Source: Sediminibacterium sp.
Lineage (GTDB): Bacteria; Bacteroidota; Bacteroidia; Chitinophagales; Chitinophagaceae
Length of the DNA: 64,000 bases
Direction: 5' to 3'
NCBI GenBank assembly: GCA_017537025.1
Contig: JAFWCB010000006.1
Span: forward strand, 1 to 64,000
Under the pieces are notes generated by a model. That model was not told where the DNA came from and ran no database searches. It was given only the letters and a program-made list of their open reading frames with translations. Positions 1-64,000 of this stretch are shown piece after piece (within the stretch, counting starts at the first letter, position 1; every line of letters begins with the position of its first letter). Position numbers and translations under genes: made by a program.

Positions 1-1
1 A

Positions 2-43
2 CACCCTATACCCTACACCCTATACCCTACACCTTATACCCTA
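2..43 (-). repeat. Heptamer array, unit TAGGGTR, at nlpC/p60 stop
   Basis: Six consecutive 7-bp units read on the minus strand from 43 down to 2. All are TAGGGTA or TAGGGTG except one TAAGGTG. The first unit starts exactly on the TAG stop codon (43-41) of the NlpC/P60 gene. The array reaches the window edge and may continue upstream. It looks telomere-like by chance only, because other loci in the window use other heptamers. Confidence 0.85.
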
Positions 44-811
44 TTGCTTAAACCTCTTAATGATCCGCAGTTTGTGCGTCCTTTCTCCGGTGTCTGTATT
101 TAATATCCCCATATTATCTATCAGGTCAATTCTTACTTTACCTGAAGCATGGATAATATGCTCTGTATCTAGTAGTATTCCAACATGAGTAATACGACCT
201 TCTTCATTATCGAAAAAAGCCAGATCACCACATATAACTTCTTGAAGAAACCCCACTACATCTCCTAAAGCCGCTTGTTGATAGGCATCTCTAGGTAATA
301 CCATATTAAAAAATCGAAACACCTGTTGGGTAAAACCACTACAATCTATCCCAAATACGGATCTTCCGCCCCACAAATACGGTGAATTCAAATAGGTATA
401 GGCGATATGTTTGATATAATCAGGTATAAATAACGATTGATTGGGGACTGCTGGAGTTCCTTTGTATTCGAAATGATATTTATCAAGCTTTAATTTACCA
501 TGCATGAATAGACCTAAGGAAGCACCAAAAGGGATTTGCATATCTTTACCATTCACTTTTACAGTATTTACATAATCGCCAGTTACATCTTTAGAAACAA
601 TGGTAGCCATGAAATCGGGTACAGCAGCGAGTTGCGCTGTTTGGCACCAGCCTTCATAGCCGTCGTAGATACTCCTTACCCTTAAAAAATCGCGAGAGGT
701 CTCTAAAACCTGTCCTAATTCTCCGAATAACAACTGACTTACCATTTCACTTCTATGAGCTGCGTCTGCTCTCATGGGAACTGCGCCAACTATTGCCATT
801 ACATATGCCAT
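41..811 (-). CDS. NlpC/P60 family cysteine peptidase with bacterial SH3 domain
   Basis: This is a putative cell-wall peptidase, expected to cut gamma-D-glutamyl to diamino-acid bonds in peptidoglycan stem peptides. Starting at 811 the protein has 256 residues. An N-terminal SH3-like region contains RSEMVSQLLFGE (about 20-31). The C-terminal NlpC/P60 domain has the catalytic cysteine in GIDCSGF (Cys157), the catalytic histidine in THVGI (His209) and a third polar residue in IIHASG (His221). The reading frame stays open to 862, but the family usually starts just before the first SH3 strand, so 811 or 799 is the likely start. I see no clear signal peptide. It is divergent from the sigma-factor gene, and its TAG stop opens a heptamer array. 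Family assignment is secure; substrate is inferred. Confidence 0.9.
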   Translation of the reverse strand: MAYVMAIVGAVPMRADAAHRSEMVSQLLFGELGQVLETSRDFLRVRSIYDGYEGWCQTAQLAAVPDFMATIVSKDVTGDYVNTVKVNGKDMQIPFGASLGLFMHGKLKLDKYHFEYKGTPAVPNQSLFIPDYIKHIAYTYLNSPYLWGGRSVFGIDCSGFTQQVFRFFNMVLPRDAYQQAALGDVVGFLQEVICGDLAFFDNEEGRITHVGILLDTEHIIHASGKVRIDLIDNMGILNTDTGERTHKLRIIKRFKQ

Positions 812-880
812 GTATGAATATACGATATTGTATGGAAATAGAAGATTCATGCATCTCAGCAAAAAGATTTATTTTAAAGC

Positions 881-1444
881 GTGGCTAACGATAATTATAA
901 CCATATTACCGATAATGATTTACTGGATCGATATAGAAAAGACGGGAATAATCACTGGTTGGGTATTTTTTTGGAACGCTATACACTCTTACTTTTTGGG
1001 GTTTGTTTGAAGTATTTAAAAAATGAAGAAGAAGCGAAAGATGCGGTACAACAGGTCTTTGTAAAAGCTATACAGGAACTAGGAAAGTACCCTATTTATT
1101 ATCCTAAAAGCTGGTTGTATAAAGTGGCTTGTAATCATTGTTTGATGAAAATTAGGGATAGAAAAACGACCGTTTCAATCGAGCATACCGGGTTTGAGGA
1201 ATCAATAGAACCGACAGCTGAAACTCCTCAATTAAAAGAGCAAAATCTGGTTTGGCTGGAACAAAGTTTACCTGCGCTACAAAGAGATCAAAGAACCTGT
1301 GTAACTTTATTTTATCTTGAAAAAAAGAGTTATCAGGAAATCAGTATGGCAACAGGTTTAAGCCTATTACAAGTGAAAAGTCATATCCAGAATGGGAAAC
1401 GTAATCTTCGCATATTGATTGATAAAAAAAGAAAAGAAGCATGA
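881..1444 (+). CDS. ECF-type RNA polymerase sigma factor
   Basis: This 187-residue protein has the two-domain structure of extracytoplasmic-function sigma factors. Sigma region 2 lies at about 27-68 (with DAVQQVFVKAIQEL) and region 4 at about 130-180, with the helix-turn-helix SYQEISMATGLSLLQVKSHI. It should direct RNA polymerase to a small regulon. The start is GTG at 881: a stop codon sits just upstream in frame and no earlier ATG is available. Its stop overlaps the start of the next gene as ATGA, the usual arrangement of a sigma factor translationally coupled to its membrane anti-sigma factor. The signal it answers cannot be read from the sequence. Confidence 0.93.
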   Translation: MANDNYNHITDNDLLDRYRKDGNNHWLGIFLERYTLLLFGVCLKYLKNEEEAKDAVQQVFVKAIQELGKYPIYYPKSWLYKVACNHCLMKIRDRKTTVSIEHTGFEESIEPTAETPQLKEQNLVWLEQSLPALQRDQRTCVTLFYLEKKSYQEISMATGLSLLQVKSHIQNGKRNLRILIDKKRKEA

Positions 1445-1797
1445 GCGATTGGAAAAACATATTACCGTCTACCAGTTCCATTACTGAGGAACAGCTCATA
1501 CAATATCTTGAAGGGAACGCTTCCCCTGAGCTTCGTTTTGAAATTGAAAAGCAAATGAGCGAGTCGCCCTTTTTAGACGATGCCATAGAGGGTTTGCAAC
1601 AATACAAAAGCCCAACAGAATTATCTGCGCTACAATTACAACTTCGGAAACAATTGAAGCAATCACTTAAGCTTAAAGCTAAACGTACTAAAAGGAGACT
1701 ATTTCAAGATCAACACTGGCTTATCTATGCCGTTTTTAGTGTATTAATTCTTTGTGTTATAGGGTATTTAATTATTCATTTTTATGGTCGTACATAA
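1441..1797 (+). CDS. Small membrane protein, probable anti-sigma factor
   Basis: This 118-residue protein has a soluble N-terminal region (1-88), a basic stretch KRTKRR (81-86) and one predicted transmembrane helix at about 93-114, leaving a very short tail outside. It has no cysteine-histidine zinc motif of the ZAS type. The function is inferred from position: its ATG overlaps the TGA of the ECF sigma gene by 4 bases, and the N-terminal acidic helix (TEEQLIQYLEGNASPELRFE) resembles the start of many Bacteroidota anti-sigma proteins. It could instead be an unrelated small membrane protein. Confidence 0.65.
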   Translation: MSDWKNILPSTSSITEEQLIQYLEGNASPELRFEIEKQMSESPFLDDAIEGLQQYKSPTELSALQLQLRKQLKQSLKLKAKRTKRRLFQDQHWLIYAVFSVLILCVIGYLIIHFYGRT

Positions 1798-1835
1798 TAA
1801 TTGCTTATCTTGTTCTATCAAAATATTAGCGTCAT

Positions 1836-2432
1836 ATGAACAAGTTCAGAGAGCAATTATCCGACGATCTTAATAGCGGTTTTTTAAATCCCGCACTATC
1901 TGATGTGAAGAAGTTGATCATTACTGCTTCCACTAATATTTCTGGGATATTAGATTCGGAGAATGATATTGTGCTTGATGGTAATTTCAGTGGTGTTCTG
2001 TATAGTAAAAAAACAATTCATATCACCCCGGGAGGTATTGTACGCGGAGTTATAATTTGTAATGATATTAAAATTGAAGGTGAGTTCGAAGGTTCCGTAT
2101 ACAGCTTGCGTGTAAATCTCTGCAAAGATTCCATTGTTAAAGGAAACATTCATTGTACCATTATTAATACCGAAATGAATCAGTTTGTAGAAGCCAATAT
2201 AAAATTATTGAGTTTAGAAGCTACCGTATTTGATGCAAGTTCTACTGATTTATTCGCCCAACTAAAAGACATTTTCAATAAGAATAATAAAGACAATAAT
2301 TATATTGGTTTATTCCAAGAAAAATTAAACGAAGTAAAACCTTCTACTAAATTTTATCATCAAACTATTTATGTAGCACCAACTGTAGAGTCATCCCCAA
2401 AAGTTGATGATCCGGAAACAAAAGCCGAATAA
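1836..2432 (+). CDS. Bactofilin-family polymer-forming cytoskeletal protein
   Basis: This 198-residue protein carries a bactofilin/DUF583 beta-helix core at about residues 27-120. The core is short repeated beta-turns such as ISGILDSENDIVLDGNFSGV followed by GGIVRGVIICNDIKIEGEFEGSVYS. Bactofilins self-assemble into membrane-associated filaments and often scaffold cell-wall enzymes. The C-terminal 80 residues are less conserved and probably flexible. The gene lies 38 bp after the putative anti-sigma gene on the same strand and may share its transcript. The nearby NlpC/P60 hydrolase would fit a cell-wall role, but that link is inference. Confidence 0.85.
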   Translation: MNKFREQLSDDLNSGFLNPALSDVKKLIITASTNISGILDSENDIVLDGNFSGVLYSKKTIHITPGGIVRGVIICNDIKIEGEFEGSVYSLRVNLCKDSIVKGNIHCTIINTEMNQFVEANIKLLSLEATVFDASSTDLFAQLKDIFNKNNKDNNYIGLFQEKLNEVKPSTKFYHQTIYVAPTVESSPKVDDPETKAE

Positions 2433-2437
2433 ACTTC

Positions 2438-2457
2438 CTTAAATCTTAAGTTTTTTT
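2438..2457 (+). terminator. Weak intrinsic terminator after bactofilin gene
   Basis: A 5-bp inverted repeat (CTTAA, 3-nt loop, TTAAG) at 2438-2450 is followed by seven T residues on the plus strand. The stem is A+T-rich and weak. It overlaps the 3' coding end of the convergent gene that stops at 2439. Confidence 0.45.
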
Positions 2458-3596
2458 AGTAGGATTAAATTTTCGAGTAACAGTACATTATTGTAACCCG
2501 GACTATAATAATAAAAAGTTCCTGCTTTTGCGGAAGTCATCCATTTTTTATAGGGATTGGGTAACATAGAAGCCATACTAGCAATAAAGAAGCTGAACTC
2601 TTCATTCTCAACTAACGCTTCTATACTTTCTGCTTTTTTTTGGATAATATTGGGTGGTTGTATTCCCCAACGTATTAAAGCTGTGCTTAGCATTACCTGA
2701 TCCATAAAATTACGAGCACTTGCCAAAGCCTGCCGGGTATCTTCTATCAGTTGAGGTTTTAATTTTTCTAATTCAGGAATTGGCTTTACCGACATTAATC
2801 TTGAAACATGATACAATATATTAGATACACTTACATAATGAGGTGAAACATAGTTTGATGTAGTAATATACTTTCGAGACGCAATCAAATCTGTAATCAG
2901 GTGTAAACTCGCAGAGTCTGCGGAAGTCCATTTTAAATTATAATGCTGCACAAAGTAGAGAATATTAGATAGCACACATAGATCAAAGTCGACCGGCATT
3001 TTCACCCCAAACCAGGTTGAATAGGCGCCTACTTTTTTATACTCAGAAAATGTATTGGAAATTTTTTTTTGTTCATTATTGGTATAACCCTGCATAAGTG
3101 CATGAATCTGTTTGGCAGTAGTATCAGATTTTTGTTGCGCCATTAAAAGGATTACCGTGTCGTCCATATCATCGGGTAGCGACTGTTGTTTATCGAACCA
3201 ATTTAACCAACCGCCATTAGTAAAAATGCCGGGGGTATCGGTTGGCCAAAAATTATAGGTATCTCTACCTTTTCTATTTTGGAATTTGTTGAATGAGGGT
3301 AATGCTTCAAGAATAATTTTAGCTGCTATTTTTTGTTGCTCCGGAGATAGATCTTCTTTTATATTATTTAATGTGAATACCGTTAACCCTGTAAAAAAAG
3401 GATTTATATCGGCCTTATACCTGGTTTTATTTAAAGCATACATGCGATAGGAAGGAATCGTTCCTTTGGGAAATACTCCGGATTCTTTGGTTTGTAGTAA
3501 AGCTATACGATTCAGTATATGAGTAATAATAAGGCTATCATTAGCGTAACCCTCACATACAATGAAAAGTAATAGAGAAAAAATAGGACGTTTCAT
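2439..3596 (-). CDS. Secreted protein of unknown function with DxDD-like motif
   Basis: I do not recognise a named family. The 385-residue protein starts with a signal peptide (about 1-18, cleavage near GYA-ND). The rest is predicted mostly helical, without transmembrane helices, and rich in aromatic residues. At 128-147 lies GGWLNWFDKQ followed by SLPDDMDDT. The DMDD core (143-146) matches the DxDD pattern of class II terpene cyclases and recalls acid clusters in other alpha/alpha-toroid proteins. The length, the signal peptide and the absence of QW repeats argue against a true terpene cyclase; an alpha/alpha-toroid fold acting on a periplasmic or surface substrate is more plausible. It is convergent with the bactofilin gene. 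Confidence 0.6.
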   Translation of the reverse strand: MKRPIFSLLLFIVCEGYANDSLIITHILNRIALLQTKESGVFPKGTIPSYRMYALNKTRYKADINPFFTGLTVFTLNNIKEDLSPEQQKIAAKIILEALPSFNKFQNRKGRDTYNFWPTDTPGIFTNGGWLNWFDKQQSLPDDMDDTVILLMAQQKSDTTAKQIHALMQGYTNNEQKKISNTFSEYKKVGAYSTWFGVKMPVDFDLCVLSNILYFVQHYNLKWTSADSASLHLITDLIASRKYITTSNYVSPHYVSVSNILYHVSRLMSVKPIPELEKLKPQLIEDTRQALASARNFMDQVMLSTALIRWGIQPPNIIQKKAESIEALVENEEFSFFIASMASMLPNPYKKWMTSAKAGTFYYYSPGYNNVLLLENLILLKKLKI

Positions 3597-3666
3597 TAAA
3601 AAAGAAAAGGGAAATGTATTAAAAGTATAGCGTTTTATTTTAGAAATGGGAAAGCACTAAAAATAA

Positions 3667-4029
3667 TCATATCCAATCTAATACTGACTTTGTAAGCTCA
3701 TTATTAAGCGCATCACCTGTATTAAGCGTGCTAGAAGGCTCAAAAAGTAGAATACTACATTCTTCTTCCGCAAAGGGGCGATGAAGAACTCCTCTTGGAA
3801 CAATTAAAAATTCACCCTCATTCAATTGAACTTTATGATTTTCAAATTCCATATTAAATGATCCTTTTAATACAAAAAATAGTTCATCTTCATTTTCATG
3901 CTTGTGAAATACAAACTCACCTTTAATTTTTACAAGTTTTACATGTTGCCCGTTTAATTCCCCAACTATTTTAGGTGCCCAGTATTCTGTAAAAAGAGCT
4001 AATTTATTTTCCACTATTACTTTTTCCAT
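3667..4029 (-). CDS. Cupin-domain protein
   Basis: This is a 120-residue single-domain cupin. Motif 1 is seen as HKHENEDELFFVLKG, giving metal ligands His42, His44 and Glu49, with Gly56 at the expected spacing. Motif 2 (GEFLIVPRGVLHRP) supplies His83. Small cupins of this type bind a metal and include isomerases, dioxygenases and sugar-binding proteins, so the reaction cannot be read from the sequence. The gene stands alone between the secreted unknown gene and tmRNA on the same strand. Family assignment is secure, function open. Confidence 0.85.
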   Translation of the reverse strand: MEKVIVENKLALFTEYWAPKIVGELNGQHVKLVKIKGEFVFHKHENEDELFFVLKGSFNMEFENHKVQLNEGEFLIVPRGVLHRPFAEEECSILLFEPSSTLNTGDALNNELTKSVLDWI

Positions 4030-4117
4030 TCCATCCCCTTTTACGTTAAAATTAGGTAAACTAATAACACAAGCTTACAGCGGCCGGGTTTATTTATAGA
4101 AGTATCATCCATAAATG

Positions 4118-4150
4118 AAAAGAGATCCCGCGGTACGCGGGATCTCTTTT
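4118..4150 (-). terminator. Intrinsic terminator of tmRNA
   Basis: A perfect 15-bp inverted repeat with a GTA loop (4118-4132 and 4136-4150) lies directly downstream of the 3' end of tmRNA. The G+C-rich core GATCCCGCG is flanked by A and T runs, so it can act in both directions. Confidence 0.9.
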
Positions 4151-4151
4151 G

Positions 4152-4520
4152 TGGAGCCGACCGGACTCGAACCGGTGTCCAAACTACGTTGCCATTAGCT
4201 TTCTACATGCTTATTTCTTTATTATTTGTAGGCATTCAACAGGAAAAGAACAAACCAATTGAACGCTTAGCTGTATGGTCTTAAACAATAGTCACAGCCT
4301 TCTATTGTAGCAGCCTCTTTTGTTTTGAGTCGGCGGCGGCACCTGGTAAGAAGCAAACCTGTGCGGCGGCCCAAATGACTATCTAATCACTGATTAGGCA
4401 GCCATGGCATACTGTGTATTGCCAGTTATAGTTTGAATATTCAGATTAAAGTGCTAATTATCCAACGCACTGCATGCTTACACCAACCGTAACCTTAGCT
4501 GTCGAAACCAAAACGGCCCC
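4152..4520 (-). ncRNA. ssrA: Transfer-messenger RNA (tmRNA)
   Basis: tmRNA rescues stalled ribosomes and tags the incomplete protein for proteolysis. The 5' end (GGGGCCG, 4520-4514) pairs with CGGCTCC (4159-4153) to form the 7-bp acceptor stem with one G-U pair. It is followed by the conserved TTTGGTTTCGAC. The 3' side carries the T arm GGTTCGAGTCC. CCA is not encoded. The tag reading frame runs to a TAA stop and reads GNTQYAMAA, ending in the AA proteolysis signal, with GGC as resume codon. Length is 369 nt, usual for a one-piece tmRNA. Confidence 0.97.
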
Positions 4521-4524
4521 GTTT

Positions 4525-4559
4525 TAGTGAGTAGTGATAAGTGTAAAGTGCAAAGTTAC
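4525..4559 (+). repeat. Heptamer array, unit WAGTGNN, upstream of tmRNA
   Basis: Five 7-bp units in perfect register: TAGTGAG, TAGTGAT, AAGTGTA, AAGTGCA and AAGTTAC. The array covers the tmRNA leader and overlaps its -7 element. Confidence 0.75.
4551..4558 (-). promoter_or_regulatory. Bacteroidota -7 element for ssrA
   Basis: TAACTTTG on the minus strand matches the Bacteroidota -7 consensus TAnnTTTG exactly. Transcription would begin near 4546, about 26 nt before the mature 5' end of tmRNA. A good -33 element at the standard spacing is not evident. Confidence 0.6.
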
Positions 4560-4566
4560 AAGAAAT

Positions 4567-4650
4567 TAGTCAGTGGTTATTGGTCAATAGTAGTTGCCTT
4601 TCCCCCTACTAACTAATGACTAATGACTAATGACCATTGACCATTGACTA
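4567..4650. repeat. Inverted pair of heptamer arrays, unit TAGTCAN, at rseP stop
   Basis: On the minus strand, from the TAG stop of rseP (4650-4648), six units follow in register with consensus TRGTCAN (4650-4609). After a short C-rich spacer, four units of the same family lie in the opposite orientation (4567-4594, TAGTCAG to TAGTAGT). The eight bases TGGTCAAT at 4581-4588 are complementary to 4636-4643, so the pair can fold. Confidence 0.85.
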
Positions 4651-5997
4651 CTTGAAAAGTCTCCAAAAATCTAGCCCTAGTGCATAGGCCATTAGCCCAA
4701 GTAATAATACCATACCTACCATCTGTGCATATTCCATGAATTTATCACCGGGTTTGCGACCAGTAATTATTTCATAAACTGTAAATAATGCATGACCCCC
4801 ATCTAACGCAGGAATCGGTAGAATATTCATAAAAGCAAGCACGATTGAGAAGATACCTGTGAGCGTCCAAAACCTTTCCCAATCCCATACACCCGGGAAT
4901 GTATTCCCAATACTAATTACACTTCCCAAAGAATCGTTTGCACTTACTTTACCGGTGAATAATTGTTTTAATCCTGTTACATATCTATCCAAAGTTTCCC
5001 AACAACGAGTAAAACCAATTGGAATTGATGCTAACAGGGAAAAGGATTTAGTAGTGGTTTTTAGAATTTTGAACGGCGTTAGCTGAAAAAATCCGATGGC
5101 TCCTTTTTTAGTGACCAGCGCACGCATAGTTACTGTATCTTTTCCGCGGATAGCAGTAAGGGTAATAATAGAATCAGCATAATTTTTTTTCAATCTGTCG
5201 AATTCATCAAAATATTTAAAAGGTTGATTATTGATGGCAATAAGGGTATCGCCCTTACGCATGGTACCGTCTTTTATCACTGCATCTTTTCTCACAGAGT
5301 CTACAATTACTGGGAAACGAGGTATTACCATGGCCCCAAATTTCTTCTCCTTGATGATTGCTTTAATAGCCGACTCAGGTACTGCTATATCAATAGTTTT
5401 ATTGTCTCTTAATACCTGCAATTGCTTCGCTTCTTTGAGCACCATTTCCGATTCTAGGGTGCCATAATTTTCGACCGGCTTACCATCTATACCTACAACA
5501 TTATCGCCATCTCGCAACCCAAAACTTTTACCTATAGAATCTACCGATAATCCGTATTGTAAATTTTTTACGGGTAATTGTTCTTCTCCCCATACCCAGG
5601 TAATACCGATAAAAATAATAATGGCAAGAATTACATTTACTACCACCCCACCAATCATGATGATTAATCGTTGCCAAGCTGGCTTGGAGCGAAATTCCCA
5701 TGGCTCGGCGGGTTTTTTTAGTTGTTCTTTATCCATACTCTCATCGATCATGCCGGCTATTTTTACATACCCGCCGAAAGGCACCCAGCCCAGGCCGTAT
5801 TCCGTTTCTCCTTTCTTTTTCTTCCAAATGCTAAACCAAGGATCAAAGAACAAATAAAATTTATCAACCCGGCATTTGAACCATTTTGCGGGGAAATAAT
5901 GACCCATTTCATGCAACAGTACCAATATGGAAAACGACAATATAAATTGTCCGGCTTTAACCAATGTACTCATCCAATCAATCACTAATAAACTCAT
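4648..5997 (-). CDS. rseP: RseP-type site-2 protease (RIP metalloprotease, M50)
   Basis: This is an intramembrane zinc metalloprotease that cuts transmembrane substrates, in other bacteria anti-sigma factors and signal-peptide remnants. Of 449 residues, the active-site HEMGH lies in the first membrane helix (29-33). Two PDZ-like regions occupy about 150-310, and the second zinc-site motif NILPIPALDGGH is near 391-402 (Asp399). Hydrophobic segments occur at about 12-33, 112-135, 375-395 and 425-445. It lies 24 bp downstream of dxr on the same strand, a pairing common in bacteria. An ECF sigma/anti-sigma pair in this window is a conceivable substrate, but nothing shows it directly. Confidence 0.95.
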   Translation of the reverse strand: MSLLVIDWMSTLVKAGQFILSFSILVLLHEMGHYFPAKWFKCRVDKFYLFFDPWFSIWKKKKGETEYGLGWVPFGGYVKIAGMIDESMDKEQLKKPAEPWEFRSKPAWQRLIIMIGGVVVNVILAIIIFIGITWVWGEEQLPVKNLQYGLSVDSIGKSFGLRDGDNVVGIDGKPVENYGTLESEMVLKEAKQLQVLRDNKTIDIAVPESAIKAIIKEKKFGAMVIPRFPVIVDSVRKDAVIKDGTMRKGDTLIAINNQPFKYFDEFDRLKKNYADSIITLTAIRGKDTVTMRALVTKKGAIGFFQLTPFKILKTTTKSFSLLASIPIGFTRCWETLDRYVTGLKQLFTGKVSANDSLGSVISIGNTFPGVWDWERFWTLTGIFSIVLAFMNILPIPALDGGHALFTVYEIITGRKPGDKFMEYAQMVGMVLLLGLMAYALGLDFWRLFK

Positions 5998-6021
5998 AAC
6001 TACAACTCTTTACTTTTTACT

Positions 6022-7179
6022 TTACATATGTATTAGAGAAGCCGCAAAACTCCGCGCTTCTCCATCGGTTTCAAAATATTCTGATAACGTTGGTTTTTCA
6101 ATGAACGAAATTTTTTGCATGGTTTGTTCCACCAACTCTGTAATATCTAAGAAGCCAATCCTATTTCGTAGAAACGCAAAAACAGCAATTTCGTTCGCTG
6201 CATTTAATATACAGGGCATATTTCCCCCTTTATATAATGCGTCGGTTGCTAACTGTAAATTGCGGAAGGTTTTTAAATCGGGATCTTCGAATGTTAAAGC
6301 ATTGGGCTTTTTAAAATCGTATCTGGGGAAATTATTGGCAATACGTTGTGGAAAAGCCAATGCATATTGAATGGGTAACTTCATATCAGGGAGGCCCATT
6401 TGAGCTTTAATACTCCCATCCTCAAATTGAATCATACTATGTATAATACTCTGGGGATGAATAGTTACTTGAATCTGATGTGCCTGTAAATTAAATAACC
6501 ACTTAGCTTCAATCATCTCGAGCCCTTTGTTCATAAGGGTTGCTGAATCGATGGTAATTTTTGCACCCATGGCCCAATTAGGATGCTGTAAAGCATGATC
6601 GCGTTTTACATTAACCAAGAAATTGGGTTTCTTTCCTAAAAATGGACCGCCACTGGCAGTAAGAATTATCTTCTCAATTTTATTTCTTCCCTCTCCTACC
6701 AAACACTGGAAAATAGCCGAATGCTCGCTATCCACAGGTATAATCGGCACTCTTTTTTCAGCCGCCAATTTCATCACTATATCTCCGGCAACAACTAAAG
6801 TTTCTTTATTAGCTAAGGCGATCGCTTTACCTAATTCAATCGCTTGTAAAGTGGGTTTTAAACCTGCATACCCAACAATGGCTGCAAGCATCATATCATA
6901 ACAATCTACGGCAGCGGCTTCAGCTAATGCCTCTTCACCGGCAAAAACTTTAATATTTGTTTGTGCTAATGCTTCTTTAACAGTGGTATATTTTTTTTCA
7001 TCTCCAATTACCACCATATTCGGATTAAAGCGAAGTGCTTGTTTAATTAACAGTTCATCATTTGTTTGTGCAGTTAGTATTTCTGCAGAAAACAAATCGG
7101 GGTTGGCTTTAATGACCTCCAATGCCTGTGTTCCGATTGAACCTGTTGAACCAAAAATGGCAATCCTTTTTTTACTCAT
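6022..7179 (-). CDS. dxr: 1-deoxy-D-xylulose 5-phosphate reductoisomerase
   Basis: This enzyme makes 2-C-methyl-D-erythritol 4-phosphate from DXP with NADPH and a divalent metal, the committed step of the MEP isoprenoid pathway. The 385-residue length is normal. The NADPH-binding loop IFGSTGSIGTQALEV lies near 8-22, and the metal and substrate motifs are seen as PVDSEHSAIFQ (about 148-158) and NKGLEMIEAKWLF. The downstream step ispH is also in this window, at 26689. The gene is probably cotranscribed with rseP. Confidence 0.97.
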   Translation of the reverse strand: MSKKRIAIFGSTGSIGTQALEVIKANPDLFSAEILTAQTNDELLIKQALRFNPNMVVIGDEKKYTTVKEALAQTNIKVFAGEEALAEAAAVDCYDMMLAAIVGYAGLKPTLQAIELGKAIALANKETLVVAGDIVMKLAAEKRVPIIPVDSEHSAIFQCLVGEGRNKIEKIILTASGGPFLGKKPNFLVNVKRDHALQHPNWAMGAKITIDSATLMNKGLEMIEAKWLFNLQAHQIQVTIHPQSIIHSMIQFEDGSIKAQMGLPDMKLPIQYALAFPQRIANNFPRYDFKKPNALTFEDPDLKTFRNLQLATDALYKGGNMPCILNAANEIAVFAFLRNRIGFLDITELVEQTMQKISFIEKPTLSEYFETDGEARSFAASLIHM

Positions 7180-7241
7180 TCAGCTTTTTTACGGGGTTGG
7201 CCTACAAATTAAAAGAATTATACCCACCCATTCAATATTAA

Positions 7242-8741
7242 TTATTCGGGTTGAAGATAAGGTGTTAATCCATCAACTAACTTTCTGTCATTGCTGAGGC
7301 GAGGCACTTTGTTTTGTCCGCCCAGTTTACCTTCACCTTTCATATATTCAATAAACCCATTTTTACGCAATTTGGAGATTTTAAGCGGTAATAGTATATT
7401 ACCTCTCATAAGATCATCATAGTACACATTTTTGTTACGGAGTGCATCATTTAATGCCGCAGCAAAATCTTCTAGATTGGCAGGGCCTTCTTCAAACTCA
7501 ATAAACCATTCATGGTAACTCTTCCCCTCCCCCTGTTGAACCATGGGGGCAACCGTAAACTCGGTAACTTTTGCGGGATACTGTGTTAAGGCCGTTAACA
7601 TGGCTTGCTCTACTTCCTCACCAATAACATGTTCACCAAATGCAGAAATAAAATGCTTGGTTCTGCCGGTAACAATCAAGCGATAGGGATTAATGCTTAC
7701 AAATTTCACAGTATCTCCGAGATTATAACCCCATAATCCCGCATTGCTGTTGATTATAAGGGCATAGTTTTCGCCCAATTTAACATCTCTCAAAGAAAGC
7801 CGGGTTGGGTTTGGCAGGAATATTTCCGCTGCAGGAATAAATTCAAAAAAGATACCACTATTTGTATTTAGGAGCAGTCCGGGTTCGGTTTGGCTATCTT
7901 GAAAAGCAAAAAAACCTTCACTTGCCGGGAATAATTCTATGGTATCAATATTTCTGCCAATACTTTCTATCAATTTGGCTTTATATGGTTCAAAGTTTAC
8001 ACCCCCCTGAACCATCACGCTAAAATGTGGGAAAAGATCACCAATTTTTTTACCCGTTTTCTCTGTCAGCCTATCAAAATACATTTGCATCCAAGGTGGT
8101 ATTCCGCTGATCAGACTCATATCTTGTTGCAAAGTTTCTGTCACAATGCGATCAAGTTTGGTTTCCCAATCTTCGATACAATTGGTTTCAAAGCTGGGTA
8201 ACTGATTGGCTCTCAAATAAGCGGGGATATGGTGATTCACGATTCCGCTTAATCTTCCTGTTGGTATGCCACCTGTTCTTTCCAGCGCCGGTGATCCGCT
8301 TAAAAAAATCATTTTACCATTGGCAAAAGCGGTATTACCCGATTCAGCCATATAGCAAAGCAAGGCATTACGAGCTGTTTGAATGTGGTTAGGGATAGAA
8401 TCCTTGGTTATTGGGATATATTTCACACCACTGGTGGTACCACTGGTTTTAGCAAAATAAATGGGTTTGCCCTTCCATAAAATATTGGGTTTCCCGAGTT
8501 TAATCTCTTCTATATAGCTTTTTAGCTGCTCATAATCTCTCAAGGGAACTGATTGCGTAAACGATTGATAATCATTCACTTCCTTCAAGTAATGATCCTT
8601 ACCGAACTGTGTTTGCGCACCTGTACGTAAGAGATTATTAAGGATAGCATCTTGGTGTTCAACCGCCAAGAGCATATTTTTTTTGGTTTTATTATGAATC
8701 AGCTGGGCAAATGGCTTGGCCAGTATCGACTTAAAATTCAT
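7242..8741 (-). CDS. GH3-family acyl-adenylate-forming protein
   Basis: This 499-residue protein belongs to the GH3 family, whose plant members conjugate amino acids to auxin or jasmonate through an acyl-adenylate. The adenylate-forming phosphate loop appears as AKTSGTTSGVKYIPIT, and downstream motifs include FPASEGFFAFQ, NLGDTVKFV and RLIVTGRTKHFISAFGEHV, where the hinge and C-terminal subdomain begin. Bacterial homologues are widespread in Bacteroidota but their substrate is generally unknown, so an auxin role should not be assumed. It is upstream of dxr on the same strand with a 62-bp gap. Confidence 0.88.
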   Translation of the reverse strand: MNFKSILAKPFAQLIHNKTKKNMLLAVEHQDAILNNLLRTGAQTQFGKDHYLKEVNDYQSFTQSVPLRDYEQLKSYIEEIKLGKPNILWKGKPIYFAKTSGTTSGVKYIPITKDSIPNHIQTARNALLCYMAESGNTAFANGKMIFLSGSPALERTGGIPTGRLSGIVNHHIPAYLRANQLPSFETNCIEDWETKLDRIVTETLQQDMSLISGIPPWMQMYFDRLTEKTGKKIGDLFPHFSVMVQGGVNFEPYKAKLIESIGRNIDTIELFPASEGFFAFQDSQTEPGLLLNTNSGIFFEFIPAAEIFLPNPTRLSLRDVKLGENYALIINSNAGLWGYNLGDTVKFVSINPYRLIVTGRTKHFISAFGEHVIGEEVEQAMLTALTQYPAKVTEFTVAPMVQQGEGKSYHEWFIEFEEGPANLEDFAAALNDALRNKNVYYDDLMRGNILLPLKISKLRKNGFIEYMKGEGKLGGQNKVPRLSNDRKLVDGLTPYLQPE

Positions 8742-8835
8742 GGTATAGTAGCATCAATAAGTAACAAAAATAGGGGGTTGTAGCACGGATAACTATTTTA
8801 ATGAACTAATTTTGTCATAATTTATTTGCAATTTC

Positions 8836-8868
8836 TTTGTGAAATATGGCTGTAAAACCCTACCTTTG
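8836..8868 (+). promoter_or_regulatory. Bacteroidota promoter for rplU-rpmA
   Basis: TTTG (8836-8839), 21 bases, then TACCTTTG (8861-8868) match the -33 and -7 elements of the Bacteroidota housekeeping promoter. The start codon at 8890 leaves a leader of about 18 nt. Confidence 0.8.
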
Positions 8869-8889
8869 CCGTCCTAATTTTGGACAGCT

Positions 8890-9195
8890 ATGTTAGCAAT
8901 TGTAAAAATCGCAGGTCAGCAATTTAAGGTACAGGAAGGTCAAAGTCTGTATGTTCCTCACCTGCAGGGTAAAACCGGAGACAAAGTAGAATTCAATGAA
9001 GTATTATTCGTTGATAATAATGGAAGTATCACTACAGGTGGTGCCGTTAAAACAACTGTGAAAGCAGAGATCATTAGCGACCTTGTGCAAGGCGATAAAG
9101 TGGTTGCTTTTAAAATGAAAAGAAGAAAAGGCTTTCGTAAGAAACACGGTCACCGTACGCATTACACAAGAATTAAAATTGAAAGCATCGCTTAA
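8890..9195 (+). CDS. rplU: 50S ribosomal protein L21
   Basis: L21 binds 23S rRNA in the large ribosomal subunit. The 101-residue protein is full length. It begins MLAIVKIAGQQFKVQEGQ and ends with the basic RNA-binding region KMKRRKGFRKKHGHRTHYTRIKI, shown here in two parts: KMKRRKGFRKK and HGHRTHYTRIKI. It is the first gene of the conserved rplU-rpmA pair, with a good promoter at 8836-8868. Confidence 0.98.
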   Translation: MLAIVKIAGQQFKVQEGQSLYVPHLQGKTGDKVEFNEVLFVDNNGSITTGGAVKTTVKAEIISDLVQGDKVVAFKMKRRKGFRKKHGHRTHYTRIKIESIA

Positions 9196-9243
9196 TTAAT
9201 CAAGTTTATAAAGACGCGTTCTTTATTATAAAATCATACTACT

Positions 9244-9510
9244 ATGGCACACAAGAAAGGGGAAGGTAGCGTAAAGAATGGTCGCGACTCACAGAGTAAG
9301 CGCCTTGGTGTAAAAATTTATGGCGGTCAGCCTGCATTAGCAGGTAATATCATCATTCGCCAGAGAGGAACTGTTTATCATCCGGGTAAGAATGTTGGTG
9401 TAGGTTCTGACTACACTTTATTTGCTTTAGCAGATGGTGTTGTAGAATTTAAAAAAGGTAAATCCGATAAAACAACGGTATCCGTTTTACCCACAGAAGC
9501 CACTGCATAA
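9244..9510 (+). CDS. rpmA: 50S ribosomal protein L27
   Basis: L27 reaches toward the peptidyl-transferase centre of the large subunit. The 88-residue protein starts [20 protein letters not shown] and has the conserved [15 protein letters not shown]. There is no N-terminal extension of the Firmicutes type that needs cleavage. It lies 48 bp after rplU in the same operon. No strong terminator hairpin follows. Confidence 0.98.
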
Positions 9511-9583
9511 AAAAATTTTTTTGTAGTTCCAAATAGTTTTTTATTTTTAATGTATTATTTACTAACCATTAAATCTAAAAAAC

Positions 9584-9751
9584 ATGGCAACTGCAAAAAA
9601 AGCTGCTAAAAAAGCCGCTCCTAAAAAGGCTGCAAAAAAAGCTGCTCCTAAAAAAGCCGCTAAAAAAGCTGCTCCTAAAAAAGCTGCAAAGAAAGCTGCT
9701 AAAAAAGCTGCTCCTAAGAAAGCCGCTAAAAAAGCTGCTAAGAAGAAGTAA
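9584..9751 (+). CDS. Histone H1-like lysine/alanine-rich nucleoid protein
   Basis: This 55-residue protein contains almost only Lys, Ala and a few Pro, in repeats of AAKK and AAPKK (for example KKAAKKAAPKK), ending in KKK. It resembles the C-terminal tail of histone H1 and the small H1-like proteins of Bacteroidota and Chlamydia. A role in DNA binding and compaction is inferred from composition alone. The gene is short enough to be missed by length-based callers; an opposite-strand frame (9575-9796) rich in Ser and Phe is only its shadow. A possible promoter is TTTG at 9520 with TATTTTTA at 9542, and a strong terminator follows at 9785. Confidence 0.85.
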   Translation: MATAKKAAKKAAPKKAAKKAAPKKAAKKAAPKKAAKKAAKKAAPKKAAKKAAKKK

Positions 9752-9784
9752 TTCTCTTCTTATTTCTAAAGCAGAAATAGATTT

Positions 9785-9814
9785 AATCCCGACCATTGCG
9801 TCGGGATTTTTTTA
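9785..9814 (+). terminator. Intrinsic terminator after histone-like gene
   Basis: AATCCCGAC (9785-9793), a 6-nt loop and GTCGGGATT (9800-9808) form a perfect 9-bp stem followed by a T run. It separates the histone-like gene from the PolX-family gene. Confidence 0.92.
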
Positions 9815-9848
9815 TCTTAAATATTAATCATCTTTCTTACTTTAGACA

Positions 9849-11528
9849 ATGCTTGACAACTATGCTATTGCCGACAATTTTTCACTACTTGGTAAACTAA
9901 TGGATATTCATGGAGATAATTCATTCAAAGCCAAATCCTATAGTAGTGCTGCTTTTACCATCGAGAAATTACCCGTTCAACTATCTACCTTACCACATGA
10001 TCAAATCTTTGCATTAAAAGGTATTGGCGAAAGCACAGGGAAAAAAGTAGTTGAACAATTACAAACGGGTAAGTTGGCTGCCTTGCAGGAATATTTGGCA
10101 AAAACCCCACCGGGCATTTTGGAAATGTTAGGCATCAAAGGCATTGGTCCGAAAAAAATAGCTACTATTTGGAGGGAACTAGAAATAGAATCTATTGGTG
10201 AATTACTCTATGCGTGCGAAGAAAATAGGTTAACACTGTACAAAGGCTTCGGCGAGAAAACGCAACAGAATATAAAAGAAGCTATCCAATTTTATTTAGG
10301 CACCCTGGGAAGGTATCTCTATCAACAAGTAGAGGATTACGCCATTGAGATTGATAAAAAGCTAAAATCGGAATTCGGGGCAGATACCGTTATCATAACA
10401 GGTGAATTTAGAAGGCAAATGGAAATAATTAATCAACTAGAGTGGGTGTTTACAGGCTCAGTTGATCAACTAATTGCCTTTTTAGGGGAATCCGGCTTTG
10501 CAAAAACAGAACATGTAGATAATAAAATAAGCTTTAAAGGCCCTGAAAATGTACTCCTGGTATTTTACCCAACAACAAAAGCAAAATCGATCGCACGTTT
10601 ATTCGAAACGAGTTGCGGGGAAGCATTTATGGATGAATGGATGCATAGATTTGCTTGGCAAAGCGATGCCGTTTTTGCTTTTGAAGAAGAAATATTTAAT
10701 GGTGTAAATATTTGTCCGCTCCCACCCTATCAAAGAGAAACAGCTGCAATCATTGGGGCTGCAGAAAAAAATGAGCTACCTTCTGTTATTCAACCGGAAG
10801 ATATTCGGGGTATTATTCATAGCCATAGTCAATGGAGTGATGGAAGTAATTCCTTAGAAGAAATGGCAAAAGCTGCCATTGCAAAAGGTTTGGAATATCT
10901 GGTAATCAGTGATCACTCAAAATCTGCATTTTATGCAAATGGGTTAACGGAAGAGCGTATTCACGCTCAACATCAGCAAATTGATGAAATCAATACATCA
11001 ATAGCCCCTTTTAAAATTTTTAAAAGTATTGAGAGCGATATTTTGAATGACGGCAGTTTAGATTATACTGATGATATACTGAAAAGTTTCGATTTAGTAA
11101 TAGCTTCTGTTCATTCTAATTTGAAAATGAATGAAGAAAAAGCCATGATGCGACTTTTGAAAGCCATTGAAAACCCATACACTGCTATATTGGGACACAT
11201 GACCGGCCGCTTATTGTTGAGCAGAAATGGGTATCCCGTAGACCATCAGAAAATTATTGATGCATGTGCTGCCAATGATGTAGTAATCGAATTGAATGCC
11301 CATCCAAGAAGGTTAGATATAGATTGGCGTTGGATTGAAGCTGCTTTACAAAAGAATGTATTGATTTCAATAGACCCGGATGCACATGATATTGATGGAT
11401 ATAACGATTGTAAATACGGGGTGCTGGTGGCACAGAAAGCCGGCTTAAGCAAATCTCAAAACCTGAGTAGTTTCTCATTAGCTGCATTTGAAAAATTTGT
11501 TGCAAAACAAAAATCGAAAAGACCCTAA
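9849..11528 (+). CDS. PolX-family DNA polymerase/PHP protein with degenerate polymerase site
   Basis: This 559-residue protein has the domain order of bacterial family X polymerases. Helix-hairpin-helix DNA-binding motifs are at about 55-68 (LKGIGESTGKK), 93-108 (MLGIKGIGPKK) and 131-142. A nucleotidyltransferase palm region follows at about 155-310, then a C-terminal PHP domain from about 320. The PHP metal motifs are intact: HSHSQWSDG (His324, His326, Asp331) and SDHS (Asp355, His356). In the palm, where active enzymes have a GS motif followed by DxD, this protein reads GEFRRQMEIINQLEW (185-199), without the two aspartates. It is probably a DNA-binding PHP nuclease or phosphoesterase that has lost polymerase activity. 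Confidence 0.88.
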   Translation: MLDNYAIADNFSLLGKLMDIHGDNSFKAKSYSSAAFTIEKLPVQLSTLPHDQIFALKGIGESTGKKVVEQLQTGKLAALQEYLAKTPPGILEMLGIKGIGPKKIATIWRELEIESIGELLYACEENRLTLYKGFGEKTQQNIKEAIQFYLGTLGRYLYQQVEDYAIEIDKKLKSEFGADTVIITGEFRRQMEIINQLEWVFTGSVDQLIAFLGESGFAKTEHVDNKISFKGPENVLLVFYPTTKAKSIARLFETSCGEAFMDEWMHRFAWQSDAVFAFEEEIFNGVNICPLPPYQRETAAIIGAAEKNELPSVIQPEDIRGIIHSHSQWSDGSNSLEEMAKAAIAKGLEYLVISDHSKSAFYANGLTEERIHAQHQQIDEINTSIAPFKIFKSIESDILNDGSLDYTDDILKSFDLVIASVHSNLKMNEEKAMMRLLKAIENPYTAILGHMTGRLLLSRNGYPVDHQKIIDACAANDVVIELNAHPRRLDIDWRWIEAALQKNVLISIDPDAHDIDGYNDCKYGVLVAQKAGLSKSQNLSSFSLAAFEKFVAKQKSKRP

Positions 11529-11544
11529 GACGCAAAAGCACTGT

Positions 11545-14500
11545 CTATAATTTAATATGTGGCAGTAAAATGGTGAATACAGTTCCCTTACCCTGGATAG
11601 AACGGAAACTAATAGTACCCTCTGCCTTTTCTACAATCCCTTTACATATAGCCAAACCTAATCCTGTACCGGAATTTTTGGTAGTAAAATTCGGGCTAAA
11701 AATATGGGGTACTACCTGCTCGGGTATACCGCCGGATTGATCTTCAATAACAATCTTTATATTGTTATTTTCTATACTCGTATGAATATCAATAAAAGCG
11801 CGATCACCTTTTTCTTCCGCTGCTTCAATTCCATTTTGGATGAGATTTGTAAATAAGCGATTCATTTGAATTTTATCTGCCAAGACTATTGTTGCTTCGC
11901 CTTCTGCCTTAACTACATTAAAAATTACCCGCTCTGAACTGGCAAATAAAGCTACAACCGCATCTATAGTATCTTGTACATTGAATTGTTCCATTTTGGC
12001 ATTTCCGATATTAGCAAACTGGGAAAAGTCACTAGCAATTTTTGCGAGTTGATCTATTTGCTCAATCAACGTTCCCGCCATTTTTGCCGATAGTTCTTTC
12101 ACATTGTTCGCATCATTTGCAATAGCTTTTTGTAAGTATTGCAAACTTAGCTTCATAGGTGTAAGGGGGTTTTTAATTTCATGCGCTACCTGCCTGGCCA
12201 TCTCTCGCCAAGCCCCTTCCCTTTCACTTTTAGCCAATGACTGCATACTTGCCTCCAGCTTACGAACCATACTATTGTATTCTGTTACCAATACCCCAAT
12301 CTCATCATTTCTTGGCCATATGATTTCTTCATTTTTTTGTCCGGGTACCATCTTTTGCATGGTTTCCCCAATAATTTGTAGCGATTGGATGATTCTGCTT
12401 GTCAGAAAAAATGCAATGGCACCTGCCAACAAGAAAATAAATGCATTGAGGTTAATAAGGGTTGCTAAAAAACCTGAAATTTCCTGATTAAGCTCTAACT
12501 GGGAATTGAGATAAGGAATATTCAAATAGGCATAGCGATTATTATTTTGGTCGGTTAATGGCACATAAACGCTTAAATATTGAAAAGTGCCAATTTTTTC
12601 AGATTGGAGAAACCGGATCTTATTTTTTTGCTTTAGTTCAAAATATGCTTGGGGCTCCATTTTAGAACTTAATAAGTGTTTATTATAAATATATGGTTGT
12701 GTGGATGCCAATAAATCTCCTGCAGCATTATAATAATTAATATCAACATTATGCTGATCTGAAATATCAGAAATTATTTTCTCGATTTCGTATTGTACTC
12801 CCGGGTTATCCGGCAAATCATCAAAAGCAATTAAACTATTTACTTTAGCATTCAATTCATTGGCCATAACCTGAATTGATTTTGATAGCCTTTCTTCATT
12901 ACTCGTATTGAATCTATATATAAAAAAGGAAATAGTAGCCACTCCGATTACTATAAAAGAGAATACACTTAAGAAGATAATAGTAGCTTGAATTTGAGAT
13001 CGAATATTTAAGACAAATAATTGTTGAATGCCTCCCCACCGTAAGCGCGCTTTTACAATTACGCCCCCCATATGAAAAAGAAATATAATTATTAAGAAAG
13101 AACAGAATAAATAAGCAAATAAAGTTATAGATTCTAAAAGCCATGTATTTCTTTTTACTACAACTACTTGTTTATTACCTCCCGAATTATACCAAAGTTC
13201 AGAGTAATCACCTACTTGCTTGAAAACAAATTCAAAATTGGGGATATAAGTATCGGTTAATACAGTTGGGAAGTCGTAGTTATTAAAGTGATTAATTATT
13301 TTTTTATTGGCATAAACTGCATACGCATAATTGGTATTTAAATCTGTAGCAATATCTTCTGATTGATTAAATAATTCAGGATAAAGCGCTTCACTTTTAT
13401 ATCTTTTTGATTCCAGCAGTATGAAGAAATACCCTAATACCGTATTACCTTTTTGGGCTGTTCTTTGATAGATATAACTAAACCCATCGTTTACATTTTC
13501 ATACCTATATAAATTAGCTACATCTGTGGGGGTAGCTTGATTCAGTACTATCGTTTTAATAGAGGAATAATTTAATGAATCTTCATTAAAAAGGGGATGA
13601 AACAGGCTATCAAAAGTATATATCCTAGTATCGAATTTATTAAGGTACCCGGAGAAATTTTGATTAATTAAACTGTCTTTAATAAACTTATTTACATACT
13701 CATTTTCAGTGAATCGATTAAAATTATTTGCTAAAAAACCATCGCTAAAATTAGTAGCTGCGATATTTAATAAATTCTCGCCCGACGGGTCTGCTTGTAT
13801 AGCCAGTTTTTCTGCAATTCTTTTTCTTTGTTTACCTTCTACCAATCGGTTCTGGTACATAACCAAGGCAGCTATAGAAACCGCAAATAACATGACCCAA
13901 AAAATAAAGAAAGGAGATTTGATAAGAGGAACGTTAAGGTCTGTATGCCTTACCCAAAAAAGTATAAGATATCCTATTAACCAAACAGAAATGCATATAT
14001 AAATTAATGTATCTGAGGTTTTCACAAAAAACACCAAATACAACAAAGCGGCAACTAATAAATATATAAAAATGCGCAATGGATGGGGTTTATCAGCAAG
14101 TATTGGACATAGCACAATTTGAGAGAGATAAAAAAAGCTTAGGGTAAGAAAACAAAGTACTACGAAGCTAAGTGTAGTATAAATAGTTAAGCTAAAAAAA
14201 TTGGTTACATCGAACGAAATTTTAGCATCTTGTACTAGGCTTATAATGATAGCATTAATAATAAAACAACTCCATGCAAAAATTATTATTCTAAAAAAAT
14301 GAAGTAGGTTCGAAGAAATTCGAGTGCTAAAAAAAATAATAGTAGATGAATTTTTTCTATAAAAAATGATTAGCCAAAAAAACAAAATAGCATTTACCAA
14401 TAAATCCCCCAAAGAAGGATGTAAAAAATTAGATGCATAAATGGAGGGATCGAATAATGGTAATTTAGTGGTATCAAAAGGGAATGTGGTGGTATAAGCC

Positions 14501-15318
14501 AACAACCGAATACAAATTACGGTAACGAGTAGAAAGCCAAAGCCTTCTGTTACGCTTCTTTTTACACATAATTCTTCGGCCGCAGCATGCAGGAAAATAA
14601 GTAAAAAAATGATTGCAATAACCCTTAAAATAATAGTAACTGCATCGTAGGCAATGAAAGCTTTTCCATCTTTGAGTTGTATGCGAAATAAGATTGTACT
14701 TGAAGACGAGACGACAGGCAAAGCAGTTTTATGTTCGCTTATTTCATATTGGTCGTCTAATCCCGGGTAATCAGCAAAATCTGTATGAAAGTATTTGTTT
14801 TCGATAAAATAAGACCATCGAACAGGGATTACAGCAATCAAATAATATCTTTTTTCTCGAACAAATCTTTCTTTTTTAATAACTATAAAACTTCCATTAG
14901 GATTGACTATAAAATGCTCTCCGGGCAACCCGGCAACCTGCTCAATTGGTAAATACATTTTATTGGTATTCCAGTAAACCAATTGAGGCTCTTGGGCTCG
15001 TTGATAGATAAAAAAACCAAACCTTTCCGCTCTATTTGCTCTTAACAAATCAGTAGAATCTTGGTCTAGTAAGTGAAAAAGCGTAGCCGTATCGTTCATC
15101 AATACAGCAATCGCTTTCTCTTGTTTATGAATACGCTCTTGAAGTGTTTCCTTTACTCGTTCCGGACTGGCATGGTAACTCCAGTAGTTTGTAAAAATAA
15201 AAGATAGGGTATACAGCCATGCTGCCGTGATGAGCAGATAACCGTATTTATAAATAATAGATTGTAATTCTTTAATCAAGTTAGTTATTCCGTTTTTTGG
15301 CTTCATTCCAAAGAGCAT
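11545..15318 (-). CDS. Large NtrY-like membrane sensor histidine kinase
   Basis: This 1257-residue protein senses an unknown signal and should phosphorylate a response regulator not encoded in this window. The N-terminal half is very hydrophobic, with about ten membrane segments in two blocks separated by extracytoplasmic stretches, including a loop of roughly 200 residues. A HAMP-like linker (NDEIGVLVTEYNSMVRKLE) precedes the dimerisation domain REMARQVAHEIKNPLTPM, with His1046 as phospho-acceptor. The ATP-binding domain shows the N box (NLIQNGIEAA), EDQSGGIP and GTGLGLAICKGIVE. The HEIKNPLTPMK form is typical of NtrY-type kinases. Start may be 15318 or 15306; both overlap the end of the mazG gene (15281), so they are likely cotranscribed. 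Confidence 0.9.
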   Translation of the reverse strand: MLFGMKPKNGITNLIKELQSIIYKYGYLLITAAWLYTLSFIFTNYWSYHASPERVKETLQERIHKQEKAIAVLMNDTATLFHLLDQDSTDLLRANRAERFGFFIYQRAQEPQLVYWNTNKMYLPIEQVAGLPGEHFIVNPNGSFIVIKKERFVREKRYYLIAVIPVRWSYFIENKYFHTDFADYPGLDDQYEISEHKTALPVVSSSSTILFRIQLKDGKAFIAYDAVTIILRVIAIIFLLIFLHAAAEELCVKRSVTEGFGFLLVTVICIRLLAYTTTFPFDTTKLPLFDPSIYASNFLHPSLGDLLVNAILFFWLIIFYRKNSSTIIFFSTRISSNLLHFFRIIIFAWSCFIINAIIISLVQDAKISFDVTNFFSLTIYTTLSFVVLCFLTLSFFYLSQIVLCPILADKPHPLRIFIYLLVAALLYLVFFVKTSDTLIYICISVWLIGYLILFWVRHTDLNVPLIKSPFFIFWVMLFAVSIAALVMYQNRLVEGKQRKRIAEKLAIQADPSGENLLNIAATNFSDGFLANNFNRFTENEYVNKFIKDSLINQNFSGYLNKFDTRIYTFDSLFHPLFNEDSLNYSSIKTIVLNQATPTDVANLYRYENVNDGFSYIYQRTAQKGNTVLGYFFILLESKRYKSEALYPELFNQSEDIATDLNTNYAYAVYANKKIINHFNNYDFPTVLTDTYIPNFEFVFKQVGDYSELWYNSGGNKQVVVVKRNTWLLESITLFAYLFCSFLIIIFLFHMGGVIVKARLRWGGIQQLFVLNIRSQIQATIIFLSVFSFIVIGVATISFFIYRFNTSNEERLSKSIQVMANELNAKVNSLIAFDDLPDNPGVQYEIEKIISDISDQHNVDINYYNAAGDLLASTQPYIYNKHLLSSKMEPQAYFELKQKNKIRFLQSEKIGTFQYLSVYVPLTDQNNNRYAYLNIPYLNSQLELNQEISGFLATLINLNAFIFLLAGAIAFFLTSRIIQSLQIIGETMQKMVPGQKNEEIIWPRNDEIGVLVTEYNSMVRKLEASMQSLAKSEREGAWREMARQVAHEIKNPLTPMKLSLQYLQKAIANDANNVKELSAKMAGTLIEQIDQLAKIASDFSQFANIGNAKMEQFNVQDTIDAVVALFASSERVIFNVVKAEGEATIVLADKIQMNRLFTNLIQNGIEAAEEKGDRAFIDIHTSIENNNIKIVIEDQSGGIPEQVVPHIFSPNFTTKNSGTGLGLAICKGIVEKAEGTISFRSIQGKGTVFTILLPHIKL

Positions 15319-16054
15319 CCATTTCAGACAAGCTCATATTTACCAACTGTTTGCCTGCTTCTGCAGCCATTTTTTCAACCTGTTGAAATCGGTATATGAA
15401 TTTCTTATTGGTTCGCTCTAAGGCAGCCTCCGGATCAATCTGCAAAAACCGTGCATAATTTACCAAACTGAATAAAAGGTCCCCAAATTCAGCCTCCATC
15501 TCATGCAAATCCCCTATTTTAATAGCTTCTTGAAGCTCCTCAGTTTCTTCTTCTACTTTCTTCCAAACATCTTCTTTCTGCTTCCATTCAAACCCAATTT
15601 GTTTTGACTTTTCCTGGAGCCTCATAGCTTTAACTATAGCCGGTAATGCTTTTGGAACACCTTCTAGGGCCGATTTTTTCCCTTCTTGACTTTTTATCTT
15701 TTCCCAATTTCTTTTTACATCCTCTTCATTTTGTACAATGGTATCCCCATATATATGCGGGTGCCTTTTTATGAGCTTATCAGCAATGCCGTTAATCATT
15801 TCATCTAATTCAAAGGCATTTTCTTCCTTCGCTATTTTACTATAGAAAAGAAGATGTAATAATAGGTCGCCTAATTCTTCTTTAATACCCTCCCAATTTT
15901 CTACATCTATAGCATCTACCAATTCATATAATTCTTCAATGGTCATGGAGCGAAGGGTATGAATGGTTTGTTTTTTATCCCAAGGGCATTGTTCCCTTAA
16001 TTCATCCATTATTTTTACCAATCGTAAAAAAGCGGCCGCAATTTTTTCATTCAT
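15281..16054 (-). CDS. mazG: MazG nucleoside triphosphate pyrophosphohydrolase
   Basis: MazG hydrolyses nucleoside triphosphates to monophosphates and pyrophosphate, clearing aberrant nucleotides. The 257-residue length is normal for the two-domain form. The first domain has CPWDKKQTIHTLR, then TIEELYELVDAI and EELGDLLLHLLF, which supply the acidic metal ligands. The second domain repeats this with EEETEELQEAI and EAEFGDLLFSLVNYARF. The 3' end overlaps the sensor-kinase start by up to 38 bp, and the start lies only 1 bp after the stop of the upstream DUF3667 gene, suggesting one transcript of three genes. Confidence 0.95.
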   Translation of the reverse strand: MNEKIAAAFLRLVKIMDELREQCPWDKKQTIHTLRSMTIEELYELVDAIDVENWEGIKEELGDLLLHLLFYSKIAKEENAFELDEMINGIADKLIKRHPHIYGDTIVQNEEDVKRNWEKIKSQEGKKSALEGVPKALPAIVKAMRLQEKSKQIGFEWKQKEDVWKKVEEETEELQEAIKIGDLHEMEAEFGDLLFSLVNYARFLQIDPEAALERTNKKFIYRFQQVEKMAAEAGKQLVNMSLSEMDALWNEAKKRNN

Positions 16055-16055
16055 G

Positions 16056-17189
16056 CTAATGTGTTGTAAAAATCGAAATAATGATAAAGAGTCCGAATAC
16101 TAGTGGTATTACCGAAATAAAATTGATAACTATCAATAAGCAGGTTTTTAAAATAGTTTTACTGATCGATTGGCCGTAAAAGTTATACATAGCCCGAAAT
16201 AAATAATACACCAACAGAAAGAGCATGATAATAGTAAAAAAGGGAATATCCCGACCAATGACGGTATGATACATTTTATCAATCACCAAACCGAATAATA
16301 TATAAATAAAGGATGCACAAATAAAATGAATAGTGAATACTAAATGATCTGCGTAATAAAAGTTTTTTCTGCGGATATAGAGTAAAAGTAAAATAAGGCT
16401 TACTAGGGGCAAAGAGCTAAACATCACCTGAGGGTACATATGAACAAATCTTTCAATAATAGCTTTCCCTAATTCCTTACTATTATTATGATGACTTTCT
16501 TTTAAGGCTATAATTTGCCATTTCCAAATTTTCAGAAAAAAACCATCTTTCTTATCATTAGGAAGACTTTGTTGGATAGAATCATAAACCCGTAATGAGG
16601 TTAACTGAATATCCTTATCATCAATTTTTATATTAATATTATTGGCATTATCACTCTCAAGCGTTTTCAGTTTTATAAAATTTGCTGTATCCCTATTAAG
16701 TAAATTGATATCGTCTTCAATAGTGGCGAGTTTTTTGCGTAGAGAATCAGTTAGTTTACTATTCTTTATTACAGAAGTCATTTTTAATACCTGTAAAACC
16801 TCCTTCTTGCTATTTTGTAATTCATTCTTTGCTTGTTCAGCCCTATTAGGTCCATTAATTTCTTTTTCCCCTTTCTGAAAAAAATTAAAGAAAATTAAAA
16901 AGAAAAAAGCTGAAGTAAATACATACATCCTTATGGGATGCAGATAGCTAGCTCTTTTCCCAATTAAATGCTCTTTAGATAAATAACCTGGTTTGAACAA
17001 AAGGTATTTTAACGTACTTAAGAACTTACCATCAAAATGAAATAAATCGAATACAAAATGAGTAACCATATGCCAAAAACCTTCTTTTGGCTCCACATTT
17101 TCTTGTCCACAAATATGGCAAAACCTACCTATTAAATCGGCTTTACAGTTCAAACAAACTTTTTCAGAACGTTCGGGTAAATGTGGCAC
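16056..17189 (-). CDS. DUF3667 membrane protein with N-terminal zinc ribbon
   Basis: This 377-residue protein has a zinc-ribbon at the start (Cys12, Cys15, Cys24 and Cys27 in VCLNCKADL and RFCHICGQ). It is followed by the DUF3667 signature region around HFDGKFLSTLKYLLFKPGYLSKE and HPIRMYVFTSAFFFL. The middle (about 110-240) is polar and predicted extracytoplasmic or coiled. Four or five membrane helices fill the last 130 residues. The family is common in Bacteroidota and has no assigned function. The start is GTG at 17189, supported by the position of the zinc ribbon. Confidence 0.85.
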   Translation of the reverse strand: MPHLPERSEKVCLNCKADLIGRFCHICGQENVEPKEGFWHMVTHFVFDLFHFDGKFLSTLKYLLFKPGYLSKEHLIGKRASYLHPIRMYVFTSAFFFLIFFNFFQKGEKEINGPNRAEQAKNELQNSKKEVLQVLKMTSVIKNSKLTDSLRKKLATIEDDINLLNRDTANFIKLKTLESDNANNINIKIDDKDIQLTSLRVYDSIQQSLPNDKKDGFFLKIWKWQIIALKESHHNNSKELGKAIIERFVHMYPQVMFSSLPLVSLILLLLYIRRKNFYYADHLVFTIHFICASFIYILFGLVIDKMYHTVIGRDIPFFTIIMLFLLVYYLFRAMYNFYGQSISKTILKTCLLIVINFISVIPLVFGLFIIISIFTTH

Positions 17190-17272
17190 AACGTTAATTT
17201 TCTTCTAAAATAATGCATCAGCAGCAGCTAACATAATCCGATTTTCGATATCTTGAAGAAAACTTATTCATT

Positions 17273-18319
17273 GTGTCCAAAATTGTGACTGCCTTACTTT
17301 CTTTTGGTATGAGTGGGCGCGTATTTCATGCCCCTTTTATACATATCCATAAAGGTTTTACATTAAAAGGTGTTTGGGAAAGAACAAAGTCTGAATCGCA
17401 TCAATATTATCCCGGTCTGCATATTTACAGGAGTTTGGAAGAGCTACTGGCCGACGATGAAGTTTCACTAGTGATTGTGAACACGCCTACAAATACTCAC
17501 TACGATTTTACAAAAAAAGTACTAGCCGCGGGTAAGCATGCGGTGGTAGAAAAAGCATTCACCACCACTGTTGCAGAAGCTATGGAATTACGAACTATTG
17601 CAGAACACAATAACCTTTTCTTATCGGTATACCAAAATCGAAGATGGGATAGCGATTTCTTAACGGTTAAAAAGGTAATAGAGGGTGGTAAAATTGGGGA
17701 AGTCGTTGAAGCCGAGTTCCATTTCGATAGATATAAACCTGAATTAGGTAACAAAGATCATAAAGAAAAACCCGGGCCCGGAGCAGGTTTATTAAACGAT
17801 TTAGGTCCGCATTTAATTGACCAAGCATTATATCTATTTGGTAAACCCAATAGTGTTTTTGCTGATATCCGAACGCTTAGACGGGCATCATTGGTGGATG
17901 ATTATTTTGCGATCACTCTATTTTATGATTATCAAAGAGTACTTCTAAAAAGTAGCATGCTTGTAAAAGAGCCTATAGCCTCTTTTATTGTGCATGGCCG
18001 CAAAGGCAGTTTTATTAAAAAAAGAAGTGACCCGCAAGAATCTTTACTGTTGAAAAATGTAGCTCCCACAAATACCAATTGGGGAGCAGAGGAAGAGGGT
18101 GATTATGGGTTATTGGTATATGAAGAAAATGGGGCTACCATTCGTCAAATTGAACCGAGTGTAAAAGGAAACTATGGAGCTTATTATGAAGCTGTTTATC
18201 AATCACTGATTCATGGAAAACCGAACCCGGTAAAGGCATCAGAGGCAATCATAACAATGCAAATTATAGAAGCTGCCAGAGCAAGCAATCATTCACAAGG
18301 TATCATTAAACTAACTTAA
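17273..18319 (+). CDS. Gfo/Idh/MocA-family NAD(P)-dependent oxidoreductase
   Basis: This 348-residue protein has an N-terminal Rossmann fold, a central EKAFTTTVAEA catalytic-lysine region (typically EKP in the family) and a C-terminal alpha/beta substrate domain with LNDLGPHLIDQALYLFG. The first strand reads TALLSFGMSGRVFHAPF, the pattern of the YdgJ/scyllo-inositol dehydrogenase-like branch. The substrate is probably a sugar or cyclitol, but the sequence does not decide it. The start is GTG at 17273. It is followed after 2 bp by the AlkD-like gene, so the two are likely cotranscribed. Confidence 0.9.
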   Translation: MSKIVTALLSFGMSGRVFHAPFIHIHKGFTLKGVWERTKSESHQYYPGLHIYRSLEELLADDEVSLVIVNTPTNTHYDFTKKVLAAGKHAVVEKAFTTTVAEAMELRTIAEHNNLFLSVYQNRRWDSDFLTVKKVIEGGKIGEVVEAEFHFDRYKPELGNKDHKEKPGPGAGLLNDLGPHLIDQALYLFGKPNSVFADIRTLRRASLVDDYFAITLFYDYQRVLLKSSMLVKEPIASFIVHGRKGSFIKKRSDPQESLLLKNVAPTNTNWGAEEEGDYGLLVYEENGATIRQIEPSVKGNYGAYYEAVYQSLIHGKPNPVKASEAIITMQIIEAARASNHSQGIIKLT

Positions 18320-18321
18320 AA

Positions 18322-18996
18322 ATGCCTTTGCTACACCCCTATTTGCTCCCACTAGATCTGGCATTCAGGCAAAAAGCCAATACCGGTAAAGCTTTAGGGA
18401 TGAAAGCCTATATGCTGAATCAGTTTGAATTCTTTGGGATATCGGCTCCAGAAAGGCAGGCCATTCAAAAACAGTTTTTAAAGGAACATACAATCAGTAG
18501 TAAAAAAAAATTAGAGGCGGTTATAAAAAACTGCTTCAAACAACCCCACAGAGAGTACCAGTATTTCGCCATATATCTATATGCTGTAAACAAGCAATAC
18601 TGGACAAAAGAATCTGATATTTTCATCGAGTATTGTTTGCAGCAAAAAAGTTGGTGGGATACTGTAGACGGTATTGCTAGCGATTGGCTGAAAACTTATT
18701 TTATGTTGTTCCCCACCCAAATAAAATCTGTTACTAACAGGTGGAATAAATCAACCAATATATGGCTCATAAGAAGTAGTATTATGTTCCAAAAAGCCTT
18801 TAAAAAAGATACAGATACCAGGTTACTCAGTAAATATATTTTACAACATAAAAAATCGGATGAGTTTTTTATTCAAAAAGCTATTGGCTGGGCTTTACGA
18901 GAGTATAGCAAAGTAAATCCCGAATGGGTAAAAGAATTTGTAAAGGCAAATGACCTGGCCCCATTGAGTAAAAGAGAGGCTTTAAAAAGAGTATAA
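18322..18996 (+). CDS. AlkD-like DNA alkylation repair protein
   Basis: This 224-residue all-helical protein matches the AlkD/DNA alkylation repair family of HEAT-like repeats, which excise bulky or positively charged alkylated bases without flipping them. Recognisable segments are MKAYMLNQFEFFGISAPERQ near the start, then WWDTVDGIASDW and KAIGWALREYSKVNPEWVK. These contain the conserved tryptophans and the aspartate of the DNA-binding face. It starts 2 bp after the oxidoreductase gene. The link to alkylation repair is by family only. Confidence 0.9.
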   Translation: MPLLHPYLLPLDLAFRQKANTGKALGMKAYMLNQFEFFGISAPERQAIQKQFLKEHTISSKKKLEAVIKNCFKQPHREYQYFAIYLYAVNKQYWTKESDIFIEYCLQQKSWWDTVDGIASDWLKTYFMLFPTQIKSVTNRWNKSTNIWLIRSSIMFQKAFKKDTDTRLLSKYILQHKKSDEFFIQKAIGWALREYSKVNPEWVKEFVKANDLAPLSKREALKRV

Positions 18997-19023
18997 TTGT
19001 TTATATTTATAAAAATTAGACCG

Positions 19024-21150
19024 ATGAGAAAATTAATTGTATCGACACTAATAATGGCTCTAGGTGCTTGCCATCATTCAGATACTGATTTTAAAACCAT
19101 TGATTTGACATATCCCATAACACAGAAAGACAGTACGGTAAAAGATATTTATTTTGAGACTACGGTAGCGGACCCTTATCGTTGGCTGGAGAATGATACA
19201 GCCGCAAATACCAAAGCTTGGGTAACAGCCCAGAATAGAGTTACACAGGATTATTTCTCTCAAATCCCTTTTAGAAAAAAAATTCATGATCGTTTAACTG
19301 ATTTATGGAATTACGATTCTTATTCTGCCCCTTCAACGGAAGGAGACTATATTTATTTCTACAAAAAAACAGGACTACAGAATCAATCTGTTTTATATCG
19401 ACAAAAAAAAGGGAGTACAGAGGCAGAAATATTTTTAGACCCTAATAGTTTTTCCAAAGACGGGACTACATCGCTGGCAGGTGTCAGTTTTTCTACAGAT
19501 GGTTCTTTAGCAGCTTATCAAATTTCAGAAGGCGGCAGTGATTGGAGAAAAGTAATTATTATAGATGCCATCACTAAAAAACAAATTGGTGATACTTTGT
19601 ATAATGTAAAGTTTAGCAGTATAGCTTGGAGAAAAAAAGAAGGGGTTTATTATAGTAGTTATGACAAGCCTAAAGAGGGCTCCGCACTGGCAGGTAAAAC
19701 CGATCAACATAAATTATTCTTTCATGCACTTAATACCCCACAAAAAAACGATCAGTTAATATTTGGAGGGCCAGCAATACCTAGAAGATATGTAGGTGCC
19801 TATGTAAGTGAAAATGAAAAATGGCTTATTCTATACGCTGCCAATAGTACATATGGTAATGAGTTATATATTCAAGATCTCAGTAAAACCAATGCTCCTA
19901 TTGTTCCTATTCAAGCAAATACGAATAATGCAACGAACCCTATTGCCATTACTAACGAATCCATTATTCTTCAAACAGATAAAGATGCGCCCAATGGTAA
20001 ATTAGTGGCTGCACCATTAGCTTCTCCTGAGCAAAAAAACTGGAAAGATATAGTTGCAGAAAAGGCAGAAGTGCTTTCCGCCAGTAGCGCGGGTAATACT
20101 ATTTTTTGTACCTATTTGAAAGATGCAATCAGTAAGGTTGAACAATACGATCTAAGCGGAAAAAAGATTAGAGAGATCAGTTTACCTGGACTAGGAGATG
20201 CCAGTGGTTTTAATGGTAAGGAAAAAGATAAAGAAACATTTTTCTCATTTAGCTCCTATACACAGCCAACAACCATTTATAAACTAGATATTGCCAGTGG
20301 TACCAGTGATATCTATAAAAAGCCGGGGATAAAATTTGATGGGTCGAATTACGAATCGAAACAAATATTTTATAATTCGAAAGACGGCACCAAAATACCC
20401 ATGATTATTACCTACAAAAAAGGTATTGAACTCAATGGGAATAACCCCACCCTTTTATATGCGTATGGGGGATTCAGCGTAAGCATCACGCCTTATTTCA
20501 GTACTTCCAATATTATCTTGTTAGAGAACGGAGGCATTTTTGCAGTGGCAAATATCAGAGGTGGAGGGGAATATGGAGAAAAATGGCATGTGGCAGGAAC
20601 CAAGCTTAATAAACAATATGTATTCGACGATTTTAAGGCTGCAGCAGCCTATTTAATTGCAAATAAATACACCAGTAAAGAAAAATTAGCTATCCAAGGG
20701 GAATCGAATGGTGGGCTATTGATTGGTGCGACTATTACCCAAGATCCTAGCATCTGTAAAGTAGCTTTCCCATTTGTAGGCGTTATGGATATGCTTCGGT
20801 ATCATAAATTTACTGCCGGTGCTGGATGGGCTTACGATTATGGCACTGCGGATGATTCGAAGGAAATGTTTGAGTATTTATATAAATACTCTCCGGTACA
20901 TAATGTAAGAGAAGCCGCCTACCCGGCAACACTGATTATGACTGCAGATCACGACGACAGGGTTGTACCTGCCCACTCATTTAAATTTGCAGCAGCATTA
21001 CAAGAGAAAGCAAAAGGCAATAATCCAAGGATCATTCGAATAGAAACAAAAGCAGGTCACGGAGCAGGCATGTCGCTGAAACAACGAATAGAAGCGGAAA
21101 CCGATAAGTGGTCATTTATGTTCTACAATATGAATGTAGCACCTAAATAG
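19024..21150 (+). CDS. Prolyl oligopeptidase family serine peptidase (S9A), lipoprotein
   Basis: The enzyme cuts short peptides after proline. From ATG 19024 it has 708 residues: a lipoprotein signal (MRKLIVSTLIMALGAC, Cys16), an N-terminal beta-propeller with DPYRWLEND, and a C-terminal alpha/beta hydrolase domain. The catalytic triad is visible as Ser561 in GESNGG, an aspartate in DHDDRV (644-645) and His679 in KAGHGAG. The frame is open back to 18997, but the lipobox fixes the start at 19024. The lipid anchor suggests a periplasmic or outer-membrane location, unlike the cytosolic mammalian enzyme. Its 3' end shares a hairpin with the convergent transaldolase-like gene. Confidence 0.94.
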   Translation: MRKLIVSTLIMALGACHHSDTDFKTIDLTYPITQKDSTVKDIYFETTVADPYRWLENDTAANTKAWVTAQNRVTQDYFSQIPFRKKIHDRLTDLWNYDSYSAPSTEGDYIYFYKKTGLQNQSVLYRQKKGSTEAEIFLDPNSFSKDGTTSLAGVSFSTDGSLAAYQISEGGSDWRKVIIIDAITKKQIGDTLYNVKFSSIAWRKKEGVYYSSYDKPKEGSALAGKTDQHKLFFHALNTPQKNDQLIFGGPAIPRRYVGAYVSENEKWLILYAANSTYGNELYIQDLSKTNAPIVPIQANTNNATNPIAITNESIILQTDKDAPNGKLVAAPLASPEQKNWKDIVAEKAEVLSASSAGNTIFCTYLKDAISKVEQYDLSGKKIREISLPGLGDASGFNGKEKDKETFFSFSSYTQPTTIYKLDIASGTSDIYKKPGIKFDGSNYESKQIFYNSKDGTKIPMIITYKKGIELNGNNPTLLYAYGGFSVSITPYFSTSNIILLENGGIFAVANIRGGGEYGEKWHVAGTKLNKQYVFDDFKAAAAYLIANKYTSKEKLAIQGESNGGLLIGATITQDPSICKVAFPFVGVMDMLRYHKFTAGAGWAYDYGTADDSKEMFEYLYKYSPVHNVREAAYPATLIMTADHDDRVVPAHSFKFAAALQEKAKGNNPRIIRIETKAGHGAGMSLKQRIEAETDKWSFMFYNMNVAPK

Positions 21151-21160
21151 TTGCTACATT
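21133..21160. terminator. Bidirectional hairpin shared by two convergent gene ends
   Basis: AATGTAGCA (21133-21141) and TGCTACATT (21152-21160) form a perfect 9-bp stem with a 10-nt loop. Both arms lie inside coding sequence or stop codons: the peptidase stops at 21150 and the transaldolase-like gene at 21154. A T-rich run follows on the plus side. Confidence 0.65.
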
Positions 21161-21804
21161 TTCTTAGCGTCTTCCAAAAACTTCGCTAAACCAATATCGG
21201 TTAAAGGATGCTTTAGGAGACCTAATATAGAATCGAGCGGGCAAGTACAAATATCTGCCCCAAGCTCTGCTGCTTTTATAATATGTAATGCATTACGAAT
21301 AGACGCAGCTAAAATCTCTGTTTTATATTGTTGTACATCGAAAATATGCCGGATTTGACCAATCAATTCCATGCCATCCCAGCCGCTATCATCAATTCTT
21401 CCAATAAAAGGAGATACATAAGAGGCTCCTGCTTTAGCAGCTAGAATTGCCTGCCCCGCAGAAAAAATCAGGGTACAATTGGTTCTGATACCATTATCGG
21501 TAAACCATTTAATAGCTTTTACGCCATCTTTAATCATAGGCACTTTCACCACTATATTGGGATGAATGGCAGCCAGTTTCCTACCTTCTTCTACCATTGT
21601 TGCAAAATCGGTAGAGAGTACCTCGGCACTCACATCACCATCTACTAACTCACAAATGGTTTTATAATGATTTGCAATTGCTTCTTCACCTTTGATACCT
21701 TCTTTGGCCATCAAAGAAGGATTCGTGGTTACACCATCTAAAATTCCTAAGTCGTTTGCTTCTTTAATTTGAGCGAGATTGCCCGTATCGATAAAAAATT
21801 TCAT
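21154..21804 (-). CDS. Transaldolase / fructose-6-phosphate aldolase family protein
   Basis: This 216-residue protein has the short TIM-barrel form of transaldolase (TalB-like type 3b or FSA). The start [20 protein letters not shown] and the segment [13 protein letters not shown] are characteristic. The Schiff-base lysine is Lys87 in IVVKVPM. FSA and the short transaldolases cannot be told apart safely from sequence alone; the former cleaves fructose 6-phosphate, the latter transfers dihydroxyacetone in the pentose phosphate pathway. The SRP RNA gene lies 17 bp upstream on the same strand. Confidence 0.93.
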
Positions 21805-21821
21805 ATATAAAAAATAAAAAT

Positions 21822-21916
21822 GGCAGGCTACTCACATCGCACCGCTACAACCGCTTATCCTTGCTGCATTCCTGCCCTGGGGAGGTTCAGCAGGAGCTGG
21901 TCGTGCGAGACCTGCC
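21822..21916 (-). ncRNA. ffs: Signal recognition particle RNA (small bacterial type)
   Basis: This RNA is the scaffold of the signal recognition particle with Ffh. The ends GGCAGG (21916-21911) and CCTGCC (21827-21822) pair. The conserved apical domain is seen as CAGGGCAGGAATGCAGCAAGG, corresponding to the GGAA-type tetraloop and asymmetric loop of 4.5S RNA (quoted 20 bases at a time: CAGGGCAGGAATGCAGCAAG). A T run directly after the closing stem (ATTTTTATTTTTT) makes the last stem double as terminator. Length is about 95 nt, normal for the small form. A matching promoter lies just upstream. Confidence 0.9.
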
Positions 21917-21920
21917 GCCG

Positions 21921-21949
21921 CAAAAGTAAGGATTGACCGGAAAAAGCAA
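21921..21949 (-). promoter_or_regulatory. Bacteroidota promoter for SRP RNA
   Basis: TACTTTTG (21928-21921, minus strand) fits TAnnTTTG, and a TTG lies 18 bases upstream (21949-21947). The predicted transcription start falls at about 21917, matching the 5' end of the SRP RNA found independently by pairing. Confidence 0.75.
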
Positions 21950-21954
21950 TGAAT

Positions 21955-22305
21955 TTATTTTTCAGCTAGTAATTCTTCAAAGCTTTCTTTGGTCCAACTA
22001 TCTTTCTCTTCTACCCAAGCACAAGTATGTTCCTTCAACTCAGATAAGCGTTTCCATGCTTTGAGTAAAATATCAGCTTGATTATCAGGGGTTTTGGCAC
22101 TAGATTTTTCTCCCAAAAGAGCTATTATTTTGCCATTTTTCTTCCTAAAAATGTCATTAAAGAATTTACCTACAGGTTCCTTTTTGGAGCCAAAAACGCA
22201 ATTTCCCAACACAATACCGAGAACATTCGTTTGATGTTTATCGAGAATAATGGTGAGGTATAAATAGGCAACCGTTTCTCCGGCTTTATTTACAATCGCT
22301 TTCAT
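21955..22305 (-). CDS. Hypothetical protein
   Basis: This 116-residue protein is soluble, with no signal peptide or membrane helix. The N-terminal half is beta-rich (KAIVNKAGETVAYLYLTIIL, then VLGIVLGNCVFG) and the C-terminal half helical and charged, with a tryptophan-rich end (AWVEEKDSWTKESFEELL). I do not recognise the family. The gene lies upstream of the SRP RNA on the same strand and is divergent from the FKBP gene. Coding is supported by an uninterrupted frame and ordinary composition. Confidence 0.6.
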   Translation of the reverse strand: MKAIVNKAGETVAYLYLTIILDKHQTNVLGIVLGNCVFGSKKEPVGKFFNDIFRKKNGKIIALLGEKSSAKTPDNQADILLKAWKRLSELKEHTCAWVEEKDSWTKESFEELLAEK

Positions 22306-22397
22306 ATTATCTAATAAGGCTCAAGATACAGGGGCAAAGGATAAGGTGGAAGTTGATAACAAATAGATAATAAAAAGATAATACATTCGCAAAAAAA

Positions 22398-22838
22398 ATG
22401 AATATGGGAATAGCCGATCAACTAGCACAAATGAAAGCTGAAAAAGCAGCTGCAAACTTAGCAGCCGGTCAAGCTTTTTTAGCAGATAATAAAAATAAAG
22501 AAGGAGTGGTTGAATTACCAAGTGGTCTTCAATACCAAATACTGACTGTGGGCGTTGGAGAAAAACCAAAAGCGCATCATGAAGTAACCTGTCACTATCA
22601 CGGTACTTTAATTGATGGAACTATTTTTGATTCATCGGTACAAAGAGGCAGACCTGCCTCATTTCCATTAAATATGGTAATTAAAGGTTGGACAGAGGGA
22701 TTACAGTTAATGCCTACGGGTAGTAAATGGCGTTTTTTTATACCTCCTCATTTAGGTTATGGTGATCGCCAAGTTAGTGCACAAATAGGCCCCAACAGTA
22801 CTCTTATTTTTGATGTTGAGTTAATTAGTTTTGTATAA
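22398..22838 (+). CDS. FKBP-type peptidyl-prolyl cis-trans isomerase
   Basis: This 146-residue protein catalyses proline isomerisation in folding proteins. A short helical N-terminal arm (about 1-35, rich in Ala and Lys) precedes the FKBP domain, as in the FklB/FkpA group. Active-site motifs are present: YHGTLIDGTIFDSS, VIKGWTEGLQLMPTGSKWRF, IPPHLGYGDR and NSTLIFDVELI. There is no signal peptide, so it should be cytoplasmic. It is convergent with the ABC-F gene and their ends overlap by 14 bp. Start is ATG 22398; ATG 22404 is an alternative. Confidence 0.93.
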   Translation: MNMGIADQLAQMKAEKAAANLAAGQAFLADNKNKEGVVELPSGLQYQILTVGVGEKPKAHHEVTCHYHGTLIDGTIFDSSVQRGRPASFPLNMVIKGWTEGLQLMPTGSKWRFFIPPHLGYGDRQVSAQIGPNSTLIFDVELISFV

Positions 22839-24711
22839 GTTCACTTAGTTCTAACCAGCGCATTTCTTTTAGTTCCAATTCATTGGTTATTTGAATAATA
22901 CGTTCACTTAATTTTTGAATATCGTCGAAAGATAGGTTGCCCGCACTCATCTGATCAGCTAATAATTGCTTTTCTTTTTCGAGTTCGGGCAATTCTTTTT
23001 CCAAAAGTTCAAATTCTCTTTTTTCTTTAAACCCAACTGCCTTTTTTTCTCCCCTTCCTCCTTCTACCTTATTCTCTTCTACCTTTCCTTTGTCATCCTG
23101 ACCCGCCTTAGCTGAGAGTGACTCCTTTTGCCATATTCTGTACTCACTGTAGTTACCGGGAAAATCTCGTACCACAGCATCGCCCTCAAAAACAAATAAG
23201 TGATCTATCAATCTATCCATAAAATAACGATCGTGTGATACGATCAAAATACAGCCCGGATAATCGGTCAGGAATTGCTCAAGCACTGCTAGCGTAGGTA
23301 AGTCTAAATCGTTCGTAGGCTCATCCAAAATCAGAAAATTCGGGTTTCTGAATAGAACCGTTAATAATTGCAGGCGTTTCTTCTCTCCGCCACTTAAAGC
23401 AGAGAGATAGGTAAATTGCTTGTCGGGTGTAAATAGAAAAAGTTCTAAGAACTGCGCTGCGCTTAAGGAGCCGCCACTTGCTAAAGGAAAATTTTCAGCA
23501 AAGGTTTTTACATATTCAATTACTCGTAGGTCTTCTTTTATGACTAATCCTTGTTGCGAAAAATTACCGAATACCACTGTATCTCCGATATTGATCTTGC
23601 CACTATCTACAGGTTCTAATTGTTGCAGTATATTTAAAAAAGTGGATTTACCTACTCCATTCTTACCAATAATACCGATACGTTCGCCTTTAGCAAAAGT
23701 GTAATCAAAACCTTTAAGTATCTGTAAATCGCCGAAGGATTTATAAATTTTTTTGAGCTCTACTATTTTACCTCCTAAACGGCTCATTTTAACCTCTAGT
23801 TTTAGTTGTGCATCCACTAATTTTTGTTTGGCCTTAGCTTCAACTTCATAAAAACGATCTTGCCTGCTTTTGCTTTTAGTAGTTCTTGCCCTCGGCTGTT
23901 TACGCATCCATTCCAACTCTTTTCTATAGGTATTACGAGCTTTATCTATGCTTGCCTGTTCGCTTTCAAGTCGCGCTGCCTTTTCTTCCATATAACGCTC
24001 ATAATCGCCCGTGTATGTTTGTAATCGCTCCCGTTCCAGTTCCCAGATTTCATCACACACAGCATCTAAAAAATAGCGATCATGACTTACAAGTAGTAAA
24101 GTAACATTTTGTTGATCTAAATAATGTTCTAGCCATTCTATCATTTCTACATCCAAATGATTGGTGGGCTCATCCATCATCAGTAAGGTATGTTGATGCG
24201 CAAATCCAATATCGATAAGGGTTTTGGCTAAAGCTATTCTTTTTCTTTGTCCACCACTTAATTCCTTAACCGGATTATTCAAGTGATGAATATTGAGTTT
24301 ACTCAAAATCTGTTTCACTTTTGCTTCAAAATCCCAAGCCCCTAAATCGTCCATTTCGATTATCAGATCCCCCATACGTTCACTATCACCAGCATCTACA
24401 GCAGCCTCATATTTTTTTATAATATTGAGAACAGGATGGTTTAACTGGAATATATTTTCGAGTACCGTTTTATTCTCTTGAAATTGTGGGTCTTGTTCGA
24501 AGAGGGCTACAGTAACCTCTTTATTGATCTTAACACTGCCCGAATCAGGCGTTTCTTTTCCGGCAAGGATCTTTAAAAGGGTAGATTTTCCTATCCCATT
24601 TCTGGCAATTAAGGCGATTTTATCACCCTCGTTTATATGAAATGAAATATTCTTAAAAAGTGGGTTAATTCCATAGCTTTTGGTAAGCCCTTCAACTGAA
24701 ACATAATGCAT
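22825..24711 (-). CDS. ABC-F family ATP-binding protein (Uup-like)
   Basis: This 628-residue soluble protein has two ABC ATPase domains and no membrane helices, typical of ABC-F translation factors that act at the ribosomal E site. Domain 1 has Walker A GIGKSTLL, signature LSGGQRKRIALA and Walker B LLMMDEPTNHLD. Domain 2 has GKNGVGKSTF, LSGGEKKRLQLL and LILDEPTNDLD. A charged inter-domain linker (about 240-310) and a lysine/glutamate-rich C-terminal coiled coil after about 530 match Uup and its relatives. A role in resistance cannot be shown. A promoter at 24716-24748 would give a nearly leaderless mRNA. Confidence 0.94.
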   Translation of the reverse strand: MHYVSVEGLTKSYGINPLFKNISFHINEGDKIALIARNGIGKSTLLKILAGKETPDSGSVKINKEVTVALFEQDPQFQENKTVLENIFQLNHPVLNIIKKYEAAVDAGDSERMGDLIIEMDDLGAWDFEAKVKQILSKLNIHHLNNPVKELSGGQRKRIALAKTLIDIGFAHQHTLLMMDEPTNHLDVEMIEWLEHYLDQQNVTLLLVSHDRYFLDAVCDEIWELERERLQTYTGDYERYMEEKAARLESEQASIDKARNTYRKELEWMRKQPRARTTKSKSRQDRFYEVEAKAKQKLVDAQLKLEVKMSRLGGKIVELKKIYKSFGDLQILKGFDYTFAKGERIGIIGKNGVGKSTFLNILQQLEPVDSGKINIGDTVVFGNFSQQGLVIKEDLRVIEYVKTFAENFPLASGGSLSAAQFLELFLFTPDKQFTYLSALSGGEKKRLQLLTVLFRNPNFLILDEPTNDLDLPTLAVLEQFLTDYPGCILIVSHDRYFMDRLIDHLFVFEGDAVVRDFPGNYSEYRIWQKESLSAKAGQDDKGKVEENKVEGGRGEKKAVGFKEKREFELLEKELPELEKEKQLLADQMSAGNLSFDDIQKLSERIIQITNELELKEMRWLELSELIQN

Positions 24712-24715
24712 CCGG

Positions 24716-24748
24716 CAAAACTAAGTATCTTAGGCGCTAAAACATCAA
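24716..24748 (-). promoter_or_regulatory. Bacteroidota promoter for the ABC-F gene
   Basis: TAGTTTTG (24723-24716, minus strand) matches TAnnTTTG exactly, with TTG at 24748-24746, 22 bases upstream. The expected transcription start falls within one or two bases of the ATG at 24711, which would make the message leaderless or nearly so. Confidence 0.6.
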
Positions 24749-24770
24749 CCCCAATCTGTTTGTTTGTAGT

Positions 24771-26591
24771 ATGTTGAAGAATCCATTTAGAAATCTAAGT
24801 ATACGGAACAAGCTTTTTATCTCCCATTCGCTTATTCTCCTGATTACGGTTGGGGTCATTTATATCACCATAAAAGTAAATGATAAAAGGCTTCGTATTG
24901 AGGAGCTATTATCGAGAGTAGAAGACATCCGTATACGATCACAGCAGCAGAATGAAGCAAAACAGGATTTTTTGTTGAACGAGCGGTATTCAGAGGATTT
25001 TTTCAAAACAGGATACAGTGACGCGATTGTAAAATATAGTAGTTTATTAAAAGAGATTGATGCAGATCTCCTGCTAATCAATAAAAATGAATTAAGTAGT
25101 AGGCCGGAGATCAAAGAAAGAATTTTACAAATAACACATCAGGTTCATTTTCAAGATGCGCTTTTCGGAAGAATAATAGATTCCGTAAAACAGTTAGGCT
25201 TTGGTTCAACAGGATTATCCGGCAGCTTAGATAATTTTACAAGGGAATTAATTAGAAGCCGACTTATTAATCCAACGATTGTTGAGACACTAAAAAGAAA
25301 GGAACAACAGTATGTTTTTATGAAAGATAGTAAGGCTGCTGTTGAATTTGATACACTGATTACGAATGCTATCCATCAATATGCCAACAGTGCCTCAACA
25401 TTGGCAGTACTGAATAGTTACAATAATACTTTTAAACGTATTATTTCATTGGAAAATAGTATTGGATTAAATAAACAAAAGGGCCTACGAAGTGAGTTAG
25501 CCGAACAGAGTAAGAAAACAGATGAGCAAGTAAAAGCCATCATTATTTCAATTAAAAAATCCTATGAAAAAGACTTAGATAAACTTGAATGGATATTTCT
25601 CGGACTTATCGGAATCGTTTTTACTGTAGGTTTACTAATCAGTTATGTATTAGCCGTTGAAATCACAAAACCTATTATTGAACTAAATAATGCGGCTAAA
25701 GAAGTAGTGGCTACAAAATTTAAAGATGATATTCATCCTAAACATATTGATCTGCAACGTTCCGATGAAATTGGCGAGCTTACTTACAACTTTAATCTGG
25801 CTGTTCGGAAAATCAGGAGAAGTGTTCAGATTATTCAAGACAAGAATAATAGTTTAGAATTAAAAAACCGACAGCTCACTGAAAATGAAATAGATCTCAA
25901 GAAAATAAATGCCCAAAAAGATAAATTTTTATCGATTATATCGCACGATATGCGCGCCCCATTATCTAGCATTATCGGGTTTCTTGATTATTATAAAGAC
26001 AATTTCAAAAGTTTTTCTGAAACAGAAATCGACTTTGTATCTAGTAATCTGAATGCGCATGTAAAAAAAGTAGTGGAGATGCTAGATGGTTTGTTGTTAT
26101 GGGCACGTTCTCAATCAGGAGAAATACAAACGAACCTACAACCCATTGATTTGGCCGCCATCATAACGGATACGGTAGATATTTTAAACCAAAGTGCCAC
26201 CAATAAAAAAATCACTATTTCGCTTAATTTACATAATCAGCTCGTTTGGGCAGATAAGAATATGAGTGCTTTCATCATTCGAAATGTTTTATCCAATGCC
26301 ATCAAATTCACACATGAAGGCGGGCGAATAGAGATTAAAACCCAACGCAACAAAAAATATGCTTTTGTAATAATAAAAGATAATGGAGTAGGTATACCAG
26401 AAGCCAATTTGAGTAAGTTGTTTCAGGATAATGTAAACTTTTCCACTTTTGGTACGGCTAATGAAAAAGGCATTGGTTTAGGCTTAGTACTATGTAAAGA
26501 TTTCATGAATAAGCAAAACGGTAATATTGAAATAGAGAGCTCTCCCGGGGAGGGTACGAGGGTGAATTTATTGTTTCCGCTGATAAGTTAG
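24771..26591 (+). CDS. Membrane sensor histidine kinase
   Basis: This 606-residue kinase has a first membrane helix at about 17-35, a periplasmic helical sensor domain of about 240 residues, and a second helix near 276-297 (LGLIGIVFTVGLLISYVLAV). A HAMP domain (about 297-350) and a short coiled coil follow. The dimerisation domain has ISHDMRAPLSSIIGF with His392 as phospho-acceptor. The ATP-binding domain has NVLSNAIKFTHEGG, DNGVGIP and GIGLGLVLCKDFM. No response regulator is nearby, so its partner is elsewhere. It is divergent from the ABC-F gene. Its TAG stop begins a heptamer array. Confidence 0.93.
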   Translation: MLKNPFRNLSIRNKLFISHSLILLITVGVIYITIKVNDKRLRIEELLSRVEDIRIRSQQQNEAKQDFLLNERYSEDFFKTGYSDAIVKYSSLLKEIDADLLLINKNELSSRPEIKERILQITHQVHFQDALFGRIIDSVKQLGFGSTGLSGSLDNFTRELIRSRLINPTIVETLKRKEQQYVFMKDSKAAVEFDTLITNAIHQYANSASTLAVLNSYNNTFKRIISLENSIGLNKQKGLRSELAEQSKKTDEQVKAIIISIKKSYEKDLDKLEWIFLGLIGIVFTVGLLISYVLAVEITKPIIELNNAAKEVVATKFKDDIHPKHIDLQRSDEIGELTYNFNLAVRKIRRSVQIIQDKNNSLELKNRQLTENEIDLKKINAQKDKFLSIISHDMRAPLSSIIGFLDYYKDNFKSFSETEIDFVSSNLNAHVKKVVEMLDGLLLWARSQSGEIQTNLQPIDLAAIITDTVDILNQSATNKKITISLNLHNQLVWADKNMSAFIIRNVLSNAIKFTHEGGRIEIKTQRNKKYAFVIIKDNGVGIPEANLSKLFQDNVNFSTFGTANEKGIGLGLVLCKDFMNKQNGNIEIESSPGEGTRVNLLFPLIS

Positions 26592-26671
26592 TGGATAGTG
26601 TATAGTGCATAGTGAGTAGTGAACTACCCTATACCCTATACCCTACACCCTATCCCTTACACCTTATATCT
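26589..26671. repeat. Two opposed heptamer arrays after sensor kinase
   Basis: From the stop codon TAG (26589) five units with consensus TAGTGNN run to 26623. Six units of the form TAYNCCY follow in register from 26630 to 26671 after a 6-base joint. Read on the minus strand the second group is TAGGGTA-like, a degenerate inverted partner of the first: GTGTATAGTG and GGGTATAGGG differ at two of ten positions. Confidence 0.85.
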
Positions 26672-26688
26672 TATTTTCGTAATTTTGT

Positions 26689-27897
26689 ATGATGAAGCAA
26701 TTCACCATACCCAATATATATCGTAGCGATTTCATCAGTAAAATAAAACAAGAACGTAAAGCGGCCGACAAATTAAAGAAAGACTTCACGCCAACGCTCT
26801 TAGATTTGGGGGATTTACAGATATATCTTGCCCGACATTTTGGTTTTTGCTATGGGGTAGAAAATGCCATTGAAATTGCTTTTAACACGATTGCCGAAAA
26901 TGAAGGAAAGAATATTTACTTACTCAGTGAAATGATTCATAACCCACAAGTAAATAAAGATTTATTGGCGCGTGGGGTTCGTTTTTTGCAAGACACCTAT
27001 GGCAAACAATTAATTCCATTTGAAAGCTTACAAGCAGATGATGTTGTTATAATACCCGCTTTTGGAACTACCCTCGCAATTGAAGCCATGCTGCGCGAAA
27101 AAGGAATAGCAGTAGAGAAATATAATACTACTTGTCCGTTTGTAGAGAAAGTATGGAATCGAAGTGAGCAAATTGCACAAAAGGGTTATAGTATTGTTAT
27201 ACACGGCAAGCCAAAACATGAAGAAACCAGAGCTACTTTCTCACATGCCTCAGCCAATACTCCGGCAGTTGTAGTAAATGATATGGATGAAACCATATCA
27301 TTAGCAAAATATATTACCCGAGAAAAAGCGCCTGCTGATTTTTATACCGAATTTGCCGGAAGATATTCGGAAGGATTTGATATCACAAAAGATTTACAAA
27401 GGATTGGTGTAGTAAATCAAACCACCCAATTGGCTACCGATACGCAAGCAATCTCCGATTATTTGAGAAATATTATTATGCAGCATTACCAATTAACGGA
27501 TGCTACCATTGGAGAACGTTTTGCTGATACCCGGGATACACTTTGCTATGCCACTAACGATAATCAGTCTGCAGTGGTAGGAATGTTAGAAACACCTGCA
27601 GATATTGCTTTGGTAATTGGCGGGAAAAACAGCAGTAATAGTTCTCACCTGGTAGAACTATGCGAAGCAAAATTACCTACCTATTTTATTGATGCTGCAG
27701 ATAAACTAATTAATGAAAATACAATTGAACATTGCAATTGGCGAAGTAAAGAAGTTACTTATATCGACAACTACTTACCACAAGGAAGTCCCACGCGTAT
27801 TTTGATAACCAGTGGCGCTAGTTGTCCTGACGCTATTGTAGAGCAGGTAATTCGAAAGTTAGCGGGGTTTTATGGGGTGAGTGAAATAGCTGTATGA
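26689..27897 (+). CDS. ispH: 4-hydroxy-3-methylbut-2-enyl diphosphate reductase, long form
   Basis: IspH reduces HMBPP to IPP and DMAPP with an iron-sulfur cluster, the last step of the MEP pathway. The three cluster cysteines are Cys54 (HFGFCYGVE), Cys149 (NTTCPFVEKVW) and Cys379 (SGASCPD), in motifs typical of the family. At 402 residues it is about 85 longer than the E. coli enzyme. An N-terminal extension of about 40 residues and internal insertions resemble the form found in cyanobacteria and plastids. The MEP gene dxr is also in this window but about 20 kb away. A hairpin at 27900-27924 may end the transcript. Confidence 0.95.
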   Translation: MMKQFTIPNIYRSDFISKIKQERKAADKLKKDFTPTLLDLGDLQIYLARHFGFCYGVENAIEIAFNTIAENEGKNIYLLSEMIHNPQVNKDLLARGVRFLQDTYGKQLIPFESLQADDVVIIPAFGTTLAIEAMLREKGIAVEKYNTTCPFVEKVWNRSEQIAQKGYSIVIHGKPKHEETRATFSHASANTPAVVVNDMDETISLAKYITREKAPADFYTEFAGRYSEGFDITKDLQRIGVVNQTTQLATDTQAISDYLRNIIMQHYQLTDATIGERFADTRDTLCYATNDNQSAVVGMLETPADIALVIGGKNSSNSSHLVELCEAKLPTYFIDAADKLINENTIEHCNWRSKEVTYIDNYLPQGSPTRILITSGASCPDAIVEQVIRKLAGFYGVSEIAV

Positions 27898-27899
27898 GT

Positions 27900-27924
27900 A
27901 TTAGTTTGCATAATGCTAACTAAT
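27900..27924. terminator. Hairpin between convergent ispH and VOC genes
   Basis: ATTAGTT (27900-27906) and AACTAAT (27918-27924) are perfect inverted copies, with a second short pair GCA/TGC inside. It lies over the 3' end of the VOC gene (stop 27918-27916). No strong T run follows, so termination is uncertain. Confidence 0.4.
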
Positions 27925-28362
27925 TTCCCCTTGGAATCTCAAATCAAAGTCTATCATCCATTCTATACCATATTTATCTCTAAACATACCAAAATAAGAT
28001 CCCCATGGACTCTCCCCTATTGGCATTTCAATTTCTCCGCCTGCTGAAAGGCCAGTATATAGTTTATCTGCCTCTTCTTTGCTTGTTGCACCGATAGAAA
28101 TTTTACTCCTGGTTTCTTTTTCATTATGTGTTCCCATAAAAGATGGAGTATCACTTGCCATAAGTACATTATGATTGCCGATGGGTAAGGCGATATGCAT
28201 AATTTTATCGGCTTCTGCTTCCGGAAAAGGGTATTCCGGATTAGGGGGCATGTCTTTAAACCTCACAACAGTAACGAATTCGCCACCAAAAACTGATTTA
28301 TAAAAAGTAAAAGCTTCTTCTGCATTTCCGTTGAAATGGATGTAGGGATTGATAGATGGCAT
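27916..28362 (-). CDS. VOC-family protein (glyoxalase/PhnB-like)
   Basis: This 148-residue protein is of the PhnB/3-demethylubiquinone-methyltransferase-like branch of the vicinal oxygen chelate superfamily. It begins MPSINPYIHFNGNAEEAFTFYKSVFGGEF, here split as SINPYIHFNGNAEEAFTFYK and SVFGGEF. It continues with ADKIMHIALPIGNHNVLMASD and ends ESPWGSYFGMFRDKYGIEWMID. Members bind a metal or substrate in a paired beta-alpha-beta fold, but many have no known activity. It is not reliably an enzyme of phosphonate metabolism. It stands alone and converges on ispH. Confidence 0.88.
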   Translation of the reverse strand: MPSINPYIHFNGNAEEAFTFYKSVFGGEFVTVVRFKDMPPNPEYPFPEAEADKIMHIALPIGNHNVLMASDTPSFMGTHNEKETRSKISIGATSKEEADKLYTGLSAGGEIEMPIGESPWGSYFGMFRDKYGIEWMIDFDLRFQGEIS

Positions 28363-28398
28363 GGCTGATTGTTTATTTATAAAGGTAATTAAGTGACC

Positions 28399-28869
28399 TT
28401 ATTCATATCCAAGATCACTTTCTTTTACAGTAGCTAATATAATCAATGATTCTTTCAATAAAGAATCGATTTTTTGCTCAATTTTTTCAAGCTTCACTTT
28501 CCTCAAAAGATATTGTTGCCAAAATGGGTGACCTTTTGAAGCTGTCTTAACATTTTGATTCCAAGCAATAATAAGAAAATCCCAGTCGGGAGCATTAATA
28601 TTGCGATTCTCGAAGTTTTGATTAATTATTATCCCTTTGCTAATAGCTCCTTCTGTCCATAGTATTTTCCGAGCTACGAGTTTATCTTCAGGAACCTTTG
28701 TATTGTCTAAAGAAGCACCACCTACAGTGGTTTCTACTCTGGTTCTGAGCTGTTTTGCCATCTCGTTCAATTTAGGGTCGATTGAGTTAAACATCTTAGG
28801 GGTAGTAGATTGATTAGCGCAAGCCGTTATAAAGAGAGCAAATAATAAGGATAGCTTAAGATAGTTCAC
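28399..28869 (-). CDS. Hypothetical lipoprotein
   Basis: The 156-residue protein begins with a lipoprotein signal, LLFALFITACANQ, with Cys17 as the lipidated residue. The mature part is mixed alpha/beta and soluble, with RTRVETTVGGASLDNTKVPE, then ARKILWTEGAISKGIIINQN and DWDFLIIAWNQNVK. I do not recognise a family. No functional neighbour is evident: it lies between the VOC gene and the MntA/HepT pair on the same strand with gaps of 36 and 80 bp. Confidence 0.6.
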   Translation of the reverse strand: MNYLKLSLLFALFITACANQSTTPKMFNSIDPKLNEMAKQLRTRVETTVGGASLDNTKVPEDKLVARKILWTEGAISKGIIINQNFENRNINAPDWDFLIIAWNQNVKTASKGHPFWQQYLLRKVKLEKIEQKIDSLLKESLIILATVKESDLGYE

Positions 28870-28949
28870 CGGTATGGTTTTATAATATTAAAAGTACTGT
28901 TGATATTAAATCACTCCAACCTCTATTATTATTTTTCTATATTAATAGT

Positions 28950-29324
28950 CTAAATATCTTTAGTATCATTCTTCTTCCGGTTCAAGCCATACGTATCTTT
29001 TGGCTCATTTAATATTATTTCAAAATTACTAAATAACACCTCATGATTTGCTTCGATATTTTTATGAAAGCTATCGGGCAATCTAGCCCAGTCAAATAAT
29101 TCAACTATTATTGGTATTCTACTCACTAATATTTTCTCCTTCATATCTAAAAAAATATCAATTGGTACTCTATCTAGTGTTTCTGTGCGCATTACTAAAT
29201 CTAAATCACTTCCTTCATGCGCTTCTCCAGTAACCCTACTGCCATAAGCCCACACTTCTACCGGAATTGTTAATTCTGAAAAAATTGAGGTCAAAATATT
29301 TTTATGTTTTTCCTTGAGTAGCAT
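28950..29324 (-). CDS. mntA: MntA-type nucleotidyltransferase, antitoxin of HepT
   Basis: This 124-residue minimal nucleotidyltransferase carries GSRVTGEAHEGSDLD at 28-42, which fits the GSx10DxD motif of MntA antitoxins exactly (Gly28, Ser29, Asp40, Asp42). A further acidic residue in PIIVELFDW (Glu75 or Asp78) may complete the site. In described type VII systems MntA neutralises HepT by adding AMP groups to a tyrosine of the toxin. The gene starts 23 bp inside the end of the upstream HEPN gene, so the two are translationally coupled. Function is by family and arrangement. Confidence 0.9.
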   Translation of the reverse strand: MLLKEKHKNILTSIFSELTIPVEVWAYGSRVTGEAHEGSDLDLVMRTETLDRVPIDIFLDMKEKILVSRIPIIVELFDWARLPDSFHKNIEANHEVLFSNFEIILNEPKDTYGLNRKKNDTKDI

Positions 29325-29739
29325 TATTTTGTTTTTTTATAGCTTCCGTAAACAACCGAGCGTCTTTAATAAATCGTGGGAGTAACACTAGTGTTTCTTC
29401 GGCAAAATTAACCCCATAATCATGCGCCGTACTATTTCGATTTTCTCTATACTCCAAAAAATTTTCACAAAGTTCAGAAGAAATAATATCTCTTAACACT
29501 GCCTGCCTGAATACTTCATTAAAATATAGTTTATCAACGGCCTTTGAAGAATGCAAAAATGGTTTTAAAGATTTACGTAACAGTTTACCGCTTTGCTCCA
29601 ATATTATTTCAAATTCCTTTACACATGCAGAACGATACATGTCATAATCAATATCTCCAAGATCTGTTTTTAGTAGCAAGCCATAAGCTTTTTCAAGCGT
29701 ATCTACACAACGCTCATAAAAATTTGTTTCAATTGTCAT
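29302..29739 (-). CDS. hepT: HepT-like HEPN toxin (nucleotidyltransferase partner)
   Basis: This 145-residue all-helical protein is a HEPN protein of the HI0074/HepT group. The RNase motif Rx4HxY is intact at 101-108 (RNSTAHDY: Arg101, His106, Tyr108), Tyr108 being the residue that is AMPylated in characterised systems. It precedes mntA and overlaps it by 23 bp, the usual order of type VII toxin-antitoxin operons. It starts 31 bp after the end of the metal-efflux adaptor gene but is not obviously part of that operon. Targets are expected to be RNA, tRNA in one characterised case. Confidence 0.9.
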   Translation of the reverse strand: MTIETNFYERCVDTLEKAYGLLLKTDLGDIDYDMYRSACVKEFEIILEQSGKLLRKSLKPFLHSSKAVDKLYFNEVFRQAVLRDIISSELCENFLEYRENRNSTAHDYGVNFAEETLVLLPRFIKDARLFTEAIKKQNNATQGKT

Positions 29740-29769
29740 TACTACAAATTACGAAAATTATATACAGGA

Positions 29770-30918
29770 TCACTCATCCTCTCCCTTATTTTTCAACATT
29801 CCTAACAACATAAAGGCATTTTTAGTAACTATTTTTTTAGCTAGCCAATCTTTACCTGCAGATCTAACCCCAACTAATCCGTTTTGTTTTACACCTGCCT
29901 CTACAGGCGTTAATTCAAAGCTACTATCCGTCTTTACTGTAAATACATAATCCTTTCCCGAATAACGAACCAATGCTTCTTCAGGTATAGCTATTTGTTT
30001 ACTAGTGTTTTCCATAAACTCACCACTTAAAAACATTCCCGGTAATAGCTCATGATTAGGTTGTTCGAAATGACAATGTACTAAACCGGCTCTTGCTTCA
30101 TCCACATTTTTCGTAACCAATATAACTTCTACTTCATATTTCTTATTTGGCTGATTGGCCAATGTTACAAAAGCTTTCATTCCTTTTTGAATACGAGATA
30201 AATCCTTTTCGAAAACTGTTAATGCAGCATGAATATCATTCGGGTTTACCAATTCAAATAATACATCAGCAGGATTCACATACTTCCCAATATTCACATT
30301 TACTTTGGTAACGAAACCGGTGATAGGTGATCGAACAGCTACTGTGCGAGAAATATTATTTACGGTTAGTTTTTGTGGATCGATACCTATAATACGTAAT
30401 TTCTCTTCGAAAGATTTTACCATTATTTGTACAGATTTAAACTCGCTTTGCACTTGTTGATAGCTTTTTTTACTCGTAGCTTCTTGGTCGCTTAATTCTT
30501 TTTGACGCTGCAAATCAATAGCTAGATATTCTAGCTTGGCCTTATCCACTAAATATTCTTGCTGTAGCTCTACATAACTTTTATCTTCCATTTCTGCAAT
30601 CACTTCCCCTTTTTTTACACTGATGCCCGGTAGTAAGTGTGATTTTTTTAGATAGCCTCCGAGGGGAAAACTAACAGATACCATGCTTTGCGGTGGTACA
30701 TCTACCAAGCCATTCACTTTAATCACTTCCTGTATTTCTGCTTCTATTGGCTTACCAATTTGTAAGGCAGCCTGGTTTCTTTGAGCAGCCGTAAGTGTTA
30801 CCAAGCTGTCATTCGATTTTTTTATTATTTCCTTTTTTACATCACCCGATGATGTATTTGTTTTGCTCTTGCAAGCGATTATTATGACACTAAAAAATAA
30901 GATATATATGTACTTCAT
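29770..30918 (-). CDS. RND efflux periplasmic adaptor (CusB/CzcB family)
   Basis: This 382-residue adaptor links an inner-membrane RND pump to an outer-membrane channel. It starts with a lipoprotein signal (LFFSVIIIACKSK, Cys16). The barrel-sandwich and hairpin domains are recognised by VSFPLGGYLKKSHLLPGISV, then GEVIAEMEDKSYVELQQEYL and a coiled-coil hairpin. The matching half is AVRSPITGFVTKVNVNIGKY, followed by the beta-barrel and membrane-proximal domains. The gene starts 3 bp after the stop of the pump gene. Metal family is inferred from that pump. Confidence 0.92.
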   Translation of the reverse strand: MKYIYILFFSVIIIACKSKTNTSSGDVKKEIIKKSNDSLVTLTAAQRNQAALQIGKPIEAEIQEVIKVNGLVDVPPQSMVSVSFPLGGYLKKSHLLPGISVKKGEVIAEMEDKSYVELQQEYLVDKAKLEYLAIDLQRQKELSDQEATSKKSYQQVQSEFKSVQIMVKSFEEKLRIIGIDPQKLTVNNISRTVAVRSPITGFVTKVNVNIGKYVNPADVLFELVNPNDIHAALTVFEKDLSRIQKGMKAFVTLANQPNKKYEVEVILVTKNVDEARAGLVHCHFEQPNHELLPGMFLSGEFMENTSKQIAIPEEALVRYSGKDYVFTVKTDSSFELTPVEAGVKQNGLVGVRSAGKDWLAKKIVTKNAFMLLGMLKNKGEDE

Positions 30919-30921
30919 AGT

Positions 30922-33900
30922 TTAATAATTGAGTAAATAATGTAATTCAGCAGCTGTTATATTAAGCATTTTAATGGCTTCTAGTTGCTGCATATTAATT
31001 TGTATGGATTGATTAATTAATGTTCCCCATTCAATGTAACCTATTTGCCCGTTTTTATAGTTTAGATTAGCAGTTTTGATCAAAACATCGGCCTGCCGCT
31101 TACCTATTTGCTGGTAATAATCTGTTGCTTTAGCATAGCGTTCATACTCTCCCAGCGCTGCTTGCACTTTAGCTTGCAAGATATTGACTACAGCATTAGT
31201 AGAAGCCGTAGCAACCATTTCATTGATTGTTGCGGCTTTTACTTTTTGTTTTTGTGCTTTGCTGAAAACGGGTAATGCCATCCCAAGTGTTACAAATGAA
31301 AATCGATCACCAACATTATATAATCTTTCCGACCTATCTGGGCGCATCTGCCAACCACTTAAGGATTGATTGCTATAACCCACTACCCAATCCGGCTTCA
31401 ACTTTATTTTCGTTAATTCAGTTTCAGCCGCATACTGATTTTCCTGTGCTTTGTAAAATGCCAGTAAAGGGTTATTTCTCCATTGTGCCGAATCGAAGAG
31501 CTGTTTACTAGATACCAATTTTTCTGCTGCGATAAATAAAGTATCTGTTTGCAGCACAATACTGATCTGTCGCTGAATTGCTTTTTGATCTGCAAGCTGT
31601 TGTGTGATCACTAATTTATTATGCATTACCATATTATCTAAAACCGTTTTCTCTAACAAATTGGTCTCTCCTTTTTCTAATCGTAATGCAGCTATTTTTT
31701 GAAAAGGGGAAAGAGAACTATCTAATTGCTGTAATAGCTCAATGGCTGCAGTTTGGTATTGCAGTTGAACATATAATTGCTTGATTAGTTTTTTCACCTC
31801 TGCCTCTTGTACTTTTGTATTGGCAGTCGATGTTTGAAAAAAAGCTTCTAATAAATTTTTTTGTCTTTGATAAAAACCAACCGGTGCCAGCGGTTGTAAA
31901 ATAGAAATTTTAGCATCGAACGCATAGGTATTATAGCTTCCTAAATCGGTTGAAATTTGTGTTTTAGGTATTTCGTGATAGGATTCTTTGAGTGTTGCAA
32001 AATATTGCTTTTGCATACGTCCTACTTGTAATATGGCTGCTTTCTGACTAGCTCTTTCTAAAAGCTCAGGCAAATTTGCTTTAACTTCCGGTTGTTGCGC
32101 ATTCAGCATAGCGGGTAGAAAAAGTATAGCTACCCAGATCATTGGTTTTATTTTCATCTTCATGGTAGCAGTATCAAATAGTAAAAATAAACAAGGTAAT
32201 ACCAGTAGCGTAAGAACAGTAGCAGTAACTAATCCTCCAATTACTACTGTTGCTAATGGACGTTGCACTTCAGCACCGGCTCCATTACTTAATGCCATTG
32301 GTAAAAAACCAAGAGAAGCCACCGCGGCAGTCATTAATATGGGTCTCAATCGAGATACGGTAGCATCTATAATAATCGTATGTAGCTTAGAATCGGGATG
32401 TGATTTTTTTTGCTTAATGATTTCTGTAATCATTACGATACCATTTAATACAGCGACTCCGAATAAAGCAATAAAGCCAACCCCCGCAGAAATACTGAAG
32501 GGCATCCCTCTTAACCATAAACTAATGATACCACCTGTGGCAGACAAGGGTATTGCCGAAAAAATAAGCAAGCCATATTTTATTTTCCCGAAAGTGAGAT
32601 ACAGAAGTAGCAAAATTAATAGTAAGGCTATAGGAACCGCTATTGCAAGCCGGGCAGTGGCATGTTGCAGGTTTTCGTATTGTCCACCATAAGTAATATA
32701 ATACCCTACCGGTAATCTAACTGTTTGCTTTATTTTTTCTTGCAACTCTGTTACAATAGTTTGTACATCTTTGCCTCTTACATTGAAACCAACAGTAATT
32801 CTTCTTCTCCCATCTTCTCTTTGAATTTGGTACGGTCCATCTTTCAATTCAACAGTAGCTAATTGATTGAGCGGTACTTGCAATCCATTTGCTACACCAA
32901 TTAAAAGATTATTTAACTCAGCAGTATTTAGTCGCTGGTTTTTATCGAGCCTAATAACCATATCAAAACGTTTCTCCCCTTCAAATACAACGCCCGATTT
33001 AGCTCCCGCATAAGCAGATTCAATGGTGGCATTGATATCACTAATACTGGCACCGAAACGAGCTATGGCAGGCCTGTTATAAGTGATTACCCATTGTGGT
33101 ATGCCGGTAACTGTTTCTACATAGAGATCTTTGGCTCCTTCTATCTTAGTTATTTTATCTCCTAACATAGCAGCAACAGTAGCAAGGCTATCCAAATCAT
33201 CTCCAAAAACTTTACACACAACATCTTGTCGGGCCCCGGTCATTAATTCATTAAATCGCATTTGAACCGGGAACTGAAAACCCGTTGTTACACCGGGTAT
33301 TTGTTGTAATACCTTACTCATTTTTTCTGCCAGTTCATCAAAGCCCTTTGCCGATACCCATTCTTTTTTATCTTTCAAAATCACCATCATATCTGCTGCT
33401 TCCATAGGCATGGGATCGGTTGGTATTTCTCCGGAACCAATTTTAGTAACTACTTTTCTTACTTCAGGAAAAGAATCTAATAGAAGACGCGCCGTTTTTT
33501 GTGTTGTGTTTACGGTATTCTTTAGCGAAGACCCGGTTAATAAGCGTGTATCTACTGCAAAATCACCTTCTTCTAATTTTGGAATAAACTCACCTCCCAA
33601 TGTTGTTAATATTACAATGGCTAAACCAAATAAAGCAATATTGATAGCTACAATGGTTTTCGGTATGGTAAGTATTTTTTTCAATATATTTTTATACCAA
33701 ATAGAAAGGGTGTTCATCCATCGATCGCTAAAGGTATCTGCCCGCTTAATTTTTTTACTAAGCGATAGCGCACTTATCATGGGTACATAAGTAATCGACA
33801 GAATAAGTGCACCGATAATGCTAAAAGAAACCGTTTCGGCCATGGGGCGAAACATTTTACCTTCGATACCTTGAAGTGAAAGAATTGGCAGGTAAACTAC

Positions 33901-35286
33901 CAATATAATAAGCTGACCAAATGCTGCGGCATTCATCATTCCCGAAGCGCTTTTCTGCACCTCTTTATTCATCTGTTCCTGGGTTAGCTTATGTGAATTA
34001 TTATCCGGGATATCTAATTTCAATTTATGCAAAACAGCTTCCACAATAATTACTGCCCCATCTACTAATAATCCGAAATCGAGTGCCCCTAAACTCATGA
34101 GGTTACCACTGGTTCCTGTCATGTTCATTAAAATCAACGCAAATAATAAAGAAAGTGGAATTACAGATGCTACAATAAGCCCGGCACGCAGATTACCTAA
34201 GAATATTACTAAAACAAAAATAACGATCAGAGCACCTTCTAAAAGATTTGTTTTTACCGTACCGATCGCATTATTTACCATTTTTGTACGGTCTAAAAAA
34301 GCTTCGATTTTTACACCTTCCGGTAAAGTGCTTTCGATTTTTTTAATTTTGGTTTTGATGTTTTTAATAACCTCATTACTATTCTCGCCTTTTAGCATCA
34401 TCACCACAGCGCCAGCTACTTCACCTTCATTATTATATACCGTTGCCCCATAGCGAATAGCTTCTCCAAAGTTTACCGTTGCAATATCCTTTACAAGTAC
34501 CGGGATATCGCCATTTACCCTTTTGATCACTATATTTTCGATGTCGGCGATTGATGCAACCAAGCCTTCTGTTCTAATAAATAATACGTTATCTCCTTTC
34601 TCGATATAAGCACCACCCGTATTTTGATTATTGGCTTCGAGTGCATGAAACACATCGGCGATAGTAAGCTTCATGCTTTTAAGCTGATCAGATCTTACTG
34701 CCACTTCATATTGTTTTACGGAGCCACCAAAGCTACTCACATCGGCTACCCCTTTTGTACCCAGTAATTGCCTACGTACAATCCAATCTTGTATCGTACG
34801 TAGTTCTGCTAAGCTATATTTTCCTTCATAGCCCGTCTTCGCTTTTACTACGTATTGAAATATTTCTCCTAACCCTGTAGTAACAGGACCCAGTACCGGC
34901 ATACCCATTCCTTTAGGGATTTCTTGTTGTACTTGTATCAGCCGTTCACTAACCTGTTGCCGAGCCCAGTAAACATCTGTTTGATCGTTAAATACAATAG
35001 TAACAAGGCTTAACCCAAAACGGGAAAAACTTCTTTGTTCTTTAATACCTGGAATATTACGGGTGGCTTGTTCTACAGGTATAGTTACGAAACGCTCTAC
35101 ATCCGGAGCGCCTAAGCCGGGTGTGGTAGTAATTACCAATACTTGATTATCTGTTATATCCGGCACTGCATCTATTGGCAGCTTAGTGAAAGCTATAATG
35201 CCCGCAATAATTAGCAGTACTGTACCGATACCTACTAACAATTTATTGCGAACAGAAAATTCAATGATTCTGTTTAGCATAAACAA
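30922..35286 (-). CDS. CusA/CzcA heavy-metal RND pump fused to CzcC/TolC-like outer-membrane factor
   Basis: Of 1454 residues, about 1-1040 form a heavy-metal RND pump with twelve membrane helices. The fourth-helix motif LDFGLLVDGAVIIVEAV holds the proton-relay acids Asp403, Asp409 and Glu416, equivalent in spacing to those of CzcA, which marks the metal-exporting (HME) class. After the last helix comes a signal-peptide-like stretch (MKMKIKPMIWVAILFLPAML, from Met1042). About 390 residues of a TolC-type outer-membrane factor follow, rich in helical Gln/Leu and ending with AAELHYLLNY. The frame is continuous through the joint. The in-frame ATG at 32163 could also permit separate initiation. 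Metal specificity is not fixed by sequence, but the neighbouring copper-type proteins suggest Cu/Ag. Confidence 0.93.
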   Translation of the reverse strand: MFMLNRIIEFSVRNKLLVGIGTVLLIIAGIIAFTKLPIDAVPDITDNQVLVITTTPGLGAPDVERFVTIPVEQATRNIPGIKEQRSFSRFGLSLVTIVFNDQTDVYWARQQVSERLIQVQQEIPKGMGMPVLGPVTTGLGEIFQYVVKAKTGYEGKYSLAELRTIQDWIVRRQLLGTKGVADVSSFGGSVKQYEVAVRSDQLKSMKLTIADVFHALEANNQNTGGAYIEKGDNVLFIRTEGLVASIADIENIVIKRVNGDIPVLVKDIATVNFGEAIRYGATVYNNEGEVAGAVVMMLKGENSNEVIKNIKTKIKKIESTLPEGVKIEAFLDRTKMVNNAIGTVKTNLLEGALIVIFVLVIFLGNLRAGLIVASVIPLSLLFALILMNMTGTSGNLMSLGALDFGLLVDGAVIIVEAVLHKLKLDIPDNNSHKLTQEQMNKEVQKSASGMMNAAAFGQLIILVVYLPILSLQGIEGKMFRPMAETVSFSIIGALILSITYVPMISALSLSKKIKRADTFSDRWMNTLSIWYKNILKKILTIPKTIVAINIALFGLAIVILTTLGGEFIPKLEEGDFAVDTRLLTGSSLKNTVNTTQKTARLLLDSFPEVRKVVTKIGSGEIPTDPMPMEAADMMVILKDKKEWVSAKGFDELAEKMSKVLQQIPGVTTGFQFPVQMRFNELMTGARQDVVCKVFGDDLDSLATVAAMLGDKITKIEGAKDLYVETVTGIPQWVITYNRPAIARFGASISDINATIESAYAGAKSGVVFEGEKRFDMVIRLDKNQRLNTAELNNLLIGVANGLQVPLNQLATVELKDGPYQIQREDGRRRITVGFNVRGKDVQTIVTELQEKIKQTVRLPVGYYITYGGQYENLQHATARLAIAVPIALLLILLLLYLTFGKIKYGLLIFSAIPLSATGGIISLWLRGMPFSISAGVGFIALFGVAVLNGIVMITEIIKQKKSHPDSKLHTIIIDATVSRLRPILMTAAVASLGFLPMALSNGAGAEVQRPLATVVIGGLVTATVLTLLVLPCLFLLFDTATMKMKIKPMIWVAILFLPAMLNAQQPEVKANLPELLERASQKAAILQVGRMQKQYFATLKESYHEIPKTQISTDLGSYNTYAFDAKISILQPLAPVGFYQRQKNLLEAFFQTSTANTKVQEAEVKKLIKQLYVQLQYQTAAIELLQQLDSSLSPFQKIAALRLEKGETNLLEKTVLDNMVMHNKLVITQQLADQKAIQRQISIVLQTDTLFIAAEKLVSSKQLFDSAQWRNNPLLAFYKAQENQYAAETELTKIKLKPDWVVGYSNQSLSGWQMRPDRSERLYNVGDRFSFVTLGMALPVFSKAQKQKVKAATINEMVATASTNAVVNILQAKVQAALGEYERYAKATDYYQQIGKRQADVLIKTANLNYKNGQIGYIEWGTLINQSIQINMQQLEAIKMLNITAAELHYLLNY

Positions 35287-35339
35287 AAATTATTCAGATA
35301 AATATACCTGAAGATTAGAAAAATTTGATTACCTCAATG

Positions 35340-35741
35340 CTAAACTAATCGGGGAGGCTGAAAAATGGTTGGTAAATGGTCGAAAGAATAATTAACTTCT
35401 CTAAAGAAGAAATTAGTGGCAGGCAGAGGGGCGGTAAAGGGTATATCAATCACCATTCTTTCTGTTGGTAAGCTAATAGCTGTAATAGTACAACCATCAG
35501 ATTCATGTGTTTTGAAAGGCAATTTCATATCCTGATCAAAATCATCATCTATAACCAATGGGTCTAGATAATGAATTTTAATAAAATCAGCCACGCTGAG
35601 TTGATTATTCTCGCCCCTATGCGTAACATAATGCTTGATAAAAAGGGGCAGTTTAAGCAACTGATACGCTTCGGTTGCTCCAAACAAATAAATCCCTAAT
35701 GCTAATATGGCTAATGCCTTTTTCACGGTGCAAAGATACAT
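35340..35741 (-). CDS. Small unknown protein of the metal-efflux cluster
   Basis: Starting at ATG 35741 the protein has 133 residues. It begins with a hydrophobic signal or anchor (KKALAILALGIYLFGATEAY). The mature part contains HYVTHRGENNQLSVADFIKI, then HYLDPLVIDDDFDQDMKLPF and ends in FDHLPTIFQPPRLV. Histidine-rich and acidic patches (HYVTH, DDDFDQD) could bind metal, but this is speculation. The frame is open back to 35768, which would overlap the preceding gene. It lies 53 bp upstream of the pump gene, and similar small proteins sit in this place in other Bacteroidota clusters. Confidence 0.65.
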   Translation of the reverse strand: MYLCTVKKALAILALGIYLFGATEAYQLLKLPLFIKHYVTHRGENNQLSVADFIKIHYLDPLVIDDDFDQDMKLPFKTHESDGCTITAISLPTERMVIDIPFTAPLPATNFFFREVNYSFDHLPTIFQPPRLV

Positions 35742-35742
35742 T

Positions 35743-36567
35743 TTATTCTCTTTGTTTACGAAGCGCATTTAAAAAGAGTATTTCCCCACTAATAAATAGT
35801 CCATCTAAAGCCATCCTATTTGCATTACCTGCTATTTGCCAGCGATAGCCCATATTGAATTTAATGCTACTGCTAAAAATGAGTTGGGCAGCGGGTGCTA
35901 TATCTATGAAATAGCTTTTTCTATCTGTTACTTGCTGCCCTAATACTTCCAGATATAGATTGAGGTTTGTTTGCTTATAACTGGTATATGTTTTTGGCAG
36001 TACTAAATAACCGGCCGATAAACTATAATCGATTGCCTGAAAAGGAGCTATCGCTGAGAGGGATTTATTCCATCGCTCTTTTTGCATTACCTGAATATTA
36101 CTAACCGTAGCAGATAATGCAAGTTTATGTAATAATTGCGTGGCAATAAGTCCACATCGAAAACCGGATTGATCTCCCTCAACACTTAACTCTTCATAGG
36201 TGGGTCTGTTCACACTATGTGATACTTCTCCAAAAGCTGCCATACGAAAATGTTTTTTTATGGCATCTTGGGAAAAAAAACGATACTTGGCATAAAAGCG
36301 TACACTTTCAAACTGTGTTCTTTTGCTGTACATATCTGAGAATCCGAAGCCTGCATGTAACATCAGATTTTTATTCACCCCAAACATAATATCTGTATTG
36401 TGTCTGAAAGATGGATCTCTGGTATTATTATCAAATACCGTTTTCAGCGACTGCCTCACGCCAACAGATTGGGAGGGCATATTACTGGCCGGCTCAGAAA
36501 AAACATATAATTCCTGCGCCGATGAAAGCGCAGGAATAAATAAGAATAGAAATATAATTTTATACAT
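35743..36567 (-). CDS. Predicted outer-membrane beta-barrel protein of the efflux cluster
   Basis: This 274-residue protein has a signal peptide (MYKIIFLFLFIPALSSAQ, cleavage after Ala17). It then shows alternating amphipathic beta strands ending in YRWQIAGNANRMALDGLFIS, typical of a small outer-membrane barrel. NKNLMLHAGFGFSDMYSKR and FRMAAFGEVSHSVNRPTYEE recall the transporter-type barrels found beside metal efflux genes. Family is not certain. It is located 10 bp after the HMA-domain gene and probably shares one transcript with the pump genes. Confidence 0.7.
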   Translation of the reverse strand: MYKIIFLFLFIPALSSAQELYVFSEPASNMPSQSVGVRQSLKTVFDNNTRDPSFRHNTDIMFGVNKNLMLHAGFGFSDMYSKRTQFESVRFYAKYRFFSQDAIKKHFRMAAFGEVSHSVNRPTYEELSVEGDQSGFRCGLIATQLLHKLALSATVSNIQVMQKERWNKSLSAIAPFQAIDYSLSAGYLVLPKTYTSYKQTNLNLYLEVLGQQVTDRKSYFIDIAPAAQLIFSSSIKFNMGYRWQIAGNANRMALDGLFISGEILFLNALRKQRE

Positions 36568-36577
36568 CTTATCCCAA

Positions 36578-37123
36578 TTATATGGTTACATGTATAACAC
36601 GAGCATTATTAGTACCGGCAGTTTTTGTACAACAAGCACTCATAACTCCCGTTTCATAGCATTTCATGGTAGTAAGTTTAGCATATTTTTTAAAATTTTT
36701 TGCACTCACTACATTCTTATCTATGAAAGTGATAAGTTTTTCACCCTGTAATTGTTGTGGAGTAACATTTACAAAATGCATATATAACCCACTATTCAAA
36801 ACATGTTCATCGTTTGTAATTTTTACTCCGTTAAATTGAACTAAGGCTTTTAGGCCTGATACAGAAAACCCTGCATCACTCACTACTTTGCTAAGTGCAT
36901 CAGGATCGAAACCAGCACCGGGTTTCACAGAGATCTCATAAGTAGATTCTTGGATATTGGGTTTAACAGCTGCCACAAAAGGAACCTTTAACAATGCATT
37001 ATAAACTGCCTTTGAGCACATGGCACAGGTTAATCCACTGGCTTCTAAAGTAACTTTTTTAATTTGGGCTTGAGAGGGTACAACAATGAGTAAAGCTATA
37101 ATTAGCTTAATAATATTTTTCAT
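36578..37123 (-). CDS. Secreted heavy-metal-associated (HMA) domain protein
   Basis: The 181-residue protein has a signal peptide (about 1-20, ending PSQAQ). An HMA fold follows with the metal-binding motif GLTCAMCSKAV (Cys33 and Cys36). A C-terminal extension carries further cysteines in CYETGVMSACCTK and could form a second metal site. HMA domains of this kind bind Cu(I) and pass it between partners. An extracytoplasmic copy beside a CusA-type pump would suit delivery of copper to the adaptor. That role is inference. Confidence 0.85.
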   Translation of the reverse strand: MKNIIKLIIALLIVVPSQAQIKKVTLEASGLTCAMCSKAVYNALLKVPFVAAVKPNIQESTYEISVKPGAGFDPDALSKVVSDAGFSVSGLKALVQFNGVKITNDEHVLNSGLYMHFVNVTPQQLQGEKLITFIDKNVVSAKNFKKYAKLTTMKCYETGVMSACCTKTAGTNNARVIHVTI

Positions 37124-37183
37124 TTTTGTTTTTTTAAAATAAGGTGATAATGTTTCTAGAAAGACCGAATTACACTATCTATC

Positions 37184-37585
37184 CTAAATTAAAAAAACAC
37201 GGTTCAATATATTTAATGAAACAGCCCCTTTGTTGGGAGGCGCGTTGGAATAAGGTAATAAGGGAGATGGTGTAAGCTGAAAGGTAGAAATGTTGCTTAC
37301 AAAATTGTTTTGAAGAATTGCCTCAAACTGCTGAAAATCGAAGGTAGCATTTTGTACAAATTGATGATCGGTAGTTAGTTTAAGATAGGCCTGTTGGTCA
37401 TTACAACAGCTACTCTTCTTTTTTTCCATCCCGCAAACTCCACAGCCGCTATCATGTTTATCTGCAGATTGCCAAAAGCTTGTACCGGCAAATTTACCCA
37501 TACAAAAATGGAATGCTACACCCGTTCCTGTAACGGAAAGCGTATATGCAGACAAAAGAAGTATGAGTACAATCTTTTTCACCAT
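37184..37585 (-). CDS. HYC_CC_PP family protein
   Basis: This 133-residue protein has a signal or anchor (about 1-24). It then shows the family landmarks: AFHFCMGKFAG in place of the HYC motif, CGVCGMEKKKSSCCND with the paired cysteines, and a proline-rich end (SPLLPYSNAPPNKG). The spaced cysteines, histidine and methionine suggest extracytoplasmic metal binding. Members of this group accompany copper or other metal efflux genes in Bacteroidota. It is upstream of the HMA gene on the same strand, with 60 bp between them. Confidence 0.8.
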   Translation of the reverse strand: MVKKIVLILLLSAYTLSVTGTGVAFHFCMGKFAGTSFWQSADKHDSGCGVCGMEKKKSSCCNDQQAYLKLTTDHQFVQNATFDFQQFEAILQNNFVSNISTFQLTPSPLLPYSNAPPNKGAVSLNILNRVFLI

Positions 37586-37609
37586 GCAAAGTTAACCATT
37601 AAAACTAAA

Positions 37610-39703
37610 TTAATTCACAAAATTCCACCATATGCCCACTCTTGTCCACAAACCGGTATTGGCATAATCCTGAGAAACAAAATTACGCGCCGTAAACCCT
37701 ACCCCTTTTTCAGAAATGTTCAAAGTATTTAGATTTTCCAATCTAATAAATCCCTTAAAACTCTTGATTCGAAAGTGCAGGTAAGCAGCAATATCCGGAC
37801 GATTATTCAACGTGAATGTATTTTGGTAGAAGTATTGTCCAAGCATTGGACTATAATTATCAGCCTTATAGGGTGTATGATATCTCAGTTCTAAACCAGT
37901 AGAAATAAATAGATTGGTATAAAAATTCCCTTCGAAGGCAATTCGATTTCTGGTTAACAAAGCAGGTATATTGATGGGCGGGTTTCCGGTTGTTTGCTGA
38001 AAATGAACTTCTGTATACCAGTTCCAGTATTTAGCAAGTTTAATTTTCTTCTCTATTGCTATATGTAATACATTGAATAAAGTGGCTTCCTGTTTAGCTG
38101 TAAAAAAACTATCAAAATACATATAGTTACTGATTCCCAAATATTCGCCTGATAATCGAAATGATTGACGTGGATTTTCATAATTAACGAATAAGCGAAT
38201 GATATTTTCTTTATTATAATCGGTTCTATTTTTTAGAGGAAACGTGCTTAATGAATTGAGTATAAAAGAAGGAGACCGATTTACATTTTGAAAGCCTAGC
38301 GTTAAATAACCTGCTTTTTTCCCTAACTGTCGTTTAAGAGAAGCTAATGCCTGATAATCGCCACTATTAAAGCCATTGATATATAATTTACCTGCTGCTT
38401 CTAATTCCCAAATTTGGTTACGGGTTCGATTTCTATACTCACCGGATGCAATAAAGTTATAGATGTTAGTGGTAGCAATCGTGTCGAAAACACCATGTAT
38501 ATTTTCGATAGTAATACCTGCCTTAACAAACTGGCTTTGATTATTTTTATCCGGGAAACTAAGTATACTGAATGTATTACTAAACTTTTTCCAAGTATCG
38601 ATATATCTTAAGGTATCAGCTTTTTTATGTAGACTGAAATTAAAATAGGTAAGGTATTTGGTAGAGTCTGCGAAATTATCCAAGAACTGATATTCCAACT
38701 TATCATATCGAAAATCGTGCTCTATTCTGAAACGAGGGTAAAATAATTGAATGGTGATAGTGTCTTTTACTAAAGAATCTCTTTTGCCGATATCAAAATG
38801 ATGGCGAATAAAGAAAGTATTTTCTTTATAGATATTACCGGAAACAACATTTGTATTGAATGGGTTTCTAATAAGAGTACCCGATCTGCCCATACGGGTT
38901 TCAAGTTCATAGGGATCATTCAAGGCTAAGCTGTCTAACTTTGTTTTATCTACCAATCCTCCGTTTTCGGAAGAAGCAGCTTTATTGGAGAAATAGGTAA
39001 AGAATATTTCATATTTCCGATTCTTAGTTTGATAGTGGGTAGTGAAGCGAAAATTATTATGAATGGCATTTTGATTTTTCAATGCACCCGGTGCGCTGCT
39101 AAATCGATATTCAAATCCAAAGTTGAAGTTGCTCTTTCTATTTTGCGTGTGAACTAAATCTATCAACTGTTCTGATTTAGATGCAAGGGCATACGCTAAC
39201 TCTGTAAATGGCCTTGTAGTTTGATAAAATTTAGTATTCTCTAAAGTAAATTTATAGATATCGTATTGATGAAAGCCGGGATCGAAGCCCGCTTTGAGAT
39301 TAGGTTGAAAAATCAAAGACTGTGCGGCCGTTCCATAATTACCTAAGGTATGATAAGTATATGGCAAGGGGAAGCGGGTAGTAAAATCGTTTATAGAAGA
39401 ATCGAGAATTCTATTACGAGTAGAATCGAAATACCGATAGTAGATAGTAATAGAATCAGCAAAACGATCTCTTTTCTGTAATGAATCTTTTTTAGCATTG
39501 GCACTGGTACTAGTACCATTTGTAAAACCACCCGGCCTACCCTGAAAGGGAATGCTCTGCGACATAGCTGAAAAAGCTACAAACAAGCTACCAAGTAGAT
39601 ATAGAAGATGCTTTTTAATTCTACAAATTTTTAACCAGTTCTTTAAACAATAACGTAAGCTTAGGTTCTGCGTCTTTGGCTGCTTGCAGTACTTCTTCAT
39701 GCG
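37610..39703 (-). CDS. Putative porin, outer-membrane beta-barrel
   Basis: The mature protein is a large barrel of about 650 residues with repeated amphipathic strands and aromatic girdles, ending in the outer-membrane C-terminal pattern ARNFVSQDYANTGLWTRVGI WWNF (split for length). It matches the putative porin family of Bacteroidota. The start is a problem. A good signal peptide (KKHLLYLLGSLFVAFSAMSQ) begins one codon after the stop of the purine nucleoside phosphorylase gene, but no ATG, GTG or TTG precedes it until ATG 39703. That ATG lies 83 bp inside the upstream gene. The alternative is the ATT codon at 39619. I give 39703, with the true start uncertain. Confidence 0.8.
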   Translation of the reverse strand, partial: RMKKYCKQPKTQNLSLRYCLKNWLKICRIKKHLLYLLGSLFVAFSAMSQSIPFQGRPGGFTNGTSTSANAKKDSLQKRDRFADSITIYYRYFDSTRNRILDSSINDFTTRFPLPYTYHTLGNYGTAAQSLIFQPNLKAGFDPGFHQYDIYKFTLENTKFYQTTRPFTELAYALASKSEQLIDLVHTQNRKSNFNFGFEYRFSSAPGALKNQNAIHNNFRFTTHYQTKNRKYEIFFTYFSNKAASSENGGLVDKTKLDSLALNDPYELETRMGRSGTLIRNPFNTNVVSGNIYKENTFFIRHHFDIGKRDSLVKDTITIQLFYPRFRIEHDFRYDKLEYQFLDNFADSTKYLTYFNFSLHKKADTLRYIDTWKKFSNTFSILSFPDKNNQSQFVKAGITIENIHGVFDTIATTNIYNFIASGEYRNRTRNQIWELEAAGKLYINGFNSGDYQALASLKRQLGKKAGYLTLGFQNVNRSPSFILNSLSTFPLKNRTDYNKENIIRLFVNYENPRQSFRLSGEYLGISNYMYFDSFFTAKQEATLFNVLHIAIEKKIKLAKYWNWYTEVHFQQTTGNPPINIPALLTRNRIAFEGNFYTNLFISTGLELRYHTPYKADNYSPMLGQYFYQNTFTLNNRPDIAAYLHFRIKSFKGFIRLENLNTLNISEKGVGFTARNFVSQDYANTGLWTRVGIWWNFVN

Positions 39704-40442
39704 TAATTGTATTTTCTTCTTCGCGTATTCCCAGATCGGTAATAACACTGATGGCAAATACATCCATACCACAATGAATAGCTGCAATAGATTCCTGAAC
39801 AGTGCTCATACCTACGGCGTCTCCACCTACCGCACGTATCAATTTATATTCGGCCCTGGTTTCGAATGTTGGTCCGGTTACACCTAGGTAAACTCCTTGA
39901 TGTAATTTGATTTGATGTGCTGCGGCGATAGCTTCCACTTTTTTAATAAGTATTTTGCTATACGGCTCACTCATATCCGGAAAGCGCGTACCCAGTTTTT
40001 CCTCATTCTTTCCTAATAAAGGGTTACTGGTAAATAAACTGATATGATCTTTAATGATCATCAGATCCCCTACTTGAAAATTCGGGTTAACCCCTCCTGC
40101 CGCATTAGATAATAATACAGTTTTAACGCCTAACATATGTAAGGCCCTTACGGGGTAAGCTACTTGCTGGGCAGTGTATCCTTCATAATAATGAAATCGA
40201 CCCTGCATTACCCAAACTTTCACGCCATTAAGCTCACCATAAATAAGATTACCTCCATGGCCCTCTACAGTACTCACCGGAAAATGTGGGATTTCACTAT
40301 AGGGAATAGCTATCTCCGTTTTGATCTCAGTTGCTAAATTTCCCAATCCGCTTCCTAAGATGATTCCTATCGTAGCTTCTGTATGGATACGAGTGCGTAT
40401 AAAAGCCGTTGTTTCTACAAGTTGCTGGTATGTTACAGACAT
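39621..40442 (-). CDS. punA: Purine-nucleoside phosphorylase (trimeric type)
   Basis: The enzyme splits purine nucleosides with phosphate to free base and ribose 1-phosphate. Its 273 residues include IGIILGSGLGNLATEIKTEI (phosphate-binding), EGHGGNLIYGELNG, LSNAAGGVNPNFQVGDLMII, HISLFTSNPLLG and GPTFETRAEYK. A VGMSTVQESIAA segment contains the substrate-binding methionine and the conserved ending NTITHEEVL. The pattern is that of the low-molecular-mass trimeric enzyme rather than the DeoD hexamer. Its 3' end overlaps the reading frame of the putative porin. Confidence 0.95.
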   Translation of the reverse strand: MSVTYQQLVETTAFIRTRIHTEATIGIILGSGLGNLATEIKTEIAIPYSEIPHFPVSTVEGHGGNLIYGELNGVKVWVMQGRFHYYEGYTAQQVAYPVRALHMLGVKTVLLSNAAGGVNPNFQVGDLMIIKDHISLFTSNPLLGKNEEKLGTRFPDMSEPYSKILIKKVEAIAAAHQIKLHQGVYLGVTGPTFETRAEYKLIRAVGGDAVGMSTVQESIAAIHCGMDVFAISVITDLGIREEENTITHEEVLQAAKDAEPKLTLLFKELVKNL

Positions 40443-40483
40443 GACTTAAATTAAAGGGTCAAAGATAACTTATTTGAAAAATT

Positions 40484-40512
40484 AAAGCCATCCGCTTTTG
40501 GCGAATGGCTTT
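40484..40512 (-). terminator. Intrinsic terminator of cold-shock gene
   Basis: AAAGCCATCCGC (40484-40495) and GCGAATGGCTTT (40501-40512) pair over 12 bp with one G-U wobble on the minus strand, and an AATTTTT run follows in that direction. Confidence 0.85.
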
Positions 40513-40533
40513 AAACAAAGTATGAGGTTAAGC

Positions 40534-40737
40534 TTAACTAATACGTTTTACATTAACTGCATTCAATCCTTTGCGGCCTTCCTGTACATCAAATACTACG
40601 CGATCGTTCGCCTCAATTTGATCAACTAATCCGTTTGCGTGTACGAAAGTTTCTTTGCCAGACTCATCGTGCTTAATAAAGCCGTAGCCTTTTTCTTCGT
40701 TGAAGAACTTTACAGTTCCCTGAACTTGTGTTTCCAT
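40534..40737 (-). CDS. Cold-shock domain protein
   Basis: This 67-residue protein consists of a single cold-shock (OB-fold) domain that binds single-stranded RNA or DNA. RNP-1 is seen in KGYGFIKHD and RNP-2 in ETFVHANGL. The first strand METQVQGTVKFFNEE is typical. It is probably an RNA chaperone; whether it responds to cold is not shown. A -7 like element TACCTTTA is at 40768-40761 and a strong terminator follows the gene. It is divergent from the ferric-reductase-like gene. Confidence 0.95.
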   Translation of the reverse strand: METQVQGTVKFFNEEKGYGFIKHDESGKETFVHANGLVDQIEANDRVVFDVQEGRKGLNAVNVKRIS

Positions 40738-40760
40738 TCAAATAAAAATTTAATAAGATG

Positions 40761-40768
40761 TAAAGGTA
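40761..40768 (-). promoter_or_regulatory. -7-like element for the cold-shock gene
   Basis: TACCTTTA on the minus strand matches seven of eight positions of the Bacteroidota -7 pattern, with A in place of the last G. The leader would be about 18 nt. A palindrome GCCTTA-AAA-TAAGGC (40809-40823) lies between this promoter and the divergent gene and could be a shared operator. Confidence 0.5.
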
Positions 40769-40861
40769 CACATTATGAGCTTAGCAGCCTAATTAATAAG
40801 ATAGAAATGCCTTAAAATAAGGCTTTGAAGTATATTGCAAACGTTAAAAACTTTGTTAAAT

Positions 40862-41440
40862 ATGTTTGAATTCAGCTTTTTGGATGTTTCAGGATCATTC
40901 GGATTAGTGGCCTACGGTGCACTTACACTCAACTTTATCATCGGCATGTTTATGAGTACGGGCATCAAAAAAACAAGTTATTGGAAAAAATTACCCCCTA
41001 TTGTAAATAAATACCCACTCCTAACTATCCATAATTTTACGGCTTATACAGCTGTAAGTGCCGTTTTTTTACATGTATTTTTTTTATTGTTAGATAAGCA
41101 GGCAGGATTCACTTTTTCACAATTATGGAACCCGCTTCATTTTAATCATCAACCCCAAATAATATTATTAGGCACTATAGGCAGTATTGGTTTTCTATTC
41201 CTATTGCTCACTTCTCAAAAGTTTATAAAAAACAATTTGCGATTTCGTATTTGGAAAAACATCCATTTACTGGCTTATGTATTTGCTATATCTTTTTTAA
41301 TTCATGGGCTATTAATGGACCCCTTACTTAAAGATCGACCGGTTGATTGGTTGGATCCTGAAAAATTCTTCTCTGAGTTTTGTGTATTGCTTTTGTTAGC
41401 AGCAACGGTATTGAGGGTAAGATATCATTTTAGACGATAG
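40862..41440 (+). CDS. Ferric-reductase-like membrane haem protein
   Basis: From ATG 40862 this 192-residue protein has about five to six membrane helices. Two His pairs face each other in adjacent helices: His57 and His71 (IHNFTAYTAVSAVFLH), and His135 and His148 (IHLLAYVFAISFLIH). Spacings of 13 and 12 residues between the pairs are those of ferric reductase-like domains that bind two haem groups. There is no FAD or NAD domain, so it would need a separate partner as in MsrQ-type proteins. Its TAG stop begins the heptamer array at 41431-41465. It is divergent from the cold-shock gene. Confidence 0.8.
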   Translation: MFEFSFLDVSGSFGLVAYGALTLNFIIGMFMSTGIKKTSYWKKLPPIVNKYPLLTIHNFTAYTAVSAVFLHVFFLLLDKQAGFTFSQLWNPLHFNHQPQIILLGTIGSIGFLFLLLTSQKFIKNNLRFRIWKNIHLLAYVFAISFLIHGLLMDPLLKDRPVDWLDPEKFFSEFCVLLLLAATVLRVRYHFRR

Positions 41441-41474
41441 ACCGTAGACTGTAGACAGTAGAATGTCTATAGTC
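41431..41474 (+). repeat. Heptamer array TAGACNN with hairpin at gene end
   Basis: Five units (TAGACGA, TAGACCG, TAGACTG, TAGACAG, TAGAATG) run from 41431 to 41465. The second starts on the TAG stop (41438), so the first lies in the last codons. GACT-G-TAGACA (41447-41457) and TGTCTA-T-AGTC (41464-41474) make an 11-bp stem with one G-U pair and a 6-nt loop. Confidence 0.88.
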
Positions 41475-41491
41475 CTCAGCCCTACATCTTC

Positions 41492-41519
41492 CTCCTTATA
41501 CCTTATACCTTACACCTTA
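41492..41519 (-). repeat. Heptamer array TAAGGTN at DUF5103 stop
   Basis: On the minus strand, four units (TAAGGTG, TAAGGTA, TAAGGTA, TAAGGAG) start exactly on the TAA stop codon at 41519. The convergent gene upstream has its own, different array. So both gene ends at this junction carry one. Confidence 0.85.
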
Positions 41520-42782
41520 CAATCCATTCCTCACCAACCTATACCCTATTAACTCATCATGCCTGGCACCAAAAGGACGATAATAAAAGAAAATACTATA
41601 CTCATTTTCTGTTTCCCAATAATTGCCTTCTGTCAAAGCAGGATCAGACTTTTGCTTCACTCCTTTCGCCTCTTGGGTTACGTACTGATAGTTATAATAT
41701 CCATTTTTTAAAAAAATCTTTTTAGTATACATACCTGTTTCGGCATCAAACTTCATGAGTGAAGTGTCATTTATTTGATTACCGGTGAACTCACCCAATA
41801 TATAGACGTTTTTACCTACCAATGGCAACCCTTTATCCGGTTGAAAACGAAATGTAACCCAGCCATACTCGGTTTGCCACCAAGGGTTTAGCGACTCTGA
41901 ACTACTGATATTGCTAAAACCATTTTGATCCCGATAAAACAAATAACGCAAACTACTTCTTACGATATCCGGGCGTATCAATACTTCCACAGGTAATGTG
42001 GTTTGATCTATTTTTTCTACACGATCACTCTCAAAACGAAAACTTCTTAAATCGGCCCAACGATATTCTTTTCCCGCAGGGAAAATACAATCTAACTCCG
42101 GATTAAATTCTAAAACATTACCTCGTATAAAACTGGGTTGAATATTTTTTACCGCATTATCCCATCTTCCATTTTGTAGTATTACCGTGTTGAATTGTTG
42201 TGGACTAAATGCATTAAGTCCCTGCACGTCTATGGCCAATTGAATTTTTTGGTGTGTGCGCATCAGCTGATTATCGAATGGTTGCTCAACCCTTGCCGCA
42301 ATAATGCTATTATTATCTACTACAAAAAATCTTTTCGTGAAAATCAATTTCGATGTATCCGCATCTTTGTACACTTTTAATAAATAGTTCCCGCTTCGTG
42401 ATGGCATGGCGTTTCGTTCAGGCAAAAGCGCTTGATAATGCACATAAGGTATGCGGGTAATGGATGCTACCCGATAGGTATTGATTCTATTCTGCTGAAA
42501 TCCGCGTATGTAATCGAAAGGACTCCATTGCGCCTCGCTCCAATCGGCATTGCATAATTGATAGGTATAATAATAGTTAGCCGGAATAGCAGCCAGATCG
42601 TCAAAATGTAACTCTAGTTGATCTCCACTATTTAGGTTTATGATAGGTAGTGCAAGCTGATTATTCTGCGGGAATAATTTCACGGTTTTAACAGTAGTAC
42701 TATACAGTTTATCGGGTTCTCTTTGGGCATTCAAATGGCCTAAGAAGCCTATAAAAAAGAAAAGAAAAAGATACTTAATCAT
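41517..42782 (-). CDS. Type IX secretion system plug-like protein (DUF5103)
   Basis: This 421-residue protein has a signal peptide (about 1-19, ending LNAQ) and the DUF5103 architecture, which includes the plug protein found with the SprA translocon of the Bacteroidota type IX secretion system. Landmarks are YYTYQLCNADWSEAQWSPFD, then FDYIRGFQQNRIN and a C-terminal immunoglobulin-like part with YVILGEFT-type sequence (KNVYILGEFTGNQINDTSLM) and NGYYNYQYV. Its role as plug is inferred by family. No other T9SS component is in the window. It starts 59 bp from the divergent FtsX gene. Confidence 0.85.
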   Translation of the reverse strand: MIKYLFLFFFIGFLGHLNAQREPDKLYSTTVKTVKLFPQNNQLALPIINLNSGDQLELHFDDLAAIPANYYYTYQLCNADWSEAQWSPFDYIRGFQQNRINTYRVASITRIPYVHYQALLPERNAMPSRSGNYLLKVYKDADTSKLIFTKRFFVVDNNSIIAARVEQPFDNQLMRTHQKIQLAIDVQGLNAFSPQQFNTVILQNGRWDNAVKNIQPSFIRGNVLEFNPELDCIFPAGKEYRWADLRSFRFESDRVEKIDQTTLPVEVLIRPDIVRSSLRYLFYRDQNGFSNISSSESLNPWWQTEYGWVTFRFQPDKGLPLVGKNVYILGEFTGNQINDTSLMKFDAETGMYTKKIFLKNGYYNYQYVTQEAKGVKQKSDPALTEGNYWETENEYSIFFYYRPFGARHDELIGYRLVRNGL

Positions 42783-42841
42783 GAATCCTGTTTGTTGTAT
42801 TGTTTTGTAGCCTTAGCTTTGAATAGCTAAAATAATGCCAT

Positions 42842-44074
42842 TTGAACACATCTCTATTTATTGCCCGAAAATTAGCAAATGGCAGTCCCTCCGCTTTTTC
42901 CGGCTTTATCATACGGCTTTCTGCCGGCGCTACAGCTATTGGTGTGGCCGCTATGATCATTACTGTATGTTTTGTAAATGGTTTTCAATCGTCGGTATCC
43001 CAAAAGATTTATGCTTTCTGGGGGCATATTCGGGTACAACACTATGAACCGAATAAATCTATCGTTTCTGAAGAACAGCCAATTCAAAAAGATACCATCG
43101 TTGAAAAAGCCTTGCTTCAACATTCGGAATTAGCCTATTTTCAGCCCTATGCTACTAAATCCGCAGTTATAGATAAGTTGAACAACATAGAAGGTATTCT
43201 ATTAAAAGGAGTAGATCCAACATATCATACAGCAGCTCTTGAACCTTATATGCAATCCGGTAAATGGCTTTCTTTTCCCGATAGTGGTTATAGTAAAGAA
43301 ATTATTGTTTCCGTTCAGCTTGCCAAACAACTCAATATTAAGTTATCCGATACCATTAAATTATATTTCATTACCAATGAAACAGGTGCGCGTACCTATC
43401 GAAAACTCCGTGTTAGCGGTATGTATAAAACAGGAATCGAAGAATACGATAAATTGTTTTGTATTGCAGACATTCGTTTAATTCAGCAAATGAATAGTTG
43501 GCAGTCCTCTCAAATAGGTGGTTATGAGGTTTTCGCTAAAGAAACAAATCAACTTGATTCACTCAATAATACCTTATTAAACGATTTACCGGTACAATGG
43601 ATGAGTAGAACTATCCGTTCTATATATCCGAATATTTTCGATTGGCTATCCATTCAAAATGTAAATAGAATAGTAGTATTTATCATTATGGGAGTTGTTG
43701 CTATAATCAATATGATTACTTGTTTATTGATCCTTATTTTAGAAAGAACAAAAATGATCGGTTTACTGAAAGCTATTGGTGCAAGGGATCATTCAATCAT
43801 GCGGATATTCTTGTACTATGCCGGCTATATAGCAATTCGTGGCGTTTTAGGTGGGTTTATTTTAGGGGTTGGATTATGCTTATTACAACAATACACCGGT
43901 TTTATTACATTAGATGAGAGCTCCTATTATGTAACCCAGGCACCGGTATTAATTATTTGGTGGCAGGTATTATTGATATGTATCGCTACTATTTTTACCT
44001 GCTATACTGTTTTATTGATTCCGGTTTTATTAATCAAGAGAATAAGCCCGCTTCAGGCTTTACAATTCAGATAA
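42842..44074 (+). CDS. FtsX-like ABC transporter permease
   Basis: The 410-residue protein has the MacB/LolC-type arrangement. One membrane helix near the start (about 22-45) is followed by a periplasmic domain (about 46-270) and three helices at the end within the FtsX domain (VVFIIMGVVAIINMITCLLI and later). The motif LERTKMIGLLKAIGARDHSIMRIF (quoted in part: MIGLLKAIGARDHSIMRIF) is characteristic. It should export or extract a lipoprotein or lipid with an ATPase encoded elsewhere. The start is TTG at 42842; a nearby ATG (42835) is in another frame. It ends exactly one base before the convergent SpoU gene. Confidence 0.9.
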   Translation: MNTSLFIARKLANGSPSAFSGFIIRLSAGATAIGVAAMIITVCFVNGFQSSVSQKIYAFWGHIRVQHYEPNKSIVSEEQPIQKDTIVEKALLQHSELAYFQPYATKSAVIDKLNNIEGILLKGVDPTYHTAALEPYMQSGKWLSFPDSGYSKEIIVSVQLAKQLNIKLSDTIKLYFITNETGARTYRKLRVSGMYKTGIEEYDKLFCIADIRLIQQMNSWQSSQIGGYEVFAKETNQLDSLNNTLLNDLPVQWMSRTIRSIYPNIFDWLSIQNVNRIVVFIIMGVVAIINMITCLLILILERTKMIGLLKAIGARDHSIMRIFLYYAGYIAIRGVLGGFILGVGLCLLQQYTGFITLDESSYYVTQAPVLIIWWQVLLICIATIFTCYTVLLIPVLLIKRISPLQALQFR

Positions 44075-44797
44075 TTATTTGTATAAATGGGATATGAGTA
44101 TACCTGCTGCAACGGCAGCATTTAAAGACTCAGCTTGCCCTCTTCGAGGAATATGAATGGCATGTTGAATCTGTTCTACCACTTCTTTTCGGATACCTTT
44201 AGATTCATTACCGATAACTAATACCCCTTCCTTTACAGGTGTAAATGTATTCATGTTTTTACCTTCTAATAAAGCCCCAAAACTGGGCACATGGGTGTTT
44301 GCCAAAGCCTTGCTGATATCGGTATATACTATTTGTACGCGAGTAATAGACCCCATAGTAGCTTGTACTACTTTCGGATTATAACAATCCGCCGTATCCT
44401 CACTGGCAATTATTGTTGTTATGCCGAACCAATCTGCAATACGTATCAATGTACCTAAATTACCGGGGTCTTGAATTCCATCCAGCGCGAGAGAAAAACT
44501 TTTCTCAGGTATTCCTTTGAAGGAATAACTAGGCTTTTTCGCTATTACCAATACTTTATTAGGAGTTTGTAAGCCGCTTATTTTTGACAGCTCAATAGCT
44601 GAAACCCTTTGTATAGGTATGGGTGCAGGAATTTCAGGCTCCCAATCTTCTGTTGCATAAATTTGCTCTATATCAATCCCCGATTGAATAAGTTCGTGTG
44701 CCAGTTTCACTCCTTCCGCAACAAATACACCCAATATATCTCTTTGTTTTTTCTGGAATAAAGATTGAATATATTTGGCCTCATTCTTGCTTATCAT
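44075..44797 (-). CDS. TrmH/SpoU-family RNA methyltransferase
   Basis: This 240-residue protein methylates ribose 2'-OH in tRNA or rRNA using S-adenosylmethionine. The SPOUT motifs are visible: GIQDPGNLGTLIRIADWFG (motif 1), VLVIGNESKGIRKEV (motif 2) and IPRRGQAESLNAAVAAGILI (motif 3). An N-terminal substrate-binding domain begins KNEAKYIQSLFQKKQRDILG. The nucleotide target cannot be assigned. It is divergent from the BamA/TamA-like gene, the start codons being 5 bp apart, and it abuts the FtsX gene end with no gap. Confidence 0.93.
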   Translation of the reverse strand: MISKNEAKYIQSLFQKKQRDILGVFVAEGVKLAHELIQSGIDIEQIYATEDWEPEIPAPIPIQRVSAIELSKISGLQTPNKVLVIAKKPSYSFKGIPEKSFSLALDGIQDPGNLGTLIRIADWFGITTIIASEDTADCYNPKVVQATMGSITRVQIVYTDISKALANTHVPSFGALLEGKNMNTFTPVKEGVLVIGNESKGIRKEVVEQIQHAIHIPRRGQAESLNAAVAAGILISHLYK

Positions 44798-44801
44798 TGC
44801 T

Positions 44802-47201
44802 ATGCATTTTAAAAAAAGTACTAATCATGGTTTTATCAGCCTTTTGGCATGGGTAGGCATCATTTTTTTTACTTCTTGCACGTCCGAAAAAAGAACCGTA
44901 GTAAGAAACTATCCTCTTCGTAAAGCCTTTGTTTTCGAAAATACAGTTAGAATAATTAGTTCTGATTTATCCAAAGATGCAAAAAATCAGCTTACCACCC
45001 AATTGAATACTTATTGGGATGATAGTTTAAAAGCGCCGAGAGTACAGCAATATGGAATCAGATACAAGATCAAGAACCCACCTACTTTCGATACGGCAAA
45101 TATTACCAGAACGAAGCAATTTATGAATGCTTATCTACAATCCCTTGGGTACTATAATGCCATTTTAAAACATACAGTTACCATAGATACGGTACGTGAT
45201 CAATATCGTGCCAAAATTGAAATAAAGATTGAGCCCGGAAAATTTGTAAGAATAGACTCTGTATCCTTTGATTTAAAGGATACAATATTAAATAGTCTCA
45301 CAAAAGAGAACGAGAAGGGAACAGCCCTTAACAAAAACACGCCTTATTCCAAACAGCTTATTAATGGTGAGCTAGATCGTTTGTTGAAAATATATCGTAA
45401 TAATGGGTTCTATAAGCTTACCAGAGAAGATATATATGCTTATATCGACTCTACCGATCAAAAATTTTTACGACTAACATTAGACCCTTTCGAGCAAGCA
45501 CGATTATTAACAGAACTAGCTAAATCAAAAAAAGAGAGCCCTACCTGGGATATTGCTATTTTACGAAGAGAAAATCCTGATTCTTCTCGTTTATTTCAGT
45601 ATAAAATTGCAAACCTCATTTATTATCCTGAAATCCGACTAACAGATACCCAAGATAGCTTGCTCTTTCAACGATTTGAAAGAGAAAAAAAATATAAAGA
45701 AATTATTATTCGGGATAAACAGGGTTTATTCACCTACAAGCCCATGAAAGAAAATACTTATTTTAAAAGGGGCGATTTATTCAGCGATACGAAATTCTAT
45801 AAAAGTGCTAATGCCCTTTCTCAACTAGGTGCCTGGCAAGCAGTAGATATCAAATCTGTAATTAGAGGTAGGGATAGTATAGACCTGTATTTCTTTATGA
45901 TACCTGCTAAAAAACAAAGTTTTGCAGTTGATCTTGAAGCAAGCAGAAATACGGCCGACTTTGGTATTGGTAACCTATTAGGTATTTCTACCAATTTTTC
46001 AAATACAAACAGAAATGTTTGGAGAAGCGCTATTCAATCGGTGGTAAATTTTAGAACAGGGGTGGAACTAAATTTATTAAGCGCAAATAAAAATCAACAA
46101 TCAAGTCTTTTCCAAACTTTTACAATTAACGCCGGACATACGCTTATTTTCCCTAGAATTATTCAACCCTTTGGGAAATGGTCGGCCATTGATAAAATCG
46201 ACAATAAGAGAACTCTTTGGGCTATCAATGCTGGTTATGTTGAAAGAAAAACCTTTTATGTACTCCGTTCTTTTACCACTAGTTTTGGTTATGAATGGAA
46301 AAAAGGTAATAACCTTTTCTTGTACAAGCCTTTAAACATTGAATTATACGCGATCGATAAATTGGATTCGCTTAAAAATCTAATACAAAACAACCCATTT
46401 TTGCGAGCTTCTTTCAATGAGGGAAATATTGTAAGCCAAAGTTTTTCGTGGATAAAAACAACCGTTAGTAATCGGAATCCTAATGCGAGTAATTATTATA
46501 GTGTTGGTGTAGAGGAGGCGGGAGGTTTATTCGGTTTCGTTCCCGGTTTGAAAGGTAATATATACCGGTACTTAAAAACACAAGCTGAATACAGGCGTTC
46601 ATTAAAAATAGGAAACAACGAATTAGCTTATAGAGCTTTCGGTGGTATCGGCATTAATTATGGGGGAGATAGTATAATTGGTCCTACCCTGCCCTTCTTT
46701 AAACAGTTTTCTGCCGGTGGTCCGAATAGTATGCGGGCATGGGTTCTTCGCCAGCTTGGTTTAGGAAGTTCTAATATCAGTGAGCAAGATCCAGCATTAA
46801 ATTCATTTAGAGATCGTTTCGGCGATTTGCAATTAGAAGTGAATCTGGAATATCGTTTTCATTTAGCTTCCATTGGTGGATTTAAAATTGCCAGTGCGGT
46901 ATATACAGATATTGGTAATATATGGAATGTTAGAAAAATAGCATCTGCCAGTGATCCCGACTCTCGTTTCTCATTTAAAAATTTGGGTAGAGATATTGCT
47001 ATTGGTGCGGGCACCGGGCTACGATTTGATTTGTCGTATTTTCTGATTCGCTTAGATTTTGCCTATAAGGTTAAAGATCCGCTTAGAGCTGCTAATGGTG
47101 GATGGATGAGTGTTAAAGATTTTAATTGGACGGATACCAGAGCCAATGGTGTTCAAATCAGAAACTATGCATTGCAATTAGGTATTGGCCTACCCTTCTA
47201 A
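44802..47201 (+). CDS. BamA/TamA-like outer-membrane protein, predicted lipoprotein
   Basis: From ATG 44802 this 799-residue Omp85-family protein has a lipoprotein signal (LAWVGIIFFTSCTSE). POTRA-like repeats at about 40-330 and a 16-strand barrel at the end are followed by the conserved SGPNSMRAW-type motif (AGGPNSMRAWVLRQLG) and the final strand LQLGIGLPF. BamA inserts barrels into the outer membrane; a lipid-anchored homologue may work in a different assembly step. The end overlaps the convergent truB gene by 12 bp. An upstream start at 44775 would remove the lipobox position and is less likely. Confidence 0.9.
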   Translation: MHFKKSTNHGFISLLAWVGIIFFTSCTSEKRTVVRNYPLRKAFVFENTVRIISSDLSKDAKNQLTTQLNTYWDDSLKAPRVQQYGIRYKIKNPPTFDTANITRTKQFMNAYLQSLGYYNAILKHTVTIDTVRDQYRAKIEIKIEPGKFVRIDSVSFDLKDTILNSLTKENEKGTALNKNTPYSKQLINGELDRLLKIYRNNGFYKLTREDIYAYIDSTDQKFLRLTLDPFEQARLLTELAKSKKESPTWDIAILRRENPDSSRLFQYKIANLIYYPEIRLTDTQDSLLFQRFEREKKYKEIIIRDKQGLFTYKPMKENTYFKRGDLFSDTKFYKSANALSQLGAWQAVDIKSVIRGRDSIDLYFFMIPAKKQSFAVDLEASRNTADFGIGNLLGISTNFSNTNRNVWRSAIQSVVNFRTGVELNLLSANKNQQSSLFQTFTINAGHTLIFPRIIQPFGKWSAIDKIDNKRTLWAINAGYVERKTFYVLRSFTTSFGYEWKKGNNLFLYKPLNIELYAIDKLDSLKNLIQNNPFLRASFNEGNIVSQSFSWIKTTVSNRNPNASNYYSVGVEEAGGLFGFVPGLKGNIYRYLKTQAEYRRSLKIGNNELAYRAFGGIGINYGGDSIIGPTLPFFKQFSAGGPNSMRAWVLRQLGLGSSNISEQDPALNSFRDRFGDLQLEVNLEYRFHLASIGGFKIASAVYTDIGNIWNVRKIASASDPDSRFSFKNLGRDIAIGAGTGLRFDLSYFLIRLDFAYKVKDPLRAANGGWMSVKDFNWTDTRANGVQIRNYALQLGIGLPF

Positions 47202-47900
47202 AGAAATAAGTGATTGTATCTTTGCTTCAAAAGCGTCCATGCTATAGGCATCGTTCACATCGAACGCTCCTATATGGGTTCTTCTTAAACTACTCATATA
47301 CGCTCCGGTACCAAGTGCCTGACCAAAATCATGTGCTAAGCTTCTGATATAAGTACCGGTAGAGCAACGAACTAAAAAATGAAGTACCGGTAATTGAATA
47401 TCTGTGATAGCGAAATCGTAAATAGTTATCGGTCTGGGTTCTAAGATCACATCCTCTCCTTTACGAGCAGCTAAATACACCGGTTTACCCTCGCGCTTTA
47501 TGGCTGAGTGGATTGGTGGTATTTGTAAAAGATCTCCAGTGAACTGTTGCGTAGTTTGATGTATTTGTGAGGCTGAAATGGTATCAATAGTTTTAAAGTT
47601 TATCGGTTCCGATTCCAGATCATAGGTAGGCGTAGTGGCACCAATAGTAAAAGTTCCGGTATAGGTTTTAGGCATACCCATATACTCATTTATTTTCTTG
47701 GTAAACTTACCGGTGCATACAATGAGTAATCCGGTTGCGAGTGGATCTAATGTTCCGGCATGACCCACTTTTATCACTTTGGTGAGATTCCTTATTTTTC
47801 TAACCACGTCAAAGGAAGTCCAACCTAAAGGTTTATCGATCAGTATTACTTCTCCCTCCAAAAAAGATTGCAATGAAGGGTGTATCGGTTTTTGTCGCAT
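47190..47900 (-). CDS. truB: tRNA pseudouridine-55 synthase
   Basis: TruB isomerises uridine 55 in the T loop of tRNA. The 236 residues include the active-site motif GHAGTLDPLATGLL, with catalytic Asp52, and TYTGTFTIGATTPTYDLESE, PPIHSAIKREGKPVY and CSTGTYIRSLAHD. The length is short because the C-terminal PUA domain is absent. It shares a TAATG start-stop overlap with the M48 peptidase gene upstream, indicating translational coupling, and is convergent with the BamA-like gene. Confidence 0.96.
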   Translation of the reverse strand: MRQKPIHPSLQSFLEGEVILIDKPLGWTSFDVVRKIRNLTKVIKVGHAGTLDPLATGLLIVCTGKFTKKINEYMGMPKTYTGTFTIGATTPTYDLESEPINFKTIDTISASQIHQTTQQFTGDLLQIPPIHSAIKREGKPVYLAARKGEDVILEPRPITIYDFAITDIQLPVLHFLVRCSTGTYIRSLAHDFGQALGTGAYMSSLRRTHIGAFDVNDAYSMDAFEAKIQSLISLEG

Positions 47901-48985
47901 TAGTTTTTTATAAGATCCCAGTTTTTTGATACAACGGCATTTACAGCGTATTCGCGGGATCTGTATTTTTTTGCAAAGGCATTTGCATTATCAATTCTCT
48001 CCTGCGTTGCAGGGTGTGTACTAAGGAAAGCAATCATATCCGGAGCCTTACCATATGCCTCTTGTAAGCGTAGCATCAAATTACGCATAGCAATGGGGTC
48101 AATATGATTATCTAGCAATAACTGCATACCGGATGCATCGGCCTCTCTTTCTAAATTTCTTGAGTAACCGAGATTTCTTAATGTTTCTGCATTCTCTACT
48201 AACACGGAGGCAATCCCCGATGCATCATTCAAGGCTACTGAAATTAATATCGCAACTGCTGAGCTGCGCAATAAAGAACGAAGACTATGTCTTTTATTAA
48301 TATGACTGGCTTCATGAGCCAATAAAGCGGCTAACTCATCACCCGACTTCATCGATTTTAAAATACCCGTATATACTACTATTCTACCACCGGGTAGTGC
48401 AAAGGCGTTCACCTCTTTATTTTGTAATACAGTAACCTGAATGTTATATGTTTTACTCAGTTCTAATGCATGAGCAACCTCGTTTACCAATCTTGTTTTT
48501 TGTGAATCTGTTTCTCCGATATCTACAAAAGCTTGAAATAATTTATCACCCATTAGTTTTTCCTGCGAAGGAGAAATAATTTTCAATCCCACCCATGGAA
48601 CAACATTAGCAATAGCAAAATACCCTCCCACTAAAAGCATTACAAACACAAAAGCCAAAACTCCCACATGCATATTCATGAGCCTTCCAAACCAAGAAGG
48701 GTTTGCGTGTATGATATTATCTCTAATAGTAAGATAAGAAGGATGGGTGAATGGAATGGCCAGATACTCGGCACCCGATCCGTTGATATAAACATATAGA
48801 TGTTCTGCTACATGAGCCGTTGTACATCCTGTATAGTTTATGGTAATGGGTTCTTTTACAACATGAAATCCATTTTCAGGAAATGTAAAATGGAATTCCA
48901 TTTCTTTTTCATGAGTAATAATGTCAACTGGTTGTCCGGCTGATGTTTTTCCATCATAGTATAAAGGTATTGCAGCACTATTCAT
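47900..48985 (-). CDS. M48-family membrane metallopeptidase
   Basis: The 361-residue protein has an N-terminal domain with a possible beta-sandwich (1-100). One membrane helix lies at about 106-128, followed by the M48 peptidase domain. The zinc motif HEASH places His224, Glu225 and His228, with the third ligand in READ (Glu281). This is the HtpX/BepA type of membrane protease used for quality control of envelope proteins. Start and stop overlap its neighbours in TAATG form on both sides (DUF898 upstream, truB downstream), so the three genes form one operon. Confidence 0.92.
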   Translation of the reverse strand: MNSAAIPLYYDGKTSAGQPVDIITHEKEMEFHFTFPENGFHVVKEPITINYTGCTTAHVAEHLYVYINGSGAEYLAIPFTHPSYLTIRDNIIHANPSWFGRLMNMHVGVLAFVFVMLLVGGYFAIANVVPWVGLKIISPSQEKLMGDKLFQAFVDIGETDSQKTRLVNEVAHALELSKTYNIQVTVLQNKEVNAFALPGGRIVVYTGILKSMKSGDELAALLAHEASHINKRHSLRSLLRSSAVAILISVALNDASGIASVLVENAETLRNLGYSRNLEREADASGMQLLLDNHIDPIAMRNLMLRLQEAYGKAPDMIAFLSTHPATQERIDNANAFAKKYRSREYAVNAVVSKNWDLIKN

Positions 48986-49935
48986 TAGATAATAAATCCG
49001 AAGTCAAAAAAATCTGAGAGGTCCTCACCGGTAGCATCACTAAAATCTTCCTGATCTTGACGCAGTTGATCAAAATTGATAACCCCATCTAAGGCAATAT
49101 GATCCATTACGAAAGTTAGTGTTCTGGTAACTACCCAAGGAGTGGCAATACCCAATGTGAATATTAATAATAAAACATTAACGATAATGAGTTTGGCGAA
49201 ATCACCGCCTGTAGCAGTTGATTTACACAGCATGATTTCATCATCTTTTGTAAGTGCCAAGTTATCTACGAAATAAGCAAAGAGTTCTTTCTGCCACCAG
49301 AAAGAATAAATACCAAGAGTGAGGATCGTTAAAAAATATCCCTTAAGGTTAAGCCAAAAATATTCGGCACCTTCTCCTTTATAAGCGAACCGTGCATTTC
49401 CTATCCGTACATTACACAACAAGTATCTACGCAGGTTCATATGAAACCAAGGAAGGTAAAAACCTAATGTGATGATCGTGAAAAAAATACCTTTAAAAAA
49501 CATCCTAACAAGCGCCCAACGATCTCCGGTATATCCAAATCTTATTCCACTCCACACGGTTTTTGCAAAACGGTAACGATAAGAACCGTGGATGGCTAGT
49601 GGCATGAGCACTAACAATATTGCATAAAAAACTAACAAGGCTAACTCTGCTAATTTTAAATTAGACATCACACCAATAAATACGAGTGAATACGCTAAGA
49701 AAATGATAGCAAATGCTTTGATAAACCCTTTAAACATCTGATTACCGGTACCTGTAAAAACAAAAGGCTGGTTTTGAAAAGTAGTTTGGCTATACATATA
49801 CTGTAGGGTGCGAGCTTTGGCCCAGGGGTAGTACAAACCAAATGTTATAATAGTAAGAATGAAGTTAACAAGCATGATCCGAAAATAATCGAGCCCGTTT
49901 CCTTTGTAGGCGAGTTGGTAGTTTTGGTAATCCAT
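48985..49935 (-). CDS. DUF898 / YjgN-family membrane protein
   Basis: This 316-residue protein has about eight hydrophobic segments arranged in repeated modules, each with a turn such as GNQMFKGF, GDRWALVRMFFKG, GEGAEYFWLNLKGYFLTIL, and LTLGIYSFWW. It belongs to DUF898 (E. coli YjgN), membrane proteins without an assigned activity. The gene is linked to the M48 peptidase by a TAATG overlap, a conserved neighbourhood in several phyla that suggests a shared role in envelope proteolysis. That role is inference. Confidence 0.85.
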   Translation of the reverse strand: MDYQNYQLAYKGNGLDYFRIMLVNFILTIITFGLYYPWAKARTLQYMYSQTTFQNQPFVFTGTGNQMFKGFIKAFAIIFLAYSLVFIGVMSNLKLAELALLVFYAILLVLMPLAIHGSYRYRFAKTVWSGIRFGYTGDRWALVRMFFKGIFFTIITLGFYLPWFHMNLRRYLLCNVRIGNARFAYKGEGAEYFWLNLKGYFLTILTLGIYSFWWQKELFAYFVDNLALTKDDEIMLCKSTATGGDFAKLIIVNVLLLIFTLGIATPWVVTRTLTFVMDHIALDGVINFDQLRQDQEDFSDATGEDLSDFFDFGFII

Positions 49936-49940
49936 GGTAT

Positions 49941-49975
49941 TAGTCAGTGGTTAGTGGTTAGTGCATAGTGGTTAG
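49941..49975 (+). repeat. Heptamer array TGGTTAG-like between proS and DUF898 genes
   Basis: Five units in register (TAGTCAG, TGGTTAG, TGGTTAG, TGCATAG, TGGTTAG) fill the 44-bp gap between two genes on the minus strand. Unlike most other arrays this one does not begin at a stop codon and its TAG-bearing strand is opposite to the genes. Confidence 0.8.
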
Positions 49976-49979
49976 TAAA

Positions 49980-51458
49980 TCAATAAGCTCTTGCAAAAAG
50001 CACCCTCTCCTTAGAAGGTTTACCAGTAAGTATACATACTCCTTCTTCCTGTTCATTATGAAGGGGTATACAACGTATGGTAGCCTTACTCAATTCCTTT
50101 ATCTTTTCTTCCGTTTCTGCGGTACCATCCCAATGAGCAGATACGAAGCCAGCTTTTGTATCTAAGATATGAAGAAATTCATTCCAATGATTCGCCCGGG
50201 TAATATGTTCATCCCTAAAAGCTTTGGCCTTATTGAACATGTGTAATTGAATTTCTTCCAATAATGTTTGGATATAAAATTCTACTCCTGTAAGTGGAAC
50301 GGTATTTTTTTCTTTGGTATCTCTTCGTGCAATTTCAACCACATTATTTTCCAGATCGCGCGCACCGATAGCAACACGCACAGGCACACCCTTCAATTCA
50401 TATTCCGCGAATTTCCAACCCGGACGATTATTATCACTATCATCATATTTTACACGGATGCCCAGTGCTTTTAGTTTTTTTACCAGTATATGTACTTCAT
50501 TACTGATTGCTCCTTTTTGCTCATCACTCTTATAAATAGGAACTATCACCACTTGTAAGGGTGCTATTTTAGGAGGAAGAATAAGACCGTCATCATCGCT
50601 ATGTGCCATTACCAATCCGCCAATTAACCGAGTACTCACACCCCAACTGGTAGCCCATACATAATCCAATTGATTATTATTATCTGAGAATTTCACATCG
50701 AATGCTTTGGCGAAATTTTGTCCGAGAAAATGCGAAGTACCTGCTTGTAATGCCTTACCATCTTGCATCAATGCCTCAATGCAATAAGTATCTTCCGCTC
50801 CGGCAAAACGTTCATTAGGTGTTTTTACACCTTTAATTACGGGAACAGCCATCCAGTTCTCTACAAAGTCGGCGTAAACATCTAGCATTTGTTTTGTTTC
50901 GGCAATAGCTTCTTTGGCCGTTGCATGAGCCGTATGCCCCTCTTGCCATAAAAATTCGGCTGTGCGTAAAAATAAACGGGTACGCATTTCCCAACGAACC
51001 ACATTGGCCCATTGGTTTACTAAAATAGGAAGATCACGGTAAGATTGAATCCAACCTTTATACGTGTTCCAAATAATGGCTTCACTGGTTGGACGAACAA
51101 CCAATTCCTCTTCTAATTTAGCTTCTGGGTCAACAATAAGTTTGCCTTTGTTTTCAGGATCGCTTTTTAATCGATAATGCGTTACAACCGCACATTCTTT
51201 AGCAAAGCCTTCCGCATTCTTTTCTTCCGCCTCAAAAAGGCTTTTAGGCACGAATAGGGGGAAGTATGCATTTTGATGCCCTGTTTCTTTAAACATCCTA
51301 TCCAGTACATCTCTCATGTTCTCCCATAGCGCAAAACCGTAGGGTTTAATAACCATACAGCCCCTTACAGCACTATAATCGGCTAATCCGCCCTTGAGAA
51401 TCAAATCGTTATACCATTGTGAATAATCCTGCTCTTTCGATGTAATGACTTTACCCAT
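49980..51458 (-). CDS. proS: Prolyl-tRNA synthetase, archaeal/eukaryote-like type
   Basis: ProRS attaches proline to tRNA. The 492-residue protein has class II motifs, for example [34 protein letters not shown] and WAMVVRWE-like ([20 protein letters not shown]). The C-terminal anticodon-binding domain ends in VLFARAY, a tyrosine end typical of the archaeal/eukaryotic type. The roughly 180-residue editing insertion of the E. coli-type enzyme is missing. This type is known from Bacteroidota and other bacteria. It has its own candidate -7 element (TACATTTG) at 51547-51540. Confidence 0.95.
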
Positions 51459-51539
51459 AAATTAAAATTTCCTAAATTTTACGAACAACTGTTAGTTGGC
51501 ATGCATTTTGACGCTTAAAAACAGGAAGTTGTAATGCAG

Positions 51540-51547
51540 CAAATGTA
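51540..51547 (-). promoter_or_regulatory. Bacteroidota -7 element upstream of proS
   Basis: TACATTTG on the minus strand matches TAnnTTTG. A TTTG lies at 51567-51564, only 16 bases away, which is shorter than the usual spacing. The leader would be about 77 nt. Confidence 0.4.
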
Positions 51548-51592
51548 CTGTAACTTCGGGTATCAAAAGTTGCTAACCTTAACATGCAGATT

Positions 51593-52429
51593 ATGAAAAA
51601 AATGCTCCTCATCCTTTCTGTTGCATCAACAAGTTTTGTTGGATGTAATTCCATTTACAAAAGTCAGCAAACACCGGATGATTTGTACTATTCACCCGGA
51701 CAAGAAATAACTGCTTCAGAACAGCGAAAATATGATCGAGATGCAGAGGAATATCAGCAATATGTTAGCACTATGGATGATAATTATTTACGCATGCGTG
51801 TTTCGAATTACAACAGATGGAGTAGCCTAGATAATTTTTCCTATTGGAACGATATGCGTTATGGATTCTCTCCTATTGGTGTAAATACACTTACCCATGG
51901 TTGGGGATGGAATGATCCCTGGGCGGTTGGGTATAACCCCTGGAATATAGGCTGGAATCCGGGCTGGAATTTGGGCTTTGGAATTAATGCATGGAATACC
52001 TGGTGCCCCAATCCTTATGGCCCCGGCATTTGGGGTAGCCCTGTTTATAATAGTCCTTTTTATTCTGTAATCGGATATGTAAATCCTAAACTTATTACTC
52101 CGGGTGTAAATGCAGGAGCTAATTTAACTGCATACAGAAACAGAACTTATAACAATGGAAATAACTATTCCGGCGGGAAAGATAGCTGGTATGCACCAGG
52201 CACTCAGGGTGGCAACAATAATAATTTCGGTAACCTGGTAAGAAGGGTATTTAGCAACGGTAATAGCAATACCAATGGAAGCTATCCATCAAGCTATGAT
52301 CGGGGTGCAAGAACTTTCTCTTCCAGTTCTTCTAGCAATTCAGGCATGAGCAGTAGCGCCGGTGGTTCCAGTGGTGGATATCACAGCTCAGGAAGCAGTG
52401 CCAGTAGCGGTAGAGGTGGTCGACAATAA
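51593..52429 (+). CDS. Hypothetical lipoprotein with tryptophan/asparagine-rich and serine/glycine-rich tail
   Basis: From ATG 51593 the protein has 278 residues, with a lipoprotein signal (MKKMLLILSVASTSFVGC, Cys18). A polar part (about 20-85, with DRDAEEYQQYVSTMDDNY) is followed by a Trp/Asn/Gly/Pro-rich stretch (GWGWNDPWAVGYNPWNIGWN) and an Asn-rich zone. The last 60 residues are mainly Ser and Gly. I do not recognise the family. Low-complexity tails of this kind are common on surface lipoproteins of Bacteroidota. It is divergent from proS and precedes the FadL-family gene by 64 bp. Confidence 0.7.
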   Translation: MKKMLLILSVASTSFVGCNSIYKSQQTPDDLYYSPGQEITASEQRKYDRDAEEYQQYVSTMDDNYLRMRVSNYNRWSSLDNFSYWNDMRYGFSPIGVNTLTHGWGWNDPWAVGYNPWNIGWNPGWNLGFGINAWNTWCPNPYGPGIWGSPVYNSPFYSVIGYVNPKLITPGVNAGANLTAYRNRTYNNGNNYSGGKDSWYAPGTQGGNNNNFGNLVRRVFSNGNSNTNGSYPSSYDRGARTFSSSSSSNSGMSSSAGGSSGGYHSSGSSASSGRGGRQ

Positions 52430-52493
52430 TCATTACCATTTATTCTTTATTTTTTGTTGATCGAATACATCAGCACGGTAAATTATTACCTAC

Positions 52494-54032
52494 ATGAAAA
52501 AAATATTTCTTCTTTCCATATCTGCTATCCTAGGTATTAGTGCAATAGCACAAAACCCCGATGAGGCATTACGAACAGCTTGGTTTACACAACAAGGTAC
52601 CGCCCGTGTTATGGCTATTGGAGGGGTGATGGGATCTTTGGGTGGTGATATTAGCGCTAACCATATAAACCCCGCCGGTATTGGGTTGTACAAGAATAAA
52701 GAATTTGTTTTATCACCGGGCTTTCTTTTCAACAACAATAAATTCAATTACAGAGGTACCGATTCCACGGCAAAAAATAACGGATTTGGATATGGCACTT
52801 CAGGATTTGTACTCGCAGGTACTAACAAAGGACAGAGTAAGTGGACAAGCTCTGCTTTTGCCATTTCCGTAAATCAGATTGCCAATTATAATAATCGCGT
52901 TCAGTTCAGAGGCTTTAATAATTACAGTTCTTTTACAGAACAATATTTAGAAGAGCTTACCAGAGATAGAGCCGATACAAATGCGGCCTTGAGTAATTAT
53001 ATTTTTGGATCATCATTGGCATTCAGAACTTTTTTGGTAGATACATTAGCAGCACCGAATGGTTCTGTTATTGGCTATCAAAGTTTAGTACCGATTTCAA
53101 CGGGTACTTATCAAATTTATGATGCCAGAACAAGTGGTGGTTATCATGAAATAGCGCTGGGTTTTGCGGGCAATATGGCCGATAAATTATATGTAGGAGG
53201 AAGTTTAACGATACCGATTGTTAAGTATAGTAGAGAATTATTTTACAGTGAAAAAGATGCCACCACAAACCCTGCCAATGAATTCAGTTTCTTTGAATAC
53301 AGAGAAACATTTACATCTAATGCGATTGGTATAGGTGCAAAGTTGGGAGCTATTTATAAACCGGCTGAATATATTCGATTAGGCTTTGCTTTTCATACCC
53401 CACAGTTTATGGCTTATGTAGATAAAATTCGCTCTTCTATCGTTGCTAACACAGAGAATTATGCAGGACTCAGAAAGGCAACGAGTGATGCATTGAACAG
53501 TGGTAATGCGGGAGAAAGAAAATATAATGTAACAACGCCCTGGCGTATGATTGCTAGTGCTAGTTATGTTTTTAGAGAAACAAAAGATATACGTAGACAA
53601 AGAGCGTTTATAAGTGCAGATGTTGAATATGTAAATTACAGAGCCGCGCGTTTTCAGCCTGCCAGTGAAAATTTAAATAACAGTGTCTTACGAGACTATT
53701 ATAGTAATTTGAACAGTACCGTAAAAGATATATACAGAGGAAATATTAATATAAAGCTAGGTGGTGAATTAAAGTTTAAAACATTTATGGTACGTGCCGG
53801 CGGTGCTTATTATGGAAGTCCTTATGCAGATGCAGCTATTAAAGCCAGCAGAACCGTATTATCCGGGGGTTTAGGATATAGAAACAAGGGCATGTTCATA
53901 GACCTTACTTATTCTCATGTAATGAATAAAGATGCGGTATTTGCCTACCGTTTAGCAGATAAAGCCAACACTTTTGCCAATCAAACCGGCAGTGCCGGAA
54001 CAGTAATGGTTACCTTAGGGTTTAAGCTTTAG
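52494..54032 (+). CDS. OmpP1/FadL/TodX-family outer-membrane transport protein
   Basis: This 512-residue protein has a signal peptide (about 1-20) and a long beta-barrel with family features: an N-terminal NPDEALRTAWFTQQGTARVM hatch-like part, GSLGGDISANHINPAGIGLY, and a C-terminal MVTLGFKL. The family carries hydrophobic molecules across the outer membrane, but the substrate here is not known. It may share a transcript with the lipoprotein upstream. A weak stem (GGCTT-AAGCC, 54069-54082) follows the gene. Confidence 0.85.
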   Translation: MKKIFLLSISAILGISAIAQNPDEALRTAWFTQQGTARVMAIGGVMGSLGGDISANHINPAGIGLYKNKEFVLSPGFLFNNNKFNYRGTDSTAKNNGFGYGTSGFVLAGTNKGQSKWTSSAFAISVNQIANYNNRVQFRGFNNYSSFTEQYLEELTRDRADTNAALSNYIFGSSLAFRTFLVDTLAAPNGSVIGYQSLVPISTGTYQIYDARTSGGYHEIALGFAGNMADKLYVGGSLTIPIVKYSRELFYSEKDATTNPANEFSFFEYRETFTSNAIGIGAKLGAIYKPAEYIRLGFAFHTPQFMAYVDKIRSSIVANTENYAGLRKATSDALNSGNAGERKYNVTTPWRMIASASYVFRETKDIRRQRAFISADVEYVNYRAARFQPASENLNNSVLRDYYSNLNSTVKDIYRGNINIKLGGELKFKTFMVRAGGAYYGSPYADAAIKASRTVLSGGLGYRNKGMFIDLTYSHVMNKDAVFAYRLADKANTFANQTGSAGTVMVTLGFKL

Positions 54033-54060
54033 GAAGGTATAGGGTGTAAGGAGTAAGGTC
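54033..54060 (+). repeat. Heptamer array TARGGNN after FadL-family gene
   Basis: Four units in register (GAAGGTA, TAGGGTG, TAAGGAG, TAAGGTC) start directly after the TAG stop (54030-54032), offset by one base from the phase in which the stop would itself be a unit. Confidence 0.65.
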
Positions 54061-54366
54061 GAAGCTTGGGGCTTATAAAAGCCTATTTTCTTTTGTGTTT
54101 ATTTGAAATTAAGTACCTCTATGCTATGGAAGTACAGTTGTATATAGAATTGACCAAATACTTAAAATCGTAAAAAATTGCCATCTGAACAAAAGCTACA
54201 AAAAAGCAACTAGAGACAATTACGAATAATAGAAAAGCAATAAACCAACGTTTACCTAATTACTACATCCACTGTGAAACACGTCGATAAAATAGAAGAT
54301 CTTGAATTAATCTAAAAGTGGCGGTTAATTAATCAGCTTCACTTAGTATACATATTTACAACTAAT
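54061..54366. other. Intergenic stretch between convergent genes, no gene seen
   Basis: This A+T-rich gap of about 300 bp separates the FadL-family gene from rimO, which converge on it. It holds a weak stem-loop with a T-rich tail at 54069-54090. A 15-codon frame at 54126-54173 has no supporting features. I see no RNA gene in it. Confidence 0.5.
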
Positions 54367-55674
54367 TTAAACCACCTCCCCTTCCAAATCATAATCGTAA
54401 GCTTTGGTAATTTTTACGTTCACGAATTCGCCGATGGGTAGTTTTTTGGTAGAGTGGATAACCACTTCATTATCTACTTCCACACTATCAAATTCTGTTC
54501 TGCCTAAATACCTGCCCGCTTCTTTTTTATCGATGATGACTTTGAAAATTTTACCTACTTTTTCTTGATTCTTTTCGTAACTAATTTCTTGCTGTACTTC
54601 CATCACTTCTTGGGCACGCTCGGCTTTTATGTCGGCAGGCACATCATCAACCAAATCATAGGCACTGGTATTCTCTTCATGTGAATATTGGAAGATCCCT
54701 ACCCTATCAAAACGATGTTCTTCTAAAAATGATTTTAGTTCTGTAATATCTTCCTCTGTTTCTCCCGGGAAGCCTGCTATTAATGTAGTTCGCAAACAAA
54801 TACCTGGCACTTTTTCTCTTATTTGATGAATCAGTTCCGTCATTTCAGTTCGTGTAATATTGCGGCGCATAGCTTTAAGCATATTATCACTGGCATGTTG
54901 CAAAGGCATATCCAAGTAATTACAAATATTCGGACGCTCACGCATTACATCTAATATTTCCAACGGAAACTTACTGGGATAGGCATAATGTAATCGAATC
55001 CATTCAAGCCCTTTTACATCTGCGAGTGTATGCAATAAGCGAGGAAGTTCACGCTTCTTATAAATATCTAATCCGTAATAAGTAAGTTCCTGCGCAATCA
55101 ACATGATTTCCTTCACCCCTTTTTGCACTAGAGCTTCTGCTTCTGCAACAATGGCCTCAATAGGTTTACTGATATGTTGACCGCGCATTAGGGGTATGGC
55201 ACAGAAAGAACAAGTTCTGTTACAGCCTTCGCTAATTTTTAGATAAGCGTAATGTTTAGGGGTACTCAATAAACGCTCCCCTAATAATTCAGCTTTATAA
55301 TCAGCCTCAAACTGTTTTAAAATCAAGGGTAATTCTAGTGTACCAAACCAGGCATCTACTTCGGGCATTTCAGCTTCGAGATCGCCCCGATAGCGCTCAC
55401 TTAAACATCCGGTAACATATACTTTATCGAGCTTGCCTCTCCGTTTTAATTCTACCTGATCTAAAATGGTATTGATACTTTCTTCTTTGGCTTTATCAAT
55501 AAATCCGCAGGTATTCACTACTACGATATTATGATCGAGCTTTGCATTTTCATGTACTACAGAAATATCATTGGCGGCTAACTGTCCGCTTAGCACCTCA
55601 CTATCCACCAAATTTTTACTACAACCAAGGGTAATAATATTTACTTTATCTTTTTTAAGGGTTTTTGCCTTCAT
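54367..55674 (-). CDS. rimO: Ribosomal protein S12 methylthiotransferase
   Basis: RimO methylthiolates an aspartate of ribosomal protein S12 using radical SAM chemistry. The 435 residues contain the N-terminal cluster cysteines Cys18, Cys56 and Cys90 (TLGCSKNLVDSE, VNTCGFID, VTGCLSERY), the radical SAM motif GCNRTCSFCAIP (Cys151, Cys155, Cys158) and a C-terminal TRAM domain after about 370. The combination LGCSKNxVDSE marks RimO rather than MiaB. It ends in a 334-bp convergent gap. Confidence 0.96.
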   Translation of the reverse strand: MKAKTLKKDKVNIITLGCSKNLVDSEVLSGQLAANDISVVHENAKLDHNIVVVNTCGFIDKAKEESINTILDQVELKRRGKLDKVYVTGCLSERYRGDLEAEMPEVDAWFGTLELPLILKQFEADYKAELLGERLLSTPKHYAYLKISEGCNRTCSFCAIPLMRGQHISKPIEAIVAEAEALVQKGVKEIMLIAQELTYYGLDIYKKRELPRLLHTLADVKGLEWIRLHYAYPSKFPLEILDVMRERPNICNYLDMPLQHASDNMLKAMRRNITRTEMTELIHQIREKVPGICLRTTLIAGFPGETEEDITELKSFLEEHRFDRVGIFQYSHEENTSAYDLVDDVPADIKAERAQEVMEVQQEISYEKNQEKVGKIFKVIIDKKEAGRYLGRTEFDSVEVDNEVVIHSTKKLPIGEFVNVKITKAYDYDLEGEVV

Positions 55675-55709
55675 TGGGGCAAAGGTACAAAATTGGCTAT
55701 AATAGGGGT

Positions 55710-56366
55710 TTACTCCTCCTTCTTCAACGCATGTATATCTTTTATCAACTGCTCCATTTCCAGTTGAAGGGTACCATTATAAATACCGCGAATTCGGCCG
55801 GAGCGATCTACCAGCATCGTATGTTCGGTGTGCAAGAATTCTGTACTATCTTTTGTAAAACCTAAATCTTCTTCTGCAAAATAAGAGGTGCGAGCCAACG
55901 TGTAAATAGCAGCTTTATTTCCGGTTAACAGATGCCAATTAGGATTGGTAATTTTATAATTATCGGCAAATAGCTTCAATCGGGGCACACTATCAATCCA
56001 GGGTGTTACCGAATAAGAGAGTAGTACAACATCTTTATCATTCGCAAATGCCGAATCCACCAATTTTAGGTTATTAGTCATTTTTGGACAAATACTACCG
56101 CAGCTCGTGAATATAAAGTTAGCAACATGAATTTTATTATGAATAGATTGATTATTGATTATTTGATTGTGCTGATCGGTAAAGGAAAAAGCTGCAATGG
56201 TATGTGTGATTCGCTGCTTCGCTTCGCTCGCAGCTAGAAAATGAGGCGTAAAATCGGGTGTATTATAATAGGGCAAATGTGTAATGCTTTCTTGCTTGGT
56301 ATTACAAGCAAACAATATGATAAGTAATAGCCAACTATAATTTTTTAAAAATACTATCCGATACAT
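55710..56366 (-). CDS. SCO family protein, predicted lipoprotein
   Basis: SCO proteins bind copper and help assemble the Cu-A centre of cytochrome c oxidase or act as thiol reductants. The 218 residues include a lipoprotein signal (LLIILFACNTK, Cys21) and a thioredoxin-like fold. The copper motif is TSCGSICPKM with Cys89 and Cys93, and the distal histidine lies within FLHTEHTML. No cytochrome oxidase gene is in the window. The start overlaps the end of the MORN-like gene by 32 bp, indicating one operon with the upstream genes. Confidence 0.92.
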   Translation of the reverse strand: MYRIVFLKNYSWLLLIILFACNTKQESITHLPYYNTPDFTPHFLAASEAKQRITHTIAAFSFTDQHNQIINNQSIHNKIHVANFIFTSCGSICPKMTNNLKLVDSAFANDKDVVLLSYSVTPWIDSVPRLKLFADNYKITNPNWHLLTGNKAAIYTLARTSYFAEEDLGFTKDSTEFLHTEHTMLVDRSGRIRGIYNGTLQLEMEQLIKDIHALKKEE

Positions 56367-56928
56367 TTACACAGTTTTTCGTTCCTAATAAACCATATCG
56401 CCTACCTGCTTTCATAAAATAATTAGCTTTCACTTTTCCATTATCATAGTAAAATTGCTGAAGCCCTTCTTCATAGCCTTTATGGTAATTCATTCTCTTT
56501 ACCAATAATCCCTGCGGATTCCACTCTTTACATTCTCCTTGATATTCTCCATCCTCAAAATAATACTCCCATTTTTTATTTCCGTTTGGCCACCAACTGG
56601 CTAATTTTCCAACTTTCTTTCCATCTTTAAAAAAACGTTGCTCTTTCCATTTACCACCTGGATAAAATTGCTTCCATTCGCCTTCTTCTCTCCCCTTTTT
56701 AAAACATACTATTTCGATAGTATCTCTGGTACGGGAGTCTAAGGAATAAATAATGCCTGTAAAGGGTTTAGCATTCCAAACCAAAATACCATTTTGTATA
56801 ACAGGTTTAATAGAAGCGCTATTAAACTTTTCAAATCTAAAAGCTGGCTCAACAGTATTTGTACAAGCCGACATTAACAGTATTATCAAACAAATGATAC
56901 TACCTTGAAACCGTACCTGCCGTACCAT
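56335..56928 (-). CDS. MORN-repeat / YwqK-like lipoprotein
   Basis: Starting at ATG 56928 the protein has 197 residues. It has a lipoprotein signal ending LLMSAC and five or more MORN-like repeats, each near GxWxxYYxxGxxK (for example GEWKQFYPGGKWKEQRFFKD and KEWNPQGLLVKRMNYHKG). Such repeats occur in YwqK-type proteins, often labelled antitoxin, but nothing here supports that role; they bind partners or membranes. The start at 57021 is open but would overlap the YHYH gene by 122 bp. Position between SCO and YHYH genes suggests a shared, unknown envelope task. Confidence 0.8.
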   Translation of the reverse strand: MVRQVRFQGSIICLIILLMSACTNTVEPAFRFEKFNSASIKPVIQNGILVWNAKPFTGIIYSLDSRTRDTIEIVCFKKGREEGEWKQFYPGGKWKEQRFFKDGKKVGKLASWWPNGNKKWEYYFEDGEYQGECKEWNPQGLLVKRMNYHKGYEEGLQQFYYDNGKVKANYFMKAGRRYGLLGTKNCVNVSDSIFKKL

Positions 56929-57676
56929 AAAATCCGCTACCATTGATATAAGGATCAGTTGAAGTAATATGATAATGGTAAATGCCATTGGGATATTCTG
57001 TTGTAGCATGTGAATGGCCATGTAGCGCGTCTAAATTACTATTCGTAACAGTAGCACCATTTTCAGTTGGACCATACACCGGAAAACCATCCAATAAAAA
57101 TCCTAATAATGCGCTCTTAGATGCTTTTACCATGGTTAAATACAAGGGCTCAACATGATAATGATAATCTCCACTTTGTGCAGGATGCCCCCAATACTGA
57201 TCAAAAGAAACTACTTCGTTTGTTAAGGGCTGACTGGGGCCAGCGTATTGATTAAAGAACGGAACGCCGTTTAAAGCAACGCCAATGGGTCCTAATGGTG
57301 TTGCTGCTGAAGTAGCTGCCTTAGTTGGATTCAGGGGAATCTTAAAAGTATAGTTTTGCGCACTGATAGAATTAGGGTTTTTACTAAAAGTATTACCACC
57401 AAATGTAGTACCACTAAAAGCTTCGTACAAACTATTCGTGGTAGCATAGTATACACTTTTATGATCGGGTGCACCCGTTACTTTAATATAAACATAAGAG
57501 GCATCGACCGTGATACTGGTAGCTCCATATATCTTAGTATATACATCAGGCACCCCGGTACCCACTACAGTGGATGTACCTGAAGAAGTTGATGTGCTAC
57601 TAGATTTCTTGCAACTAACGCTAACTATGGTAATCGTTGCGAGAGCCATAACGGATATCAATGAAAGGATTTTCAT
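56900..57676 (-). CDS. YHYH-domain protein, predicted lipoprotein
   Basis: This 258-residue protein has a lipoprotein signal (MALATITIVSVSCKKSS, Cys22), a Ser/Thr-rich linker and the YHYH domain. The two YHYH motifs are seen as SGDYHYHVEPLYL and NGIYHYHITSTDPYING, along with LLGFLLDGFPVYG. The histidine arrangement suggests metal binding, but no activity is established for the family. Its end overlaps the MORN-like gene start. It is preceded by the DUF1501 gene at 57753, with a heptamer array in the 76-bp gap. Confidence 0.88.
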   Translation of the reverse strand: MKILSLISVMALATITIVSVSCKKSSSTSTSSGTSTVVGTGVPDVYTKIYGATSITVDASYVYIKVTGAPDHKSVYYATTNSLYEAFSGTTFGGNTFSKNPNSISAQNYTFKIPLNPTKAATSAATPLGPIGVALNGVPFFNQYAGPSQPLTNEVVSFDQYWGHPAQSGDYHYHVEPLYLTMVKASKSALLGFLLDGFPVYGPTENGATVTNSNLDALHGHSHATTEYPNGIYHYHITSTDPYINGSGFYGTAGTVSR

Positions 57677-57727
57677 AATAGTAATTTTATAGTTAGACGC
57701 GTTAATGAAGAGAAACCTTCGCTTATA

Positions 57728-57755
57728 TAATCTTCAATCTGGAATCTGGAATCTA
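57728..57755 (-). repeat. Heptamer array NAGATTN at DUF1501 stop
   Basis: Four units (TAGATTC, CAGATTC, CAGATTG, AAGATTA) in register on the minus strand; the first begins exactly on the TAG stop codon of the DUF1501 gene. Only the first carries a stop. Confidence 0.8.
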
Positions 57756-58994
57756 AATAAACCCTAATCCCTCCTTACCCTTAAACCCCGGCAGAATATA
57801 ATCCAAGCTGGCACTGGCCCCCATTCTTTTGGTTAATATTTCTTGTAAAATAGTTCGATAATCGGTAGTAACGGCCAGATCTACTCCATTATCCAATGCC
57901 TCTGTTGCAAGCCCTTTCCAATCGCCGTACATTTTTCCGCCTTTTACATTACCCCCCATCACCATCATGGCATTACCATAACCATGATCGGTGCCATTAC
58001 TTTTATTGGATTTTATCCTTCTTCCAAACTCACTCATAACAAGTACAGTTAAACGCCCATGATAGCGATCTAGATCATTATAAAATGCATGCAAATTTTG
58101 AGACAAACTTTTCACTAATCCGGGGAACCGATAGGCTTGGTATTCATGCGTATCCCAACCGCCATAATCTACTGTAGCTACGTGTAACCCAATATCCAGC
58201 TTAATGAGCTGTGCAATATTCTTCATCGACTTTCCAAAATCGTCGTCCATATATTGTGCATCTCTATCCGGTTTATAATCAATTGCTTCTCCGTTACCCC
58301 TACGTGGAATTTTCTTCTGAAGCATATCAATGGTGTAAAAAGTTTGTAAGGCTGTTTTACCAAGTGCCGAACCTAAAGGATCATTGTATGCTTTGCGAAT
58401 AATATTATTAAAATGACCATCTGCCTGTAAGGCAAAATCTCCCAGATTATTAACAGACACGGCTGTTGGTGCGCCCCATAAAGAAAGCGGCATTGCAGCG
58501 CCGGCAGCTATGGCCGTGAAATTGGATTTATTATTGATCGTATTCAAATAACGCGCTAACCAACCTTCATTAATTGGTTGCTTCTTTTGAATCCCTTTTT
58601 CGATCATGTCTTGAGCATCAAAATGACTTCTGGTGCCATTTGTTAATCCGCATGAATGAATAATAGCTAACTGATCGGCATCATATAATTCTTTCAATTG
58701 TGCTGCCGACGCATGTAATCGGAAATCCGTTTGTCCCAATCCATTTTTTAGTAATAAGCCTGCATTTTCGCCACTTTCAGTAACGCGAAGTGCCTGTTCT
58801 CTGTCGGCAAAATAATGCCGGTCATTTACCGGTGCCACTAATTGTAAACCATCACAACCTCCGCGTAAAAAAACTAATACAAATAATTCTCCCGTTTGCA
58901 GATCATTATTTTTTAATGCCAAACCGCTAATCCCCGTGAGTAACATACCCGCGGTTGCTGAACTACATGTTTGTATAAAGTCTCTTCTTTGCAT
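57753..58994 (-). CDS. DUF1501 protein with Tat signal
   Basis: This 413-residue protein begins MQRRDFIQTCSSATAGMLLTG, a twin-arginine signal. DUF1501 belongs to the alkaline phosphatase superfamily; landmarks are LVFLRGGCDGLQLVAPVN, HLDGSFN-like (AQDMIEKGIQKK and THEYQAYRFPGLV) and VMSEFGRRIKSNKSNGTDHG. It probably hydrolyses or binds an envelope or extracellular substrate with metal, but no activity has been shown. It is the partner of the DUF1800 gene, 1 bp upstream. DUF1501-DUF1800 pairs recur in Planctomycetes, Bacteroidota and others. Confidence 0.88.
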   Translation of the reverse strand: MQRRDFIQTCSSATAGMLLTGISGLALKNNDLQTGELFVLVFLRGGCDGLQLVAPVNDRHYFADREQALRVTESGENAGLLLKNGLGQTDFRLHASAAQLKELYDADQLAIIHSCGLTNGTRSHFDAQDMIEKGIQKKQPINEGWLARYLNTINNKSNFTAIAAGAAMPLSLWGAPTAVSVNNLGDFALQADGHFNNIIRKAYNDPLGSALGKTALQTFYTIDMLQKKIPRRGNGEAIDYKPDRDAQYMDDDFGKSMKNIAQLIKLDIGLHVATVDYGGWDTHEYQAYRFPGLVKSLSQNLHAFYNDLDRYHGRLTVLVMSEFGRRIKSNKSNGTDHGYGNAMMVMGGNVKGGKMYGDWKGLATEALDNGVDLAVTTDYRTILQEILTKRMGASASLDYILPGFKGKEGLGFI

Positions 58995-58995
58995 A

Positions 58996-60606
58996 TTATC
59001 TAACCTGAAAATCGGGTAACAATAAAATACCGCTGATCAACCACGCAATTTTTTCTTTCCTGAACGGACCTCTTAATCTATTTTCATTATCCGGCTTTCC
59101 TCCATCAGCTAAATGTACCGCCATCGACTGAACAATATCTGCATCTGGTAAGTAGCCTAATATTTTTTTCATCCAAAACTCCGTAATCTCTCTATACGTT
59201 TTTAATGAGTCAGGTGTTTTATCACCTACCTCATGATAAGCATAATTATGCCAACTATGATTGAGCATATTAATTGGGAAATTCCATCTTCTGAGTAACA
59301 TTTCTGAATTGATCCAATACTCTGAATGATCGGGGTAGCCTGTAGGAGTTGGCCATGCGAAAGGTTGCTGCCCCATTTGTAATAAACTCCACATTAAATT
59401 ATCGTTCGGAATAATATCTGCATTTACAGCCCTACACGCCGAAATCACTAACTCTAATGGTCGCTTTAATTTTTTACCCCAGGTAAGTTTACACTCTTCC
59501 GATAATGCGATGAATTGTACAACATGCGCAATTTGATCGGGTTTGTTTACGTATAACATCCACTCCCTTGCCGCTTTTTCGATCAATTGCTCACTTGGTG
59601 TATCGGATACCAATCGGGTACATAATTTTCTACAAATAAACTTAGCGGTTCCGGGATGTGCTGCTAGAATATCTAACACTTTTTTTCCGTCGGCTAAAGG
59701 TGGTTGGTTAGGACTAAACTCTACCCCTAAAATTCTTTTTTGATAATTATCGTGCCATTGTTCGAAATAATAGAATTCTCCATTATTCGGGAAGCGGCCT
59801 CCTTTCCAATCATCTGCGCCGTCGGCTATCGTCCACCCGGTAAAAGCACGAGCTGCTTCGTATACATCCTCATCGATATATCCTTCAGGCATACCTGTTG
59901 TGGCGCCGGGCACTTCGCGCCAGCGATTGTATAAATGGTTCAAATAATGTTCTGCTCCTAAAGTATGTAATTCAAATAATTCGCGTGCATAGTTTTCGTT
60001 AGCGGGGCTTGCCTTACTGCTTGCATTATCTAAATACACTTGCATGGAAACACTTTTAGCGACAGCCTCCAGCATTTGCCTAAAATTACCCAACGCATTT
60101 TTGCGAATAACTTCTCTATCGTAGATAGGAAATGTAACAGCAACCCTATCATCTATATTTATACTTACGTTAAAATGATTATGCCAAAAATCTACCAGCA
60201 ATTCACGCAATTGCCATTTGCTATATATACCACGTAAAATGGTAGCGCCAAAAACTTGTTTGGCCGGATAAATTTTCTCTTCATACGGAACTGAGTCTTG
60301 ATACAGGGGCCAAAGCTCTTGCAAAGAGGCATTGATTAGAGTATACGGTCTGTTTTCTTTTATATTTTTTTTACCGCCACTTGAGCCATATTGCTCATAA
60401 TTGATGGGGTATGTAAGTTTTTGAATTTTTTGGTTGAAGATATCGTCGGCGGAATCGATCGGGTTTACTTGCTCTTCGAGATAATCTTTCAAACCAAGTT
60501 CTTTGATTCTCTTCAAAGAATACTCATCGGGGCCATAGCCTAATTTATTCAGCATGGCATAATCGAAAGGAGGTTGGGTTATTTTGCTGAATATGGAGAT
60601 GCTCAT
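58996..60606 (-). CDS. DUF1800 protein
   Basis: This 536-residue protein has no evident signal peptide; the first residues are MSISIFSKITQPPFDYAMLN. DUF1800 landmarks are LRELLVDFWHNHFNVSIN, NYARELFELHTLGAE and ARAFTGWTIADGADDWKGG, with many histidines (HNHF, HTLG), possibly binding metal. The domain is helical. It is always or often paired with DUF1501, as here, with start and stop separated by 1 bp. I do not know the activity. Confidence 0.88.
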   Translation of the reverse strand: MSISIFSKITQPPFDYAMLNKLGYGPDEYSLKRIKELGLKDYLEEQVNPIDSADDIFNQKIQKLTYPINYEQYGSSGGKKNIKENRPYTLINASLQELWPLYQDSVPYEEKIYPAKQVFGATILRGIYSKWQLRELLVDFWHNHFNVSINIDDRVAVTFPIYDREVIRKNALGNFRQMLEAVAKSVSMQVYLDNASSKASPANENYARELFELHTLGAEHYLNHLYNRWREVPGATTGMPEGYIDEDVYEAARAFTGWTIADGADDWKGGRFPNNGEFYYFEQWHDNYQKRILGVEFSPNQPPLADGKKVLDILAAHPGTAKFICRKLCTRLVSDTPSEQLIEKAAREWMLYVNKPDQIAHVVQFIALSEECKLTWGKKLKRPLELVISACRAVNADIIPNDNLMWSLLQMGQQPFAWPTPTGYPDHSEYWINSEMLLRRWNFPINMLNHSWHNYAYHEVGDKTPDSLKTYREITEFWMKKILGYLPDADIVQSMAVHLADGGKPDNENRLRGPFRKEKIAWLISGILLLPDFQVR

Positions 60607-60663
60607 TACGATACTAAGGTAAAGAACCTATAACGTAATCTACCATATAGTTGGTATATAACT

Positions 60664-60773
60664 CAGACGAAAGACGGTAGACTTTAGACGGGAGAAGGAA
60701 ATTAGACTGTAGGCTGTAGATCGTAGTTGGCGTATAGGCACGAAACGGTCTACCGTCTCCGGTCTATCGTCTA
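60664..60773. repeat. Opposed heptamer arrays TAGACNN at prfC stop
   Basis: From the TAG stop of prfC (60773, minus strand) four units of TAGACNN run to 60746. In the opposite orientation, five units of the same family run from 60664 to 60698 and a further four (TAGACTG, TAGGCTG, TAGATCG, TAGTTGG) from 60703 to 60730. The 11-base arms 60672-60682 and 60748-60758 are perfect inverted copies and can form a hairpin enclosing the other units. Confidence 0.88.
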
Positions 60774-62357
60774 TTTATGCACCTCACTAGTAAAATGGAA
60801 AACGATATCGGGGTTATTGGTAATTTCAGTATTCAGGAACCATTCGCTTTGAGCTAGATATACAGGCAACCCATCTTTATCTTGAGCTGCATTTTGTTGT
60901 TTGAAACGCAGAAAATTGTCGAGTTTTTTAGGGTCTTTACTGGTAAGCCAGCAAGCTTTATAAAAAGGTAGGGTTCTGAACTCACATGCAGCACCATATT
61001 CCTGTAAAAGGCGGTATTGGATCACTTCAAATTGAAGTTCTCCTACACATCCTATAATTTTTTTATTCCCTCCAAACTGCGTAAATAATTGGGCAACACC
61101 TTCGTCAGTTAATTGAGAAACTCCTTTTTCTAACTGCTTGGTTTTCATTGGATCTTTGTTTACCAGCTCTTTAAAAATTTCAGGTGAAAAAGTAGGTATT
61201 CCCGAGAAATAAAAGGTTTCACCTTCGGTGAGGGTGTCCCCTATTTTGAAGTTACCCGTATCGAATAAGCCCACTACATCTCCGGCATAAGCATCTTCAA
61301 TAATATCCTTACTACGGGCCATGAAACTATAAGGATTGGAGAAACGCATATCCTTATCTAAACGAACATGTTTATAGTATTTGTTCCGTTCAAATCTGCC
61401 GCTACAAACACGCATAAAAGCAATTCGATCTCTATGTTTGGGATCGAGGTTAGCATGTATTTTAAAGATGAAGCCGCTAAATTTATCTTCTTCTGCCGCT
61501 ACTATTCTGGTAGTGGTTTCCCTGCCACGAGGTACGGGGGCGATTCGAATAAATGAATCGAGCATTTCTTTCACCCCAAAGTTATTTACTGCACTTCCGA
61601 AAAATACGGGTGCAATTTTACCCGCCAGATAATCGGCAGTATCTAAGTCACCATAAACCCCATCGATCAATTCTACGTCTTCACGCAACTGATCGGCATC
61701 TCTATCACCTACTTTATCGTTGAGGATAGCATCACTTAGATCATTAATGGCGATTGTATCCTCATCATCGGCCTTTGTGCTGGCTGTAAAAAGCCGAAGG
61801 CTCTTATTATGTAAATCATATACCCCTTTGAAATCTTTACCACTATTGATAGGCCAGGTCATAGGGTGAAGGGATATCTTGAGTTCTTTTTCTATTTCTT
61901 CCAGGAGATCAAAACGGTTTTTGCCGTCGCGGTCCATTTTATTTATAAACACAATCACCGGTGTATCGCGCATTCTACACACTTCCATCAGTCGGCGTGT
62001 TTGTGCTTCTACCCCATTTACACTGTCGATTACAAGGATAACACTATCAACAGCGGTAAGGGTTCTATAAGTGTCTTCAGCGAAGTCTTTGTGTCCGGGT
62101 GTATCTAATAAATTAATGAGTATGCCTTCATATTCGAAAGTCATAACAGAGGTAGCTACCGAAATACCTCTTTGGCGTTCTATCTCCATAAAGTCGGAGG
62201 TAGCATGCTTTTTAATTTTATTACTTTTTACGGCTCCGGCGGTTTGAATAGCACCTCCGAATAAGAGTAATTTCTCGGTCAATGTGGTTTTACCGGCATC
62301 GGGGTGAGAGATGATAGCAAATGTTTTTCTTCGGTTTATTTCTTTCTCGTACTTCAT
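60771..62357 (-). CDS. prfC: Peptide chain release factor 3
   Basis: RF3 is a GTPase that recycles RF1 and RF2 from terminated ribosomes. The 528 residues show [15 protein letters not shown] (P loop), QRGISVATS (switch), [26 protein letters not shown] and further EF-G-like domains 2 and 3. The G4 NKMD sequence and the C-terminal half match RF3 rather than EF-G. A heptamer array begins on its TAG stop. It follows a terminator that separates it from smc, only 1 bp from its own start codon. Confidence 0.95.
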
Positions 62358-62387
62358 AAAAAAAGTGCCTCAAACGTAGTTTGAGGC
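62358..62387 (-). terminator. Intrinsic terminator of smc
   Basis: GCCTCAAAC (62367-62375), a 3-nt loop and GTTTGAGGC (62379-62387) form a perfect 9-bp stem on the minus strand, followed by seven T residues (62364-62358) at the 5' edge of prfC. It directly precedes the prfC start codon. Confidence 0.85.
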
Positions 62388-62410
62388 GCGAAGGTAACTA
62401 TTGGTACGGA

Positions 62411-64000
62411 TTAATTACTCAAACTCCGGAAATCTACCGGCACCAGTTTACTAACACCCGGCTCTTGCATGGTTACACCATAAATAACATCTACAGCACC
62501 CATGGTTTGCTTATTATGGGTTACAATAATAAACTGTGAGTTATCGCTAAACTTCTTAATCATTTGCGTAAACTTACCCACGTTAGCGTCATCTAAAGGC
62601 GCGTCTACCTCATCCAAAATACAGAAGGGTGCCGGTTTAATGAGATATATAGCAAATAATAAGGCAGTTGCAGTAAGGGTTTTCTCTCCACCACTTAATT
62701 GGGTAATAGAAGAAGGGCGCTTCCCTTTAGGCTTTGCCACAATTTCAATACCTGTCTCAGCCAAATTCTCCGGATTTACCAATACCATATCAGCGGTATC
62801 TTCTTCTGTAAATAAAGCTTTGAATACTTTTTGGAAATTTTCTCTAACCTGATTGAAGGTATCGAGGAATTGCTGATTAGCAGTAGCTTCTACTTCTAAA
62901 ATTGTTTGAAGCAGACTTTCTTTAGCAGTAACCAGATCATTTTTTTGCTCTAAGATAAATTCATAGCGCTTTTTCATTTCGGTGAAAGCCTCTATAGCAG
63001 TAGGGTTTACTTCTCCCATATTTTCCAAACGCTTGCGCATTCTATCTGAAGCTGCTTGCAATTCTTCTAAAGATGTATCAGTAGTTCTTGCCTGATCTAA
63101 AATTTCATCTAACTCAATTTTAAACTCTACATGCAAGCGCTCTTTCATTCCCGCAAGCTGTAATTTAAGTTCATTGAGTTTATCTTTGATCTCATTCACT
63201 AAATGATCGATCATTTCCTTACTCTTCACTTTCAATCTTAACTCACTCTCTTTTTCTTGCAAGCCATTTCTCACATTATAATAAGCTTGATCTGCTTCAT
63301 TCAGTTTTTGTTCTTCCGCTTCTTTTGAACGCATCAATTCTACCAACAACAACTCTACCTCATTTACGGTTGCAGACCCCTCTGTAATGGCGATTTCCGC
63401 TTCGGCTAACTGCTCAGTATTCATACGAATCTGCTCGTGTAAATCATGTAATTGATTTTCTTTAAAAAGCAATTCTTGTTTTAAGGTTGCAATTTTACTT
63501 TGCTGACGAGTTAATTGAAGGTTTGTTTCATTGTATTGTCCGGATGCAAAATGGTAGGCCTGCTCCGCTTCTTGATATTGAAGTTCAACTGCTTTCATCT
63601 GCTCGGCAGTCTGTTGTAACTGCTCGTTCAGTGTTACCAATAAACCACGTGTTTCAGCAATAGCATCTTGTTCATCTTGCAATCTTTGTTCAATATCTTG
63701 CAAACGATTTTCACTGTTTTGCTGTGCCGCCAATAAGTTTTCAATTTTATTTTTTGCTGCAAAAACCTGATTGGTTAATTGATTGATATCTTGTTCAGCT
63801 TGCTTAATAGCATGCTCTTTCAATTGATCATTGAAAGCAATTACTTCATTATGTTTGAATTGAATATCAGCCTTGATCAAATTAACAACTGATTCCTGAT
63901 CGGCAATTTCTTCGTGTAGCTTTTCTAGATTCTTAGCTCTACCAATTTTCTTACCTTCAAATAATCCGATACTGCCACCTGTTAATGTATACTTACCTTT
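62411..64000 (-). CDS. smc: Chromosome segregation protein SMC, C-terminal part (partial)
   Basis: This is the C-terminal 529 residues of SMC, the coiled-coil ATPase of the bacterial condensin that organises and segregates chromosomes; the N-terminal half lies beyond the window edge. Visible are the end of the hinge (TLTGGSIGLFEGKKIGR), a long Gln/Glu/Leu-rich coiled coil, and the C-terminal head with LSGGEKTLTATALLFAIYLI (signature) and FCILDEVDAPLDDAN (Walker B). The reading frame continues without interruption to position 64000. The segment IIVTHNKQTMGAVDVIYGVT carries the H loop. Confidence 0.93.
   Translation of the reverse strand, partial: KGKYTLTGGSIGLFEGKKIGRAKNLEKLHEEIADQESVVNLIKADIQFKHNEVIAFNDQLKEHAIKQAEQDINQLTNQVFAAKNKIENLLAAQQNSENRLQDIEQRLQDEQDAIAETRGLLVTLNEQLQQTAEQMKAVELQYQEAEQAYHFASGQYNETNLQLTRQQSKIATLKQELLFKENQLHDLHEQIRMNTEQLAEAEIAITEGSATVNEVELLLVELMRSKEAEEQKLNEADQAYYNVRNGLQEKESELRLKVKSKEMIDHLVNEIKDKLNELKLQLAGMKERLHVEFKIELDEILDQARTTDTSLEELQAASDRMRKRLENMGEVNPTAIEAFTEMKKRYEFILEQKNDLVTAKESLLQTILEVEATANQQFLDTFNQVRENFQKVFKALFTEEDTADMVLVNPENLAETGIEIVAKPKGKRPSSITQLSGGEKTLTATALLFAIYLIKPAPFCILDEVDAPLDDANVGKFTQMIKKFSDNSQFIIVTHNKQTMGAVDVIYGVTMQEPGVSKLVPVDFRSLSN

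Follow-up and report, generated by a model that had tools for sequence, protein, structure and literature searches.

Direction and interchangeable cores as unexplained features of intergenic heptamer arrays in a Sediminibacterium genome

The window analyzed in this study, a 64-kb stretch of a Sediminibacterium sp. genome, carries genes whose stop codons lie in tandem repeats of seven base pairs, which raises the question of what these repeats are, how they relate to stop codons, and how they arise. The original prediction named seven such gene ends and further arrays elsewhere, and compared them with cyanobacterial heptamers. That observation mostly holds and its interpretation is partly supported: the direction of the arrays and the interchangeability of their repeat words, here called cores, are unexplained features within a kind of heptamer known from other bacteria.

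In a survey made by Mrazek in 2007 (cited in PMC4679880), heptamers were reportedly the most abundant simple-repeat class in most genomes. In the intergenic DNA of our window, 119 scanning windows showed at least 16 of 21 matches at lag 7 versus none at lag 6 or 8. Throughout 864 kb of the genome (the 64-kb window and another 800 kb), 69 intergenic and 15 coding arrays of period 7 were found; periods 6 (1 intergenic and 3 coding arrays) and 8 (8 and 2) were far rarer, as the original prediction required. Its wording that the period is always exactly 7 is therefore too strict: period 7 dominates, but a minority of period-8 arrays exists, several with a CGTC core. The claim that the arrays are unlikely by chance is borne out by the 64 arrays present in 446 spacers (92 kb), compared with a mean of 0.37 and a maximum of 2 in order-1 Markov versions of the spacers (30 rounds). 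Array density was highest between convergent genes (25 arrays in 38 spacers), and arrays were rare between divergent genes (11 in 101). Genes were called with a custom script based on codon usage; the ferric-reductase-like gene described below, which Pfam supports, escaped it.

Array and stop codon share the same phase at every one of the seven gene ends listed in the original prediction; the genes at these arrays were identified by Pfam. On the minus strand, a TAGGG-type array (1..43) starts on the stop codon of an NlpC/P60 gene (41-43) and reaches the contig end. A right arm of the TAGTC type (4606..4650, minus strand) starts on the rseP (peptidase M50) stop codon. The array at 4525, previously listed separately, is present and pairs with the rseP array as its left arm (4525..4591, plus strand); it comprises TAGTG and then TAGTC-like units and lies 5 bp from the 5' end of the tmRNA (4149-4520). 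The sensor kinase stop codon begins a TAGTG left arm (26589..26622, plus strand), which faces a right arm of another core, TAGGG (26625..26674, minus strand), ending 14 bp before the ispH/LytB start codon. The plus-strand TAGAC left arm at the ferric-reductase-like gene (41431..41466; Ferric_reduct) is in phase with the stop codon as claimed, but the stop (41438-41440) is its second unit, and the array begins one unit earlier, inside the gene; its right arm has a different core, TAAGG, and lies on the TAA stop of the DUF5103/T9SS plug gene (41494..41521, minus strand). The array reported at 49941 exists as a single TAGTG arm (49943..49976, plus strand) between co-directional genes, but it is not on a stop codon and points against the gene ending beside it. 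Similarly, the TAGGG/TAAGG array at 54033..54074 (plus strand) directly follows the stop codon of its own gene (54030-54032) but is out of phase with it. An AGATT array (57729..57755, minus strand) holds the DUF1501 stop codon in its first unit, the only one with TAG, the remaining units having CAG or AAG. Finally, a degenerate TAGAC-type left arm (60665..60726, plus strand) accompanies the TAGAC right arm that starts on the prfC stop codon (60745..60773, minus strand). The second arms at 26625-26674 and from 60665 had been missed in the original prediction.

The stop-codon phase was analyzed in TAG-type arrays following a gene, with the stop codon masked from array detection. In this genome, 18 of 29 sense TAG arrays were in phase with the stop (chance 1/7, p = 4e-9), whereas the proportion was 1/4 in the nearest relative (G038) and 0/5 in another genome (G054), together 1/9. 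Moreover, the 5' neighbor is a gene start in 36 of 85 oriented arrays of this genome. The stop codon is therefore not a general rule, and its role as the seed of every array was rejected; arrays of this genome do begin on stop codons, but as one form of starting at the edge of a gene. Arrays lie nearer to the 5' gene in 64 of 84 cases here and 20 of 22 in G038, a tendency that single arrays follow only weakly (18 of 29, p = 0.26; this genome). Stop positions are mostly unchanged: among 161 genes with orthologs, of which 6 of intermediate score were dropped, the stop lay within one residue of that of the ortholog at 24 of 33 array ends versus 99 of 122 other ends. At some gene ends among the matches listed, the last residues are encoded by the array and the gene length is nearly unchanged. 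Invasion by arrays that create new stop codons would be expected to leave zero, one, or two units before the stop about equally often. The masked test gave 15 arrays with no unit before the stop and 3 with one, and a looser scan of 35 ends gave offsets of 0 in 14, -7 in 3, -14 in 7 (at least one of them a chance TGA), -28 in 1, -4 in 1, and further downstream in 9; with such skewed counts, invasion can account for a minority of cases. It could also be proposed that the arrays act as a safety device, with TAG at spacing 7 halting translation in all three frames after the gene. Arithmetic allows this, since 7 leaves a remainder of 1 on division by 3 and a TAG heptamer thus stops every frame within three units; in the accessible text of PMC4679880, the same is remarked for TAACTGA. 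Nevertheless, we regard this as highly improbable: AATCT arrays after stop codons give the gene no stop of their own, and arrays also occur at gene starts and between divergent genes, where 4 of 31 pairs are located.

Direction is a stronger rule than the stop codon. At least eight cores occur in this genome, in agreement with the prediction that the heptamer differs between loci. The unit combines conserved and variable positions, with a clear 5+2 pattern in TAGTG and AATCT and a blurred one in GAATT. In this genome, we found 31 adjacent pairs, and the facing arms run inward in all 26 that could be assigned, a result that is partly circular because core orientations were derived from the pairs themselves (the direction set excluded arrays with over 60% of their length in called genes). 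TAGTG in other genomes provides an independent test: the scan gave at least 120 stretches and, among the matches listed, 129 clusters. Of these, 10 lay close to the end of a locus and were left out, and 98 lacked a partner; the remaining 21 clusters, at 18 loci, were inward and none outward. This direction is common to at least five phyla, as read from the organism titles of the 80 stretches listed. In viral contigs, TAGTG gave 8 inward and 0 outward (some of the 8 look like near copies), TAGGG 1 and 0, and GAATT 8 and 2, with one contig counted in both lists; the AATCT direction cannot be considered universal, since these contigs gave 0 inward versus 4 outward. The two arms of a pair are independent: their cores differ in 8 of 26 pairs, and variable bases and dinucleotides are not shared between them, so that copying of one arm from the other is not supported.

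The heptamer units are not palindromes, and stems form only between facing arms. One may ask whether the pairs are selected as RNA hairpins, that is, stem-loops at transcript ends that terminate transcription or protect mRNA and for which any pairing core would serve. For pairs with the same core, folding is much stronger than for shuffled sequence (mean z -6.6, n = 18; 60 single-base shuffles per pair), and this explanation would also suit both the concentration of arrays between convergent genes and the retention of array sites while cores change. A stem, however, should be indifferent to direction, yet direction is strict; the mixed-core pairs fold weakly (mean z -2.8, n = 8), variable bases are unmatched between arms, and single arms occur. 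The T run of an intrinsic terminator (TTTT within 12 nt after the pair) was found in 2 of 26 pairs. Selection for hairpins is thus possible but rather unlikely as the cause of the arrays.

Comparison with G038 shows how the arrays change. Of 33 orthologous spacers, 7 were too short and were dropped; among the remainder, 5 of 7 spacers with an array here also carry one in G038, versus 2 of 19 other spacers (p = 0.006), two of the stretches searched having been picked for their arrays in this genome. The array site therefore tends to be kept. Sometimes the word is exchanged at a kept site: the core differs at C19:123595 and C19:128600, two clear sites, and in a weaker case at C19:337473. The arrays of the two relatives also differ by whole units (14 bp), and a short degenerate array of this genome corresponds to a pure AACCCGT array in G038. 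In G038, the spacer orthologous to that of the 54033 array is approximately 300 bp shorter and has no array, and the arm at 60665..60726 is absent, although an array lies on the same prfC stop codon.

Mrazek and colleagues, as cited in PMC4679880 and PMC4692102, are said to attribute heptamers to slippage, with period 7 favored by polymerase geometry. Plain polymerase slippage at short repeats, combined with selection against arrays in genes, would account for the whole-unit differences and for the pure AACCCGT array of G038. It would also suit the TAGTG arrays of other genomes, which consist mostly of identical units and show much within-array relatedness (0.67 vs. 0.12). However, the same cores recur at many loci, and AATCT and GAATT units of this genome resemble their neighbors in an array no more than they resemble units of other arrays, so that they look as if dealt from one pool. 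TAGTG units here show some within-array relatedness (p = 0.016 without the one pure array), as do AATCT units in G038 (p = 0.019). Slippage does not predict direction, facing pairs with unlike cores, or exchanged cores, and we consider it unlikely as the main cause; the sources consulted offer it as the cause of heptamers.

We tentatively favor another reading, in which the arrays are degenerate heptamers, a Bacteroidota form of the cyanobacterial and Xanthomonas repeats, and may arise and be renewed when DNA 3' ends copy existing units. The arrays occupy the non-coding DNA that separates gene edges, each starting at an edge and running into the spacer. A spacer break or a stalled replication fork would leave a 3' end at the gene edge, which could anneal over a few bases to the core of an array already present and copy its units; each side would copy independently, at times with different cores, before the sides are joined. 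Since facing arms, once joined, can form a hairpin, the site would be prone to break again and be remade. Because a TAG core reads TAG at the stop codon, it could cross the stop harmlessly, and the array would come to sit on it. In its favor are the inward direction, the independent arms with sometimes unlike cores, the retained sites with swapped cores, the length changes by whole units, the mostly unchanged stop positions, and the pooled look of AATCT and GAATT units; breakage, priming by short homology, copying, joining, and renewal are inferred. No intermediate of this process was seen and no donor array was traced in our data. Several observations run counter to it, namely the reversed AATCT (0 to 4) and divided GAATT (8 to 2) directions in viral contigs, the within-array relatedness of TAGTG and AATCT units, which resembles an outcome of slippage, the absence of stop phase in G038 and G054 (1/9), the weak 5'-gene nearness of single arrays (18/29), and the small number of core-exchange sites (two clear and one weak). 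Any cause has to satisfy the TAGTG direction across phyla, the independent arms, the pooled-looking units of some cores, and the exchange of words at a kept site; the pair formed by this genome (G000) and G038 makes the question of origin accessible to a direct test by comparative or population sequencing.

Enzymatic origins were also considered. Telomerase-like repeats made by a reverse transcriptase were rejected, as searching this genome (94.7% complete) for the RVT_1 family (PF00078) produced no hit. Another proposal, made earlier for REP sequences, is that the repeats are mobile elements processed by RAYT-type Y1/HuH transposases; this would agree with the distribution of Y1_Tnp, found in 16 of 19 genomes with arrays versus 7 of 41 without (p = 1e-6; 60 genomes, phylogeny uncorrected here and in the comparisons that follow). 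The association holds within the genus (5/6 vs. 2/31, p = 3e-4) and among genomes of 2.5-3.9 Mb (9/9 vs. 7/16, p = 0.008), and the RAYT model matched in 15 of 19 versus 5 of 41 genomes. Outside the genus, however, it is weak (11/13 vs. 5/10, p = 0.17), and a Y1-type gene is lacking in two genomes, G030, which shows the most matches, and G057, both drafts being incomplete. Heptamer arrays lie beside the gene at 1 of 14 RAYT-type loci (L305, genome G044) and at none in this genome; palindromes of another kind flank the gene at several such loci. The link to Y1/HuH transposases is only a correlation, and gene neighborhoods do not support RAYT as the heptamer maker, although it co-occurs with the arrays; handling of the arrays as mobile elements by such transposases is improbable. 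Hardly less doubtful is a dedicated unit-addition or unit-exchange enzyme, possibly a Y1/HuH single-strand transposase, that would remake facing arrays at fixed sites. Such an enzyme would work at gene edges and add or swap whole 7-base units from a genome-wide pool of interchangeable cores; the TAGTG direction across at least five phyla would then mark its action, and the CGTC arrays of period 8 would be a related product.

The kinship with cyanobacterial short tandem heptamers, suggested in the original prediction, is right. Cyanobacterial STRR (short tandemly repeated repetitive) heptamers form several families per genome, as here. Xanthomonas and TAACTGA heptamers have also been published. 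TAACTGA heptamers occur in Beggiatoaceae, cyanobacteria, and a few Bacteroidetes, and the accessible text of PMC4679880 describes them, like our arrays, as intergenic and sporadically distributed, with some overlapping stop codons; they differ in being a single exact heptamer, which in the principal genome of that study mostly lies directly upstream of start codons (PMC4679880). The REP/BIME/REPIN elements, as far as the available part of PMC3733652 describes them, are likewise dispersed, sporadic, and mostly 3' of genes, and form dimers of opposite orientation, often with unlike partners. They carry GTAG or CGTC tags, and the REP unit is a stem-loop of its own of 20-40 bp (PMC3733652), whereas the heptamer here is no palindrome; in addition, REP/REPIN repeats flank a cognate RAYT gene, whereas the RAYT genes here have no heptamer arrays beside them, apart from the one locus given above. 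Also close are the Xanthomonas repeat GGGAATC, or (GGGANTN)n, and the Nostoc repeat GGGGA(C/T)T; for Xanthomonas, heptamers that adjoin stop codons or form facing pairs were already published in the portion of PMC4692102 available. As in that portion, our 7-bp unit, above chance in frequency, has conserved and variable positions, is dispersed and intergenic, and lies rarely between divergent genes, nearer to the 5' gene, near or over stop codons and, as in Xanthomonas, in facing pairs (PMC4692102). Mixed-core pairs, core exchange between relatives, and stop-codon phase distinguish our arrays from what is described there; the literature searched, a coverage that excluded most subscription papers, described neither core exchange nor mixed-core pairs nor pooled units. 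The Xanthomonas and Nostoc repeats have one G-rich unit per genome, studied as a G-quadruplex (PMC4692102), as opposed to the at least eight cores here, most of which lack GGG, present only in the TAGGG core (12 of 107 arrays), and are not G-quadruplex-capable. As the accessible part of PMC4692102 treats G-richness as a subset of its own, G-poor cores are barred from that subset but belong to the same kind of heptamer.

Heptamer arrays occur where the original prediction had placed them in the window (the opening 64 kb of contig C21 in a 3.19-Mb, 29-contig draft genome), as confirmed by Tandem Repeats Finder and direct reading. At the seven gene ends said to carry arrays beginning on the stop codon, the stop is in phase with the array in 7/7, but the array at 41438 starts one unit earlier, within the gene; the three further arrays (4525, 49941 and 54033) are present, but at 54033 array and stop differ in phase. 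The rseP array is paired with that at 4525, its partner arm, and the array at 49943-49976 points against the neighboring gene end. Almost the entire spacer is array upstream of both tmRNA (minus strand; 4521-4650) and ispH (26592-26688), so any promoter there would lie within the array or the preceding gene. The contig end falls inside an array (1-43), whose partner arm, if any, is therefore absent from the assembly. Two features of the window indicate Bacteroidota: a gene for a type 9 secretion plug and a small SRP RNA of the Bacteroidales type.

The proposed prevalence of period 7 over 6 or 8 held in the intergenic DNA of the window, where lag 7 gave 119 windows at 16/21 matches and lags 6 and 8 gave none. 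In 864 kb, arrays of period 7 numbered 69 in intergenic and 15 in coding DNA, those of period 6 numbered 1 and 3, and those of period 8 numbered 8 and 2. The claim that chance is unlikely to produce such arrays also stood: the 446 spacers 30 bp or longer contain 64 arrays (in 52 spacers), compared with a mean of 0.37 in order-1 Markov versions. Genome-wide, four TAGs at spacing 7 matched 153 times and the reversed control pattern, itself partly fed by the heptamer arrays, 54 times. Period 8 forms a small separate class, several members of which have a CGTC core, in this genome (contig C19, 148007-148043 and 172369-172417, among others) and in G038, the nearest relative (L346:17086-17151); the spacing between intergenic CGTC motifs shows peaks at 8, 16 and 24. 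A CCCGTAN-type heptamer array lies in phase within a coding gene (contig C17:215268-215297, or L028:15268-15297), and G038 has such an in-gene array too (L388).

The arrays have a direction. Cores of TAGTG, TAGGG, TAGAC, TAGTC, TAGGT, TAAGG, GAATT and AATCT were recognized, with 21/107 arrays left unassigned. Adjacent arrays form 31 pairs (21 in co-directional, 6 in convergent and 4 in divergent gene contexts), and where both arms are assigned, 26/26 pairs run inward with cores oriented as written, a figure that is partly circular because orientations were derived from those same pairs. Independently, at least 120 stretches of other genomes yielded 129 TAGTG clusters (10 near ends were excluded and 98 lacked a partner); among the matches listed, a facing partner lay downstream of 21 clusters in 18 loci and upstream of none. 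By our reading of record titles, which covers 12 of the 18 loci, the phyla include Planctomycetota, Bacillota, Bacteroidota, Pseudomonadota and Fibrobacterota. In viral contigs, inward and outward pairs numbered 8 and 0 for TAGTG, 1 and 0 for TAGGG, and 8 and 2 for GAATT, and AATCT broke the rule (0 and 4). Each of two viral-class contigs contains two facing TAGTG pairs separated by about 1.28 kb (L447, 3227-3288 and 4507-4568; L449, 1129-1190 and 2411-2472), spaced as if the arrays framed a gene. In G038, 4/5 assigned pairs are inward and 20/22 arrays lie nearer to the 5' gene; the latter holds here for 64/84 arrays (18/29 for single arrays alone), and passages of one paper give the same rule for Xanthomonas and Nostoc heptamers (PMC4692102).

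The 5' neighbor is a gene start rather than a gene end in 36/85 oriented arrays. For arrays that follow a stop by no more than 30 nt, and with that stop codon masked, 18/29 sense TAG arrays match its phase (p=4e-9), and 17 oppositely pointing arrays represent all phases. AATCT arrays share one phase relative to the stop in 5/7 cases here; in G038, six arrays have six different phases. The phase rule was not repeated in the few arrays of G038 (1/4) and G054 (0/5). Judged from orthologous sequences, most arrays occupy an ancestral stop position, since the stop differs by no more than one residue in position from that of orthologues at 24/33 array-bearing ends, all compared with array-free orthologues in relatives (at most 14/21 matches there), versus 99/122 array-free ends. 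Among the matches listed, the last residues of some genes are replaced by array-coded ones with little change in length, and the prfC stop is TAG here and TAA in most same-genus orthologues.

The two arms have unlike cores in 8/26 pairs, and at the two variable bases of each unit, paired arms resemble each other no more closely than arrays of different loci do. Facing arms could nevertheless be a selected hairpin, a serious rival explanation to which the folding of same-core pairs (mean z -6.6, n=18) lends support, but mixed-core pairs reach a mean z of just -2.8 (n=8), and only 2/26 pairs are followed by a T run. Neighboring TAGTG and AATCT units mismatch at 2-18% in the five core positions and 46-58% in the other two; the split is less sharp in GAATT. 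In this genome, AATCT (p=0.5) and GAATT (p=0.8) units are apparently dealt from one pool, and TAGTG units show some within-array relatedness (identity 0.19 vs 0.11, p=0.016, one pure array omitted), as do AATCT units of G038 (p=0.019); in TAGTG units of other genomes it is far higher (0.67 vs 0.12). The 82 AATCT units of both genomes comprise 60 of TC or GG and only 3 recombinants (TG or GC), and units thus behave as discrete beads.

Five TAGs at spacing 7 matched in two of the other 36 genomes in the genus, G038 (70 times) and G040 (3 times), and GAT at spacing 7 (the reversed pattern) in G020, G030, G038, G040 and G042; a 385-kb sample of G011, scanned at the same threshold, yielded no array of period 7. 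Over the window stretch compared, G038 is about 84% identical in DNA sequence. Among 26 orthologous spacers of useful length, it keeps an array in 5/7 of our array spacers versus 2/19 others (p=0.006); its prfC spacer has the right arm only, on the same stop codon. In some of the arrays that both genomes have, the core is unchanged and the length differs by whole units, e.g., exactly 14 bp. Elsewhere, on contig C19, the core is exchanged: a GAATT pair here is an AATCT pair in G038 (123595), TAGGG is TAGAC (128600), and a weak TAGGT/TAGTG pair is CGGGT (337473). Polymerase slippage accounts for changes in unit number and for pure arrays, but leaves direction, unlike facing arms and exchanged cores unexplained. 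Separately, a 3.8-kb stretch (L007:16173-19999) is 99% identical to G038 (L417, contig C532) in surroundings of about 80%, suggesting recent transfer or a mobile element.

Direction, arm independence, kept sites and exchanged cores together suggest that array units may be added at gene-edge 3' ends by copying from other arrays, the copying itself being our inference. Such 3' ends would gain units copied off other arrays, the facing product would be remade now and then, and the stop codon would come to lie within the array because a TAG core covers it harmlessly.

As to the enzyme, Y1 transposases are a lead only. They occur in 16/19 genomes with and 7/41 without arrays (60 genomes, p=1e-6), in 5/6 versus 2/31 within the genus (p=3e-4) and in 9/9 versus 7/16 among genomes of 2.5-3.9 Mb (p=0.008), statistics that ignore phylogeny; outside the genus alone the link was not significant (11/13 versus 5/10, p=0.17). 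Heptamer arrays adjoin the gene at 1/14 RAYT-type loci inspected (L305), and palindromes of another kind adjoin several RAYT-type genes, including that of this genome. A RAYT-like gene (NF047646; 48.5 and 48.9 bits, below the 80-bit cut-off) in this genome (L296:4694-5257, contig C23) and G038 (L298:1555-2133, contig C316) is flanked in both by CGTCAGAC motifs and a CGTC-type palindrome, in contrast to the account, in passages of PMC3733652, of CGTC REPs as lacking a dedicated transposase.

Degenerate heptamers at and over stop codons, and facing heptamer pairs in Xanthomonas, are already described (PMC4692102), and because that paper has all three features we regard the present arrays as a variant of known heptamer repeats. 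What is new here relative to its passages on these repeats is that one genome uses many cores, that the arms of a pair can differ in core, that units are apparently pooled, that cores are exchanged between relatives, and that arrays keep the phase of the stop codon.
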